Shown here in pieces: positions 1 to 64,000 of a DNA stretch of 64,000 nt; positions within the stretch are counted from its first letter, which is position 1, and each line of letters opens with the position of its first letter. This stretch comes from Heloderma charlesbogerti (taxonomy: Eukaryota; Chordata; Lepidosauria; Squamata; Helodermatidae), in assembly GCA_026122225.1 (NCBI GenBank), contig JANEZZ010001898.1, positions 372,001-436,000 on the forward strand. Reading direction: 5' to 3'. The translations under genes and the position numbers were made by a program. The notes under the pieces are model-generated. The model did not search any database. It was given only the letters and a program-made list of their open reading frames with translations, and was not told where the DNA came from.

Positions 1-200
1 GACCCTAAGGTCACCCTCAGTGGCCCCAGCCGAATGAGGTGAAGTGGGTAGCTTTCAAGGAGAGGACCTTTTCAGTGATGGCACTCACTTTGTGGAATGA
101 TCTCCCCAGAGAACTTCACCTGGCATCTACACTGTGGTCTTTTCAGCACCAGGTTATGACCTGATACTAACATGCCTACTGAACCTGCCTTCCCCCTCCC
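1..200 (+). mobile_element. L2-type LINE, 3' coding remnant
   Basis: The plus strand reads as the worn C-terminal end of an L2-type LINE polyprotein: a stretch encoding something like FSVMALTLWNDLPRE, which matches the segment that follows the reverse transcriptase in the better L2 copies at 10155-11045 and 44820-46300. The left side runs off the window. Stops and frame changes show it is dead. The right border is approximate. Confidence 0.55.
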
Positions 201-727
201 CAGGTAACAATATGAACAAACTACTAGATTCAGTGGGTTGTGCTTCCTAGGAGGAATCAGAAAGTGGTTGAGGGCAACACTCACTGCTTCTGGTCTGGGA
301 AGAGAGAGGCCACAGCCTGACAGAGCTCTCTAGAAAAGCCTCAATTATTAAATAAAATTTAAGTTTGTTTATAAAACAGAATGTCCGATTCTATAAGGTG
401 CAATCCACCAACTTTGAAACACCCCTTGGGATAGTGTGTTCAGTGTTTGTATGCAAGGATCTCAGGGTTCCCATTTACATGTGGAACCTATATGTTTATA
501 GCCACTTGGCCACAGGGAGCATCAATTTAGAGATAGTGCTGGAGTCCAAAAAGAGGGTGGAGTCTAATAGATTCCCCCGTCTGGCTGCCTGGACCCTGCT
601 CGCCAAGCCCTCAGGCGCTGACTAACCCAGCCACCAAGTGTCCCAGAGCTCAGTGAGCAGCTGGGTGTGCTGTGGCACCCCAGTGCTCTTGCCCTGGCCT
701 CTTTGGGAGGAGACTAGGGTGAGATCA
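201..727. other. Unassigned intergenic sequence
   Basis: No coding potential, terminal repeats or known repeat signature was recognised. Confidence 0.5.
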
Positions 728-957
728 CTGGGGGCTGGCCATGCCGGGATCCATCCTGCCTCCCCCAGCTGTCACAGGCTTCCTTAATAGCCAGCATGGG
801 GAGGAAGGCCCTCAATGGCACCTCAGCGCTCTCACTCCAGCCTCCTCAAAAGGAGGCCGGGGCAAGAGCACTGGGGGCTGGCTGGGCTGGGACTTGTCCT
901 TCCTCTGCCAGCTGTTAAGGAAGCCCTTGACAGCCAGCATGGGGAGGAAGGGCCTTG
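728..957. repeat. Local tandem duplication, two diverged units of about 141 bp
   Basis: Two blocks share the order CACTGGGGGCTGGC, then CAGCTGT, then a CTTCCTTAA or TTAAGGAAG segment, then AGCCAGCATGGGGAGGAAG. The first runs about 728-813 and the second about 869-957, a 141-bp offset. Identity is clearest in the last 20 bases. Neither block encodes a recognisable protein. Confidence 0.6.
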
Positions 958-2844
958 GCGACAGCACTCTCACTGTGGTGGCTGGCTATGCTGAGGACTC
1001 AGGAGTCAAGCCCTTGTGCACATAAAATACAAGGGCTTGACTGCCTGAATCCTTGGTGCAGAGATGAGGGGTGGCTCGCGCGGCTCAGGGGGGAAGCAGG
1101 GAGGTTCACTGAGCGGGTCATGTGAGCTGGGCCATGTGAGCTGGGGAGGCAGCTTGTTGAGCTCCTCTGGGATGGGGCCATCCATCCCTACATCAGTGTT
1201 GGAGGTGTGGCTAGTAGGTGTATTCCCTTTCCCACCTCATAAAGAAGTAAAAGGGGTTAATGATGTAAAAAGGCTCAAATGTATGGCATTTGTAATTAGA
1301 AATTTCACTTGTCTCTGGAATATTTAGGACTGATGCATATATGCATTTCTATGGCAGTACATTCCTCGCACAGAGCCTTCACCACTCTGGGTTACATACA
1401 TGGCGAAAAAATTGAAATCACCTTATGTGAAAATCACAGAATTTACCACATCAGAGAGCCCTTTCTCATATTACCTTTGCAGTATGGGAGCTGCTGACAC
1501 CATTTGAATACATTCAAAACCCTGGGCCTTATGACAGAAGCCTATGGAGTGGCTGCTACCCACACCAGTGTCACCTCTGCTAGGGGTGAATCCATTTGGT
1601 GTTCCCTCCACTGAAGGAAGACTCTTTGATTCATCAGAGACTTCCATTGGCCAAATGGGAAAGGAGGTGATTTTCGGCAATTTCCCCTCTCCCCTGCAGC
1701 TCCCCGTGGTCACCATCCATACTGTTCTGAAGGGTCCTTCCACCCTCTAGAGCAGATTCAGGTTGGGGAAGGGTGAGGAGAATACTGGGACGAGGGGAAA
1801 TCACCAAAAAATGTTCTGCTGATAGAAGCTTCCAATGCCTACTCCCATAGTGCTCAAGGCCTCTGACCTTATGTAGTGGTGCAGGAATGAGGCACACTAC
1901 AATGATTCCCATACTAAAAAGGCAGCATGAGCAGGAGCCATAAGAGAGTGTCAGTACTCCAATTTATACGCAGGATGTTTTCAGTGAAGTTAGCTAATAA
2001 TGATATATGATTATTGCTAATTGAAACATAATTGATCACTGATGCAGAAGATGGTGAGGATGTAGCCATAAAATACAGTTCTTCCATCCTCCTGGGAATG
2101 GGAATGTTTCTTTTCTTGGCAAATGCATCAATTTCCTCATAAACAAGGATCGTCTTTACATGCCACTTAGATTACTGACAAATCTACCTCTATAATATTC
2201 TGTACTCGGAGAAGTTTCATACAACCTAGATGCTGCTCAGGTTTCTGAAAGGCACTTTGAACTGTGTGGAGCTCCGTCAATGCTGCATTAGCCTGCATAT
2301 GATTAAAAGGATAAGCAGAGTCATTAACAAAACTGACTAATGGACGACTGGCTTCCAAGACTCCCAACTGCCATTGTGATAAAATGAAGGCATTTACTTA
2401 TTAATTTTCATGCATATATCTTCAGTGCTGAGCACAGATTCAGCGTCATTAATCTAGAATGATGCAGGTGGGTGAGGTGTCAGTTGCATGGAGTGCCATA
2501 TTTCCCCCACCTTGTAATTCAGAAAGATAACTTCATTTGCATAGCTTCATTATAAATTTACAAAAACATACTGTATCAAATATGCAGCCCAATCCTGTGT
2601 ATGTTTACACAGATATCTCATCATCACACATTTATTGCACATGACAAAGGCCACAACAAAAAGAAATGCCCTGACCCTGGCACCAGATTGTCTGGCAGAA
2701 GGGGGGGCATTGTGGATGGGTGGGGAGAGAAGGGCTGGCTCTGTGCCATTGGGTATCCCCCAGTGGCACCACCAGGCATGGGAGGGGCTGGCAGAGCCCT
2801 CTTAAGCTCTGCGACCCTCCTAAGAGAAGCTCTCTCCCGGCTCC
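958..2844. other. Unassigned intergenic sequence
   Basis: Mixed sequence with short reading frames only. A small inverted repeat around 1013-1038 (GCCCTTGT...ACAAGGGC) is the only structure I see. From about 2590 to 2844 the DNA is the insertion target of the following element; it continues after 4707 (CTCCCTTAAGCTGTG), so the unoccupied site can be reconstructed. Confidence 0.5.
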
Positions 2845-2852
2845 CTCCCACC

Positions 2853-3382
2853 TAGGGGTGTACGAAACCCCGCTTACCTGGCTCCACTGGGTTCCGCAGA
2901 TGGGGGGAGGCAATCTGTTCCTCCCTCTGGAATCCTCGATGGGGGGAGAGGTGATCCGTTCCTCCCCCCCCCCAGAATCCTGCCTGGCCAGCTCGGCTCT
3001 GCGGCCAGGCCGTGGAGCTGCTGGCCAGGCCAACCTGCAGAAGGGCCTCCAGCTGCTGCCAGGCTGGCGCAGACGCAAATGTGTCCCTGCTTTAGCCGTG
3101 ATAGGCTACGTAAATATATATGTAGCCTTATCACGGGGCTGGCATAGGGACGCAAATGGCGGCCACTACGATGGCCGCCATTTGTGGCCGCAGCAGCCCA
3201 GCAGCAGCCGGAGCCACCGCCGCCACCGCCCTTGCCGCAGCTGCAGCCAGGTAGGCTCTGTTTTGCAGGGCTTTCGTGGGGTGGAGAGGCGGGGGGCTCC
3301 ATTCCGCCACGGATTCCGGGCCCCCGAATTCACTGCAATTCAGCCCTCCTGGGATCCGTGGCAGAATTCTCTAACATCCCTA
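2853..3382. mobile_element. Palindrome-core hAT-type non-autonomous element (530 bp)
   Basis: The element begins TAGGGGTGTACG and ends CATCCCTA. It is flanked by the perfect 8-bp duplication CTCCCACC at 2845-2852 and 3383-3390. Eight-base duplications with a TAGGG-type terminus are the mark of the hAT superfamily. Inside are a single TGATAGGCTACGT hairpin (3096-3136) and a palindrome around CAAATGGCGGCC (3153-3184). Near the left end is a donor-like CAG/GTAAGC on the minus strand, pointing out of the element. No transposase frame is present, so it must be mobilised in trans. It is the shortest form of the TGATAGGCTACGT core with both ends intact. Confidence 0.85.
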
Positions 3383-3390
3383 CTCCCACC

Positions 3391-4699
3391 TAGGGATGTA
3401 CGAATCCCTTACCTGGCTCCGCGCAGGGGCATCCGTGGTGGGGGGGAGCACTCCGTCCCTTCCCCCAGAATCCTCAACGGGGGAGGTGCTCTGTCCCTCC
3501 CCTCGGAATCCTGCTCAGCTGGCTCCATTCCGCGGCCAAGCCGCGGAGCCACTGGCCACCTCCGGCTGCCCGCAGGCAGACATCTGGCTGCTGGGCAGCC
3601 CTGCAGGGATGCAAATGGCAGCTGTCGTAGCTGCTGCCATTTGCGTCCCTGTATTGAGCCATGATAGGCTACGTAAATATTTACGTAGCCTATCACGGTA
3701 GGGGGAAAAACCCCAGCTTACGCAAATGGCAGTAGCCGCTGCCATTTGCATACGCTGGGGTTTCTCCCCCCCCTGCCGTGATAGGCTATGTAAATACTTA
3801 TGTAGCCTATCATGGCTACGGATGGACGAAAGTCACTTACCTGGTCCCGCAGCTTGATTCGCAGTGGGGGGGAGGCGCTCCGGTCCTCCCCGCCGAAATT
3901 CTGGCCGGGGGGGAGGCGCCCCGTCCCTCTGGACGAAATTCTGGCCAGGGGGGAGGCACCCCATCCCTCCGGCCGAAATTCTGGTTGGGGGGGAGGCGCC
4001 CTGTCCCTCCGGCCATGAATCCTCCTGGAGTTTGCGTCCCTGCAGTCAGCCGTGATAGGCTACATAAGGATTTACGTAGCCTATCACGGTGTTTTTTGAA
4101 AATCTAGCCATGATAGGCTACGTAAATCTTTACGTAGCCTATCACGTTTGTTGTTGTTGTTTTTGTACTGGGAAATGGCAGCGGCAGCCGGTCTGAAAAC
4201 CGGCCGCCGCCGCTGAACTGCCACTGAGAGCCGCCAGCACCAGGGACATTCGCACAAGGTAAGTCCCATCCCAGGGGTGGCAGGGGGTGGTGATGGACCG
4301 TTTCTCCACCAATTTGGGGGGGCTGAATGCATTGGCATTTGGCCTCCCGGAGATCCGTGGAGAAATTCTCCAACATTCCAGCCTCTGCAGGGATGCAAGT
4401 GGTGCCCCTGCGTTAGCCGTGATAGGCTATTTAAGTATTTACATAGCCTATCACGGCTGAGAAGAGGAGGAAGTGAATGGCGGCTGCAGGATGGCCGCCA
4501 TTCGCAAAGCAGTGTGGATGAGAGCAGGTAAGTGCTCTGTCTTTCGCCTTTCATGGGGTTGGGGCATCGGGGATTTCATCCCGCGTGCCTTTCATGGGTT
4601 GGAGGGGCGGAGGCTTCGTTCTACGTTGGATTTTGGGGGGCCAAATGCACTGGCATTCGGCCTCAGCAAGATCCGTCATGGAATTCTCTGACATCCCTA
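3391..4699. mobile_element. Palindrome-core hAT-type element, expanded composite (1309 bp)
   Basis: It starts TAGGGATGTACG directly at the end of the duplication that closes the previous element, ends CATCCCTA, and is followed by a third copy of CTCCCACC (4700-4707). It holds five TGATAGGCTAC hairpins (3661-3698, 3776-3815, 4051-4089, 4108-4145, 4417-4456) and ATGGC palindromes such as 3721-3752. An internal sequence at 3817 resembles an element start (TACGGATGGACGAAAG), and one near 4372-4378 resembles an end (ACATTCCA). I see no duplication around that inner unit. The copy may therefore be a fusion of two or more elements by recombination. Between 3855 and 4010 a GAAATTCTGG...GGGGGGAGGC block is repeated in tandem about four times. 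Confidence 0.8.
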
Positions 4700-4707
4700 C
4701 TCCCACC

Positions 4708-6717
4708 CTCCCTTAAGCTGTGTGGGTTTATTACCGCTTGCCCTTTTGGAGCCATGTAGGAATTTTTGGCTTACAGTTCAATTGGCCTTCTACTGTGAGT
4801 CTTTTTGCCTACTTCACACTGTTATTGGGCTGGAGTGCATCCTGTAGTTGAATACAGTCTAATCTCTCATAGGTCACATTCCAGTTGGCAGCTAGGACGG
4901 GCAAAAGCAGAAAGAGATTAGGGAAGGTGTGCATGCAGAGGCACCTTATGATGACAGGTGATGCCTGAGGCCCTCCGAACGGGTTGTGCGGCTCAGCGGG
5001 GAGATAAGGGTTGCCTGGGAGACCAACCCTCCTCACTCACCCAGGTGTTGTGCAGCACCGGGCTGGGGGTGACAGGGGAAGGTCTACCTCCCCCAGAAGG
5101 GGCAGTCCGGAGGGGTGACAAGATCGACACCACCCCTCAGGCTGGGTGTGTTTTTGCCCAAGAAGTGCCAGCTAGTTGCTGGCACAGTCAGCTGCCAGTC
5201 CTAGGTACCCCTTTGCAGATGTTTTCAATAAATGTGGTCCAATTTTCAACCCAAGCCTTGTTGTCTGACTCTTCTTTGACCCATCCCCACTCGCAATATC
5301 ACATTAAAAAAAAAATCACTGGAAAATAAACAAGACAATGATGTCAGTGTATGGAAATTACAGGGTAGATCTCAAAGTGTCAGATAATTGTTGCTGGTCA
5401 CAGGATCATTCCTCACATCTATAGTGACCTTAAAGAGGACTTATAACAGTGTGCTGGAAGCAAACACTTAACTACTCTGGAGGTTTAAAAAATAAAATGA
5501 AAATTAAATATAGTATCCCATCCTGTGTCATCAACAGTCCTTTGACCTTGCAAAGTGTGCTGGGTAGGACACTAATGAGTAAAATATTTACATTGTTAAT
5601 GAACTCAATCAGTAATGTATGCTCAGATTTAAGCTAGTTTATCACTGTACTGTTCCTTTTGCCTTCTGAGGTTCAAACTCTTTCATTCTCTTTTATGAAC
5701 AGAAGCTGGGCCAACTTCACCTACTCTGCTTCTTGTATTGTCTAGGACTAATCATTCTTGAACATCAAACAGGAATTTTAATGACTTCTAACTATAATAT
5801 TAACCAAGGTCAGTATATGCATGTTATGATAATTAAGAATCCTGAAAAATCTTCAAAATGTTTTTCACTTATTTGGTTCATTGACTTTAGAGGCTCTCTT
5901 CTCTTTCACGTTTTCATCAGATTTTTTTAAAAAATAGCAATAAAAATCACGCAGCACACCCCAATGTACATGAAACAGAAACACCTTATTCCTGTATATA
6001 ATATGATGTATGTATCTTAGTTGGCATTTCCTGTAATACAGCTCACAATAAGTTTGTTACGTATTTCCCAGGAAGGATATAAAAGAAATATATTTAAGGG
6101 GGGGGGGGCGTTGGGGACAGGCATCAACTACTCCAGGGCAATTCAATAGAAACTTTAGTTTCACTTCAATTATTCATTTATATTTAAATGTGTTAAATTA
6201 AAGAAGGGTGAATAGATGTTTACGATCAAAGGGATGCAGAAACTATTGTGTTTAATTGACTTTGAAAAAAAAATGAAGGAAGATACTAATACTAAAATTT
6301 CAGTTTGGGTTGGACAAAAAATATAGTAAAGTTTTATGCATCCATCAAAGAAGGATGAAGGGGCCTTTAAAGGTTATAAATCGCACAGTAGGAACTTCTG
6401 GTATGATATACAAATTGTTCATATTTGTCAAGAAGTCAGTAGCAGCCTATTAGTTTCCTGCCTCATTACCAGGATAAACCTCTTGGTCTGTGCATTGGTG
6501 TCTCTTGCGGAGAGTCATTCCAGGCTGCATTTGGGGGATGAAGAAATGACAATCCAATTCTCCCAGGTCCCAGCTTGGCTCCACTTCCAGACAGCTCAAT
6601 GATTCCTCATGACCTGTCTATAATAAATATTTCCAGGTCAAGTAATTGCCTTGGCAACAGCTAGCTTCTGGCTTTGTGGCTTCCTGGTCTTGCTCCAAGT
6701 TTTTTCCCCCTATTGGC

Positions 6718-6719
<2 letters not shown>
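4708..6719. other. Unassigned sequence with a possible retro-derived 3' end
   Basis: From about 4930 to 5310 the sequence is GC-rich, then carries AATAAATG, then a CTTGTTGTCTGACTC segment and an A-run at 5305-5315. This could be the 3' part of an LTR or a processed transcript, but there is no coding support. The rest is AT-rich with a G-run at 6100-6109 and no recognised element. Confidence 0.4.
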
Positions 6720-6750
<31 letters not shown>

Positions 6751-6768
6751 CTGCTTCTGCTTCTTCCC
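6720..6768 (+). repeat. Trinucleotide microsatellite (CTG/CTT)n
   Basis: About nine CTG units pass into CTTCTG units. Read in frame it would give a poly-Cys or poly-Leu run, but nothing around it suggests a real gene. Confidence 0.9.
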
Positions 6769-7866
6769 ATATCCTCCCAGCTTTCCTAACTGCTTCATAG
6801 GCTGCACCCCCATTTCAGCTTGCCCTTTTGGATGGAATTTGGCCCTGAAAGAGACTCAGATTTGATTCTATTGTGTATCTCTTCCAGTATGCCACCTGTA
6901 TTTAACCTCTCATGTGCTTGGCACATGAGGTTAAATATGCAGATCAGAATACAGTCAGAATAAAGTTTTGCACTTTTTTCCCCCCAAAAAACATACCCAA
7001 ATGCTTATAAAATCTGTATTTTAGGGTAACATGAATAAAATGTGTATTTCAAGTTACATGCATGCAAAATTCATATTTTGTAAAATGATACATTCAGATT
7101 CACAAAAATGCACATTTTTGTGTGTTTTAGAAATAGAGTGATCCATCCATCCTATCTACCTATCTATCTATAGTCTTCAAGTTTGGTTTGCACGATGCCA
7201 TCTCTGAGAGAGAACAGTATTATCTTTTTTAGATGGAGAAAAATGAATTAAATCCAATTCAAAAATATATTAAGGCAACTTTCTGAATCTTCTTTAGATA
7301 AAACCATTAAAATATTAATGTAATGCTGTTTTGACTATTTCAAAGTTTGAAACTTATTACTTAACAATAATGCTCAAATGCTTTAATCTGCAGGAACACC
7401 CCCCCCCCCCCTGCCGCTTTGGAAGAAGAATTGGCTTCACATTTTGAGTAAATGATGGTACCCATTTAACCTTAAAAAGAGATTGGAATGCATAATAGGG
7501 AACATTCTTTGAGTACGATGCATCAGACATTTGGCATTTACCATTATTGTTAGCAGGCAATCATTTTAGCAGTAGTAGTATTTCCTTCTGTATCACAATA
7601 CAAAATATATTGCCACAAGTTATATAGAAGACACAGAAACGTGCATGAAGATGATCACACTGAAAATAATGAAATAAGGCAAAATACAGCTGCGCCTACA
7701 AAATCCAGAAAATCTGTTTGCATTTTCTTAAACAGGAAGTTTCTCAGTCTTCATAATTGTGGTGTGTGCGTGCATGTGATGCTGTTGGCCATTTTTTGTT
7801 TTGTTTTCAAATGGCTAAGAAACTAGAAACTAAGAAACTAGTTCCACTTCCAGAACTTGGTGCTGT
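6769..7866. other. Unassigned AT-rich sequence
   Basis: A short dyad lies at 6901-6934 (TTAACCTC...GAGGTTAAA). A run of loosely similar TGTATTT and ATGCATGC phrases at 6960-7130 resembles 57900-58100. A short TATC tract is at 7155-7173 and a C-run at 7397-7411. No genes seen. Confidence 0.45.
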
Positions 7867-8230
7867 TACTCATTTATTTTATTTATTTACAGCATTTGTA
7901 TACTGCTTCATATCTAAAACAGATTCTGGAGTGGTGAACATAAGAACTAAAGAAGTAAAAAGATAAAAAGAATTAAAACACCATTATTAAAATTGTTCTT
8001 TTAAAACCAGAATGCCAATAAAAACCATGGCTGGTTAGTTGAGGCATGCTTCCTGGAAAAGAGCTGTTTTCAGGAGGTGCTGAAAGAAGCACAGGGTTGG
8101 TGCCTGCCTGACCTCCAGGGGCAGCGTGTGTAGGGGCCACCACATTGAAGGCTCTACTCTGGGTGGAATCCAGTCAGGCTATAGGCCCATGTGGAGACAC
8201 CAGGAGCTCATCCTTAGCCTTTATCTACAA
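7867..8230 (-). mobile_element. L2-type LINE 3' remnant
   Basis: The left end has the (TTTA)n plus GCATTTGTATACTGCTTCAT signature of an L2 3' tail in reverse. Beyond it, 8040-8230 contains phrases such as GAAAAGAGCTGTTTTCAGGAGGTGCTGAAAG and CCAGGAGCTCATCC that recur in squamate L2 3' regions. It is heavily diverged and not coding. Confidence 0.5.
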
Positions 8231-8472
8231 ACCTATGGCTCACCAACATTTCTTGCTAAATAACAAAGCAATCCTTTGGAGGTGGGAGGGGGGAACTGTA
8301 GCAGTGACACTTCCTATGTCCTGCCAGCTCAGTGCAGCCAGGGAGAAGTGGGAGGGCAGTTTTCTCTTTTGCCATTCCTGTGTGAAACTGAATAGTTCCC
8401 CCTGCACTCACTGGTACTAATGCATTTGGCACCATTAAAACAAAAAACAAAAACAAACTTTTAAAAACTCCC

Positions 8473-8645
8473 ACCCACTATAGCAGCATCGTGGGCCTCC
8501 TAGCAGAGAGGCTTTTAGCCAGCAATGGTTCCTGAATGCCCAGGAGACTGTGTAATGTCACACAGTCTCCTGAGTATTTAGGAACTGCTGCCCAGCTAAA
8601 AGCATCTAGGCGAAGAACCCTGTGCTGCTATGAGCAACATCAGGG
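8473..8645. repeat. Foldback (long imperfect inverted repeat)
   Basis: The centre is GGAGACTGTG-TAATGT-CACACAGTCTCC at 8551-8576. The arms continue outward with interruptions: CAGCAATGGTTCCT pairs with AGGAACTGCTG, GGCTTTTAGC with GCTAAAAGC, and TATAGCAGCA with TGCTGCTATG. The total span is about 170 bp. It has no recognisable terminal motif or duplication, so class is unknown. Confidence 0.65.
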
Positions 8646-10154
8646 CTTTTAGAGCTTATGGGGAATCTCCAAAATCCCCATTCCTGCCACCTCCTACAGT
8701 TAAAAGATAACTGGAACGTCTCCCCATTCCCCTGAAGGAAAATTCTTCAAAATTCTCCACCTCCCTGTGAAAGAAGATGAAAAAACGATGCCTCTTTTGC
8801 AGGAAGAGAAGAATTTTGCAAAAGTAGGGGACAAGATTCAACACAACATTATTTATTTCCCATTGCTTTCCATTTCAGTGCACAAAACTACTTTGAGTTA
8901 CGGTGCTTAAAAACGTGCACCTCCATTTCTAAAACCCTTTATCATGAAATTGATGCTTTGACTATACCTTTCAGGAGATACAAGAGGGAATCCCTACATG
9001 GTCAGGGGAAACTAGATGGTTACCTTCCTGAGATAATGCTTGTCCCCACAGGAAGAGTTGTCATTCTCACTTTGCAGAGATAATTTTTTAAAAAAAAAAT
9101 CCATCAAGAGGTCATACTCATGGAAAATTAAGTATACAATGCAATTGATAACTGAATGCAAAGGTAGTTTTATTACAGGAAATTATATCTGGAAACCTGA
9201 AGTGTTCAAGTCACGTATATAAAGTCTAGGGAAAAGGTCATCTCCACACTTGATGGTCGTTATAATATATTACTGCTATATAGCAATCCTACCTCTTTGG
9301 TGTTGTCAGGTGGGGGAAGATATCCCCATGCAATCAATGGCTGTGCCATATAATGAATGAAACTATGGCACATATTTGACAGCTTCACTTGTTCTCTACC
9401 CACTAATCTAGCTCTCCAAAGAATTAATATAATGTTCTAAGCCACTGAGCAGCTTCATAAAATTGCCTTTAAAAATACATTTGTCAGAAAAAAATTTCTT
9501 CCCTTATCTCTCTAAGGGTATATTCTTATGACACTAGAGCAGATGGTAACAGTTGCCCCTGCTTCCTTAGCTGTCGATATTTTGCTTCCTGCTGCTGCTG
9601 GCCAATTAAACTGCTAGAGTTCCTGCTGACTTGAGTGGCAGTTAGAAAATGATGTGGATGGTTCAAAGGCGTGGAACACTGGAAATATGGTGAAGCCCTG
9701 AAAATTTACCAGCAACAATGAATAGGAAAGGGAGGAATTAAGGACTAGGATCCTACATTTTCTGGTGAGTACAGGAATGATGCTGAAAATTATCTCTCTG
9801 TGGTGAGTAATCCCAACAGGGCTCATAACATTATAAGGGCTCATTGTGTGACTTACCTGTTTCCATATCACCTCCACTTGACCTGACACCTCCATCTTGC
9901 CTATCTATACTAGCCAACCTGCTGGCCAAGGCTCACAGCTTAAGTCAATAGTGCTTGGTGGTCAGGACCAGCATCTACTCTAAAGATTCCTCTGTTGGAA
10001 TGGAGAGGAGACTGCCCTCATATCTGAATGCTCCCAAGCAATGGAACTCCCAGACCTGTTAAGCCAATATCCCCCACCCACCCCCATAATCAGACTAACA
10101 CTTGCCACTCATCAATTGACAATAACAAAAGCCCTGCCCATCTTTGTGACTATC
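8646..10154. other. Unassigned intergenic sequence
   Basis: No genes, terminal repeats or known repeat signatures recognised; short A and T runs only. Confidence 0.45.
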
Positions 10155-11045
10155 CAGCCTATCAGAAAAGACAGAGGTGCTCCTGGTCAGTGGCAAGGCA
10201 GATCAGGTAATAGGGTTCCAACCTGTGCTGAATGGGTTACACTCCCCTTGAAGACTCAGGTTTGAAGTTTGGGTGTACTCCTGAATTTGGCCCTGGCCCT
10301 GGATGCCCATTGGCCATGAGTGCAATTGCACAGCTGAGTCTAGTTTGCCAACTGCACCCATTCCTAGATATGTCTGATTCAGCCATGGTGACATATGCCT
10401 TAGTTACATCCTGTTTGGACCACTGTAACATGCTGTACATGGGCAGACTTCAAAAAGTATTCAGAACTTCAGCTTGTTCAGCATGTTGCAGCCAGACTGT
10501 TGACTGGGGGCAGTTACAAGGAGCATGTGACTCACTTCTTACAACAGCTTCACTGGCTACTGGTTGGTTTCTGGGCACAATTCAAAATGCTAGTTATGAC
10601 CTGAAAAGCCCTATACAACTTGGGACCAGGCTATTTGAAAAACTGTATCTTCCCATATGAGCCTGCCTGGCTTTTAAGATCTTGGGGGGGGGGGGCTTCT
10701 CTCAGTCCATCACCATCAGAGGCATGTTTGATGGGGGCATGAGAGAGGGCCTTCTCGGTGGCTGCTCCCAAGCTCTGGAGCTCCAGGTTCGCTTCCTCTT
10801 TGTTGTACTCTTGGCAGGCAATTATTTATTTATTTATGTGCAAAGACCTTTCTATTGAGGCAGGCCTTTGACATGTAAGCTAGTTTGTTGCTCAAGGGAT
10901 CTAACTGGTTGAGTATTGTTTATTTCTTTTATAGCTATGTTTTTCATTGATTTGCTTTTATGTTTTAATCAAGATAATGTTTTTAATGTTAGCTGGCTTG
11001 AGCACCCTTTTTGGCAGAAAGGGAGGGTATCAATCAATCAAATAT
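10155..11045 (+). mobile_element. L2-type LINE, C-terminal reverse-transcriptase remnant and 3' tail
   Basis: Fragments of the L2 polyprotein appear in order on the plus strand: a KTEVLLV-like phrase near 10167, GCTPEFGP near 10270, QLHPFLDMSD, ALVTSCLDHCNMLYMG (about 10395-10445), and a trailing SALKLWSSRFASS-like segment. The element closes with TTTGGCAGAAAGGGAGGGTATCAATCAATCAAA, a LINE-type tail. The catalytic YADD region is absent, so this is a 5'-truncated insertion, and it is frameshifted many times. Positions 10909-10975 reappear inverted at 11838-11904. Confidence 0.75.
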
Positions 11046-11110
11046 CTGTTCACATATCAAGTGGCTATCTCCCTTTTCAGAAATCATACTACATCTCAAG
11101 TAGTAGTCAC

Positions 11111-11423
11111 TGGGGATGTATGGGAATTTTATTTTTGCTCTCAAAACATCCAAGCAGATGTCCACCAAAAATATTTGCAAATTGCTGAACAGGTGCTCAC
11201 ATTCGATTTGCTCAACGTCCTCTGTTTGGTTTGTGCAAATTTCTGAATTGGTGCAAATTTCCTCCATTGACTGAACCAAGCCCCACTTTAGTCTATGGAG
11301 AAAAGTTGCATAAATCTGGAGAAATTTGCACAAATGCACATGTTTGATTGCTGCTTGATTTGCTGTTCACACAGAGCAACCAGCTTTTGCAAATGCAAGC
11401 CAGGAATCATTTGTTCATCCCTA
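11111..11423. mobile_element. Short hAT-type non-autonomous element (313 bp)
   Basis: Termini are TGGGGATG...CATCCCTA with a perfect 8-bp duplication GTAGTCAC at 11103-11110 and 11424-11431. The interior is AT-rich with repeated GTGCAAATTTC phrases and no hairpin core. It has no coding capacity. Confidence 0.85.
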
Positions 11424-12084
11424 GTAGTCACACCTATATTTGGTTTTCTAAAAATATTATTTTCACATTCCTGGGCTGGGTGCTTTCAAGAGCACTCTTG
11501 CTGGCATCTACTCTGCCAAAGCCAGTACTGAACCTGGTATGTGGGTGCCCATCTTGGAACCCCATCTTCAAATTCCTGCCCAGTGGAATCCCTACTGTTC
11601 ATCCAGAGTCCCTCCTGAAGGTCCCAGCTGGGTACTTGACCTTGTGTCTTTTCACATAATGTTCTTCCATGACCTAGGAACACCTAATTTTCCCTTATCT
11701 GAATCTAACTCATTGCAGAGGATTCTCTCTCCATCTCACATCTCAGCAGATCAAGGATGGGCAACCCCCCCTCTTTCTCCTTTCTCGTCCCTCCCCTCCT
11801 TTGTTCTTCCCTTTCATTCCTCCTCTCTTTTGGGTTAATCTTGATTAAAACATAAAAGCAAATCAATGAAAAACACAGCTATAAAAGAAATAAACAATAC
11901 TCAAAAGGGTTCAGACTTGTACTTATAACAAGGAGTTCCTTCAGTGGTGTTTATTTTGCCTTTCTTTTGACAAATTACCTTTTTGGGGTTAACCCCTATC
12001 TAGACCTAGGGTCCTAAGTTATACACACTAACTTCTTGGCCAGCTCTACTGACCTCTGACTTCCTCTACTGCCCTCCATCCTGT
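11424..12084. other. Unassigned sequence with inverted copy of L2 3' sequence
   Basis: Mostly pyrimidine-rich and unassigned. Positions 11838-11904 are the reverse complement of 10909-10975 with one mismatch in 67 bases. Confidence 0.6.
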
Positions 12085-12092
12085 GGTTTCAG

Positions 12093-12610
12093 TAGGGATG
12101 TACGGACTGTGTAAAATCTAGTCTGTCTGTGTTTCGTAGATTGTCAGGTGCTCCATTGTCCGCCCACAGATGGAGGCGAATTTTTCTTTTGCCATGCTGA
12201 AAAATATGCAAATAATTATGTAAGCACTTATGTAAGCATTTACACAAGTATTTACATAATCATAGAATAGTCATAGAATAGTAGGGTTGGAAAGGGCCTA
12301 CAAGGCCATTGAGTCCAACCCCCTGCTCAATGCAAGAATCCAAGTCAGAGCATCCAAGTCAGATCATCATTTACCTTAGTATGTAACATTTAGTGTATTG
12401 TCCCCCATTCCATTCAACGTTTCCTCAGCAGAAACTTACATATTTTCCTACGAATTTATATGCGTAAATTTTGGGAAAGTGAAAAAATCATCCAGAAGTC
12501 CACAGACTCCACATGGCCTGAGGGAGTGGCTCTGCAGTGGATTCCGCAGGTCGGATTCTTAGAACTCTGAGCTCATTTTTAGTCCGTCTTGAATTTCTCC
12601 AGCATCTCTA
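12093..12610. mobile_element. hAT-type non-autonomous element with nested CR1 fragment (518 bp)
   Basis: It starts TAGGGATGTACGGA, ends CATCTCTA, and has a perfect 8-bp duplication GGTTTCAG at 12085-12092 and 12611-12618. It shares its left part (TAGGGATGTAYGGA, then TTGTCAGGTGCT) and right end (TTTCTCCARCATC) with the element at 51929-52358, so the two form one family. A CR1 3' fragment at about 12257-12370 sits inside and accounts for the extra length. Confidence 0.85.
12257..12370 (-). mobile_element. CR1 LINE 3' end fragment
   Basis: In reverse complement this reads through the CR1 tail: a TGCATTGAGCAGGGGGTTGGACTC-like segment, GGCCTTGTAGGCCC, CCAACCCTACTATTCTATGA and a short ATTCTATG repeat. 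It matches the 3' end of the CR1 at 38556-41742. It is strongly 5'-truncated, as is normal for CR1. Confidence 0.85.
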
Positions 12611-12618
12611 GGTTTCAG

Positions 12619-12983
12619 ACCATCATCTGTTGTTTCAAGGGGAAGAATTCTCAGGGCAGACCATGTCAGATGTATGACAGGTACACATGTGTCTGAGCAA
12701 GTGTGCTAGCATACCTCAGTCATGTAATTAATCCCCACAGGCCACAGGCCACAGCCCACTTTTGGCTTGGGGAGGAAGACTCTTAAAGACATACAACCTT
12801 GATGGGGAGAAATCATATTGTAAGTACTTGTATGTGTTCTGGGTTGGGATCATTATGTGACATTATGGTCACTTGCCCCAGGGACTGATGTGCACCTTAC
12901 CAAGTTTTCCCTCCAGATGCATGGGTAGATTTGGACCATGTGTTTGGAGCAACTGCCTGTGATCCTAAGCACTCTGAGATGGC
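12619..12983. other. Unassigned intergenic sequence
   Basis: No recognisable gene or repeat. Confidence 0.5.
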
Positions 12984-12991
12984 ACACAAAC

Positions 12992-13569
12992 TAGGAATGT
13001 ACGAAAGGGACTTACCTTGTCCCGCAGCTTTTTTCGCAGTGGGGGGAGGTGCTTCACTTCTCCCCCCGAAGTTCATGCGAGGGGGGGGAGGCTTCGCGCC
13101 TCGCCCAGCCGAAATTCAGGCCGGGTGGGAGGCGCCCCATCCCTCGCCGGCGAAAGTCAGGCGGGGTAGAAGCGCCCCGTCTACCCGGCCGTGAAAAAAA
13201 GAAAAAAAACACCCCCGTGATAGGCTACGTAACGATTAACGTAGCCTATCATGGCTGACTTTGCAAATCTAGCCGTGATAGGCTACGTTAATCGTTACGT
13301 AGCCTATCACGGGGGTGTTGTGTTTTTTTTAACTTTCCTTGTAATGGCGGTGGTGGCAGCCGGTCAAAAGACCGGCTGCCGCCCCCGCCCCTGACGAAGA
13401 CCTGATGAACCGCCACCAGGACCCGCCGCTCGGAGGGACATTCATGAAAGGTAAGTGAAAGGGGGGGTGGCGGGGGGGTGGCGGAGAATTTCACCACCGA
13501 TTTCGTGGGGCCAAATGCGTTGGCGCTCGGCCCCCCGAAGTTTCGGGGAGAAATTCTCCCCCATCCCTA
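12992..13569. mobile_element. Palindrome-core hAT-type element (578 bp)
   Basis: Termini are TAGGAATGTACGAAAG...CATCCCTA with the perfect duplication ACACAAAC at 12984-12991 and 13570-13577. Two TGATAGGCTACGT hairpins (13215-13254 and 13273-13312) are arranged as mirror images, so together with the flanking AACACCCCCG and CGGGGGTGTT they make one dyad at about 13208-13319. The centres of both hairpins differ from the other copies (AACGATTAACGT and its complement) but are still palindromic. Outward-facing donors lie at both ends: CAAG/GTAAGTCC on the minus strand near 13010, and AAAG/GTAAGTGA on the plus strand at about 13448. A subterminal dyad of CCCCGAA and TTCGGGG lies near the right end. 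Confidence 0.88.
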
Positions 13570-13577
13570 ACACAAAC

Positions 13578-15723
13578 ACACCCAGTAGCATGGTCATCAC
13601 TGACACTTGGTGCAATACTACTTCTCCGGGAACAGTGTAAATAGGTATCCCAACCATGTGGGCAAGCTGTTTTCACACGGTCTTTTTCTATGTGTAGATT
13701 CCATTAAATAAAGATTAGCAACTGGCATTTTTTGTTGTTGAGGACATTCTACATCTTCACTTTGAAAATATATTTTCTGCTTCTGTGCACTAGTAAACAG
13801 CAGGAAAAAAAGATGCAATTTTTTGTTTGCAATTAAAAGGTACATTAACATAAATGTCACAGAACCAGCTATATTTGTTTTTCTTGCCTCACATGAGGTT
13901 AGGAAGTTGACAAACACTAAATTTTCCAGCAATTAACAAAAAGTATATCAAATTTACATACCTCTTTGCTATATTTGGTACAATCAGCTCCATCAAGAGG
14001 CAAATTTACCTTTTCTTTCCACATCATTACCAGCCACAGTCTGTCCAACAGGGCCGATGTGAAATGGCTCTATATTTTTGCTCCAATTCTATTTCACATA
14101 ATTTCCTGTGACATTTTGAAGAACGTGAAACCAAAGATAATGCTTCCATAGGTATAGCTTGTAGTTTTGGTTTGGTCTGTTTTATCATGGCTGTCATTAA
14201 TCACTTGGTATGACTGTTGCGGCATTTGTTTTAAACCTTTCATCTGAAAGGGTTCATTTCAATCAAAAAGCAAAACAAAAAAAACCCACCCAGGGCTGAA
14301 GTCATCTGATGCCTTGTAACAAATTCAGATGACCCTGAACAGAAGCTCAAGAATTATCACCCATTGTGAGGAAATTGCCGCACTGATTTCTGAAGCAACC
14401 CTAGCTTCTGCTAAATTACGTTTACAATCCCAGAGTGAAGTATTACCTGAGTGCCCAATAGGTTGTATGTTGCTCCTCAGAGGATCCAGCACTAATATGG
14501 CTGTAGCCCTTACACACCCAGAATCCTTTGCTTGAGAAACAAGATCTCATCTCATCTCCAGTGCTAGACTTACCCTTCTCACACACAAACATAACCTGAT
14601 TTATGCCACTGTTGTTCACAGGTTTCACTTCATGGAAACAGACACAGAAAACTGTATTTCTGTCCATACCCCAGATTTGAGCCTCCCTGTAGCATTTGTC
14701 TGTGGCATAATTTGGTCACTTGAGCCACATCAGTGTGTGCCTAAAGCCCCCTTCTTTTATTGGGCGAGCAATATGGGAGCCACTGCAACATGGCACCTTC
14801 CAGAACCACAAGGATAATGTGACAAGTTCTAGGCCCCATGGGAGGAGCATAAGCCCCCCTCCCCTGTAATGCAAGCTTATAACAATATATGTGAGACCTG
14901 CAACAAAATGTTGCAGTGTATCTCCATCCCAGCTTGGGGATAGAGTTCTAACTCAAGAAAAAGACAGGCCCCTATAGATAATATGAGGCCACCACTATCA
15001 ATCTACCATAACAACCCAGCCTAGTGCAATGTGCCACAGGCACAAAACAAGAAGAAATATATGCAGCACCAATAACAAAATACATGAACTCATCCACACG
15101 CTATATACCAAGTCACAAAAGAGATGGCATGCACATATGTAGCATATTATCAAGGAGTCAAGCATTTGAAAAATGGTTAAATATTTCTAGCTGGTCTTTG
15201 GAAGACAGGCAAGCTAAACAAATTTACCCATTTTACAGATGGCGCATACTAGGAAAATTTAATTTTGCAAGCATTTCTAGTACATTCTGTTCACCAAAAA
15301 AAGATAAAATTCTGAGAAACTAACACAAGTAAAGGCTTAAATTCTGACAGCACAAGATAATAACTAGCTAGGCTGGGCCTACTCTTAAAATTAACTAGGT
15401 AGGCCAGGCTAACCCTTCCCCACATTCAACCTTACCCTTGGTGTCTGTCTGTCTGTCTCTGTACCACTTGTTGTTGCTTGGATGAGTCACAGTGATAAGT
15501 GAGGGTGTGTTTTTTCTCCTCTCCTCTGTGTTCATTGGGTGATGAAGTATATGGAGGGTGTTGTATCAGGGTAGGGAGATTTGATTAAAGAGGGTCATTC
15601 AGGTTAAACACTGCATGACATTGTTATATGAAATGTCAGGGTGGAATGCATAAATTCTATTTCCGACCATCGTTCTATGCACTTTTACACAGGAAGTAGG
15701 TACACCGAACCAAGTGGGACTTT
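13578..15723. other. Unassigned intergenic sequence
   Basis: No genes recognised. The last part (about 15700-15731) belongs to a dispersed repeat with the phrase GTGGGACTTTGTTCTGAG, also seen near 17120 and 48800, which is the target of the next element. Confidence 0.45.
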
Positions 15724-15731
15724 GTTCTGAG

Positions 15732-16566
15732 TAGGGATGAGTGGATCAGCAAAACCGAGATCTCTGAATTCCATTTCAAAGTAAGGATGGATGGATTCAT
15801 CCACACCCAGCTTTGGTGGGCGCTCGCCAAGCCGCCACTGCTGCCTGTCCGTACTCACAGCACTGCGCAAACTTTGTCACGGCCCGGCAAGCACCCGCCG
15901 AAACCACGGGGCTGCCTGTCCTCCCCAGCGAGCCACCACTGTACACAACAATGGCAGCTTGGGTGATTCTGGGTAGGTAATGTTGCATACGTGGAGGCCA
16001 TAAAGGCCCCTTTTATGCAACATTACAGGCATGAATGCTTCATTCAGCTTCTGGGCAGCTGCTGGGTGCTCGCTGAACTGTGGGGTGCTTGCTGAGCAGG
16101 TTTGTGAATGCCCTGCAATTTGGTGAGTGGGGCCCAGGAGGGTGGGTGACGGGGAGTCTGTTGGACTCCACCCCCTCCTGCAGACTCTCACAACATCCCT
16201 ATCTCAAAGCTCATTTTGACTTGATTCTGCATCAGATTGCAAGCTTTGTTGTTTTCATTTGCTTGAAAATCTGTGCATATGCTCGTGCATATTCTTCCAA
16301 ATGTAGGCATCACTTGTGTGTACAGATTCTTCTCCAACTGGTTAAAGCATATTTGTGCACATTTTTCAAAAGTACACATTTTTTCATTCACATTTTTCAA
16401 ATGTACTCATGATGTCAAACACATTTTTGGGTCCATGAATCACATTGCATGCTTCGAAATGTATGGACTTCAGCTGCAGATTGTGTCCGAGTCTGTGTTT
16501 GGTCCAGAAGTTGCAAACAGGGGAAATTCTGAAAAAAATGAACTGAAGCAAATTTCTCATACATCC
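15732..16566. mobile_element. hAT-type element, outer member of a nested pair
   Basis: It starts TAGGGATGAG at 15732 and ends CATCC near 16566. The host repeat reads GGGACTT...TTCTGAG before it and TGAGCAGACATAG after it, so the insertion interrupts a known phrase (ACTTCTGAGTAGACAT-like). The left duplication is GTTCTGAG; on the right only TGAG survives, implying loss of about seven bases at that junction. The interior is itself interrupted by the 15782-16201 element. The remaining 16210-16560 part is AT-rich with repeated GTGCATATT and ACATTTTTCAAA phrases. Confidence 0.7.
15782..16201. mobile_element. Nested palindrome-bearing hAT-type element, ATGTTGCATA core (420 bp)
   Basis: Termini TAAGGATGG...CATCCCTA lie between the duplications TTTCAAAG (15774-15781) and TCTCAAAG (16202-16209), 7 of 8 bases alike. 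The core dyad at about 15976-16028 pairs TAATGTTGCATA with TATGCAACATTA around GGCC. The right-end sequence (TGTTGTGAGAGTCTGC in reverse) matches the left end of 21733-22187, so the two are one family sharing termini with the TGATAGGCTAC elements but not their core. Confidence 0.8.
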
Positions 16567-16570
16567 TGAG

Positions 16571-17064
16571 CAGACATAGACATGGTCAGACTGTCAATAA
16601 GCATTAACATTTTTAGGGTTAGGATCAATAACAGGGTTTAGGTTGTGTGTGTTTGTGTGGCTCTGCTCCTTCCTCCTCTGTCCTTGCCCATTGCCTCACC
16701 GTGGACAAGGACAGAAGGAAAGCAGGGGAATCTGCCCATCCTGATGCCCAGCCTCAAAGAGGCTTGCAAGGTAGGGTATTTACATCCTGGCTTGCAAGGC
16801 TGTCTGACCCTGGTACCAACAAAATCAATTTTCCTGTGCTTGAGTCATGAGAAGAGCAGAGGAATTCATGGACCAGCCTCTTTCTCACCGCTTCATTTGC
16901 TTGCTCTCCTTCCTGCTTCCTCCTGCCTCCTCTTAGCATAGTATTAAGTTATTATTATCTTTGTATTGCTGGTAAGGTGGTGAGAAATAACAGCTTACCT
17001 TAGGCTGAGTAGACCTACATGGTTTGATGGGCAATTTGAGCCAAATACTTCCTCATTCACAGTC
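16571..17064. other. Unassigned intergenic sequence
   Basis: The first bases (16567-16600) complete the dispersed repeat split by the preceding element. The rest is unassigned. Confidence 0.45.
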
Positions 17065-17165
17065 ACTTACACTATAGTCTTATGTACATCTATAGTAAAG
17101 TACGTTTCATGGAGTTGAATGGGACTTACTCCTAGGTAAGTATGTATACAGTTACAGCCTTGGCA
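17065..17165. repeat. Dispersed MITE-like repeat (GAATGGGACTTACTCC family)
   Basis: It contains GAGTTGAATGGGACTTACT followed by a GTAAGTATGTATA segment. Close relatives are at 48700-48870 (two units), 52790-52865, and worn ones near 34265 and 15700. The phrase is common in squamate intergenic DNA. Borders are approximate. Confidence 0.5.
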
Positions 17166-19583
17166 CAGTATCTCATCACAGTCAAAGCACAGTCAAAGTC
17201 CCATGGTGCGGCCTTTCATGGGAAACGAAGGGAAGCTGAAGATGCACTTTAATGAATGTTTATGGCCTACATCAAATAATCATGACTTACTGCATGAGAA
17301 ATGGTGTGCTATTTTTCCATTCACAAACTACAGCTTCATTCTGTTGAGGAGGTAACATTTGTTTACAACTATACTTCACTTGGAACATCTGCAGAGTATA
17401 CAGAATTCCATGGGACATACCTAACGGCTCCTTAAAGTGAAATTATTCAATGAAGAACGACAAAATATCATCCAGTACAAAATGTGTAGGGTGAAAAATA
17501 TTCCTCTTTGCCAGTGAATTCAATATATTTCTACGGAATGGGGCTCTGTGGCACTGGCTTTGAGCCTGAATAAGGCTGTTTTAGTTGTTAGATTTAAACC
17601 ACAGGACAGTCTACATTATGACTCACAAGCTGAACATAGCCCACCAGTCATGAATGACAGCCCACTATGAGCCCAATAAACTTGGTTTCCCAGCCCTGCC
17701 TGGACTTCAAAAGCTGGGGGATTGTTAAGCAGATTGCAGGTCATAGTCCATGGCTGGTGGACTGCATCTGGCTTGATGGATCACCGGCTGAGCAGGCTCA
17801 CACCAGAAACGGCAACCAAAGGAAGTATCTGAGTTTTAGAACCACTTCTGCTGCTTCTAATACTACTAGCTTTCCTTTCCTTTCCTTCTACCTCCTCCTC
17901 CTCTTTTGCCTTCTGTCAAAATTTTATAGATATTCTCCAAATTGGCATTGAATTTTACTTTAGGTAAAATTCGGCGGGACCTCTACCAGAGACCAAAAAC
18001 TGATTTACACATTACCCACAAATGGTGATTCCTGCTGAAACTCTGGTGCAAGACAACCCTGTGGTGAGGAGTAATGTTTTAAATGCCTCTACTGCTCATG
18101 ACAGTGTAAGCAATTAGATTATGCAAACACCCTGGATGCAGCTAATACTGGTCTACAGATGCCCCCAAACCCCAAATGAAGTAGCCCCCAATGCATAGAT
18201 TACATTAAATATGTAGCAGAGCTCTCTATGGAGTTTTTCTTTACTCAAAAGTAAGCATGGGGGTGATTTGGATTGGGACCTCAGCATGCAGGAGTGAGGG
18301 AGTTTAATCTTTCCCTCCATCTGCTTCCACCCAGAAAACCACCCACCCCACACAGAATGTGGCCATTAGCACGAGTAAAATAAAACCCCATTGTTAACAG
18401 TGGGATTGTTTCTATTGTTCTTCTTGTTATTACTACTAATATTATTACTATTACTGTCATTACTATCACTAACTGCCATGTGCAGCTGGGATTTGCAGGA
18501 GGAGGTGGGAAGCAGCTGGAGAGGGAAAGATTAAAACTTACTTCCCTTCATGATGTGGTCCAAGTCAGGAACAGGGCCTCCACATTTACTTTTGATTAGA
18601 GAACCCCTTCTCCCCATCACACACACAGAGCTGTGCACTATATATCAAACATAATGTGTAGTTTGACTCCCACGATTGTATCCACTGTTATCATTCTACC
18701 AGTGAGTGGAGGGGGAATGTAAGGTGGAACAGATTTCTCCTCCTCCCTATATTCCCCACCCCAGCACACCCCAAATTTGCTCGGGAGAGTTGGGGGACCC
18801 TCTGGAGCTGATTTGGGGGATGTGCAAGGGGCTTGAGAAGGAAGAGAGGATGGGGAAATCTCCTTGTGCAAGCAGACTTCTACTTGTACCACCCTCAGAT
18901 TTCAGTATAATACAGCAAAGGTATTATAGCAGGTGTATTGGGGGTAAGGTTTTTAAACTAGTCTTTTTTGTGACTATATCTTTAATTAATTCCCAATATA
19001 ATTATAGGAAAAGCAGCTAAACAGTGCTGCATTAGGCAAACCCTGGATCCCAGAGAGATGCAACCAACTGCAATAAGGATGAATATTATTAGGGGACAAT
19101 CCTATGCACAGGCTTTCTTCACATGAAGCTTTTATCCTGCAATTAAGATTGCTCCTTCACAGAAGTTTGTTGGCTCTTTACATGATGCCATGAACCTCCA
19201 AGGTGTCTCCTGCACTAAATGACCTTTTGTTGGTGGGTCCATTGGAAGAGGCACATCAAATCCCCCTTGTACCATTGCTTCCATAGATCACATGACTAGA
19301 AACTCTTGCTGAAACTTAGATTAATTACTCAAAAGGTGTCGACTTGCATCATTGACAGCCTGCACAAAACAACATATAAACTCCCAAGCCAGAGAACAGC
19401 TACAGCAAAGTTCCTCCCAGCCAAGTCTCTCTAAAGTTGTGTGTTTTGGCTTGTAGGCAGATAAGCTCCACTGTTCTCGCTGTCTTCCAAGAGTGCTGGG
19501 GAAATTAGCTCTGAAGACAGGAGTTATTTTGCCTTGCCCTCCCCCTGTAGCTGTTCCTCAAGACAGGATTTTCTAAATACACT
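17166..19583. other. Unassigned intergenic sequence
   Basis: No gene recognised. A run of imperfect ATTACTA units occurs at 18420-18470. The phrase near 19110-19195 (CACAGAAGTT...CATGATGCCATGA) resembles 27890-27972 and is probably a dispersed repeat. Confidence 0.45.
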
Positions 19584-19591
19584 CTCACACC

Positions 19592-20281
19592 TAGAGGTGT
19601 ACAAAACCTACTTACCCATCCACTGAAGGGGTCCGTGGGGGGAAGGAGGCGATCCATCCCTCCCCCCAGAATCCTCCCCAGCTGGCTCCGCTCCACGGCA
19701 TGTCCACGGAGCTGCCAGCCGGGCCCAGCCGCAGCCAGATGTCCGGCCGCTGCCACGCAAATGGCATCCAGTGTAGCGAACGCCATTTGCATTCCTGCTC
19801 TTTGTTGTGGTAGGCCACGTAAATATTTATGTAGCCTATCACAGCCAAGGGCAGGGACACAAATTGTGTAGCAGATGCCATTTGCGTCCCTGCTCTTTGC
19901 CGTGATAGGCTACGTTAATATTTATGTAGCCTATCACGGCCAAGGGCAGGGACGCAAATGGTGTAGCAGATGCCATTTGCGTCCCTGCTCTTTGCCGTGA
20001 TAGGCTATGTAAATATTTACGTAGCCTATCACGGCCAAGGGCAGGGACTCAAATGGTGTCTGCTACACCGGACACCATTTGTGTCCACAGCCCAGCAGCA
20101 GATGGCTGTGGACCGAAGACGACGGACCTGCACTGGCTGCCGCCAGGAAGGGTCCGTCCCGACTAGCCTTTGCGGGGTGGCGGGGGGGGGGAGCAGTCCG
20201 TTCTGCCGTGGACTCCAGGGGGCTGGATTCTAAAGAATCCGGCCTCACTGGAGTCTGTGGCATATTTCTCCACCATCCCTA
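19592..20281. mobile_element. Palindrome-core hAT-type element with triplicated hairpin module (690 bp)
   Basis: Termini TAGAGGTGTAC...CATCCCTA, duplications CTCACACC (19584-19591) and CTCACACT (20282-20289), 7 of 8 alike. Three TAGGCTACGTAAATATTTACGTAGCC-type hairpins follow one another at about 19805-19844, 19896-19939 and 19995-20035. Each is separated by the same linker (CCAAGGGCAGGGACGCAAATGG...CCATTTGCGTCCCTGCTCTTTG), which is itself a dyad. The period is about 95 bp. A donor-like GTAAGT lies on the minus strand at the left end; the right-end counterpart is missing. Confidence 0.87.
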
Positions 20282-20289
20282 CTCACACT

Positions 20290-21401
20290 TCCACTGAGGC
20301 CCCAGATAAGCAGTTTCCACTGGATAAGAGCTGGGAATGCCTATCCCTTCTACCCCATAGTTTACACCATTGGGAGCTGAGCCGGCTCTTCTGTTAAGTC
20401 TCCCATGAGTCCCATCACCTGCAGTCTTGGGCTTTGTTTCTTCCTGCCAGGTCAGTGCATGGTTCTCCACCCCTTTTCCTTCTCTGTCTTTACAGCCCCT
20501 GCTGGCTCTTATTCCTCTTTCGACCATCCTAACAGCTGCAGGATTTAGGCTAGGGGTTGAAACACCTCCTTCATCTGGTCTTTGTCCCCTCTCTCAGCTT
20601 GTCTGCAATCTTTGTCCTCCACATTGTTTTGCTTTCTCTTCTTCCTCCAAATCCTCGGTGTTTTGTCATCCTTCAGTCAATGTTTGTCTCTGACTTGCTT
20701 CCACTGTCTTATCTCTGTCCTCTCTCTTTTGCCTAAATGCTGCCTCATTAAGTATGCTCTCCCATACAGCCCCACCCCCAGGACTCTGGCCAGTTGAGCA
20801 GCATCTCCCTGCTACTTCTGGGACACACTGCATAGTAGCAGCAACTGCTTGCCTGCCCCCCCCCCCCCGCTTGCTGCTACCCCCAAACAGCCTGTTGACT
20901 GTTCCCCTCGCTGCTTTGGCTGAGAGGTGAGTGGCCTTGGGAGTGAAACAACTGCAATGTGGTCTCCTAGGGCAGGACATGCCTTGGTGATCCCCGATCA
21001 GTCATCACACCTTTGTTCCATTTTTAAATAGACTGCAGATAATGAGCTACCAAATTACCTCAGTGTGTTCTGCTTCAGTTCCCTCCGTGAAAAGAGGAAA
21101 AGCAGAAAGAAGAGCAGCGAGATCAATGGAAGATAATGGAAGACTCAGATATGAGAAGAAGGAGGGGGAAAGGGGAGAGGGGAAAGGAAGCAGGTGAAAA
21201 AAGGGTGTCATTGTGATCCTGCATTTAAAATGGAAGCAGAAAGCCCCATTTTAAATGCAGGATTTTAGGCTGGTATAGAGATGCCCCTAGTTAGACAGAA
21301 AAATGGCCAACATCTCCCAGCATTCCCCAGTCAGCATTGTAGGACTTTTTTCTGTCTAAACATGCATGGGACTGTGCCCTTAACAAAGCAATTGGCAAAA
21401 C

Positions 21402-21402
<1 letters not shown>
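20290..21402. other. Unassigned sequence
   Basis: Pyrimidine-rich stretch at 20440-20720, C-run at 20858-20868, purine-rich tract 21100-21200, and a small perfect hairpin at 21220-21260 (TGCATTTAAAATGG...CCATTTTAAATGCA). Short frames only. Confidence 0.5.

Positions 21403-21450
<48 letters not shown>
21403..21450 (+). repeat. Microsatellite (TATC)n
   Basis: About twelve uninterrupted TATC/ATCT units, a typical vertebrate tetranucleotide repeat. Confidence 0.95.
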
Positions 21451-21732
21451 ATCTTTAATTTCTATCAAATGTTTCAGCTTCTGCCTTCGTCTGACAGTTA
21501 GTATAAGAGTTGAAACACAGGTCACAGGGTGATAGCTACAAAATGGAAGTGCTGTGGATGGAATTCCCAGAATGCAAGAGAAGCACATGATGTGGTGTTA
21601 TCCTACTAGTTCATGCCAGTTAGAGTCAATGCGTCCTGTCTATAAATCCAAAAGTATTCCCTTGTTTCAAAGATTGCTGGATTTGAATTAATTCTCATAT
21701 ATGTTGTGGAAGTCCGAGAGTCCGTATACGTT

Positions 21733-22187
21733 GCAGGATGTTGTGAGTGTCCAAGAGGGGGCTGGAGTCTGGTGGACTCCCCCACCCTGGCTCAGCCTTG
21801 CAGAACCCATTTACCAAGCTGTCATGCTTACTGGACCCCACTTGCCAAGCTGTCGTGCAGTCTGTGAGCACCAGGCAGAGACCCAACCCCTCAGTGAGCT
21901 GCCATTTTGCAAAAAAAAAAAAAAAAAGCTTCGTTTTTTCTGTAAATGTAATGTTATGTAAATGGCGGCTTTAAAGGGGCCATTTATGCAACATTGCAGG
22001 CATAGGTGATCCATTTACACCTGTAATGTTGCCAAAATGGCCCCTTTACGGCAAACATTTATGCAACATTACATTTATGGAAAAAGCCAAGCCACCATTT
22101 TTTCACAAAATGGTGGGTCAATGAGGGGTTGGGTGGCTGCCAGGTGCTTGCACACTGCGCTGTGGCTTGTCCAGGGAGCCAAATAGG
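21733..22187. mobile_element. hAT-type element, ATGTTGCATA palindrome core, right end missing
   Basis: The left end (GCAGGATGTTGTGAGTGTCC) matches the reverse of the right end of 15782-16201. The core has two long dyads, 21947-22008 (TAATGTTATGTAAATGG...CCATTTATGCAACATT) and 22020-22073 (TAATGTTGCCAAAATGG...AAACATTTATGCAACATTA). The matching right terminus is not found before the next element starts at 22188, so this copy is truncated and no duplication can be read. Confidence 0.65.
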
Positions 22188-22443
22188 TAGGAGTGCACGA
22201 AAGCCACATACCTGGTCTCGCAGCTTTTTGCGGTGGGGGGGAGGCGCTTCGCTGCTCTCCCTGCGAAGTTCAGGCCGGGGGGGAGGCTTCCCGCCTCGCC
22301 CGGCCGAAATTCAGGCTGGCAGGGAGGCTTCCCGCCTCGCCCGGCCGAAATTCAGGCCGGGGAGGAGGCGCCTCGCCTCGCCCAGCCGCAAAATAAAAAG
22401 TTTTTTTAAAAAAAAAAAACGCCCCCGTGATAGGCTACGTGAC
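22188..22443. mobile_element. Palindrome-core hAT-type element, right-truncated
   Basis: The left end TAGGAGTGCACGAAAG and the GGCCGAAATTCAGGC...GGGGAGGCTTCCCGCCTCG blocks match 47446 onward. It stops in the first hairpin arm (TGATAGGCTACGTGAC at about 22428-22443) and passes into unrelated sequence. It has no right end and no second duplication. Confidence 0.8.
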
Positions 22444-23072
22444 ACGCTACCAGCACAGGACACGCTTTGGCACCTGCTGAGGACCATTGGGCCCCAGTGC
22501 CTCAGTAGGGCCCACTGTTTCTGACACATGCCATGAGGTACCCTTTAAAACTGACAATCCAGTAAGCACAGGTAGTTGCCATTTTAATTTTCCATAATAC
22601 CCGCAATGTAGCATCCCTCCAAGACATTGCTGGAAATTCAAATGGCAGCCACCCAGTATTGATTAGAGACCTACTGCTGCCACCTCCAGCTGTCACCTTC
22701 TGTTCCCAACCCAAGAAAGCCTGCTGGTAGCTGGAAATTGTAGGAGAGGGCCCACAAGAGGGCACTCTGCCACAGGCCTTCTCAAACTTGAGCTGGCCCT
22801 GTCTGCACACTAGGAGGGAATGTTCCTTCACCTTGCAAAATCTTTCTGAAATCACTCCTGAGGAATATTCCCACATGGTCTGAAATTAAAGGGGTACTGG
22901 AGAGCCCTTAAGGAAAATTCTGCCATTATAAGTCTCAAAATCCACTGCTTATAAAAATGACACCTGTTGAGCTAATAACTTGAAATTTGTCATCCACTGA
23001 TAGGGTCTGCAAATCTGCCTAATTTCAAACCAATCCAATAAAAATTACCACAGGTATAGCAAGTTTAAAAGT
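22444..23072. other. Unassigned sequence
   Basis: No gene or repeat family recognised. Confidence 0.45.
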
Positions 23073-23331
23073 ACCAATAATTTTATTTATTTATTTATTT
23101 ATTGCATTTATACCCCGCCTTTCTCCCTCTTGCAAGGAACTCAAGGCGGCTTACATTATCCTCCTCCTCACCGTTGTATCCTCACAACAACAACCCTGTG
23201 AGGTAGGTTGGGCTGAGAGTCTGTGACTGGCCCAAAGTCACCCAGTGAGCTTCCATGGCCAAGTGGGGACTAGAACCCGGATCTCCCAGCTCCCAGTCCA
23301 TCACTCTCACCACTACACTACACTGGCTCTA
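23073..23331 (-). mobile_element. tRNA-derived SINE with LINE-type 3' tail
   Basis: On the minus strand the head starts near 23331 with AGCCAGTGTAGTGTAGTGG, including a pol III A-box-like TAGTGGTGAGAGTG (about 23300-23315), then a perfect B-box match GGTTCTAGTCC (about 23270-23280). The middle has the ATGGAAGCTCACTGGGTGACTTTGGGCCAGTCAC and CCTCACAGGGTTGTTGTTGTGAGG segments. The 3' tail is AAGGCGGGGTATAAATGCAATAAATAAATAAA, shared with L2-type LINEs, so an L2 partner is likely. Length and order fit a complete or nearly complete SINE. Confidence 0.8.
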
Positions 23332-24858
23332 ATTAAGACATTTACCCTTTCTAATCCATTTTTTAAACAGGCATGCCATAAATTTCTTTCAAGTGTTAGT
23401 CAAATTACTGATGCACTTATTCAGATGTTTTTGGCTCAACCTTTGCACATTTCCTTGGCCTTTACTCATCCTGCCAGCTACTGATGTAAGCAACAAACAG
23501 GCCTGGGTTGTACAGGAGGATTCCTCTAGCAATACTGGAAGGCTCAGATGCTTCATAAGGCAATGCCAAATCTGGCATTTTTGCTGCTCCCAGGAACTCC
23601 ATCCTCCCCATTTGGATTTGGGCTTGAGCCAACATGACATAGTCTTAACTCCAACCAACATTCACAAATTTCTTCATATTTGGAATAGAAAGAACTGGAG
23701 ATTATGAAAATTTCAAATGCAGAGGAAAGCAAAACTGACAGATTTGTCCGCCCCCAATCAGGAGGAGCCATTGTGAGATCAATAGAAATAGCAAGGGTTC
23801 AGCATGCATAAATCTTTTTATTTGTATTCAGATGTCCAATCTCCAAGTATACAACATCCAAAGTAAAGACAAATACATCCTGTCATCTATAGGTAGACAA
23901 ACACATTTGCTGTGTGATGATTTAGGATTCTATATTTTCAGGTACAGTGTCCTTTTCTTAATTATCAGGATAACTCACATATTTCCCAATATCATCCTTA
24001 TGAAACCTTTTCTTCTCTCTCTCCTTTCCCCTCTTTTTTGGGGGGGAAGTTAATGAGTTCTCTCAAGGTCAGTTGAAGGGAGGCTTTTTTCATTAATTTT
24101 CTCCTGCAGCTCTAGGCCTCTCTTCCACTTTATATTTTTTGTTTGTATGGGTGGGGGAAGTCACAAGGACCTTTTTTTCTTTATTAATAATCACACTTTC
24201 TCAGGAGGATGCAAAATAGGAAGAGCACCAAGGACTTGCTAAGCCTCGGTTAAGTGCTAGAACTCTTCAGCTGGGATGTTATTAAAACTTCAAGGTTCAA
24301 TGATCCTCAGCTGGAAGATCTGCATGTTATACAGAAAGTGCCTGTGTCACAGGAGAGGACTATTGATGTAGGGAAAAAGAGAAAATTTGTTGGAGTTAAA
24401 TGAGCTTAAGGAATGAAGCATGCTTTCAAGGTGTACATTGCTGCTGAAAATCACATGAATGGAGGCACATATTCACAAATGATCCAGTGCACATGTAGGT
24501 TTATAGGCCAATCTACACTTATGCTTTTTTCCACTTTCAATGAGTTTTCACCACCCGTCTTTCACACTATGCAGTACCTGCCTCGAATTGGAACTGGAAT
24601 TTCCCACTTCTGTGCTACTGCTTTCGATACCCTGATATCCCAGTATTTCCCCTTAATGTGATCTGATTTTCTGCGTTTGTTACCATATCTGGTTGTACTC
24701 TCCTCCCACACCTGTCCATATATGGTGGTGTTTGTATTTCCCTCTTGTCCAATCACAGCTCTCGACAGCCCCATGTCATCTTCTGGTTACTGTTAGCATA
24801 GGTTCCTCAGCACTCCATGTTTCCTCAGCAACAAACAAAGTGCAGGATGTGCACACAC
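23332..24858. other. Unassigned intergenic sequence
   Basis: No genes or repeats recognised over 1.5 kb. Confidence 0.45.
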
Positions 24859-24945
24859 TTGTCTGATCTTGGAAGTTCAGCAGGGTCAGTCCCAGTCAGT
24901 ACTTGGATGGGTGACTGCCTGGGAATCAAGCTTCCTGCACTGAGC
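24859..24945 (+). pseudogene. 5S rRNA-derived sequence (pseudogene or 5S SINE piece)
   Basis: It follows vertebrate 5S rRNA from about base 33 to the end: CTGATCTTGGAAG, CAGCAGGGTCAG, then AGTACTTGGATGGGTGAC and TGCCTGGGAAT. The pol III internal control region (A box and C box area) is partly present. The first third of the gene is missing and the 3' end diverges after GGGAATC. It is not a functional 5S gene. It ends about 20 bp before the palindrome element at 24967. Confidence 0.75.
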
Positions 24946-24966
24946 AGTGTTCTATCCCTTCAAATG

Positions 24967-25691
24967 TAGGGATGGCCGTGAATTTCTCCACGAATCTCGG
25001 GGAGGCCGAATGCCAACGCATTTGGCCCCCCGAAATTGTTGGTGAAATTTTCCGTCCCCCCCCCCGGATACGTCTACGCTATTTGCGTTCCCCTTATTTT
25101 TGCCGTCTTAGTCTACATAAATGTTTACGTAGACTAAGACGTGCCAAAATAAGGAAAGCAAATGGCAGTGCCCATGGGCACCACCATTTGTGTATGCACT
25201 TTTTTTTTCTCTTTTAAATCGCTATTTGCGTTGCCCTTATTTTCGCTGTAGTCTACGTAAACATTTACGTAGACTACAGCGACTAAATAAGGAACGCGAA
25301 TGGCGGCTCCCTATGGGGGCCGCCATTCACGTACGCACATTTTTTTTTTTTTAAGTCACCCGTGATAGGCTACGTGACGATTCACGTAGCCTATCATGGC
25401 TGACTTTGCAGATCTAGCCATGATAGGCTACGTGAATCGTCACGTAGCCTATCAGGGGGCGTTTTTTGTTTTGTTTTTTACTTTAGCGTTCACGGCCGGG
25501 CAAGGCGAGGTGCCTCCTCCCCGGCCTGAATTTCGGCCGGGCGAGGCGGGAAGCCTCCCCCCGGCCTGAATTTCGGGCGGGCGAGGCGGGAAGCCTCCCC
25601 CCCGGCCTGAACTTCGCGGGGGGACCAGCGAAGCGCCCCCCCCACCGCGAACGGCTTTCGACAACAGGTAAGTGACTTTCGTCCACCCCTA
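24967..25691. mobile_element. Palindrome-core hAT-type element without duplication (725 bp)
   Basis: Starts TAGGGATGGCC and ends CACCCCTA, the two end types of the family. Hairpins lie at 25105-25143 and 25247-25283 (TAGTCTACGTAAA type) and 25361-25398 and 25417-25454 (TAGGCTACGTGA type, mirror pair). The left part of the core present in complete copies is missing. Flanks TTCAAATG and CATATTGA do not match, so either an end was swapped by recombination or a deletion removed one duplication. The outward donor CAG/GTAAGTGA is near 25670. Confidence 0.82.
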
Positions 25692-25737
25692 CATATTGAT
25701 TCTACACTGACATGTCTGAAGAGGGTTACTATTTAAT

Positions 25738-26290
25738 TAGGGATGGCAGAGAATTCCACCACGGATCTCGGGGAGGCCGAATGCCAGTGCATTTGGCCCC
25801 CCAAAATCTGTGGCGGAACGGCCTGCCCCCCCGCCCCCCCCGCAGATCCCCCTGGGACGAGACTTACCTGGGGCAGATCTTGCGGGCTGCGGCGGTGGCT
25901 GGTCTTCAGACCGGCTGCTGCGGCCACCATTTACAGGTTTGTTTGTTTTTTACACCGACATGATAGGCTACGTATGTTTTTATGTAGCCTAAAATGTCTG
26001 GGTAAAAAAAAAAGGCATACGCAAATGGCAGTGGCTACGGCCGCCGCCGTTTGCATTCCTTAGTTTGGGCCGTCTTAGTCTTCGTAAATAATTACGTAGA
26101 CTAAGACGGCAAATATAAGGGAAATGCAAATAGCGTCCACTACACTATTTGCGTTCCCCTTATTTTTGCCGTCTTAGTCTACGTAAATATTTCCGTTGAT
26201 TAAGACATCAAAAATAAGGAACGCAAATGGCGGCGGCCGTAGCCGCCGCCATTTGCGTACGCGGTTTATTTTTTGTTTTTTTCCCAGAGC
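25738..26290. mobile_element. Palindrome-core hAT-type element, right-truncated
   Basis: It starts TAGGGATGGCAGAGAATTCC. It contains hairpins at 25958-25999 (TAGGCTACGTATGTTTTTATGTAGCCTA-like), 26069-26109 and 26167-26206 (TAGTCTACGTAAATATTT type), and CGCAAATGGCGGCGGCC palindromes. The order matches 31898-32841 up to CCCAGAGCCCT, where it breaks into unrelated sequence at about 26290; the remaining 250 bp and right terminus are missing. A donor-like CAG/GTAAGTC faces outward near 25865. Confidence 0.8.
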
Positions 26291-26419
26291 CCTAATAACT
26301 GTAGTGCCACACCCCACCCTACTACTCTTTTCTATGTGTTTCATTTCCCTTCTCCCATGTGTCATGCCTTTTCTTCTCTCCCTGGTCTTCCTCCCATTCC
26401 ATGTATAATCTAATCTAAA

Positions 26420-26721
26420 ATTATTTCTAGGCCACGATTAAGGGTGGAAACCTCTCATGGCAACATACAAAATAAAAACCACACAAAGTGGATACAATAA
26501 ATCCCCCACCCCCATAAAATATGTTTCAATAAAATATATTAAAATGATTGCCAGTTAAAAATCAATAAAAACAAAACTTACCAGTAAAAACTAATGGCTA
26601 AGACTTTAAACCAGCATTTTAAATTGGGCTCAGAAATACACTGGCAACCAGTGCAGTTGGAGCAGGACTGGTGTCACATGAGTTGACCGCCTGGCACCCA
26701 CCAATACCCAGGTGGCCATAT
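26420..26721 (-). mobile_element. L2-type LINE, 3' part, left of an insertion
   Basis: This is the downstream piece of an L2 on the minus strand. Reverse reading includes a segment where HWLPVPF-type wording would be expected (TGCACTGGTTGCCAGTG at about 26640-26660) and a worn 3' tail. It joins to 27206-27815 when the intervening element and one duplication are removed. Confidence 0.65.
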
Positions 26722-26729
26722 TCTTCAGC

Positions 26730-27197
26730 TAGGGATGTACGGATTTCCCCCGTCCATTTGGGGCGGGGAGGTGATCTGTTCCACCCCCCTGGAATCCTTG
26801 CGGAGTGGCTCCACTCCACAGGGATTCCACAGAGCCGAGGGCTGCCACTTACCTGAATTGCCTCCGTGCCGATCGCCACTGAAAAAAACAAGGCGATCGG
26901 CAGGATGTCCCTATAGACGTATAGGCAAAACAGAGCTGTGAATCATGCATATACGCAAGATTCACAGCTCTATTTTGCTTATATGTCTATGGGGACATCC
27001 TGCTGACAGCCATTTTTTTTTCAGTGGCGATCGGTGCAGAGGCAAATGGCTCCCAGTGCAACAAGCAGCTGTGCCATCCTGCATGGAATCCTCCAGGAGA
27101 GGAGGTAAGTGGGGCCGATCCACTGCAGATTCCTTAGGCCAGATTCCAAAGAATCCAGCCTCATTTGAATTCATGGCGGATTTCTCTAACATCCCTA
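26730..27197. mobile_element. hAT-type element with alternative palindrome core (468 bp)
   Basis: Termini TAGGGATGTACGG...CATCCCTA, duplications TCTTCAGC (26722-26729) and TCTGCAGC (27198-27205), 7 of 8 alike. The ends resemble the TGATAGGCTAC family, including the GGGATTCC blocks and outward donors CAG/GTAAGTGG (minus, near 26848) and GAG/GTAAGTGG (plus, near 27104). The core is a different dyad at 26860-27045 with arms of about 80 bp (GCCGATCGCCACTG...CAGTGGCGATCGG outermost; GAGCTGTGAATC and GATTCACAGCTC innermost). It splits an L2. Confidence 0.85.
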
Positions 27198-27205
27198 TCT
27201 GCAGC

Positions 27206-27815
27206 TGCTGAAGCTTCTGAACTATCTTCAAAGGCAGCCCAACATACAGTGCATTACAGTAGTGCAGCGTGGATGTCACCAGAGCACGAACAACTGAGGC
27301 AAGAACTTCCATCTCCAGATAGGGTCGCAAGTGGCGTATCAGCCTAAGCTTGTAAAAAGTACTGCTGACCATTGCCACCACCTGAGCTTCCTCAGGTAGT
27401 GCCAAATCCAGGAAAACACCCAAACTGTGCTTTGGGAGGAGGGGGGTGTAACACCATTTAGGACCAGATGTAATCCTCTGTCCAGATGTCAGTTTCCCTA
27501 CCCACAGTACCTCTGTCTTTTCTGGATTAAGCCTCAACTTGTTTGCCCTCATCTAACTCAAAACACCCTCCAGGGACCAATTCAGAAGTTCCACAGCCTC
27601 CCTAGGATCATTAGATCGAAACGAGAGGTATAGCTGAGTGTCATATACATATTGGCGGCACTTCTGTTCATACCTCTGCATGACCTCTCCTGGTCATTTC
27701 ATGTAGATGTTGAAAAGGGAAGAGATCAAGATGGAACCCTGTGGCATACCACAGGCTAGTCCCCAAGCACCACCTTATGAGGCTGTTAATCCAGGTAGGA
27801 CTGGAACCACATCAC
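27206..27815 (-). mobile_element. L2-type LINE reverse-transcriptase remnant
   Basis: The minus strand encodes the L2 C-terminal region in order: LRLNPEKTEVLWVG, LGVFLDLALPEEAQV, FYKLRLIRHLRPYLE, ALVTSTLHYCNALYVGLPLK. Upstream (27600-27815) are weaker traces of the YADD-proximal region and of a GIPQGSIL-like segment (reverse of GGAACCCTGTGGCATACC). The open run of about 120 L2 residues continues by chance into the inserted element. Catalytic residues are not all present; the copy is dead. Confidence 0.8.
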
Positions 27816-27834
27816 ATCTTATACATAAGATACT

Positions 27835-27973
27835 TTGGAGGCAGTAAAAGCAGGAGAGCTAATTGCAAATAAAGAAACTCCAGTGGCTGAGGGTGTTTTT
27901 ACACGAGGCATTTATCGCGTGCACATGATTCTTCTGTCACAGAAGTTCCCAGGTCCTTTTCATGATGTCATCA
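27835..27973. repeat. Dispersed repeat fragment
   Basis: CATTTATCGCGTGCACATGATTCTTCTGTCACAGAAGTT...CATGATGTCATCA resembles 19110-19195 in order and spacing, so I treat it as a repeat. Its identity and borders are unknown. It forms the left flank of the next element. Confidence 0.4.
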
Positions 27974-28854
27974 TAAGGATGGCGGAGAATTTCTCCCCGA
28001 AACTTCGGGGGGCCGAGCGCCAATGTGTTCGGCCCCCCGAACAAGTTTCGGGGAGAAATCCTCCACCCCCTGCCCCCCGCACCCCCCCGGGACAGGACGT
28101 ACCTTCACCAAATGTCCCTCCTGGTGGCTGGTCCGGCCGGCGGTTCGGCGGGTGTTCGAGCAAGGCGGGAGCAGCAGCCGGTCTTTCGATCGGCTGCCAC
28201 CACCGCCATTACAATGAAAGAAAGAAAAAAAACGCCCCCTGATAGGCTACGTGACGATTCACGTAGCCTATCACAGCTAGATTTGCAAAGTCAGCCGTGA
28301 TAGGCTACATCAATTGTGACGTAGCCTATCACGGGTGACTTTGAAAAAAAAAAAAAAAGAGTGTACGGATAATGGCGGCCCCCATAGGGAGCCGCCATTC
28401 CCGTTCCTTATTTGGTCGCTGTAGTCTACGTAAATGTTTACGTAGACTACGCCGAAAATAAGGGCAACGCTATTTGCGTTGCCCTTATTTTCGCCATAGT
28501 CTATGTAAAGATTTACGTAGACTACAGCAACTAAATAAGGAACGCGAATGGCGGCTCCCTATGGGGGCCGCCATTCGCGTACGCGCTTTTTTTTTTTAAA
28601 GTCCCCCGTGATAGGCTACGTGACGATTCACGTAGCCTATCATGGCTGACTTTGCAGATCTAGCCATGATAGGCTACGTGAATCGTCATGTAGCCTATCA
28701 GGGGGCGTTTTTTTTTTTTTTTACTTTCGCGTTCGCGGCCGGGCGAGGCGGCAAGCCTCCTCCCCGGCCTGAACTGCGCGGGGGGAGCAGCGAAGCGCTC
28801 CCCCCCACCGTGAACAAGCTGCGAGAAAAGGTAAGTGACTTTCGTCCACCCCTA
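27974..28854. mobile_element. Palindrome-core hAT-type element, near full core, no duplication (881 bp)
   Basis: Starts TAAGGATGGCGGAG and ends CACCCCTA. The subterminal dyad is at about 27982-28062. The core 28231-28708 is one long dyad centred near 28466, built of TAGGCTACGTGA hairpins (28237-28276, 28295-28334, 28605-28642, 28660-28700), TAGTCTACGTAAA hairpins (about 28417-28451, 28492-28528) and ATGGCGGC palindromes. Flanking octamers TGTCATCA and CTTTCTCC are unrelated, unlike most copies. Right-end donor AAAG/GTAAGTGA at about 28829; left-end counterpart is GTACGTC. Confidence 0.85.
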
Positions 28855-28959
28855 CTTTCTCCATTCATGAGGGCTAGAAATGTAACCTTTAAAAATGAAA
28901 GCTGAGATTCTCAGGGAGCCATATTGGCAACCAGATAACAGATTCCATGCAATATCATA

Positions 28960-30511
28960 TTAAGCATTTTACATTTTCTACATACATCTTCTTCTTTAAT
29001 TGTTTTTTTAAGGGCCAGAAATTAGGTTTGGGTCACTGCCTTGATGTGGCGAAGGGGACTGCATAACTCAGTGAAGCCATAAGCTATGCCATGCAGGGCC
29101 ACCGAAGATGGACAGGTCATGGTGGAGAGTTCTGACAAAATGTGGTCCACTGGAGAAGAAAATGGCAACCCACTCCAGTATTCTTGCCAAGAAAACCCCA
29201 TGGAACGTATCACAAGGCTAAAAGATATGACGCCGGAAGATGAGCCCCTAAGGTCAGAAGGTGTCCAATATACTACTGGGGAAGAGCAGAGGGAATTTCC
29301 AAGTAGCGCCAGAAAGAGTGAAGCGGCTGGGCCAAAGCCGAAAGGACACTCAGCTGTGGATGTGTCTGGTGGTGAAAAGAAAGTCCGATGCTGTAAAGGA
29401 CAATATTGTTGAGGAACCTGGAATGTAAGATCAATGAATCAAGGCAAGCTCTACACATGGACATCACCAGATGGTCAATATTAAAATCAGATTGATTATG
29501 TACTTTGCAGCCAAAGATGGAGAAGTTTTATACAGTCAGTAAAAACCAAGACCTGGAGCTGACTGTGGCTCACATCATGAGCTGCTTCTTGCAAAATTTC
29601 GGCTTAAATTGAAGAACGTAGGGAAAACCACTAAACCATTCAGGTATGACCTAAATCATATCCCTTATGAATATACAGTGGAGGTGAGGAATAGATTTAA
29701 GGGATTAGACCTGTTAGACAGAGTGCCTGAGGAACTATGGACGGAGGTCCGTAACATTGTTCAGGAGGCAGCAACTCAATCCATCCCAAAGAAAAAGAAA
29801 TGCAAGAAAGCAAAGTGGCTGTCTGATGAGGCTTTACAAGTAGCTGAGGAAAGAAGGGAAGCGAAAAGCAAAGGAGAAAGGGGAAGATATATCCAACTGA
29901 ATCCAGAGTTCCAGAGAATAGCAAGGAGAGACAAGAAGGCCTTCTTAAATGAACAATGCAAAGAAATTGAGGAAAACAATAGAATGGGAAACACTAGAGA
30001 TCTCTTCAAGAAAATCAGAGATCTCAAGGGAACATTTTGTGCAAGGACGGGCATGATAAAGGATGAAGAAGGCAGGGACCTAACAGAAGTAGATGAGATT
30101 AAGAAGAGGTGGAAAGAATACACAGACGAACTATACAGGAAATATCTCAATGTCCCTGATAGCCATGATAGCACGGTCACGGAACTTGAGCCAACATCCT
30201 CGAGAGTGAAGTCAAGTGGGCCTTAGGAAGCATTACTAACAACAAAGCTAGCAGGGATGACAGTATTCCAGCTGAGCTATTTAAAATCCTAAAAGATGAT
30301 GCTGTTAAAGTGCTACACTCAATATGCCAACAAATTTGGAACACTCAACAGTGGCCGCAAGACTGGAAAAGGTCAGTTTACATTCAAATTCCAAAGAAGG
30401 GCAATGCCAAAAAGTGTTCAAACTACCGTACAATTGTGCTCATTTCACATGCCAGCAAGGTTATGCTCAAAATCCTACAAGCTAGGCTTCAGCGGTATGT
30501 CAACTGAGAAC
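28960..30511 (+). mobile_element. BovB/RTE LINE, 5' segment with endonuclease deletion
   Basis: From about 29030 the DNA follows BovB: GCCTTGATGTGGCGAAGGGG, AACTCAGTGAAGCC, GAAAATGGCAACCCACTCCAG. After the GTGGTGAAAAGAAAGTCCGATGC region (29370-29400) the sequence jumps at about 29450 to the end of the endonuclease, so most of the APE-type endonuclease domain is deleted. A 205-residue open frame at 29609-30226 covers the linker region: PFRYDLNHIPYEYTVEVRNRF, KKCKKAKWLSDEAL, RRDKKAFLNEQCKEIEENNR, RDLFKKIRDLKGTF, DEEGRDLTEVDEIKKRWKEY. Then the start of the reverse transcriptase follows (30240-30500: KILQARLQRYVN). It is cut at 30511 by a palindrome element. Confidence 0.9.
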
Positions 30512-31062
30512 TAGGGATGGCGGAGAATTTCTCCCTGAATCTTCGGGGGGCTGAACGCCAATGCATTCGGCCCCCCGAAATCGGCGGTGAAATTCTCCGC
30601 CACCCCCTTGCCCCCCCCCCGGGATGGGACTTACCTTTGGAGAATGTCCCTCCCGGCGTCGGGTCCCAGCGGCGGTTCGTCGGCCTTTCGCCGGGGGCGG
30701 GGGCGGCAGCCGGTCTTCCGACTGGCTGCCGCTGCCGCCATTACAAAGTGTAAAGAAAAACAACAACCCCGTGATAGGCTACGTAACGATTTACGTAGCC
30801 TATCACAGCTGACTTTGGAAATCTAGCCATGATAGGCTATGTTAATCGTTACGTAGCCTATCACGGGGGGGGGGGGTTGTTTTTTTTTTAGACTTTGTTT
30901 CACGGCCGGGGAGACGAGGCGCTTCTCCCCGGCCTGAATTTCGGCCGGGCGAGGCGGGACAGCTCCCCCCCCCTCTCCTGAACTTCGGGGGGGAAAGCGA
31001 AGCGCCTCCCCCCCACCACAAAGCACCCCTGCGAAAAGGTAAGTGACTTTCGTACATCCCTA
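30512..31062. mobile_element. Palindrome-core hAT-type element inside BovB (551 bp)
   Basis: Termini TAGGGATGGCGG...CATCCCTA, duplications CTGAGAAC (30504-30511) and CCGAGAAC (31063-31070), 7 of 8 alike. Two mirror-image hairpins at 30769-30808 and 30827-30865 share the core design of 12992-13569. Outward donors at both ends: AAAG/GTAAGTCC (minus, near 30630) and AAAG/GTAAGTGA (plus, near 31038). BovB sequence is continuous across the insertion when one duplication is removed, which fixes the element's borders independently. Confidence 0.92.
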
Positions 31063-31897
31063 CCGAGAACTACCGGAAGTACAAGCTGGGTTCTGAAGAG
31101 GCAGAGAAACTAGAGATCAAATCACCAACATTCCCTGGATGATGGAGAAAGCAAGAGAATTCCAGAAAAACGTCTCTTTCTGCTTCATTGACTACGCTAA
31201 AGCTTTTGATTGTGTGGATCACAATGAACTGTGGCAAATTCTTAAAGTGATGGGAGTACCAGACCACCTTACCTGTCTCCTGAGAAACCTGTACGAGGGT
31301 CAAGAAGCAACAGTAAGTACCAGACATGGAACAACCGATCAGTTCAAAATTGGGAAAGGAGTACAACAAGGCTGCATATTGTCACCCTGCTTATTTAACT
31401 TATATGCAGAGTACATCATGAGAAATGCCAGGTTTGATGAATCACAGGTGAGAATTAAGATTGCCGGGAGAATTATCAACAACCTCAGATACGCAGACGA
31501 TACCACCCTAATGGCAGAAAGCGAAGAGGATCTAAAGAGCCTCTTGTTGAGGGTGAAAGTGGAGAGTGCAAAAGCTGGTCTGAAACTCAACAATAAAAAA
31601 AATGAAGATCATGGCATTTGGCCCCATCACTTCCTGGCATATAGAAGGGAAAGAAATGGAAGCTGTGACAGATTTTATTTTCTTGGGCTCCAAGATCACC
31701 GCAGACGGTGACTGTAGCCATGCAATTAAAAGGCGCTTGCTCCTGGGAAGGACAGCTATGGCAAACCTAGACAGCATAGTAAGAAGCAGAGACATCACCT
31801 TGCTGACAAAGGTCCGTATAATCAAAGCTATGATTTTCCCAGTAGTAATGTATGGCTGTGAGAGCTGGACTATAAGGAAGGCTGAGCGCCGAAGAAT
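31063..31897 (+). mobile_element. BovB/RTE LINE, reverse-transcriptase segment
   Basis: Continues the element above. An open frame at 31139-31711 holds the RT core: CFIDYAKAFDCVDHNELW, VQQGCILSPCLFNLYAEYIM, and the catalytic box RYADDTTLMAESEEDL with YADD at residues 118-121 of that frame. A one-base shift near 31600 moves the reading to the 31602 frame (EMEAVTDFIFLGSKITADGDC, RSRDITLLTKVRIIKAMIFP, MYGCESWTIRKAE). The RT motifs are still visible, but the frameshift, the deletion upstream and two insertions make it inactive. Confidence 0.92.
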
Positions 31898-32841
31898 TAG
31901 GGATGTCAGAGAATTCCGCCACGGATCTCGGCGAGGCCGAATTCCAGTGCATTCAGCCCCTGAACTCCGTGGCGGAATCGCCGTCCACCCCCCTGCCCCC
32001 TCGCGGATCCCCCCCCGGGACGAGACTCACCTGGGGCGGGTCTTCCGACTGGCCACCGCCGCCATTTCCAAACTTGTGTAAAAAAAATAAAAAAAGTCGG
32101 CATAGGCTATGTAAAGATTTACGTAGCCTATCATGGCAAGGTTTAAAAAAAAAGAAAAAAAAAGACGTGATAGGCTACGTAAGTCTTTACATAGCCTATC
32201 ATGGTTGTGTGGGTTTAAACAAACAAACAAACCGCATATGCAAATGGTGGCGGCTATGGCCACCGCCATTTGCGTTCCTTCTTTTTACCGTCTTAATCTA
32301 CGTAAATCTTTACGTAGACTATGACAGCAAAAATAAAGGGGAACACAAATAGCATAGCGGGCGCTATTTGCGTCCCCTTTTGATTCGCCATTTTAGCCTA
32401 TGTAAAGATTTATGTAGGCTAAAATGGTGAATGAAAAAGGGATGCAAATAGCGCCCGCTACGCTATTTGCGTTCCCCTTTATTTTCGCCGTCATAGTCTA
32501 CGTAAATATTTACGTAGATTAAGATGGCCAAAAAGAAGGAATGCAAATGGCGGCGGCCGTAGCCGCCGCCATTTGCGTACGCGGTTGTTGTTGTTGTTTT
32601 TACCCAGGGCCCTCCGCGGCCAGAAATCCAGCTGCGGACGGCTCTGGCCTGGCTGGGCCGGGCCGGGCCTGGCCGGCTGCTCCTCAGAGCTGCTGCGGAG
32701 CACAGCCGGCCGTTCGATGATTCCAAGGGAAGGAACGGAGCGCCTCCCCCCCGGCCCAGATTCCGGGGGGAGGGACGGAATGCCTCACCCCCACACCATC
32801 AACATAATCCGCGAAAGGTAAGTCACTTTCATACATCCCTA
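31898..32841. mobile_element. Palindrome-core hAT-type element inside BovB, five-hairpin form (944 bp)
   Basis: Termini TAGGGATGTCAG...CATCCCTA with the perfect duplication CGAAGAAT at 31890-31897 and 32842-32849. Hairpins at about 32097-32136, 32165-32203 (TAGGCTA type), 32286-32328 (TAATCTACGTAAATC), 32387-32430 (TTTAGCCTATGTAAAG, a hybrid word) and 32487-32527 (TAGTCTACGTAAATATT). ATGGCGGCGG palindromes lie between them. Left donor CCAG/GTGAGTC (minus, near 32027), right donor AAAG/GTAAGTCA (plus, near 32817). BovB coding resumes at once after the second duplication. Confidence 0.93.
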
Positions 32842-33228
32842 CGAAGAATCGATGCTTTCGAACTGTGGTGCTGGAGAAGACTCTTGCAAGTCCCCTGGAC
32901 TGCAAGGAAGTCAAATAAGTCAATCCTAAAGGAAATCAACCCTGACTGCTCATTGGAAGGACAGATACTGAAGCTGAAGCTCAAATATTTTGGCCAACTA
33001 GTGCGAAGAGAAAACTCCCTGGAAAAGACCCTGATGCTGGGAAAGACTGAAGGCAAAAGGAGAAGGGGATGGCAGGGGATGAGATGGCTAGATAGCATCA
33101 CGGATGCAATGAATATGAACTTGAGCACACTCCGGGAGAGAGCGGAGGACAGGAAGGCCTGGCGTGCTATGGTCCATGGGGTCACGAAGAGTCGGACACG
33201 ACTTAACGACTGAACAGCAACAAAACCC
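32842..33228 (+). mobile_element. BovB/RTE LINE, 3' segment and tail
   Basis: The frame at 32884-33213 carries the C-terminal region: VPWTARKSNKSILKEINPDC, LKLKYFGQLVRRENSLEKTL, GKRRRGWQGMRWLDSITDAM, EDRKAWRAMVHGVTKSRTRLND. This is the well-known BovB 3' end, followed by CGACTGAACAGCAACAAAA. The 3' terminus near 33228 therefore looks complete. Confidence 0.92.
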
Positions 33229-33328
33229 TCTCATCAAAAGCTAACCTTGTTGTGCTGAACTGTAGAAAAACATACAGGAGCAGACTGTTAAGATAGGTTT
33301 ATCAGAAACTTGGGACAGGCACAGTTAG

Positions 33329-33868
33329 TAAAGCTGTGCACTGCTGTGGTCCGAATCCGAAATTCCAAAGTGAATCAAAGTGATTTGGACCGCTTCAGTC
33401 CAAATCTGAAGCAGGTCCAGAGTGGTCCAAAGTGGTCCAAAGCGGGTTGGAGAGATCCAAAACGCTTCGGATTGCTTTGGACAATTCTGAAGCCCAGATA
33501 GCCTGTCTGAGCAAATGTAACACCTTGCTAGAGAAGGGAGGGGGAGAAGAAGAGTTGGGAGGGGGGAACTGAGCCTTGGAAAATGACATCTCTATCTCCT
33601 AATAGGGCTGAAATTTAACCCAGCAGTTTGTTTCCTTGCTTTGTACTGCTTGTTCTTTGACTTCCCCCACCCATTCTCAATTATTTTTGCTTCCCTTCCC
33701 ATTTTTTCAACTCTCTATATTCTTATTAAAAAAACACACAACAACAGCTAATACAGAACCACCACCACCCTTTTTCTCTTCTGTTAGGCTTTAGTGTTAT
33801 TTCCGTTCCCTTCACCCCTTAGCTTGTAGACAGTTTTTTCTTTCTGTATCTACTTTTCTTTTGGTTAT

Positions 33869-33902
<34 letters not shown>

Positions 33903-35175
33903 ACTGTTTGAGTGCACCTTATACATTATTATGTAGAAGCAAACAGTGTGTGGCCAAAGCACTACACAATACACATAATATGAAGCATCCTTCCTCACTT
34001 TAGTTGATCACTTGTTTTCCCTTGTGTACATCAAATGATCATAAGAAGAATATGATCAGGCTAGGTTATGTGCATTAAAAAAATAAATAAATGTTTGCTT
34101 CATCTTACCCTTCATGGGGAAAAGGGCTGCCCAAATGATCTGGAACAACTCCTCTATACAAGTCTTTGATGTTTGGGCTATTTAATTTAGAAGAAAAGGC
34201 AAATAACGGGGGTGGAGGTTATAAAATTATATGAAGTAGAGAAAGGGCAGCAATACAGTTAATAAATAGGTCCCACTGAGTTCAGTCAGTGTGACTTTTC
34301 CAGGTACTAAGTATTGCAATTTGCAGCCAAAGAGATGTTTAAGTTTTCTTTCTTCCCTTAATGAGAGTCTCAGGTCAATGGCAGATTCAGGACAGACAAA
34401 AGGAAAGTACTTTTGTACTTCAAAGAAAACTACACCAGAGATTAGGGCTAGTGACCCCTAATTGTCACCTCAAACACCTTCTGGTTAGGGTCTCTAACCC
34501 CCTGTGTGGCTGACAGTCTTTTACCTTTTCTTTTAGTTTCTGAGAAAAGGAAATTTTATGCATGACTAGCACAAGAACTGCTGGAGCAAACTGAAATGTG
34601 GCAGGTTCAGTCATCTCCATAGGGGCTGCCAGGTGCCCAAATTTCAGGCACTTATGTGGAAGCACTGAGGAATTATAGCTCTTTGTTTTGAGAGATTTTC
34701 TTGAAAAAAGCCAATTTTATCTGCATCTAGCACAAAAACTACTGGACCAAACTATCTGAGGTTTGGCAGGTTCAGTCACCTCCATTTGGGCTGCCAGGTG
34801 CCCAGATTTCATGCACTTCTGTGGAAGCACTGACTATTATAGCTCTTTGCTTTGAGAGATTTCCTGAAAAAAGCAAATTTTACCTGCACCTAGCACAAAA
34901 AAAATAGTGGGCTAAACTGTCTAAAATTTGGCAGGTTCAGTCATCTCTATTATGGCTGCCATGTCTCCAAATTTCATGTATTTATCATAAAAACTGAAAA
35001 GGGTATTGTCATTTGTGTTTTCCATTGCAAGTCAATGGGAAAACATAAAATCCAAAAGTTTTGAAGTCCGAATCTCAAAGCAAATTGGATTGGGTCCAAA
35101 TCAGTCTGAAGCAAATCAGGGCTGAAGATCTGAATCAGCCCCCAAAGTGAATTGGAGGGTCCATGCACAGCCCTA
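33329..35175. mobile_element. hAT-like element with GCTGTGCAC termini and internal tandem repeats (1847 bp)
   Basis: The left end TAAAGCTGTGCAC and right end GTCCATGCACAGCCCTA are inverted repeats. The flanking octamers ACAGTTAG (33321-33328) and ACAGATAG (35176-35183) match in 7 of 8 bases. Just inside both ends are repeated GGTCCAAA and CCGAATC phrases. Between about 34500 and 34970 three diverged tandem units (about 160-175 bp each) share GAGAGATTTTC...CTAGCACAAAAACTACTGG...TTGGCAGGTTCAGTCA...GGCTGCCAGGTGCCC. No transposase frame is visible. The stretch also holds a (TG)n at about 33870-33902. The middle may include unrelated insertions. Confidence 0.65.
33870..33902 (+). repeat. Microsatellite (TG)n
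   Basis: Uninterrupted GTGTGT run within the preceding element. Confidence 0.95.
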
Positions 35176-35183
35176 ACAGATAG

Positions 35184-36111
35184 CTCATCCCCTATAACAT
35201 ACATTCTATCACTATTGAGTTTTAGCCAAGTACCCTGAGAAATTGTCCCAGTATTTCCAAACTTCAAAAAAGTGTCACTTCCCATTTTAGTTACCAGCAA
35301 AGCATCAGATGTTTTTCAACTTTCTTTTGAATCAATTGACCTTTCCCTGTGGGGAGCAACTGTGGCAATGTAGGGAGTTTAACTTTCTCTTACTCTTTGG
35401 GCTTCAGTCAGCTCTGCTTCTCATTCTTGTTGCAGCCTTTCTTTCCTACTCTTATTAACATATTCTTTTTTATTCAGATCCTTTGCACTTATTATACAGT
35501 GAACCTCACAATGAAGAATCCACTGAAGATGTGTGTGCTACTCTAAAACTAGTCTGTATCTAGACATAAGATGTATTAAGAAGTACCTTATTTAAATGGT
35601 AATAACCACATAATGCAGCTCTCGTTTTACTGTGAAGCAAAGCTTCTGTGGAGAGAAGTTTGCCATATAGTGGAGTCTATGTTCTTCTTTCACGATAAAA
35701 GCTTATTTAATAGCTGATTCTTCTTACTAGTAAACTTCCAGGATGTTACTCAAATTGTCTCCGCTATGGGACTGTTCTGAAATCCAAGATCTTCCAAACC
35801 TAGATCTCCATGAAAGGTAACCTGCACTCAAATCCTAAATGTAGAACAAGTCCCACTGATTTCAAAGTAACTGGGCTATGCTGAAACTATTCACAATTGA
35901 AACTATTCACTGATCATCTGAGCAGTGGGGGGAAAGAGGGTAAGGCTGCAGCTATCCTTTCCCTGTTTAGCTATTCCCTGCTGAGCAGCTAAGCAGTGAT
36001 TGCAGGAAAATTAACCCTTTCCTCTGCACTCCTCACAATCCTGCTAAAAATCCCACACTGCTTTTTTCTGCTGATCAGCAGCAGTGTGGAGATTTCCCCC
36101 TAAGGTCAATA

Positions 36112-36112
<1 letters not shown>
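35184..36112. other. Unassigned intergenic sequence
   Basis: No gene or repeat signature recognised apart from a worn GTCCCACTGATTTCAAAGTAA phrase near 35850, possibly a relic of the 17065-17165 family. Confidence 0.45.

Positions 36113-36114
<2 letters not shown>

Positions 36115-36154
<40 letters not shown>
36115..36154 (+). repeat. Microsatellite (TG)n
   Basis: About 20 TG units. Frames through it give poly-Cys-Val strings, an artefact of the repeat. Confidence 0.95.
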
Positions 36155-36156
<2 letters not shown>

Positions 36157-38555
36157 TTTTCTTCAGGATCGGGGGGAGGGGAGAGTTAAACTTCCCCTCC
36201 CCCAATCCCTCACACTTTGTCCACAGTCTGAAAAAAAGGTATCTTTGTGTATGTACAGCCTCTGCCTCATTCGGGAATCTCTCCCTAACCCATTTTTAAT
36301 GCACCTCTCCTAAAGAAACACCATGTGCCAAAACCATTGCATGTATCTGTGTAAAGTGTGCCAGGTTTTATCCCCACAATGCCTGTAAATACCATCTAAT
36401 GCAAAGTCAAGTCAAAATGTGAACAAGTTATAGGCACTTAAAAAAAAAAGAGGTTACTTTTACTCCTGCAAAAGCTCCTCTTCTGACACTTGGTAGACTT
36501 CATCCTCGCAGAAGGGTCTACTATGCCTGCCATTTTCATCCATCTGTGGATTTCCCATGACAATCAATGTGGTGGCTGTGGGATGAAGCTTTGGGTTTCA
36601 GAAACTTCCTTCAGGTTCAAGCCCAAGTCAAATCAGGCTGCTTCCAGATTGGTTTAAGTCAAACTGGGCTGTTTTCTGAATTGCCAAAATGGGGCCAAAA
36701 CCAAATTGTGTAGTCAGTGCTCAGGCGCTCGCTCGCTCGCTCTCTCTCTCTGTACACACATAAATGCAGAGGGAAAGCAAAAGGAAAATCCAGTCATGTG
36801 ATCCTCACCTGTTGCTAGAAATGGTAGTCCAAGAATAGTTTTAGGCAAGTGTTCCAGATGAACACAATCACTGAGAATCATCATGAAGCCATGATCAGCT
36901 TCTGTCAGGAAGTGCAGAGATATTTTTATGGTTGGAAAATTTACAACAGTCCAAGGATGTAAACATAAAAAAACCCAACAAAAGCCTGGATAATTATACA
37001 TATACAGTAACAGACAAACATTCATACACATTTATAAATCCACATGAGCCCATGGTTTAAAGCTCTGTTTGGCAACAGAATCGGCAGGCTAGGGAATACA
37101 CAAATAATTTTGACTGGAGGGACAAGATATTTTTGGTAAAACATCTGTTACTTGCATGAATGTGATGGTAGGGGAGTCTGGCCAGATGGATCCCAACAGC
37201 ATGCTTTTGTTCAGTGGAAGAGCAGAGGATGGGATTACACAAATATTTCTTTAATTTATTTTCCCTCTTTGCAAATTCCCCAGCTCCAGATTAATCTTCC
37301 CAAGCAAACATTAAAAGAAAACCTTCAGGAATACATACAGCAAGTTAGAAACTAAGCTTTGGGAGGAAAATGAAGTTAACAGGTTTGTTTGTTTGACTAT
37401 TAAATAATTTCTCAACCTAACAGCACGAACCTAAAATGTGTTATGGTGCCAAGTGTTACGTTATTACTGAAGTCAATTTCTTCATATTATGTGATGTCAT
37501 AGAGAACTTATTGTTACACAGCTATAAAACATCCTTAGGGAAAAACTTGATGTGATGCTCAATATGGGCCTATCTCCCAAAATGGTAGCCTTGTGTTGAG
37601 TTATCCTTCTCATAGCATTTAGACAAACTTAACCATGTGCTAATGGGGGGGGGGAGCATTCATTCTGCTCTTACTGAATGTTTTGTGAAAATATCTCATT
37701 CCTTGAGTGAAAGAATGACTTGGTCCAACACAAATCCCACCTCTGCTCCCACATAAAACTCTGTTCTTTTTATTGTCTTCCTGTTCCTGGCCTTTGCCAA
37801 AAGGTCATGCTTAGACTGATCCTACAAACAAAGTTACAGTTGTCATTTCTTGTTCTATTTATAGGTGTGTTTTTTTTATCTTTTATTCCTCTTGTCCAAA
37901 GGCATTTGCCTTTATTTAGTGGCAAAACACACACACACACATAATAATTTGTTTCCTGTCTCCTTTGGGGTTTATTGCACCTCTGCAATTTTCAAGTACT
38001 CAGGCCAGGTTTCCTACCAATCCAGTGTTTTATCCTTGTGCTTTTAATTATCAGTTGACACAGCAACATAAAGCTCTGTTTTTATCTCTGGGAAGTAAAA
38101 AGAACCAATGAACATATTTTAATGGCTGTCCATCGAAAATAGATTCTTTTTCTTTTCTCTTCTTTTTAAAATAATTTTTGACTTGTGCAAATGCCTCTAG
38201 TAAAACAACTTGAATGTTTCTTAATTCAAAGTTTGAACTGTCTTTTGAATGATATTTTCCCCTCCATTGTAATACTTCTATCTTCAGATAATGTTCCCTG
38301 TCTAATTCTAACTGTTGCATCAATTAGGCTTCACTGGTAGCATCCTGGAAACAAAAATTGGGAAGTGCCTCTATGGGAGATTTTCTTTCTAGCATTGCCA
38401 CCATGTATGGGGAAACTGGCCCTTCACTGGGCAATCCCACCTATGTGGCTTCTTATTTTTAGCAAATGCTTATTTTTCAAGGCCTAAGGAACTCTTCTGC
38501 CACTAAAACTCAGAGTTCCAGAAACTGACCTATTTCCGATGCCAGAAATTCTCTT
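36155..38555. other. Unassigned intergenic sequence
   Basis: No gene recognised in 2.4 kb. Small tracts: (GCTC)n/(TC)n at 36727-36753, G-run at 37645-37655, (CA)n at 37927-37942. Confidence 0.45.
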
Positions 38556-41500
38556 AGAATACATTGAAACTGACTATGAAGGTGGTGTTGGAGTGAGAGA
38601 TTTGGATTCTGGGACCAGGGGCTATACTTCCTGGAAGATGGACTGTTGGCAAGGGATGGGTTGCACCTCACAAAGGCTGGGAAGAATGTGTTTGGGCACA
38701 TCATGAAGAACTTCATCAGGAGAGCTTTAAACTGAATCCTATGGGGGAGGGAGACGTAAAGTTGGGGGTAACAATGGATGAAGGCTCCCGCAGTGGAGAG
38801 AACAGCTCTAATAGTGCCCAATAATAGTCTTCATAAACATGTAGGAAGCAAGCCAGGCTATAAAGTACAAGGTCTTCGATTTCTATATAATGCCCAGAGT
38901 ATGTGAAACAAACAGAATGAACTTGAACTCTTAATACGGGAGGGAAATTATGACGTGATAGGTGTAACTGAGACTTGGTGGGATGACTCCCATGACTAGA
39001 ATACAGCAATTGAAGGATATAACTCATTCAAAAAGAACAGAAGGAACAGAAAGGGAGGTGGGGTTGCACTATATGTTAAAAACACATATCTCTGCACAGA
39101 AATACAGGAGGATGAGCTTGTTAGCCCCATCGAGAAAATCTGGGCTAAAATAAGTGGAGCAAAGAATAAAAGGAACATGTTGGTTGGCGTCTACTACCAG
39201 CCACCCAGTCAAGGAGAAGACGAGGATGAAACTTTTTGAAAAGCAAACTGCCAATGTTTCAAGGAGGCATGATGTAGGGGACTTCAATTTCCCCAATATT
39301 AGTTGGGAGACAATTTCTGCAAAACATGGCCCCTCCAGGAAATTCCTGACTTGTGTTGATGATAACTTCCTCCTACAGAAAGTAGAGGAAGGAACTAGAG
39401 GATTGGCTATCCTTGACTTGATCCTAACCAACAGAGATGACTTAGTGGATAAACTAGCAGTTACAGGAACTCTGGGGGAAAGCGACCATGTTATACTTGA
39501 GTTCTTGGTTCTAAGGAAGCAAAAGCCGAGTGTAGCCAAATGCATACCCTGGATTTTAAATGCAGAACAATGATCGGTGAGGTCTCATGGCAAGCGACTC
39601 TAATGAGAAAAGGAGTACAATATGGCTTTGGCCTTGTAGGCCCCTTCCAACCCTACTATTCTATGATTCTATGGGTGGGAGTTTTTTAAAAAAGGAAATT
39701 CTAAAGGCACAATTACAAACAATTCCGACAAGAAAAAAAGGTGGAAGACAACAGAAGAAGCTAGCCAATGTGGCTTCACAAAAAGCTTAGAGATGACCTG
39801 AAAACAAAAAGGGACACATAGGGAGTGGAAGGAAGGCTAAGCTACAGAGGAAGAGTAGAGGCAGGTAGCATAGAATTGCAGGGATGGCATCGGGAAGACT
39901 AAAGCTGAGAACGAGCTGAGGTTAGCGAGGGACGCTAAAAGCAACAAAAAGGCTTTCTTCAGATATGTACATAGTAAAAGAGAGGAAAGAAATGGTGGTT
40001 CAACTATTAAATAAAGAAAGCAAAATGATAACAGAGGACAAAGAAAAGGCGGAAGTGCTCAGTTCCTACTTTGGCTCAGACTTCTCCCAAAAGAGGGTCT
40101 ATGACCCCCCCCCCCAGCAAAGGCGAAGTACAGGCTGAAGGGGCAGGATTGCAGCTTGAGATCAACAGGCATATGGTCAAGGAACACCTAATTACTTTGA
40201 ATGAGTTCAAATCTCCAGGGCTGGATGAGCTGCACCCTAGAGTAATAAAGGAACTGGCAGAAGAACTCTCAGAACCGCTTTCTGGTCTCTTTGAGAAATC
40301 ATGGAGGACGGGGGAAGTGCCAGATGACTGGAGGAGGGCTAATGTTGTCCCTATCTTCAGAAAGGGTTAAAAGGAGGAACCTGGGAACTACAGACCAGTC
40401 AGTCTGACATCAATCCCTGGGAAAATTCTGGAGCAGATTATAAAGCAATCCATCTGGAAGCACCTTGAAAACGATGCAGTGATTACTCGAAGCCAACATG
40501 AATTTGTCAAAAACAAGTCCTGCCAGATGAATCTGATCTCAATTTTTGATCAAGTAACCTCCCTCATGGACTGTGGGAATGCTGTGGACATCATATACCT
40601 TGACTTCAGCAAAGCTTTCGACAAAGTGCCCCATGATATCCTGATGAGCAAACTAGCTCAAAGTGGGCTAGATGAAACAATGATCTGGTGGATCCACAGT
40701 TGGCTACAGAATCGGACTCAAAGAGTGCTTATCAATGGGACCTTCTCAAACTGGGGAGAGGTAACGAGTGGGGTACCACAGGGCTCAGTCCTGGGCCCAG
40801 TGCTCTTCAACATTTGTATTAATGACTTGGAGGAGGAGGTGCAGGGAATGCTGATCAGATTTGCAGATGACACCAAATTGGGCGGGATAGCTAATACTTT
40901 GGAAGACAGAAACAAAATTCAAAGTGATCTGAATAGACTGGAGCACTGGGCAGAAAACAACAGAATGATATTTAATAGGGATAAATGCCAAGTTCTGTAC
41001 CTAGGAAAAAGACACCAAATGCAGTTACAAGATTGGGGATACGTGGCTCAACAACACTACAAGCGAGAAGGATCATGGAATTGTTGTCAATCACAAGCTG
41101 AATATGAGCCAACAATGTGATGTGGCTGCAAAAAAGGCAAATGCTATTTTGGGCTGCATTAATAGAAACATAGCTTCCAAATCCCAGAAAGTACTAGTTC
41201 CCCTCTACTCAGCAGTGGTTAGGCCTCATCTGGAGTCCTGTGTCTAGTTCTGGGCACCATACTTTAAGAAGGATGCAGACAAACTGGAGAGGGTTCAGAG
41301 GAAGGCAACAAAGATGATCAGGAAACTGGAAACAAAGCCCTATGAAGAGAGACTGAAAGAACTGGGCATGTTTAGCCTTGAGAAGAGAAGACTGAGGGGA
41401 GATATGATAGCGCTCTTCAAGTACTTGAAAGGTTGTCGCAGAGAGGAAGGCCAGGGTCTCTTCTCGATCATCCCAGAGTGCAGGACATGGAATAATGGGT

Positions 41501-41742
41501 TCAAGTTACAGGAAGTCAGATTCTGGCTGAACATCAGGAAAAATGTCCTGACTGTAAGAGCAATATGGCAATGGAACCAATTCCCTAGGGAGGTGGTGAG
41601 CTCTCCCACACTGGAGGCGTTCAAGACGAGGCTGGACAGCCATCTGTCAGGGATGCTCTGGCTTGGATTCCTGCACTGAGCAGGGGGTTGGACTCGATGG
41701 CCTTGGTGGCCCCTTCCAACCCTACTGTTCTATGATTCTATG
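38556..41742 (+). mobile_element. CR1 LINE, 5'-truncated or worn, with complete 3' end
   Basis: The plus strand follows a CR1 open reading frame 2 in order. Endonuclease: DVIGVTETWWDDSHD near 38950, [74 protein letters not shown] (to about 39520). Linker: 39690-40020. Reverse transcriptase: SPGLDELHPRVIKELAEELSEPL (40071-40370 frame), then the 40479-41120 frame with LDFSKAFDKVPHDIL, GVPQGSVLGPVLFN and the catalytic FADD at residues 128-131. C-terminus: 41314-41679 (LGMFSLEKRRLRGDMIALFKYLKG). The end is GATGGCCTTGGTGGCC...TTCTATGATTCTATGA. Internal stops and frameshifts make it inactive. Confidence 0.92.
39626..39674 (+). mobile_element. CR1 3'-terminal fragment inside the CR1
   Basis: GGCCTTGTAGGCCCC...CTATTCTATGATTCTATG is the last 45 or so bases of a CR1, and it interrupts the linker-coding region of the larger CR1. 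Coding similarity resumes right after it (GGSFLKKEILKAQLQTIP). No clear duplication is seen. Confidence 0.8.
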
Positions 41743-44700
41743 AGATCTCTCTAAGCAGTAAAATGCAAATCTAAATCTGTTTCATGTTGTATATACAATT
41801 AATTTAATTACACAACTGCTACTGCTCCCTCCCACTCCCCATAGATAAGATGATCCATTTGCTGCTTAGTTGAAACACTTATCCATTCCAACAAATATAC
41901 CATTCTTACATGGGAAACAGAAGATCACAGATATTCACAACAGCCCTGTTTTTAAAAAGTTGCTTGTGGCTCACTGAGGAGAGTTTCTTAAGGGGAAATG
42001 GACTAATAAAGCCATTATTAATCACTTAATTAATCACTTAATTGGATCATGGCCAGGTGCTGATGATGCAGTGGGACTATCCCAGTTGAGAGTTTGCAAT
42101 GAATAAAAAGGCTTTTTGTTTCTCCCATGAATGATCATAAGCAAGAGACACGGAGACACTTTTCTCTGCTACATTAGATCACATGAAAATGCAGTGGTTT
42201 TACAAAATGCAACTAGTTTAATCATTTAAAATCTGCTTTTCCACAATGTCTGCTCTTCCTCAATCTATTTCCCTGCCACACAGAGAAAGAGGTTGCATAC
42301 AACAAGTGTGTGCCACTTGCTAGAGGCTTTCAAAGAGAAACCCTGAGGTTCCTTGGGAGGCTAAGTGGAGTTTCTCAGTGAGAAGATCAGTAATGGTGGA
42401 AAAGCTTCCCTGAAAGACAGATGGCCCATTCTCTATTTATCTTTCCCTGCAGAGCAGAGATACAGAGAATCACTGGCCATGTCCTTTAGCACACATTCAA
42501 TTCAACTCACACAGAGTGGGAGTGAGGCCAACAGTATTAACTCTGTGTGCCCTAGACTGATACTGTGCCAGTTTGTGGCAGACTCAGGCCTGTGGGATCT
42601 ATTTTGTTTCTTACTTGAAGACTGAGATCTACCAACCAGAGCCAGACACACAATGGTGGTTCAGGAGGTGGAGTCAGGTATCTACTGTATCCCATGAACC
42701 ATATACTGGCATATATAGAAACCTACGTGCTCGTTACCAGCAAACAAGAATTCTTCTACCACAATATGTTAACACTGGCCTGCAGAACTGAACCAAGACC
42801 TGGTCAAAAGCAATAAATTAGTACTCCTGTTTTATAGATGAGGAATTAGAACATGGCCAGCCATGACAGAGTTTGTTTTTTGAACTCTTAATTTCTCTTG
42901 TTAAAGTATTGGGAGTCAGGAACCCTTGGAGATCTACTGCAAATCACCCAGACTCTACCAGTAGACCCTAAACTACTTTCTGCCTACCCCTGCCCCAGAA
43001 TGGTCCCCGTAAATCTCTGGAAAACCCAAAGGTTCTATGGTTGATCTGAAGTGTTTCCTTGGCAGATACAAAGTTCTCTCAAAGTAGAAAATCTGAATCC
43101 TGCCTTATAGGAGGGGGAAAAAATAGAATTGATAAGCAGCAAAACCACCCACAGCAATGCAAGCCTGAGGCTGTTTTGGTATCCCACTTGTAAGTTGTAA
43201 GCATTTTTTTCATAGTTACCTTTAGCTTATAGACATGGATGTCTTCTTAATTTTAGCATTCTGCTTGGAAGTTCTTTTCTATCACCAAATCCTCTTGCAT
43301 CATGGAGTAAATAAATAAAAAAATAGCAGTTTTGCTCAAAAAATGTTTTCCCTGACTGAAGCTCCAATACCCAGAGGCCCCAAAGACATGAATATGAAAG
43401 CTGGCTGCAACAGATCTGCTTAAGAACTAGAAACAGATAAAAAGCCTCTACAGCTTGTCTGCTCTGTAGAACACTTGTTATTGTTAAGCACAAAAACCCA
43501 CAGGAAAAATGTGATTACTCAGGAGACTAACAAAAAGATACAGAGGTTTCCTTTTCATCCTGCCCCTCCTGCTGGTGACCAGTTCAAACCCAGTTCAGCT
43601 ACATGCTGGATGGAGGCTCTGACTGTACTCTGGTTGTAGGACAGCCTACAAAATGAGTTGGTAGTACACACATATAGAAACATTACACTGAAATAGGCCA
43701 TTGGCCCAGCTAGCCTCGGGCTGCCCAAAGTACTGCCTGTGGGCTGCAGGAAGTCCCCCAGGACTTGTATGGTGCCCTCCTCCAAAGCCTATAGCTGCTG
43801 CTACTGAAAACAACATGGTAGGACAACCGCTGGCAAAAGAAGAAAAACATGGAAACAGAGAAAACACTTAGAAATTGACTTGAAAAGACAAAATATAGGT
43901 AAATGGAAACACACACACACACACACACACACTGCTGCCAGTAATCCATTCCTGTATTTGTTTATTGGGGTTTGTTTATTGAACCTTAGGGGGTTCAAGA
44001 AAATTTCCTTCAGTACCTCCTTGGGCCAAATTAAACATTCTTCAAGTTATGCATAGCAGAGCTATTTGGGATTGGATTATTTACTTCAGTGTTAGTACGT
44101 GTGGCCCTGATTTGGATTGGGACCATGGTGCATGGAAGAGGGGATTCAAGCTTTCCCCACTGCCATTTTCATCCCAAAATTCCACACACCCTCTGTGGGA
44201 AAAGCTTAATTACCCTCCTCCCAGAGCACCACAGTACTGATCCTGGGCCATGCACACTTCCACGGAAGTAAATAATCCAATCATCCATAGCTCTGCTATG
44301 TGCGATTTGAGGAATATTTTTTTTGGCCCTCATGTGCTTACTCCCGGGGATGCTCTAGGAATGAGGATTCTAGGGCAGGAAGCATACAGCCCTCTGGGAG
44401 CATCTTCCACAGCATTGCCTGGAAGACAAGCTGCAAAATGATTTGGTCTGCTCTGCCCTTGATGCTTTTGCTGCCAGGAGGTACAGCTAAGTGCTGCTTT
44501 GCACACCAAAGTCAAGTCAATGTACCTTGAAGTGGGGGAAGAGGAGGAGGAATGTTTATTATTAAAACGTCATTAGGAAGCAGATGGGATGGTCTAGAAT
44601 ACATAAGGTGGGTTACAATAAAATTAAAATTAAAGCAGAGGGGGAAATAGATGGGGTGGGGTGGGGTGGGGAAGGAGTGTTCATTATAAAAAGGATGGGA

Positions 44701-44773
44701 TGGGATAAAATACTGAAACTGTGTTACAGTAAATTGGAATAAAAATAGATGCCTCTCCTCCCACCTTCTACAC
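41743..44773. other. Unassigned intergenic sequence
   Basis: Three kilobases with no recognised gene. Contains (CA)n at 43911-43933 and short A or T runs. Confidence 0.45.
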
Positions 44774-44815
44774 CAGGGGTCCCCAACCTTTTTCAACCTG
44801 AGAGCAAATTTGGGA
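44774..44815 (+). mobile_element. hAT-like terminal fragment
   Basis: CAGGGGTCCCCAACCTTTTT is a typical hAT-like 5' terminus. Only about 40 bases remain before L2 sequence starts, and no partner end or duplication is seen. Confidence 0.45.
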
Positions 44816-44819
44816 AGTT

Positions 44820-46300
44820 TATTTATTTCATGTTTTATACGGCCCCAAACCTGAAGCTCTCTGGGCAGTTCACAAAATTAAAACCACAGAAATGCAATAG
44901 AAAATACAATATAACATATAAAAACTACATAATAAAAATACAACCAGAGTAAAAGCTGCAGTGCAGATATTTAAAATGCAACAGCAGATTTAAAACTGGA
45001 ATGCTAAAACGCCTGGGAAAATAAAAAGGTCTTCACCTGGTTCCGGAAAGAGTACAATATAGGTGCCAGGTGAACTTCTCTAGGGAGTGTTCCACAACCG
45101 GGGTGCCACAGCAAAAAAGGCCCTCTTCCTGGTAGCCACCTGCCTTACATCTTTTGGCAGGGGCTACTAGAGAAGGACCCTTGAAGATAATCTTAGGGTC
45201 AGGGCAGGTACATATTGGAGGACATGATCCTTCAGATAACCTGACCCTAAGCTGTTTAGAGCTTTGAATGTTGATACCAGCACTTTGATCGGGCCCGGAA
45301 AGGGACTGGCAGCCAGTGCAGCTGGAAAAGCACTGGCATGATATGATCACTTTGGCCAGTCCTCATTAACAATCTTGGTGCCCTGTTTTGGACCAGCTGA
45401 AGTTTCCAGACCATTTTCAAAGCCAGCCCCATATATAACACATTACAGTAATCCAGACGAGAAGTTGTCAGAGCATGGATAACTGTAGCTAGGCTATCTC
45501 TGTCCAGATAAGGGCATAGCTGGTATATTGGCCTAAGCTGATAAAAAGTGCTCCGTGCCACTGAGTTCACCTGTGCCTCAAGTGACAGTTCTGGGTCCAA
45601 GAGCACCCCCAAACTACTAACCTGGTTGTTTAGGGGGAGTGCAGCCCCCTCCAGAACAGGTTGAACATCACCTAGCCAGGCAGACAAACCACCTACTAAC
45701 AGTACCTTCGTCTTGTCTGGATTAAGTCTCAGTTTACTAGCCCTTATCCAGTCCATTACCGTGCCCAGGCACTGATTCAGAACAGCCACTGACTCACCTG
45801 GATTTGATGAGAAAGAGAGGTAGAGCTGGGTGTCATCCGCATATTGATGGCACCTCAGCCTACACCTCTGGATAACATCCCCCAGCAGTTTCATGTAGAT
45901 GTTAAACAGTATGGGGGATAAAATAGAGCCCTGTGGAACCCTATGGCATAATTGTCATGGTGCAGAGCAATAATCCCCCAGCACCACCTTCTGGAGTCGG
46001 CCATCCAAGTAGGAGTAGAACCAGTGCAGTGCAGTGCCTCCAACTCCCAACCCAGACAACCTATCCAGAAGGATACCGTGGTCGATGGTATCAAAAGCCA
46101 CTGTGAAGTCCAAGAACATCAACAGGGTTGCAGTCCCCCTGTCGCTCTCCTGGCAAACGTCATCCCACAGTGTGACCAAGGCAGTTTCCATTCCAAAACC
46201 AGGCCTGAAGCCCAACTGAAATGGATCTAGAGTAACTGCTCTGGGCACCACCACAAAATGGCTCCCATGGAGGATGTGGCTAGTCACATAATGGCCGCTG
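44820..46300 (-). mobile_element. L2-type LINE, reverse-transcriptase half with intact YADD box
   Basis: The 3' end at 44820 has ATTTATTTCATGTTTTATAC...CTGGGCAGTTCACAA in reverse, an L2 tail. Reading the minus strand from 46287: DPFQLGFRPGFGMETALV, LMFLDFTVAFDTIDHGILLDR, LGVGGTALHWFYSYLDGR, GDYCSAP, then after a stop VPQGSILSPILFNIYMKLLGD and the open frame 45894-45256 with CHQYADDTQLYLSFSSNPGE (YADD at residues 18-21), SKLRLNPDKTKVLLVGG, LGVLLDPELSLEAQV, QLRPIYQLCPYLDRD, TSRLDYCNVLYMGLALK, HWLPVPFRARSK. This is the best-preserved L2 here. The 5' truncation is near 46300. Stops make it inactive. Confidence 0.9.
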
Positions 46301-47437
46301 TGGCAGGCTGGCAGGTCAAAAGTTATCTAAAGAGGTTGGGGATGAGAAAGAACAAAGCAGAGGCTAGGAGCTGGAGAAACAGTGAACTAAAGAGGTGGGG
46401 GAATAGCAAGGCAAAGGGGTAGAGGGGAGAAAAGAGCAAGGCTAGATGCTAGAAAGGGAGAGAAAGAAGACTATCCTAACATTTTCCAAGGACTGTATTT
46501 AAAAAAAATCTTTTTGGAGTAGGCAGGGAGTAGAAAGCTCTATAGATACCACAGGTGGGGGCCCTGCATTGAGGACCCCATCTCACTTTACATCTAGCCT
46601 GCCTTGCTTCCCCCACCCCCACCTCCCACTTGACTGGAATTGGGTTTAGCAGTTTAGGATTAGAGTGAAAGTTTTCTTCATGAGAAAGAAGAGACTTTAA
46701 GAAGTCTTGGAAAGAGTTCTCTTCTTAGAAGAGACATAGCTCCTCTCTTTAAAAGAAAAGAATGAGTTTTAAGTTTGATAATAAGTAAAGGCTGATTGCG
46801 TGTTTAAACAGAAAAATCACGGCTGAAATTTCTGAAGGTGGGGAAGGATTTCCCCTGTTTTATATGGTAGGAATTCTGTCATCACATATTCAAATATCAC
46901 TCATGTAAACCACTTATGTGAGTTGTTAAATATGCAAATAAAAAGAAGTAGAAGAAGAAGAAACTGAATACAACGAACTAATTGATCCTTCAAAGTATAC
47001 AACTAGAGAAGGAATAATTTTAAGCTATGAACCTTGTCCCATTGATTGCTGCGGATGGTGTTCAGGGAATGCAAGTTCTTAGTTGAGGCACTACATGTAA
47101 ATCCATTTCTTTTCCCTGACTTAGTAGCTGCAAAAGGAATCCACTATTTTAAGATCAAAAACAACTGTTTATTAGGCATCTTAGAGGTATCTGAGCAAAC
47201 CTCCCAGTTCAATTGCTAAACTGGCTGTTATGTCTTTCTGACTTCTGCTAAGGAGAAATCATAAAGACCTGAGACAAGCATGAGTTGAGGCTGTGTTTAC
47301 AAATTAGACCATCTTAGTTTTGTTTGATATCTTCAAATTAAAAGGAAAGAAAGAATTGTTGCATAATGAACAAGCAAGAGGCTTTGGTTTACAAGTGGTA
47401 TAAATAAATGAAATGCATTCAAGCAATCAGCATACAT
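46301..47437. other. Unassigned intergenic sequence
   Basis: The first 30 bases may belong to a repeat with CACAAAATGGCTCCC (also near 61250). The rest is purine-rich and unassigned. Confidence 0.4.
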
Positions 47438-47445
47438 CTAAAACT

Positions 47446-48416
47446 TAGGGGTGCACGAAAGTCACTTACCTGGTCTCGCAGCTTGCTTTGCGGTGGGGGG
47501 GAGGCGCTTCGCTGCTCCCCCCGAAGTTCAGGCCGGGGGGGAGGCTTCCCTCCTCGCCCAGCCGAAATTCAGGCCGGGCGGGAGGCTTCCCGCCTCGCCC
47601 GGCCAAAATTCAGGCCGGGGAGGAGGCGCCTCGCCTCGCCCGGCCGCGAAATAAAAAGTAAACAAAAAACAAAAAACCGCCCCCGTGATAGGCTACGTGA
47701 CGATTCACATAGCCTATCATGGCTAGATCTGCAAAGTCAGCCGTCATAGGCTACGTCAATCATCACGTAGCCTATCACGGGTGACTTTAAAAAAAAAAAA
47801 AAGCGCGTATGCTAATGGCGGCCCCCATAGGGAGCCGCCATTCACGTTCCTTATTTAGTCGCTGTAGTCTACGTAAATGTTTACGTACACTACGGCGAAA
47901 ATAAGGGCAACGCAAATAGCGTTGCCCTTATTTTCGGCGTAGTCTACGTAAACATTTATGTAGACTACAGCGACCAAATAAGGAACGGGAATGGCGGCTC
48001 CCTATGGGGGCCGCCATTATCCGTACACATTTTTTTTTTTTTAAAGTCACCCGTGATAGGCTACGTGACGATTGACGTAGCCTATCACGGCTGACTTTGC
48101 AAATCTAGCCGTGATAGGCTACGTTAATCATCACGTAGCCTATCAGGGGGCGTTTTTTTTTCTTTCATTGCAATGGCGGCGGCGGCAGCCAGTCAAAAGA
48201 CCGGCTGCCTCCTCTGCCCCTGTTGAAGACCTGACGAACCGCCGCCGGGACCCGCCACTGGGAAGGACATTCGGGAAAGGTAAGTCCCATCCCGGGGGGG
48301 GGGGGTGCAGGGGGCGGGGGGGTGCGGAGAATTTCTCCCTGAAACTACTTCAGGGGGCCAAATACGTTGGCACTCGGCCCCCCGAAGTTTCGGGGAGAAA
48401 TTCTCCCCAATCCCTA
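47446..48416. mobile_element. Palindrome-core hAT-type element, complete (971 bp)
   Basis: Termini TAGGGGTGCACGAAAG...AATCCCTA with the perfect duplication CTAAAACT at 47438-47445 and 48417-48424. The core 47684-48152 is one dyad centred near 47918, with arms of about 230 bp. From outside in, each arm has two TGATAGGCTACGT hairpins in mirror arrangement, an A-run, an ATGGCGGC palindrome, and a TAGTCTACGTAAATGTTTACGTA hairpin. The very centre is GGGCAACGC-AAATA-GCGTTGCCC. Outward donors at both ends: CCAG/GTAAGTGA (minus, near 47468) and AAAG/GTAAGTCC (plus, near 48280). A subterminal CCCCGAA...TTCGGGG dyad lies at the right. No coding capacity. Confidence 0.92.
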
Positions 48417-48424
48417 CTAAAACT

Positions 48425-48689
48425 ACATCTTAAATAAAAGAAGCTTGATGGTCCTGCTAATGACAACATCAGGTGTTTCTACATTAAGCAAAACCCAACA
48501 TCCAGAGCTTCCTGCTTCTGGTTTCTTTGAGGGAATAGGTAAGGCGTTCTTTACACAGCAGCCACATGGTTTGAACTGAGGGAATGCCTCCCTCCCTCCC
48601 TGGCATGTGTGCAAATGGGGGGTAGGGGGGAACTTGTTTTCATAGCTTAACTTCTGCTGTACTGTTTTCTCACAGCCCCCAGGAAACCT
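48425..48689. other. Unassigned intergenic sequence
   Basis: No recognised gene or repeat. Confidence 0.45.
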
Positions 48690-48875
48690 CTGACTTACTT
48701 CTGAGTAGACATAAAATGTAAGATTGTGCTGTAAGTCTGCAACCCTTGGCACACTTATGTGGGTGTAAGCCACATTGAACTCAATGGGACTTACTTTTGA
48801 GTAGACATAAGATCACCCTCTAAGTCTGCAACCCTCAGCACACTTACCTGAGAGTAAGCCCCACTGAACTTACTG
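48690..48875. repeat. Dispersed MITE-like repeat, two tandem units
   Basis: Two successive copies of ACTTACTT(C/T)TGAGTAGACATAA...AAGTCTGCAACCCT(T/C)(G/A)GCACACTTA (48695-48770 and 48785-48870) with the GAACTCAATGGGACTTAC phrase between. Same family as 17065-17165 and 52790-52865. Confidence 0.6.
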
Positions 48876-49589
48876 AAACAACAGAGGATGTTGCTTCTGA
48901 GCTTGGTGGGGTGGGAGATCAGATGTGTCTCCCTTTGTTGCAGGGAGGCATTTTACCCTCTTCTCCCTCTGACTGAGAAATGCAGAGGCAGGAGACACAA
49001 TGAGCAGGCGATTCTTGCCCTTGCTCATGTCAAATCTCATCCTGACCACGCCCCCAACAACTGAAAACTAATGCCCACAGCAGGCAGACTCAGTGGTTTC
49101 TTCCGATATTGGAGAATTTCACAGGGAGGTCATGGCACTCCTGTTTCGTGGGCTGGAAAAAATACCACTTTTTTGCGTTTGGGGAAAACACAAGATAGGC
49201 TGGAGGAAATGGCAGGAGACACCCTGGAGGGTAACGCCGTCATCTAAAGAGCCCACAAACTTCCAAGAAAGAGCCATCTCAATAGCAGGATAAAAGCTCC
49301 GTGTGATGAACCCCATAGTTGTCATGCTTCAAACCTCTTCATAATTATTACCGTGTAGGCAAATTCCTGTAAAACTTGTATAATTTATGTAAATTCCTAG
49401 ACTTTTCACACATTTATCAAAGTCAGCAGAACTGAATGCACAAAGGGGCAACCTACTTTGTGCCCAAGGCTGCCTCACTTTAATTTGTTTGCTGCAATGT
49501 CTAAATACAACACACACTTGTACAGTCCAACACATGAGTGCTGTTCAGATTACCCCCTTTCATATATTCACGAAGAGCGCAAAATCCTA
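48876..49589. other. Unassigned intergenic sequence
   Basis: No recognised gene or repeat. Confidence 0.45.
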
Positions 49590-49700
49590 TGCAGGTTTAG
49601 ACAGAAAAAAGTCTGACAACTGCCAGCATTCCCCAGCCAAGATGGGAGTTGTGGTCCCACATACAGTATCTAGAGTGCACCAGGTTGCCTACCCTTGGAG
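49590..49700. mobile_element. MITE remnant (CCTCCAGATG / CACCCCTG family)
   Basis: CCAGCATTCCCCAGCCAAGATGGGAGTTGTGGTCC...CACCAGGTTGCCTACCCTTGG is the right half of the small hAT MITE seen intact at 59871-60007. Left part worn. Confidence 0.5.
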
Positions 49701-51123
49701 TATAGGATCTTTGAATACCTCCAGTACATCAGACCTACAAAACTTGTGGCACATAACATTGAATGCAGCGAACCAACCAGGGGTGGCTCCAAGTTTTTGA
49801 GGGCACTTGGACAAGACATCTTCAATGGGTTGCTCCCGCAATAAACGATGGGCTTTTTAAAAAACAAATAAAATGTCTGTTTCAGCATCTTGAGATGTTT
49901 GTCTTCTATTTGTGGGTCTGTTTTGGATGCTCTCCCTCTTTTGCACCTCTTGTTTGTTCGCTCCCTCAGTGAGTCTACATTATCTCTGCCATTGAGACTA
50001 GCTGCTATTACTTATCATCCTCTTTCTCATCATTGCTACTGCTAGCTTGCTTGCTTGGCAGGCAGAGCACCACTGAGCAACTTGGCAGTGGCATCTACTG
50101 CCCTTTCTTCTCACCACCACCATCACCTCGGCCAGAGTGAGAGGTTGGTGAATGAGCATGTTGCAATGGTGAGGAGGAAGAACAACTCCAGGGGGTTCTT
50201 CTCAGTGGGCCCTGCTGGGATGTGGGCTACCAGCAGGTGTCCAGCCACACCTACCCTTGACACCAGCTCTGCCACCAACCATGCATCTTTCGTCATCCAA
50301 AATAGGAGCTTTACTGACACCTGTAGGGCTCTGTTCTTTTTAGTGACACAGGCCTGTACACCAAGCATACCCATATCCTTTTTTACCATTATCCATAATA
50401 AAGACCTCCTGAACATCCTGAAACATTGTTCCAAGTGTAATATGACTATGTCATTCCTTTTGTGTGTGTTTTCCATTTAATCTCCAATTCCTTTACATAT
50501 TAAACTAAAATCCAGGCAAGAGAGCAAAATGAATTATTTGGATTCCTGCTTACTTATGGCATCTTCCATCCCCCACTGCCTTCATCCATTTACATTATAT
50601 CTTTATAGTGAATTTTCATAATGGTTTTCCATGGCAGACTTGGTACCCTCGTTCAAAACATACCGAATCCATTTTCCACATACTGTGGCCTGATAAAATA
50701 ATCATGACAAAGATTTGCTTTGCAACATTCCAGAGTACTGAATGCCATCATTACAGACATTGCAACTGCCTGTGTGTTCTCTATTATTCATGCAGTCAGA
50801 TGCTTCTGTTGCAGGCTGGAGCATTTCTGAACTGAGGCTGGCATATTATGACATGGAACTCATTGGACTCCAGACATAAGGAAATAAATATATGTTCATA
50901 TATTTTGTAGTTGGCAAGAGCCTAACATAAAGAAAGTACAGTTAAGGAAGGAGAGAGAGAGAGAGAGAGAGAGACCATTCAGTTAACTCAGTCCATCATA
51001 AACCTGAGAGTTGACCCCTTGTGGTTGGTGGTGTTTTGTTCATTTGTTTGGAAGATGGTAATTGGAAATCTTGGTTGAAGTAGCATGATACGATACGAGG
51101 GGCAAAAACAAACCAAAACCCAG
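49701..51123. other. Unassigned intergenic sequence
   Basis: No gene recognised. (GA)n at about 50950-50974. Confidence 0.45.
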
Positions 51124-51131
51124 ATTTGGAT

Positions 51132-51541
51132 TAGGGATGGGTAGATTTGTCAGTTTCACTTTCTCCTGCATTTGAATAATTAAAAACTCAAGTTCTTTCT
51201 CTCCCAAATATGAAGAAGTTTGCACATTTTGGTAAATTCTGATAAAAAACTAACTGAAATGAAGTTCATGGAGAGGCCATGATGTACCTGGCTGCCATGT
51301 CACTGTTACAGATGAGGAGCCTGTCAGAAAAAAAGAGGTAGCACAGGGATCCAAATGCAGGCTTTAAAGAGCTAAGCACTCAAACACCCTGGGCCTGGTT
51401 GGATGAATCTGTAAGTTTTGAATTTTCCACATGCAAATGTTTTAAAACTCAAGTTTCTTTTGTCCTGAATATGGAGAACTTTGTGGCTTTTGGGAAATTG
51501 TTATCAAAACCAAACTGAAATGAAATTCTCACCCATCCCTA
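51132..51541. mobile_element. Short hAT-type element made of two similar halves (410 bp)
   Basis: Termini TAGGGATGGG...CATCCCTA, duplications ATTTGGAT (51124-51131) and ATTTGGAA (51542-51549), 7 of 8 alike. Two half-units repeat in direct orientation: ATTTG...AAACTCAAGTTCTTT...AATATG(A/G)AGAA...TTTTGG(G/T)AAATT...ACTGAAATGAA. Half-units of the same sort lie at 54012-54160 and 56488-56729. Confidence 0.8.
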
Positions 51542-51549
51542 ATTTGGAA

Positions 51550-51920
51550 AGGGTCAGGTAGTAAGCTGGAAGATAAGAAATGAAGGCAATGAGAATATTC
51601 AAGCTGAGGGTACCATTTCAGATGTCAGTAGAGGCCAGAGGGAAGGGATTCTCAGCAAGATTCCAAGGCCCAATGCTGCATATACCCAAGATTAAATCAC
51701 AAAAAGCAGTATATTCTAAAAGCACTAGTTGTGGGTTACTTGTTTAAGTATCATAGTGGCAATAGCTCTGTTGAACAGTTACCATTTCCCTTGTACTATA
51801 TAACTTTGGCATATATACCTAGTCATCAGTGTGCCAAACCAATGGATTAAATAACAGGAAAGGTTCTCCTGAGGAATAAACACATGTGATTTCAGGGACA
51901 GGGAGGGGGCTCTTGGATTG
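51550..51920. other. Unassigned intergenic sequence
   Basis: No recognised gene or repeat. Confidence 0.45.
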
Positions 51921-51928
51921 GTCTTGGG

Positions 51929-52145
51929 TAGGGATGTATGGATTTCCATCCTATCTGCATTTTGTCAGGTGCTTTTTGTTCTATCATCTGCTCATTGATG
52001 GAATCATTTTTGTCCAATTTCCTGAATTTGTGCAAATTTGCACTTGTGAAAACATCCACATCCCCCTTCCCAATATGCAAAGCTCTCCCCAAATTTGCAT
52101 TTTTATGCTTTAGCCTATGGAGGAAAAGTACAAATTTGGCCAGTG

Positions 52146-52188
<43 letters not shown>

Positions 52189-52358
52189 TTACATATTTTT
52201 CTGCGACTAAATTTGCATAAAATTCCAGAAAGAACCTGGCCTGCAAGTCTGCAGAATCCTTGTGACTTATGAAAAAACAGTCTGCTGCAGAATCTGTGGA
52301 TCAGATTCATAGAAATCCAAACACATTTGATTCCATTGTGGATTTCTCCAACATCCCA
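51929..52358. mobile_element. hAT-type non-autonomous element (430 bp)
   Basis: Starts TAGGGATGTATGGA, ends ACATCCCA, duplications GTCTTGGG (51921-51928) and GTATTGGG (52359-52366), 7 of 8 alike. Same family as 12093-12610 (TTGTCAGGTGCT, TGTGGATTTCTCCAACATC). It carries an (ATT)n at 52150-52189. Confidence 0.82.
52150..52189 (+). repeat. Microsatellite (ATT)n
   Basis: About thirteen uninterrupted ATT units inside the preceding element. Confidence 0.95.
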
Positions 52359-52365
52359 GTATTGG

Positions 52366-52487
52366 GAAACATACACAGAGCGCCCATTTCCATATATCTT
52401 TCCTCCTGTAGAAGCAGGGCAAAAGAATCTAGATGAGATAGAGCTTCAGGTGTTCTACTACATAAGCACATATATATGCATATTATC
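52366..52487 (+). repeat. Direct duplication, copy 1
   Basis: About 120 bp starting GAAACATACACAGAGCGCCC and ending at CACATATATATGC are almost identical (about three differences) to 53477-53598, 1.1 kb downstream in the same orientation. The shared block starts exactly where the hAT duplication at 52359-52366 ends. Confidence 0.85.
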
Positions 52488-53049
52488 TTATTCCTGCAGT
52501 GTACTACAGGTTATCACATTTCACTGCACTATCTGGCTACATTTTAGAAACTCAGGCACCGTTTGTCACCACAGCAGTTCTATTTTGTATTCCTAATGGG
52601 TTATGATGAGATTATTAAACACAAATATACTGATTAGTATATTCTGAATGCTCCTTTTTATGCTAAAGATGGGACAGTGTGGGAACAGGAAACTGTAAGA
52701 GAGACGTGCCTTGTTTCTTTTATTTTTAAGAAGCATACCATGGATTCCAAAACAGTTTAATGATTATAACATTTCAGCAGCAATTCTATAACACTTTCCT
52801 GTGAGAAAGTCCCATTGAACTCAGTGGGGTTTACTTCTGAATACACAGATTGCACTGTACATCTGAAGATGGAACAGAGTGTAACATGGCAAGTAATACT
52901 TATCCTGTTTCCTAGTATTTGTCTATAAGGGATTTATTTAACTAGTCAGATTGGAGCCTTATGTTTGGCACCACACAATGCAAACAAAATGTAAAGGGGC
53001 ACATAATTTAATAAATAGTAACAATAGCTTAGTTAACACTGTGGAGTTT
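52488..53049. other. Unassigned sequence with a dispersed repeat
   Basis: 52790-52865 holds the AAAGTCCCATTGAACTCAGTGG...TTACTTCTGAATACAC phrase of the 17065-17165 family. Otherwise unassigned. Confidence 0.5.
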
Positions 53050-53180
53050 TTAAAGAATTTTACATAATTATATTCTTGTAATTCTTACAAGCCTGTAAGA
53101 TAGGTCAGTATTTTATCCCCATACTGCAGGTGGAGTGACTGAGGTTGAGGAATAGTGCTTGCCATAGCAGAAGAACAATT
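53050..53180 (-). mobile_element. MIR-like old SINE
   Basis: The order AATTCTTACAAGCCTGTAAGATAGG...TTATCCCCATACTGCAGGTGGAG...TGACTGAGG matches the reverse-orientation pattern of MIR-type core SINEs. Divergence is high, so assignment is tentative. Confidence 0.5.
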
Positions 53181-53476
53181 GAACTGGATGCTTCTTTATC
53201 ATTCAGACTCTTGGGACCCAACTAATTTTCATACTAAATGCATCCTTAGCAATCATATCTGTGGTTGTTCATTTTTAATAATAGAAGGTGTGGTGGAGTA
53301 TTTTTGGTGGGACTGTAGCATGCAGGAAGAGAAGGTTTGACTATTTTTGAATCCCTGCTTATTCAGCCATGTTTGGAGTGACAAATTAGAGTTGCCACCT
53401 CTTTTTTTCTGGCAGGCTCCTCATTTTTAATACCTATTTGACTGGCAGGGACGACATGGCCCTCTCTTGCCATATA

Positions 53477-53598
53477 GAAACATACACAGAGCGCCCATTT
53501 CCATATGTCTTTCCTCCTGTAGAAGCAGGACAAAAGAATCTAGATGAGATAGAGCTTCAGGTGTTCTACTACATAAGCACATATATATGCTTATATAT
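53477..53598 (+). repeat. Direct duplication, copy 2
   Basis: Second copy of the 52366-52487 block. Here it is preceded by CTTGCCATATA rather than by a transposon end. Confidence 0.85.
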
Positions 53599-54011
53599 AG
53601 CATTTCTTGGGCTAGAGAGGAGGGGTAGCTACACATTCCTAGCGTTAATAAGACTCATCCACTTCACTGGAAATTAGAATTTTGAATATCTGATTTCAGG
53701 TTGATTTCTTTTACCTGAATTATTGACCAAATATTGTTGTAGAGCCTAAGATACCTTGAGAAAGTTCTGGAAAAAAAAGTTTGCCCTGTAGCTTCCTCCA
53801 ACCCCTGAAAAAAAAAGCCCTTCTGAAGGGTTGTGGGCCCTCCTGAATAATGTGGGTTAGAGGGCAGAAACAAAAATGTATTGAAACATTTTGGTATCTT
53901 TGTTCCTCCTCAAAATCTAACTCCCCATTTCAGATACATTTTGGGGGCCCCAAACAGTGAATTTCTATTAAATTTCTTTGTCAAGACATATCATACAGCC
54001 CTAGTGTGTGC
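53599..54011. other. Unassigned intergenic sequence
   Basis: No recognised gene. ATACAGCCCTA near 53995-54004 resembles an hAT end, but no partner was found. Confidence 0.4.
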
Positions 54012-54162
54012 TGGTTAGAGATGGACAAAATCTGCAAGTTTCACTTTCCCTCACATTCAGATTTTTAAAATCTCATGTTCTTTCCATCCTGTATCTGAAT
54101 AAACATGCAAAGTTTTCATAACTTCTTATCAAAAATGACTTGAACTGAAATTCTCACTTATC
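54012..54162. mobile_element. hAT-type half-unit (51132 family)
   Basis: TTAGAGATGGACAAAATC...AGTTTCACTTTCC...CTCATGTTCTTTCC...TGAACTGAAATTCTCACTTATC follows one half of 51132-51541. Right end worn, no duplication seen. Confidence 0.6.
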
Positions 54163-54999
54163 AGACCTGGCCATATTCAATGGGTACTGCTATTCCCAGC
54201 AAAGAGAGGGCCATATTGAGAGGGCCAATATATATATAGCACTGCCCAGCAGGATTGGCAAAAATAAGGGAGTCGGCAAGCTCTGGGCAGCCACAGTGCA
54301 TAGATTCTAGTCTGCATTCAGTCTGGTGGATCTGGTACCAGATCTGGTACAGGTTGTACAAGCCTCTGTTCCACCTTCAACTCTGAGGATGGTGTAGTAG
54401 ATGGTTTATATATGCCTGTTGCCCTTATTTCTCCTGCATCTATTGGAGAGAAAAACAAATATTTTAAATGAACAAACTGACACTGTGTGGGGGAAAAGAG
54501 ACTTACTGTGAATATTGCCCAAAGGGGGTTTAAAATGATGGAAGTACTTCACGTTATAGGTTAGCTCCAGTCTCCTAACATGAATTCCAGTTTGAAAGAC
54601 TGAACATCTCCCTGAAGTCTGAAGCACTTAAATAATTTAGATTAAATTTAAATTGTGCTACATTTTACAAGCCCAAAACCACAGTCACATCTTCACTGGA
54701 AAGCTTATAAAAATTTGAAATGCTCCAATAATTTTAAATCTTGTAGAAGCCTGGTTCCTTCCAAATGAAAGTGCTAATAAAAAAATTAGTACTGAAATTT
54801 AAATCAGAACAGTGCCGAATGATTTAAAATTATTGAAGCTTTTCCATTTTTTATGAAGTCTCCATGCACAAGTGAGTTGAGCAACTTCCTTAGCACAAAT
54901 GCAAGGTATTCAAATAATAACAAAGAAAATGGCCATGATAATAAAAATGTTTGTAGGAAAGCCTTTGTAATGCAAACATTTCCAGAGGGATATTTGTGT
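54163..54999. other. Unassigned intergenic sequence
   Basis: No recognised gene or repeat. Confidence 0.45.
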
Positions 55000-55075
55000 T
55001 AGCCTGTGTTGCAGCAAAAACAACAACAAATATTGTGGCACCGCGAAGACTAAACAAATGTATGATGGCATAACC
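55000..55075 (-). mobile_element. Penelope-like element, 3' region (outer piece)
   Basis: In reverse: ATGCCATCATACATTTGTTTAGTCTTCGCGGTGCCACAATATTTGTTGTT, the phrase found at the 3' end of squamate Penelope-like elements; a related piece is at 59785-59845. It is separated from its continuation at 55995 by a nested MITE. Confidence 0.65.
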
Positions 55076-55994
55076 CAAGGGAAGGAGGGACTGCTGGCCC
55101 TCCAGATGTTATTGGACTCTGACTCCCAGCCAGCATAGTCAATGGTCAAAGATTATGGAAGTTGTAGTTAGGGATGTCTGAGAATTTCACCATGAATCTC
55201 AGGGAGGCCAAATGCCAGCGCATTCGGGCCCCCGAAATTGGTGGCGAAACGGTCTGCCCCCCCCCCGGGATGGGACTTACCCTGGGCGAATCCTCCTGGC
55301 GGCGGCAGCTGCAGCGGCCGGTCTTCCAACTGGCTGCCGCCGCCACCATTTCCAGTAAAACAAACAAACAAACAAACAAACAAAGTGATAGGCTATGTAA
55401 AGATTTATGTAGCCTATCATGGCTAGATTTTTAAAAAATACTGTGATAGGCTACGTAAATGTTTACGTAGCCTATCACAGCTGAGTAAAAAAAACACAAA
55501 AAACCACACGTACGCAAATGGTGGCGCCCATGGGCGCCGCCATTTGCGTTCCTTATTTTAGCATGTCTAGTCTACGTAAACATTTACGTAGACTACAGCG
55601 AAAATAAGGGGAACGCAAATAGCGTAGACATAGCGTAGACGTGCCAAAATAAGGAATGCAAATGGCAGCGCCCATGGGCGCCGCCATTTGCGTACGTGCT
55701 GTTGTTGTTGTTTTTTACTCAGCCGTGATAGGCTACGTAAACATTTATGTAGCCTATCACAGCTGACTGCAGGGACACAAACGGCGGCGGCTACGGCCGC
55801 CACCATTTGCGGCCCAGCTGGCCAGGATTCAGGGGTGGAGGGACGGAGCGCCTCCCCACCCGGCCAGAATTTCGGGGGGAGGTACGAAGCACCTCCCCCC
55901 CACCGCGAATCAAATTTGTTAAAGGTAAGTGACTTTCATACATCCCTAGTTGTAGTTCAGCAACATCTGTAGGGTGAAGGATGTCCCACCCCTA
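55076..55994. mobile_element. Small hAT MITE split by a palindrome element (131 bp when joined)
   Basis: Left piece 55076-55168 (CAAGGGAAGG...CTGGCCCTCCAGATGTT...CCAGCCAGCATAGTCAATGG) and right piece 55957-55994 (CAGCAACATCTGTAGGGTG...CCCACCCCTA). The flanking octamers are GCATAACC (55068-55075) and GCATAAGC (55995-56002), 7 of 8 alike. Without the insertion the MITE is 131 bp, close to the 137 bp of 59871-60007. Confidence 0.82.
55169..55948. mobile_element. Palindrome-core hAT-type element inside the MITE (780 bp)
   Basis: Termini TAGGGATGTCTGAG...CATCCCTA with the perfect duplication GTTGTAGT at 55161-55168 and 55949-55956. Hairpins at about 55385-55420, 55441-55479 and 55724-55761 (TAGGCTA type) and 55563-55600 (TAGTCTA type). 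Palindromes GGCGCCCATGGGCGCC occur twice (about 55523 and 55668). An (AAAC)n tract is at 55357-55384. Donors: CAGG/GTAAGTCC (minus, near 55277) and AAAG/GTAAGTGA (plus, near 55925). Confidence 0.93.
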
Positions 55995-56487
55995 GCATAA
56001 GCTTTTGTAGACTAGAGTCTACTTCATCAGATGCATAAAGTGTTATCCTCACTGTAAACAGTGAGGTCAGAAGGAAAGAAAATGCAAAAAGTACATGTAG
56101 TGACAACTGAATTAGAATGTGGATGTATGGAAAATAAGCACAGTGACCCATTGCTACAACAATGCTACAAATACAATCAACTTAGCTCTGCTGAGTTAAT
56201 TAACAGCTGTAGTTGGACAGGAAACCATTTTCTCTATTTAGACCCAAATGAACAGAATTTGACTTTTTGATTAATTGTAATTCAGCAGTTTCATGTTGGA
56301 GCATCTCTCTGCAATTCCTTTGTTCAAGGATGGCTATCTTAAGATCAGTAGCAGAATACCATTGGTGGCTGAAGTGGTCTCCTGCTAGTTTTGGAATGTT
56401 GCCATTCCTGATGTCATATTTGTATCTATTGATTCTTTTCCTTAACATTTGGCTTATTTCGCCTATGTAGAATGCAGAAGGGCATTT
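55995..56487 (-). mobile_element. Penelope-like element, GIY-YIG endonuclease remnant and 3' end
   Basis: The minus strand reads CPSAFYIGEISQMLRKRINR then YKYDIRNGNIPKLAGDHFSH and ELQLIKKSNSVHLGLNRENG. The FYIGE phrase is the YIG half of the GIY-YIG endonuclease that ends Penelope-like polyproteins, and the following residues match that module's C-terminal part. Downstream is a 3' region with ATGCATCTGATGAAGTAGACTC. The reverse transcriptase and the GIY half are missing; the element is truncated at about 56487, where an hAT half-unit begins. Confidence 0.78.
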
Positions 56488-56729
56488 CTATCAGTTTTGT
56501 TTTCTCCCACATTCAAATTTTTAAACTCTCAAGTTCTTTTTTACCCAAATATGCATTTTGTGACTTTGGGTAAATACTTATCAAAAATGAACTGAAATGA
56601 AATTTTCACATATCTACACCAGCCATATTCAATAGTTTCCAGAATATGGAGAAAGTTGTGAATGTTGGTGATTTCTTATCAAAACCGAACTGAAAATTTC
56701 TGAAATTAAATTCTCACCAATCCTTAATT
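56488..56729. mobile_element. hAT-type half-units (51132 family), left end missing
   Basis: Two partial units with ACTCTCAAGTTCTTT and AATATGGAGAAAGTTGTGA...AACCGAACTGAAA...AAATTCTCACCAATCCTTA. It ends like 51132-51541 but has no left terminus. Confidence 0.6.
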
Positions 56730-57804
56730 ATTGACCACTTCATGCAGACACTGGAGAGTATAGTGAGCATGGCATTGCATAACTGTCTTCAAATATTGGA
56801 GTGTCTGATATAACACAGGAATGGAACCAGTACATTTATTGCTCAGCCTGGAAGAACTCTTTGTAGGGCTACAAGACCAATTCATCCATAATTTGGTGTC
56901 CTGCCAGCATACAATGTTCTGGGCACCCCAATCATTATTTGAAGCAATTGCCTGCTGCATACATTTGGCCTATAGCTGAATAGTAGAGCACATGATTTTG
57001 TGTACAGTAGATCCTTGCCATTTCCAGTGAATGGATATGAGAGAGCAGGACTGGTTATGATGACTTAGAGTCAGTGGCAGTCAAAGTAGAGAATACTGGG
57101 CTAGATGTACCAATAGTCTAACTCAATAATAGACAAATCTATATGAACTAGAGCGCTAGTCACTTGGCTTAGCAACAATACTCCCTGATGCACCTTTCCC
57201 ACTTGTCTTTGATGAGCCACTTCTGCACACTTTCCCCTGACTCACAAACACTCTTTGCTACTTAGCTGATCTCCATGCTGGATATCATTTCTGCAGTGCA
57301 TTCTATGGGGCCTATTCTTTCAGAGATCCAGCTGTTGCAAAACAATGCATCTGGCAATTCATTTGGCAGTATTATCCACAGGGAAAACATGGCAAATATT
57401 ATTTGCATCTTATTACAGAAATCTGAAGTGCTGACTTTGATCTATCTAGTAGTGTGTAAGGTTTGCTTCTGGCTTGTAGCTGCACCCTCCCCAAGATCTC
57501 TGCTCTTCTACAAACTCTCAACATCTGGATGTGTTTACTGAAAAGCCAAGTAATATCTTCATCTATGAAACTCAGTTCCTTCTCTGAGTCAGAATTGGGT
57601 CACATAACCCCTGTTTATCCAACCACCAGGGATCATAATAGCTTGCAAGCCATCTGAAGATTGTGTTTATAAGGAAAGCTCTTCTCTTCACAATATAGAG
57701 ATGACTTTGGTCTTATCTGGTCTATTTAATCTTGCTTCTCCTTGTCAGTAAATTCATACAGTAAGTCATTTAGTCCACATCAACCTATCAATGGCAGCCA
57801 GGGA
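56730..57804. other. Unassigned intergenic sequence
   Basis: No recognised gene or repeat. Confidence 0.45.
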
Positions 57805-58230
57805 TAGGGATGAGGGAGAAATTCATTCAGTTCACATTTTAATGAACTTGCCTAATTTCATGCTCGTGAACCACTGTGTGAACTGAAACTCAGTAATCAT
57901 TCAACATTTACATTTTTCTGAATTTTGCAGTGGAGTTCTTCTGTCAAAAAACATGTACAAAAATGTGTATATTAGAGAAAATAATATTCAAATATGTATT
58001 ATATTTGGAAAACCACTTGCAAGAAATGTGTATATTAGGCAAAAATGCATGTATTAAGAGAAATGTGGAAAAAAAATCCTTACGAATTTTCATGCAAACT
58101 TTTTTTTAAAAATCCTCTGCATTTGGGATTAACCAAATTTAAGACTGGAGGAATTCTCAAAGTTTGAGATGAACTGAATTTAAGACTGGAAAAATGCAAA
58201 ACTGAAATTAACCAAAATTGACAGATCCCA
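57805..58230. mobile_element. Possible hAT-type element
   Basis: Starts TAGGGATGAGGG and could end ACAGATCCCA. Flanking octamers GCCAGGGA and TTCTGGGA match in only 5 of 8 bases, so support is weak. Interior is AT-rich with ATGTGTATATTAG repeats. Confidence 0.35.
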
Positions 58231-58332
58231 TTCTGGGAAGAGGAATTCCCATGTGGGAAATCCAAGTCAAATGTGGACATTCCTCCTCAGACAAAAACCC
58301 AGAGACAGATTGAAGCCATGAAAAATAGTCTC

Positions 58333-58793
58333 TAAGGGCGCAATCCTATTGAGATAGGCGCCTGCCTCCAAACTCAGAGGTAACCTCCTATCCAATGCAG
58401 GGCAGGAGAAGCATGGAGGGGATCATGCAACCTCCTCCGTGCTTCAGCTCCCCTGCATTTCCAGCTAGACAGCTGATTTCGGCTGTCTAGCCACGGGAAG
58501 GCGGAGTGGGGGAAGTGGCTGCTGGACAATACATAGCATGTGTCATACTGGCATTTCTGCCTTCCCCACCCTGGAACACCCACCAGAATGCCCCATTTCC
58601 ACTGCTCCATGCTCCTCTTCCAAGCGTGGAGTGCAGGGCCATTCTGAGCTGCCTGTGAGGCAGTGTGGGAGGGGGGGAAGGTCAGTTCTCAGGGAACTGA
58701 CCTCGGAGCATGGGCTCTGAGGTTGGTTCCCAGAAACTGACATATCCTATGGCCATCTAGCTGCTGACTAGCGACCATAGGATTGCTCTCTTA
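58333..58793. mobile_element. Terminal-inverted-repeat element, GCAATCCTA type (461 bp)
   Basis: Left TAAGGGCGCAATCCTATTG and right end in reverse TAAGAGAGCAATCCTATGG match in 16 of 19 bases. No target duplication is obvious. The interior is GC-rich, non-coding. Superfamily not assigned. Confidence 0.6.
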
Positions 58794-59784
58794 GAAGGCC
58801 AGAAAAATACTGCAAATACTGTTCCACATAGCAAGTTGTGCTTATGGTGAAATTTGAGGTGAATATGGTGGCACCTGCTTTGGCAAAGTATCAGAGGAAT
58901 TTTATGGAAAGCTAGATGAGTTTTGATCAGATAATCAAAATATTTCAGAACATTTGATAAGCTCTGTTTTAAATTGATCATAGTAAAGACTATTTGCACA
59001 GTGTATATAAACACACACACACACACACGCACATTCTGCACTTGGATTGATCAAGAAAAAGTAAGCCTTGTTGAGCAGTGTTACAAGATATTTACAAGTA
59101 TTTAAATGCCTTCCCTTGGTATTCATGAGGGTCACATTACTCACCCTTGACAAGAAAGGAGACATTTAATCAGAAACGTAATAAAATAGAACTTCCATTG
59201 CTGTGCTCCTAATGCTCCTTTGCTGATGTATTCTTCCATCGCAGTAAAATCCACAATAAATTAAACAATGAGGCATATTTTAAAATCTTCCAGGTACCAT
59301 GTTTAATTTTAAGATGATGACTTTTCATAAATTAGAGATGCAAAAACAAAATACTTTTAAAATAGCCATCTATTTGGGCATAGTTCCAGTCTGGAAATGT
59401 GATGTAGGCTATGGACACTTGAGAGACATGGCAGCTTTCTTATGGTATAATGATCAGAGAGTGGACTTTCAGTCATAAGATAAGACAGGGGTCAAGAACC
59501 TCAGGCCCAAGGGCCAAATCTGGTACACTTGGGGTCCCCATCTGGACCTCTGAGGATAAATCTAGGGATGGCTACTAGTCATGAAAGCTATAGAGAACCT
59601 TCATGTTCAGGGCAGTATGGCCCTGAATAGCACTTGCAACATCAGGAGAGAGCTAAGTGGGCTTCTGCTGGTGGGCTTCCCAGAAAAAAACAAAGAAGCA
59701 GGATGCTGGACCATATAGACCTTTGGTTCTTCTTATTCTGTTACATTCTTCCCCCTATTTCCAAAGGAGCATCCATGTAACTTT
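58794..59784. other. Unassigned intergenic sequence
   Basis: (AC)n at about 59009-59030. GACAGGGGTCAAGAACCTCAGGCCCAAGGG at 59486 looks like another hAT-type left end without a partner. Otherwise nothing seen. Confidence 0.45.
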
Positions 59785-59845
59785 GTTGCAGCAACAATAA
59801 CAAAGAGTCTTGTAGCACCTTAAAGACTAACACATTAATTATGAT
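59785..59845 (-). mobile_element. Penelope-like 3' fragment
   Basis: In reverse TTAATGTGTTAGTCTTTAAGGTGCTACAAGACTCTTTGTTATTGTTGC, the same 3' phrase as at 55000-55075. Confidence 0.6.
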
Positions 59846-59870
59846 ATGTGTCTACACTGTTCCTTTAAAG

Positions 59871-60007
59871 CATGGGTGAGCAACTTGTGGCTCTCCAGGT
59901 GTTTTGGCTTACAATTCCCACCATGGCCTAAACATTGGATATGCTGGTTAGGGCTGATGGGAGCTGTAGGCCAAAAGGTCAGGAGGGCCACAAGTTGTCC
60001 ACCCCTG
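59871..60007. mobile_element. Small hAT MITE, complete (137 bp)
   Basis: Inverted termini CATGGGTGAGCAACTTGTGGC and, reversed, CAGGGGTGGACAACTTGTGGC match in 17 or 18 of 21 bases. The flanking duplication CTTTAAAG is perfect (59863-59870 and 60008-60015). Other members are 55076-55994 (split), 60666-60799 and 49590-49700. Confidence 0.9.
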
Positions 60008-60665
60008 CTTTAAAGGGTTTTTGTTTTACAATTCTCAGGTCAGCCCAGGGACCAGGCCACCACAGCATAGCTCCTTCCTGTGCCCCTGGGGTAATGTCAA
60101 TTGTCCAGGTCATGTACCTTTTTCTTTCTAAATAAGATTGGGCAATACCTGCATAGGAACGAGACTGGGCATGGATTTCTCCCACGCTGACCCATGGTTT
60201 CTGATGTTGCCCGAGTGGTGCAGGAATTAGCTGTGCTGCCATGACTCCCAGATCAGGTCATGGCTGGATCATGAAATCCATGTGCTCGATGCGAAGTGGA
60301 GCTGGAGTCATGATTGCTATAGAAGTCAGGGCAAAAGGTCAGGAGGATGGTCTCCTTCAACTTAGTGTTCTACGCTTGTTTTGAAATGAAAAACTCACAA
60401 CTGAGACATCTGAACTGATGCCTATAAACACAGTAATCATGGCCTCGCACACATCCTTAGCTGTTTCCAAGATTCCCCAAACTGCTCCTTGCTTCTTTTA
60501 TGCATCGTTGTGTTATTCTTCTGTCAAGAAAATATACAACTGCCATAAAATATTTAAAATGTAATAAAAGTCAGTTTCAAAAGCAACTGAACACCAAACT
60601 CATATATATCCCAAGGGATGAAATCCAGCATCCATGTTTGCATGTCATGCTTAATCATTCTTTGG
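60008..60665. other. Unassigned intergenic sequence
   Basis: No recognised gene or repeat beyond the duplication octamer at its start. Confidence 0.45.
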
Positions 60666-60799
60666 CAAAAGGGTAGTCAAGTGGTGACCCTCCAGATGTT
60701 GCTGGGCTGCCATCAGCCTTAGCCAGCATGGCCAATGATAAGGGATGAAGGGAGTTGCAGCCCAGCAATATCTGGGCAGCCACAAGTTGCTCACCCCTC
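60666..60799. mobile_element. Small hAT MITE, worn ends
   Basis: CAAAAGGGTAGTCAAGTGGTGACCCTCCAGATGTTGCTGG...GCAATATCTGGGCAGCCACAAGTTGCTCACCCCTC. Inverted ends are visible; flanking octamers do not match. Confidence 0.75.
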
Positions 60800-62889
60800 G
60801 TTTAGTATGATGCGCATGAACAGGAAGGAACCACCATGAAAGTGGCTCACATGCTTCCCCTCCTCTCTCCTCCTTCTGAGAGGTGGGGAAGAGGAGTTCA
60901 GCAAGTCCCCCCCACTCACATTTCTCTACATTTCAGTTTGTTGTCTCATCCACAGCAGGGACTGTGGTTTAGCACAAACTCTGGTCAGTTTCAAAACTGT
61001 CAACTTCAAACATGAGTTATGAAGTGGTCCTCCTTAACTAACCAGAGTGTGTGAAACACTATGATACAAAAGCTAAGAGCAGGCAAAGTGAAAGTAAGAG
61101 CTGACAAAATTCTCCTCCACACTGACTGCACAGGAGAAGGAAAGGGGAGGAGAAGCTTGCAGCAGCTTCTTCATCCTCACACACATCTCACTGACCTTTG
61201 TGGTCAGTGTGGTCACATTTGGAATTTTGAGAGGGTGTTGTGGATGCTCTCACAAAATGGCTACCATGGAAGGGGCACTTATTGATAAAATGGCTGCCAT
61301 ACTGGGCATGAAGAGTCACAAGAGGTGGGGTCTGAGATACAACACCACTGTTTTGAAACACAATAAAGATGGTGCTGGAGGGCAGCCCTTCACTTTGCAG
61401 CATGCCAGCCTCCCCATTTTTTTCCAATAATTAAAAAACCACCTTAAATACAATAAAAATCAAGAGGGGCTGAGAACCTGGCAGGCACCAAAAGAGGAAT
61501 CAGTGGGCCAAGAGGGGTGTCTCCAGGCACATTGGTGGCTACAGGCACCATGATGGAAACCCCGACATGAAATCATTGTGTAGCATGATGTGTGAATGAA
61601 CATGGCCATTGTGTATGAACACTAATGTATGAACACCCCCACTGCTGACTAACTGGGTGTTGTTGTTTTTTATCTGCAGAAAATCAGTGTATTCACCAAC
61701 AAGGCTGATGAAGGTGGTTAGTTGTATAAAATATGATTTGTTTCTTCTTGAATTCATGTTTCTCAAGATAGCAGTGATGTCAGCTGTCTTCTGGAAAGAA
61801 AAAAAGGACAATACTACACAGGTTACTTTGACTCCAGGAGATTGATTTCTGAGCCCTGTGCTTTGTGTTAAATCATTTTTATGAACAAGGAGGCAAAAAG
61901 CTGCTAGTCATTTAGATTAAATCAGATGATTGAAGGCCTTTGGACTTTAAAACTGGTTGTGAAATATGTGAATGTCTGTGCTCGATTTGATGAGGCTGTG
62001 CTCACTGTGTTCAGAGAGGTGTTTCACTTTTATACTTCCATCCTAAAATGACTATGTAGACAGGCACCCCAAAATTGAGTTTTTTCTCTGTGCCAGTGGC
62101 AGTGCCATTGTGAATATGCCATTGTAAATCATTCCAGTATTTTGCTGGGTAAAATCACTGTGGCTTGGAACTAGTGCTGTCACTGTACCAAAAATTTATC
62201 CCACTTTTTTTCTTTCTTTTCTTTTTTTACTATTCTCATTCCGTTGAATAGAAAATAAATTGCTTTCAAAGAGTAATTCAAAGGAGAAGAAAATTTCAGA
62301 GAAATCCTCATGGGTTGGTTTCAGGGTCCTTGTGCTTACCTTACTTATGAGATGGGTGAGTTTGTGTGAGTGTCCTGTCTTTCATTATACAATCATCTCC
62401 CTGGTAGCCTAGCATCCTTGACTTCCTACATTTCAATTAATGCCTAGGGGAAGGCATCATGTCTTTTTCAGATCAGGAAGTGCAGGCAGAATGGGAGGCT
62501 GCAGAAATATTGAGATATGTGTAATAGAAAGAAAACACACACACATGGCACCTCTGGCCACCTTGCTGTGATTAGGTAAGCTCAAAAATACCACCAAAAT
62601 AAATTCAAAATAAATGACAAAATGCCAGGAGAATGAGGTAAAAAAAAACAAAAACATAAACACCTCTTTCATGGGGGAAGAACACTGTCATGAAATTGGG
62701 GGACAGATTTTGGCACAGCACTACCTCCACCTCTTCCCTGGAGGTAGACACAACACTGCTCCAGTCACCTGCTACAGGGCTTTCAGGGAAGCAGCAATAT
62801 TATAAGTGTCTGCATTAGGGGCAAAATGTATTCACAATCACCCCTCAGCAACATAATGTTTGTAGAATCTGGGGAAGGTGCTGAACCTG
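60800..62889. other. Unassigned intergenic sequence
   Basis: About 2 kb with no gene recognised. 61240-61300 has CACAAAATGGCTACC and AAAATGGCTGCC phrases, also seen near 46255, suggesting a dispersed repeat. Confidence 0.4.
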
Positions 62890-62897
62890 GAAGAATG

Positions 62898-63825
62898 TAA
62901 GGATGGCGGAGAATTTCTCCCCGAAAATTCGGGGGGCCGAGCGCCAACGCGTTCGGCCCCCCGAACAAGTTTCGGTGAGAAATCCTCTGCACGCCCCCCG
63001 CACCCCCCCCGGGACGGGACTTACCTTCCCTGAATGTCCCTCCCGGCGGCGGGTCCGGCTGGCGGTTCGTCCGGTGTTCGAGCGGGGCAGAAGCAGCAGC
63101 CGGTCTTTCGACCGGCTGCCGCCCCCGCCATTGCAATCAAAGAAAAAAAAAATACGTCCCCTGATAGGCTACGTGACGATTCATGTAGCCTATCACGGCT
63201 AGATTTGCCAAGTCAGCTGTGATAGGCTACGTGAATCATCACGTAGCCTATCCCGGGTGACTTAAAAAAAAAAAAAAAAAGTGTGTACGGATAATGGCGG
63301 CCCCCATAGGGAGCCGCCATTCCCGTTCCTTATTTGGTGGCTGTAGTCTACGTAAATGTTTACGTAGACTACGGCGAAAATAAGGGCAACGCAAATAGCG
63401 TTGCCCTTATTTTCGCCGTAGTCTACGTAAACATTTACGTAGACGACAGCCACTAAATAAGGAACGCGAATGGCGGCTCCCTATGGGGGCCGCCATTCGC
63501 GTACGCGCTTTTTTTTTTTTTTAAGTCACCCGGGATAGGCTACGTGACGATTCACGTAGCCTATCACGGCTGACTTTGCAGATCTAGCCGTGATAGGCTA
63601 CGTGAATCGTCACGTAGCCTATCAGGGGGCGTGTTTTTTGTTTTTTGTTTACTTTCGCGTTCGAGGCCGGGCGAGGCGACGTGCCTCCTCCCCGGCCTGA
63701 ATTTCGGCCGGGCGAGGCGGGAAGCCTCCTCCCCCCGGCCTGAACTTCACGGGGGGAGCAGCGAAGCGCTCCCCCCCACCGCGAACGGCCTTTGACGACA
63801 GGTAAGCGACTTTCGTCCACCCCTA
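62898..63825. mobile_element. Palindrome-core hAT-type element, best-preserved copy (928 bp)
   Basis: Termini TAAGGATGGCGG...CACCCCTA with the perfect duplication GAAGAATG at 62890-62897 and 63826-63833. The left end has a subterminal dyad at about 62906-62987 (GAGAATTTCTCCCCGAA...TTCGG-GAGAAATCCTC around GGGGGGCCGA and TCGGCCCCCC). The core 63154-63632 is one dyad centred near 63395 with arms of about 235 bp. Each arm contains two TGATAGGCTACGTGA hairpins, an A or T run, an ATGGCGGCCCCCATAGGG palindrome and a TAGTCTACGTAAATG hairpin. Outward donors: GAAG/GTAAGTCC (minus, near 63023) and ACAG/GTAAGCGA (plus, near 63801). The sequence is CpG-rich, unlike its surroundings. Confidence 0.93.
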
Positions 63826-63833
63826 GAAGAATG

Positions 63834-64000
63834 ACATCTAGAGCTGAGCCAAAATGTCTCAGAATACATTTTTTCTCAGAGAAGTCCTAAGATTTTTCTT
63901 TTCTTACCCCCGAGAAATAAAAGGCCACTTTGCAGATTTTCCCCCCAAATTTTATTTGACATTTTTATAGGGGCTGCCTTCCCTCTCCCATTCGCTCCAC
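63834..64000. other. Unassigned sequence at window end
   Basis: No recognised gene or repeat. Confidence 0.5.

Follow-up and report, generated by a model that had tools for sequence, protein, structure and literature searches.

The question raised by this window (the whole 64-kb stretch of DNA analysed) is what its palindrome-rich repeats are, and where their palindromes come from. In the reading favoured here, they are non-autonomous hAT elements inserted with 8-bp target duplications (TSDs), have a right end like that of a 9.4-kb hAT element with two predicted genes, and were likely moved by the transposase of that lineage (probability about 0.8). They are classed as Ac-like hAT elements, a candidate new variant of a known hAT kind. 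Module sequence is present at 13 loci. Fourteen copies with shared termini, of 468 to 1309 bp, were listed in the initial annotation; 13 do carry module sequence, but the 468-bp copy (26730-27197) has no modules. The longest copy (3391-4699) looks composite, with an inner A-like element without recognisable TSD lying within an outer C-like one. The copies and their parts are:

2853..3382, minus strand: copy a, C-type, 530 bp, TSD CTCCCACC, single T1-type palindrome
3391..4699, minus strand: copy b, 1309 bp, TSD CTCCCACC, in tandem with copy a and sharing its TSD
12093..12610, minus strand: copy o, wider family, TSD GGTTTCAG
12992..13569, minus strand: copy d, A-type, 578 bp, TSD ACACAAAC, single T1 doublet
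19592..20281, minus strand: copy c, C-type, 690 bp, TSD CTCACACC/CTCACACT, three tandem palindrome units of 95 bp
22188..22443, minus strand: copy e, A-type, broken off in the middle of a T1 palindrome, half a module remaining
24967..25691, plus strand: copy f, 725 bp, without TSD, a mosaic with B-type left part and A-type right part
25358..25401, no strand: example of a T1 module, core TAGKCTACGTNA-N4-TNACGTAGMCTA
25738..26294, plus strand: copy g, B-type, truncated, without right end
26730..27197, minus strand: copy n, wider family, similar tips, another palindrome, without modules, TSD TCTTCAGC/TCTGCAGC
27974..28854, plus strand: copy h, A-type, 881 bp, without TSD, palindrome inside at 28218-28727
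30512..31062, plus strand: copy i, A-type, 551 bp, within a BovB-like LINE, TSD CTGAGAAC/CCGAGAAC
31898..32841, plus strand: copy j, B-type, 944 bp, within the BovB-like LINE that also holds copy i, TSD CGAAGAAT
47446..48416, minus strand: copy k, A-type, 971 bp, TSD CTAAAACT
55169..55948, plus strand: copy l, B-type, 780 bp, TSD GTTGTAGT
62898..63825, plus strand: copy m, A-type, 928 bp, TSD GAAGAATG
63019..63026, minus strand: left-side outward AGGTAAGT of copy m
63140..63646, no strand: nested palindrome of copy m, an inverted plus a direct copy of the parent-type right subterminal region
63800..63825, plus strand: right terminal block of copy m, donor-like AGGTAAGC plus tip

The window holds 102 tip pairs (TAGGGATG-like/CATCCCTA-like, up to 1 mismatch, spacing 80-3000 bp), and in 14 of them the flanking octamers match at 7 or 8 of 8 positions, one of the 14 being merely a span across copies a and b. 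At 12 other registers the same pairs give 0 octamer matches; when the flanks are shuffled, 1.4 pairs match on average (maximum 5). Flanks are identical over 8 bp in 10 pairs and over 3-7 or 9-12 bp in none, and the five octamers named at the outset are all present (copies d, j, k, l and m). With tips relaxed to 2 mismatches (3732 pairs) copy c joins; a row at 3145-4274 obtained with such tips was dropped as a likely chance match within copies a and b. In 20 further stretches of 10 kb from a single contig of the same genome, picked for holding the module word, 8-bp TSDs are seen in 26 of 184 pairs, with 0-1 at other registers. The terminal inverted repeats are short, consisting of TAGGGATG and a few imperfect bases (about 8-10 bp), and the Ac-type tip TAGGGATG is matched at 8/8 positions. 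The duplication consensus of the Ac group is nTnnnnAn, not nnnTAnnn; among 39 duplications, T2 or A7 is found in 27 and a central TA in three. Copies i and j are inserted in a BovB-like LINE, the frame of which runs on across both empty sites, open at copy j and with old stops at copy i. The LINE reverse transcriptase was recognised in a Pfam scan of 10 of the 37 window frames (120 codons or more), in which only reverse transcriptases, and no transposase frame, scored above the cut-off.

A parent-type element of 9,387 bp with an 8-bp TSD (CACAACAC) is found in the same genome, as is a second of 10,377 bp (TSD AGTAGGGC). The 9,387-bp element has an 879-codon BED/hAT transposase frame (Dimer_Tnp_hAT 1.3e-16, zf-BED 6.8e-5), of which Hermes is a solved relative, and a Myb/SANT-like frame on the opposite strand. 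The initial annotation had assigned the family to hAT from duplication length and terminus and proposed a search for a matching autonomous element; with its BED/hAT-dimerisation transposase frame, 8-bp TSD and matching ends, this element supports the assignment. The best protein matches of the transposase (36-42%) are with annotated BED/hAT proteins of squamates, such as Sceloporus LOC121921799; several of these, compared by listing, have SCAN, KRAB or RING domains, unlike the parent-type frame. Myb_DNA-bind_4 is recognised in the Myb-like frames (5.4e-9 and 3.5e-11). The Myb-like frame is 61% identical in a diverged element, and dN/dS is 0.30 for this frame and 0.51 for the transposase. A protein search with it (query including about 35 residues before its ATG) gave 55 candidates, none at E 0.001. 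Among the best 150 of 837 Myb candidates, four lie 2.4-3.5 kb from a hAT match, all four pairs being convergent (compared by eye, with the best 150 of 871 hAT candidates), and the other 146 have no neighbour among those best 150 of 871 hAT candidates. Among the parent-type elements, C1725 has lost its left tip and C2251 has no visible TSD; C235 and C1725 resemble each other at about 97% and do not count as independent. C356 has neither the donor motif nor exact modules. ACAGCGTACATCCCTA had been considered as the end of the transposase element and was dropped because homology continues beyond it.

The palindromes, GC repeats and tip of the short copies recur in the last 390 bp of the 9,387-bp element. 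The right ends of copies h and m match one parent-type element over 384 bp (89.3%) and 433 bp (81.5%), and that of copy k matches a parent-type element in two pieces (312 bp, 88.1%, and 118 bp, 89.0%). The window elements are thus supported as non-autonomous hAT derivatives, short and non-coding, that share their right ends with a parent-type element. Copies h, k and m contain the parent right end twice, directly in the right interior and inverted in the left (81.5-89.3% and 85.9-87.3%, respectively, against the last 390 bp); their palindrome of ~510 bp is therefore the duplicated subterminal region. A count by eye and by repeat spacing gives, at the parent right end, one T2-type unit in C235, three in C1725 and at least four in C2251. 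A long left-end match to a parent-type element is found only between copy j and C356, which are identical over the first 23 bp. For the A-type left end, which spans about 235-250 bp and has an exon-like stretch and donor of its own, comparison with three parent-type elements gave no match; the direct parent of the A-type subfamily is thus not among them.

Within the window TGATAGGCTACGT occurs 23 times (complement 20), TAGTCTACGT nine times (complement 8) and ATGGCGGC 13 times (complement 15); 47 modules were found and 46 aligned. Palindromes cover 0-51% of the 13 loci by the criteria of this analysis, against no more than 0.4% for shuffles and 1.3% for sequence outside the elements, so the description of the interiors as almost entirely palindromic was overstated. 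The notion of a palindrome-chain lineage gaining and losing modules holds, with one change: the modules belong to the parent-type right subterminal region, where they also vary in number, and the largest palindromes are its inverted duplication. Copy m folds into one hairpin of ~510 bp (z -46 as DNA, -67 as RNA). The arms end about 240 and 180 bp short of the tips, so that, judged on copy m, the inverted repeats do not reach the tips as those of a fold-back element would. Homogenisation of the arms by gene conversion was also considered and is unsupported: the arms of copies h, k and m are orthologous from copy to copy, and the two arms of a copy have not become alike.

The module core, CGTAA, is concentrated at the ends of parent-type elements. 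In three pooled elements it occurs 35 times in 3,600 end bases versus four times in 25,423 middle bases and is the most end-enriched of 122 CG pentamers. In C356 alone there are 15 at the ends versus 0 in the middle; C235 alone has six at the ends and two in the middle, which places CGTAA outside its top end-enriched pentamers. Such enrichment is as expected of transposase-binding repeats, and CGTAA is a putative binding sequence. At non-CpG sites the core differs by 5-12% between copies and non-core positions by 17-44%, in a test biased by the choice of modules for their similarity. We suggest that the short elements borrow the transposase of the parent-type lineage, and that the palindromic modules may be paired inverted sites for its BED finger or for the Myb-like partner. 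Added copies of the site would make short elements good substrates, and slippage between repeated palindromes could change module number.

Two readings would dispense with DNA binding. In one, these are ordinary fold-back elements with functionless palindromes from a chance inverted duplication; one old event of this kind fits the arm orthology of copies h, k and m, but the small palindromes are already present in the end of the parent-type element, and core conservation and the CGTAA end enrichment also argue against this reading, which appears unlikely. Still less probable is that the palindromes were kept as RNA hairpins, as sources of small RNAs. The long hairpin of copy m would suit this, as would an excess of paired changes in modules (64 cells against 20.7 in shuffles), although the number of module pairs with such changes is not raised (9 against 8.5). 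However, the CGTAA repeats of C356 sit in a region without exact modules, and no match was found in Rfam at gathering scores. Scans for tRNAs also found nothing. Departures from CpG in the core (17 C-to-T versus 6 G-to-A) track the window strand and not element orientation; this too speaks against RNA hairpins, and the asymmetry was dropped as an RNA-strand signal.

The palindromic right region may also be the promoter of the Myb gene, and the outward AGGTAAGT motifs could be splice donors of divergent first exons, although both suggestions are less certain than putative binding. All 45 occurrences of the splice-donor-like AGGTAAGT within elements, of which 17 fall in 14 elements of the window and 28 in 26 others, point outward to the nearer end; outside elements the motif occurs three times in 52 kb of the window and 19 times in 178 kb of the further stretches. 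The preceding base is A in 25, C in 16, G in 4 and T in 0, an A/C preference that resembles the splice-donor consensus. CpG observed/expected ranges over 0.92-1.23 for copies of types A and B and 0.57-0.65 for those of type C, against 0.15 outside; in C235 it is 1.20 in the last 0.4 kb and 0.23-0.60 in the other bins. The Myb frame begins just inside the palindromic right region and reads away from it. On these grounds the region could be primarily a CpG-rich bidirectional promoter whose outward first exons are closed by strong splice donors close to both tips, with the family scattering promoter and first-exon cassettes and transposase binding secondary or absent, which we regard as possible but somewhat doubtful. 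Against it, module CpGs change several times as fast as adjacent positions, in the manner of methylated sites, and a protected CpG island is unsupported; in four A-type copies CpG transitions reach 3.7%, versus 1.1% at other C/G sites. The left exon-like stretch lacks codon constraint, and a coding reading of it (ATGGCGG onward) was rejected, with 12, 15 and 12 variable columns by codon position and stops in three of five copies. The right AGGTAAGT also falls within the terminal block, and the AAGT BED sites of Hermes, in the excerpted description, can be read as oriented outward too (PMC10368747).

The same Hermes sites, described in that excerpt as oppositely oriented at the two ends (PMC10368747), suggest instead that transposase binds the outward AGGTAAGT motifs as subterminal repeats and that their likeness to donors is superficial. 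In several copies AAGTGACTT sits 14-22 bp inside the right tip, comparable to a quasi-palindromic pair of Hermes sites near the left tip of that element. However, AGGTAAGT is mostly single at each end and forms no series, A or C precedes AG in 41 of 45, and the distance to the tip is unequal, 26-27 bp on the right and in most cases about 70-180 bp on the left. We consider this account, too, tenable but on the doubtful side. Returning to the borrowed transposase, an extended version would make this squamate hAT lineage a two-protein system, whose BED transposase and Myb/SANT-like partner would be read from a palindromic, CpG-rich operator located at one end. Some 100,000 parasites would be built on the operator, many on its fold-back duplication, and the genome would be full of bidirectional promoter cassettes bearing first exons that face outward, splice donors and binding-site arrays for the lineage's own proteins. 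As a whole, this version is rather unlikely.

PIF/Harbinger elements are two-gene elements that pair a transposase with a Myb-like protein, as the parent-type element does; the latter, however, has a hAT-type transposase and an 8-bp duplication. Galileo, of the P superfamily, and other fold-back elements have large inverted repeats, length variation and chimeric copies, all of which recur in the window family; unlike Galileo, this family is hAT-type, and its big palindrome is internal with terminal inverted repeats of about 8-10 bp. Maize Ac has the tip C/TAGGGATGAAA and multiple subterminal AAACGG hexamers bound by transposase, and is described in the excerpted account as giving one transcript (PMC3260210). 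Ac/Ds resembles the window family in TAGGGATG in the tip, 8-bp duplications and short heterogeneous non-autonomous derivatives. The window repeats differ: their core is CGTAA, they occur as paired palindromes, and these have been duplicated to give a nested palindrome. The parent-type element also differs from Ac as so described in its second, Myb/SANT-like frame. Hermes shares the BED finger, the hAT dimerisation domain and subterminal repeats, and two of its BED sites together make up a quasi-palindrome at 11-27 bp from the left tip; its repeat sequence is different, and the excerpted description includes no nested palindrome of such size (PMC10368747).

Exact counts across the genome are 499,442 for module words and 41,646 for right ends, and short palindromic hAT elements are estimated to number on the order of 100,000. 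No exact match of the module pattern was found outside this genome in viral contig or genome contig collections, nor of the right-end pattern in the viral contig collection, and a literature search with five tip or module strings found no match in print. An odd repeat architecture is here traced to its source, the palindromes being a duplicated cis-acting end. In this vertebrate hAT lineage, which has many open transposase frames, a frame for a second DNA-binding protein and ~100,000 derivatives, short DNA and two proteins would allow direct tests of what makes non-autonomous elements succeed and of whether they spread promoters and splice donors. Four further TSD-flanked elements in the window (at 11111, 12093, 15782 and 51132) have the tips common to the family and no modules; one of them, copy o, matches an internal stretch of two parent-type elements over 107-111 bp.

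In the window, 14 of 102 tip pairs (a tip being the terminal sequence of an element) carry flanking octamers that agree at 7-8 of 8 positions, compared with 0 of 102 at 12 other registers and a mean of 1.4 with shuffled flanks. The tips and 8-bp duplications described in the initial annotation are thus real and register-specific, and the palindrome vocabulary that it named is found in the window sequence. The 14-element tally excludes the span over copies a and b together and adds copy c, found only with 2-mismatch tips; an extra row among the 2-mismatch pairs (3145-4274) was set aside as a likely chance hit. Duplications flank copies a, b, c, d, i, j, k, l and m, which carry modules (small palindromes of types T1 and T2), and elements n, o, p, q and r, which do not. 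Four further module-bearing loci have no duplications, of which e and g are truncated and f and h are not. Palindromes cover 0-51% of the 13 module-bearing loci, versus 1.3% outside elements. Features of the window are as follows.

2845-4707: tandem pair formed by copies a and b, with CTCCCACC present three times
12093-12610: copy o, an older tip-sharing element
22430-22443: break-off point of copy e, in the middle of a T1 palindrome and reminiscent of a cut hairpin tip
29000-33230: one LINE, interrupted by copies i and j
34594-34985: tandem array, 165-bp unit, 2.4 copies
40371-41679: reverse transcriptase frame of a further LINE
45256-46326: reverse transcriptase frame of another further LINE

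The a/b tandem arose either from a second insertion at the same site or through recombination. The LINE hosting i and j has a reverse transcriptase match (E 6.7e-25) and is BovB-like; its frame is continuous once each element and one octamer are removed (open at j, two stops at i).

The exact word TGATAGGCTACGT occurs 249,665 + 249,777 times in the 2.30-Gb assembly, where the window spans C1674:372001-436000 (reversed control 20 and 31), and the right-end 25-mer GGTAAGTGACTTTCRTNCAYCCCTA 41,646 times (control 0). Since the window has 43 exact words in its 13 module-bearing loci (about 3.3 each) and an exact right end in 5 of the 13 (counted by eye), these totals scale to rough copy numbers of about 150,000 and 110,000, respectively. 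In 20 further 10-kb stretches, all from contig C1 and chosen for holding TGATAGGCTACGT, 8-bp duplications flank 26 of 184 pairs (2 of the 26 nested within others), versus 0-1 at other registers, and 22 of the 26 elements carry module half-sites.

Transposases were sought with PF05699, the best 150 of 871 candidates being scored; at least 17 open frames of 870-908 codons were counted by eye among the matches listed. Parent-type elements, long hATs with predicted genes, were surveyed at six loci plus both ends of a seventh. The C235 element (9,387 bp, left tip TAGGGATGTCAGAGAAATTC, right end AAAGGTAAGTGACTTTCATCCACCCCAA) is flanked on both sides by CACAACAC. Its 879-codon frame matches Dimer_Tnp_hAT (1.3e-16), zf-BED (6.8e-5) and Hermes (3.6e-15), and on the opposite strand a frame starting MAAPVRGRRWDHEETKALL matches Myb_DNA-bind_4 (5.4e-9) and extends up to a GGTAAGT. 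Relatives of both frames are present in the diverged C356 element (10,377 bp, AGTAGGGC on both sides), comparison with which gives a transposase dN/dS of 0.51 and a Myb-like frame dN/dS of 0.30; for the close pair C235 and C1725, transposase dN/dS is 0.81, on few changes. When the best 150 of 837 Myb candidates were compared with the best 150 of 871 hAT candidates, by-eye comparison of listed matches placed four Myb hits (C2217, C2251, C696 and C1893) within 4 kb of a hAT hit, all convergent, and 146 of 150 had no listed hAT hit within that distance. Among the 7,990 proteins scored, selected for having most words in common with the query, those closest to the hAT frame are from lizard and gecko (36-42%), followed by frog, which makes a squamate the probable host.

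The C235 element ends in 390 bp that carry, in order, a T2 palindrome, a hairpin of the ATGGCGGC type, two T1 palindromes and then GC-rich repeats, followed by AGGTAAGT and the tip. The right halves of h, k and m, the copies with a large palindrome of about 510 bp, match this end directly (h, 89.3% over 384 bp; m, 81.5% over 433; k, 88.1% over 312 and 89.0% over 118, in two pieces), and their left interiors match it inverted (85.9-87.3% over 249-257 bp). Arms correspond as orthologues from copy to copy: at six sites the three left arms are alike and the right arms unlike them, and at two a state is common to the two arms of a single copy and found in no other arm. Thus, the simplest explanation of the large palindrome is that the right subterminal region was duplicated a single time in inverted orientation. 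Copies d and i each retain one T1 doublet. There are three T2-type units in C1725 and at least four in C2251, with one T1 in each, so module number varies in parent-type elements too. Separately, 107-111 bp of copy o match the interior of two parent-type elements, and it is therefore probably an older internal-deletion derivative.

The 47 modules share, with few departures, a core TAGKCTACGTNA-N4-TNACGTAGMCTA (46 aligned). Between copies, non-CpG sites differ by 5-12% in the core and 17-44% outside it, a comparison biased by picking modules by similarity. With three parent-type elements pooled, CGTAA, a part of the core, tops 122 CG pentamers for enrichment at the ends (35 vs 4, p 1.7e-17); in C356 alone the counts are 15 vs 0 (p 3.8e-12), and in C235 alone it is not the most end-enriched (6 vs 2). 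Ac and Hermes have subterminal repeats that are bound by transposase. We infer that the modules would be binding-site arrays, for the transposase or the Myb-like protein.

The motif AGGTAAGT has 17 occurrences across the 14 window elements and 28 across the 26 extra-sample elements (at least one in 18 of the 22 with half-sites), always oriented toward the nearer end. Of these 45, 41 follow an A or a C and none a T, in keeping with a splice donor; the rival reading is a transposase-binding repeat. The motif's distance to the end in the extra sample is 26-27 bp in 12 of 28 and 71-393 bp in 16, and it is absent from the C356 element. Since the motif points outward, right-end CpG is high and the Myb-like frame starts alongside, a bidirectional promoter is plausibly predicted in the right-end region. 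CpGs of the palindromic region change as methylated sites would.

Five tip and module strings had no match in the literature text searched, and among the papers listed for hAT with a Myb/SANT second gene, the one on transposons that bear Myb concerns Harbinger, by its title and the start of its abstract. The family may already be catalogued in Dfam or Repbase.

Squamate annotated proteins include hAT transposase domains joined to SCAN, KRAB or RING. At 7267-9704 of the C356 element (L033/L041), GC-rich overlapping open frames of 640-759 codons adjoin the Myb-like frame, likely a composition effect rather than coding. An element of the A-type subfamily of short elements lies within a transposase locus (L032:4269-5200), with duplication GTCTCAGC.
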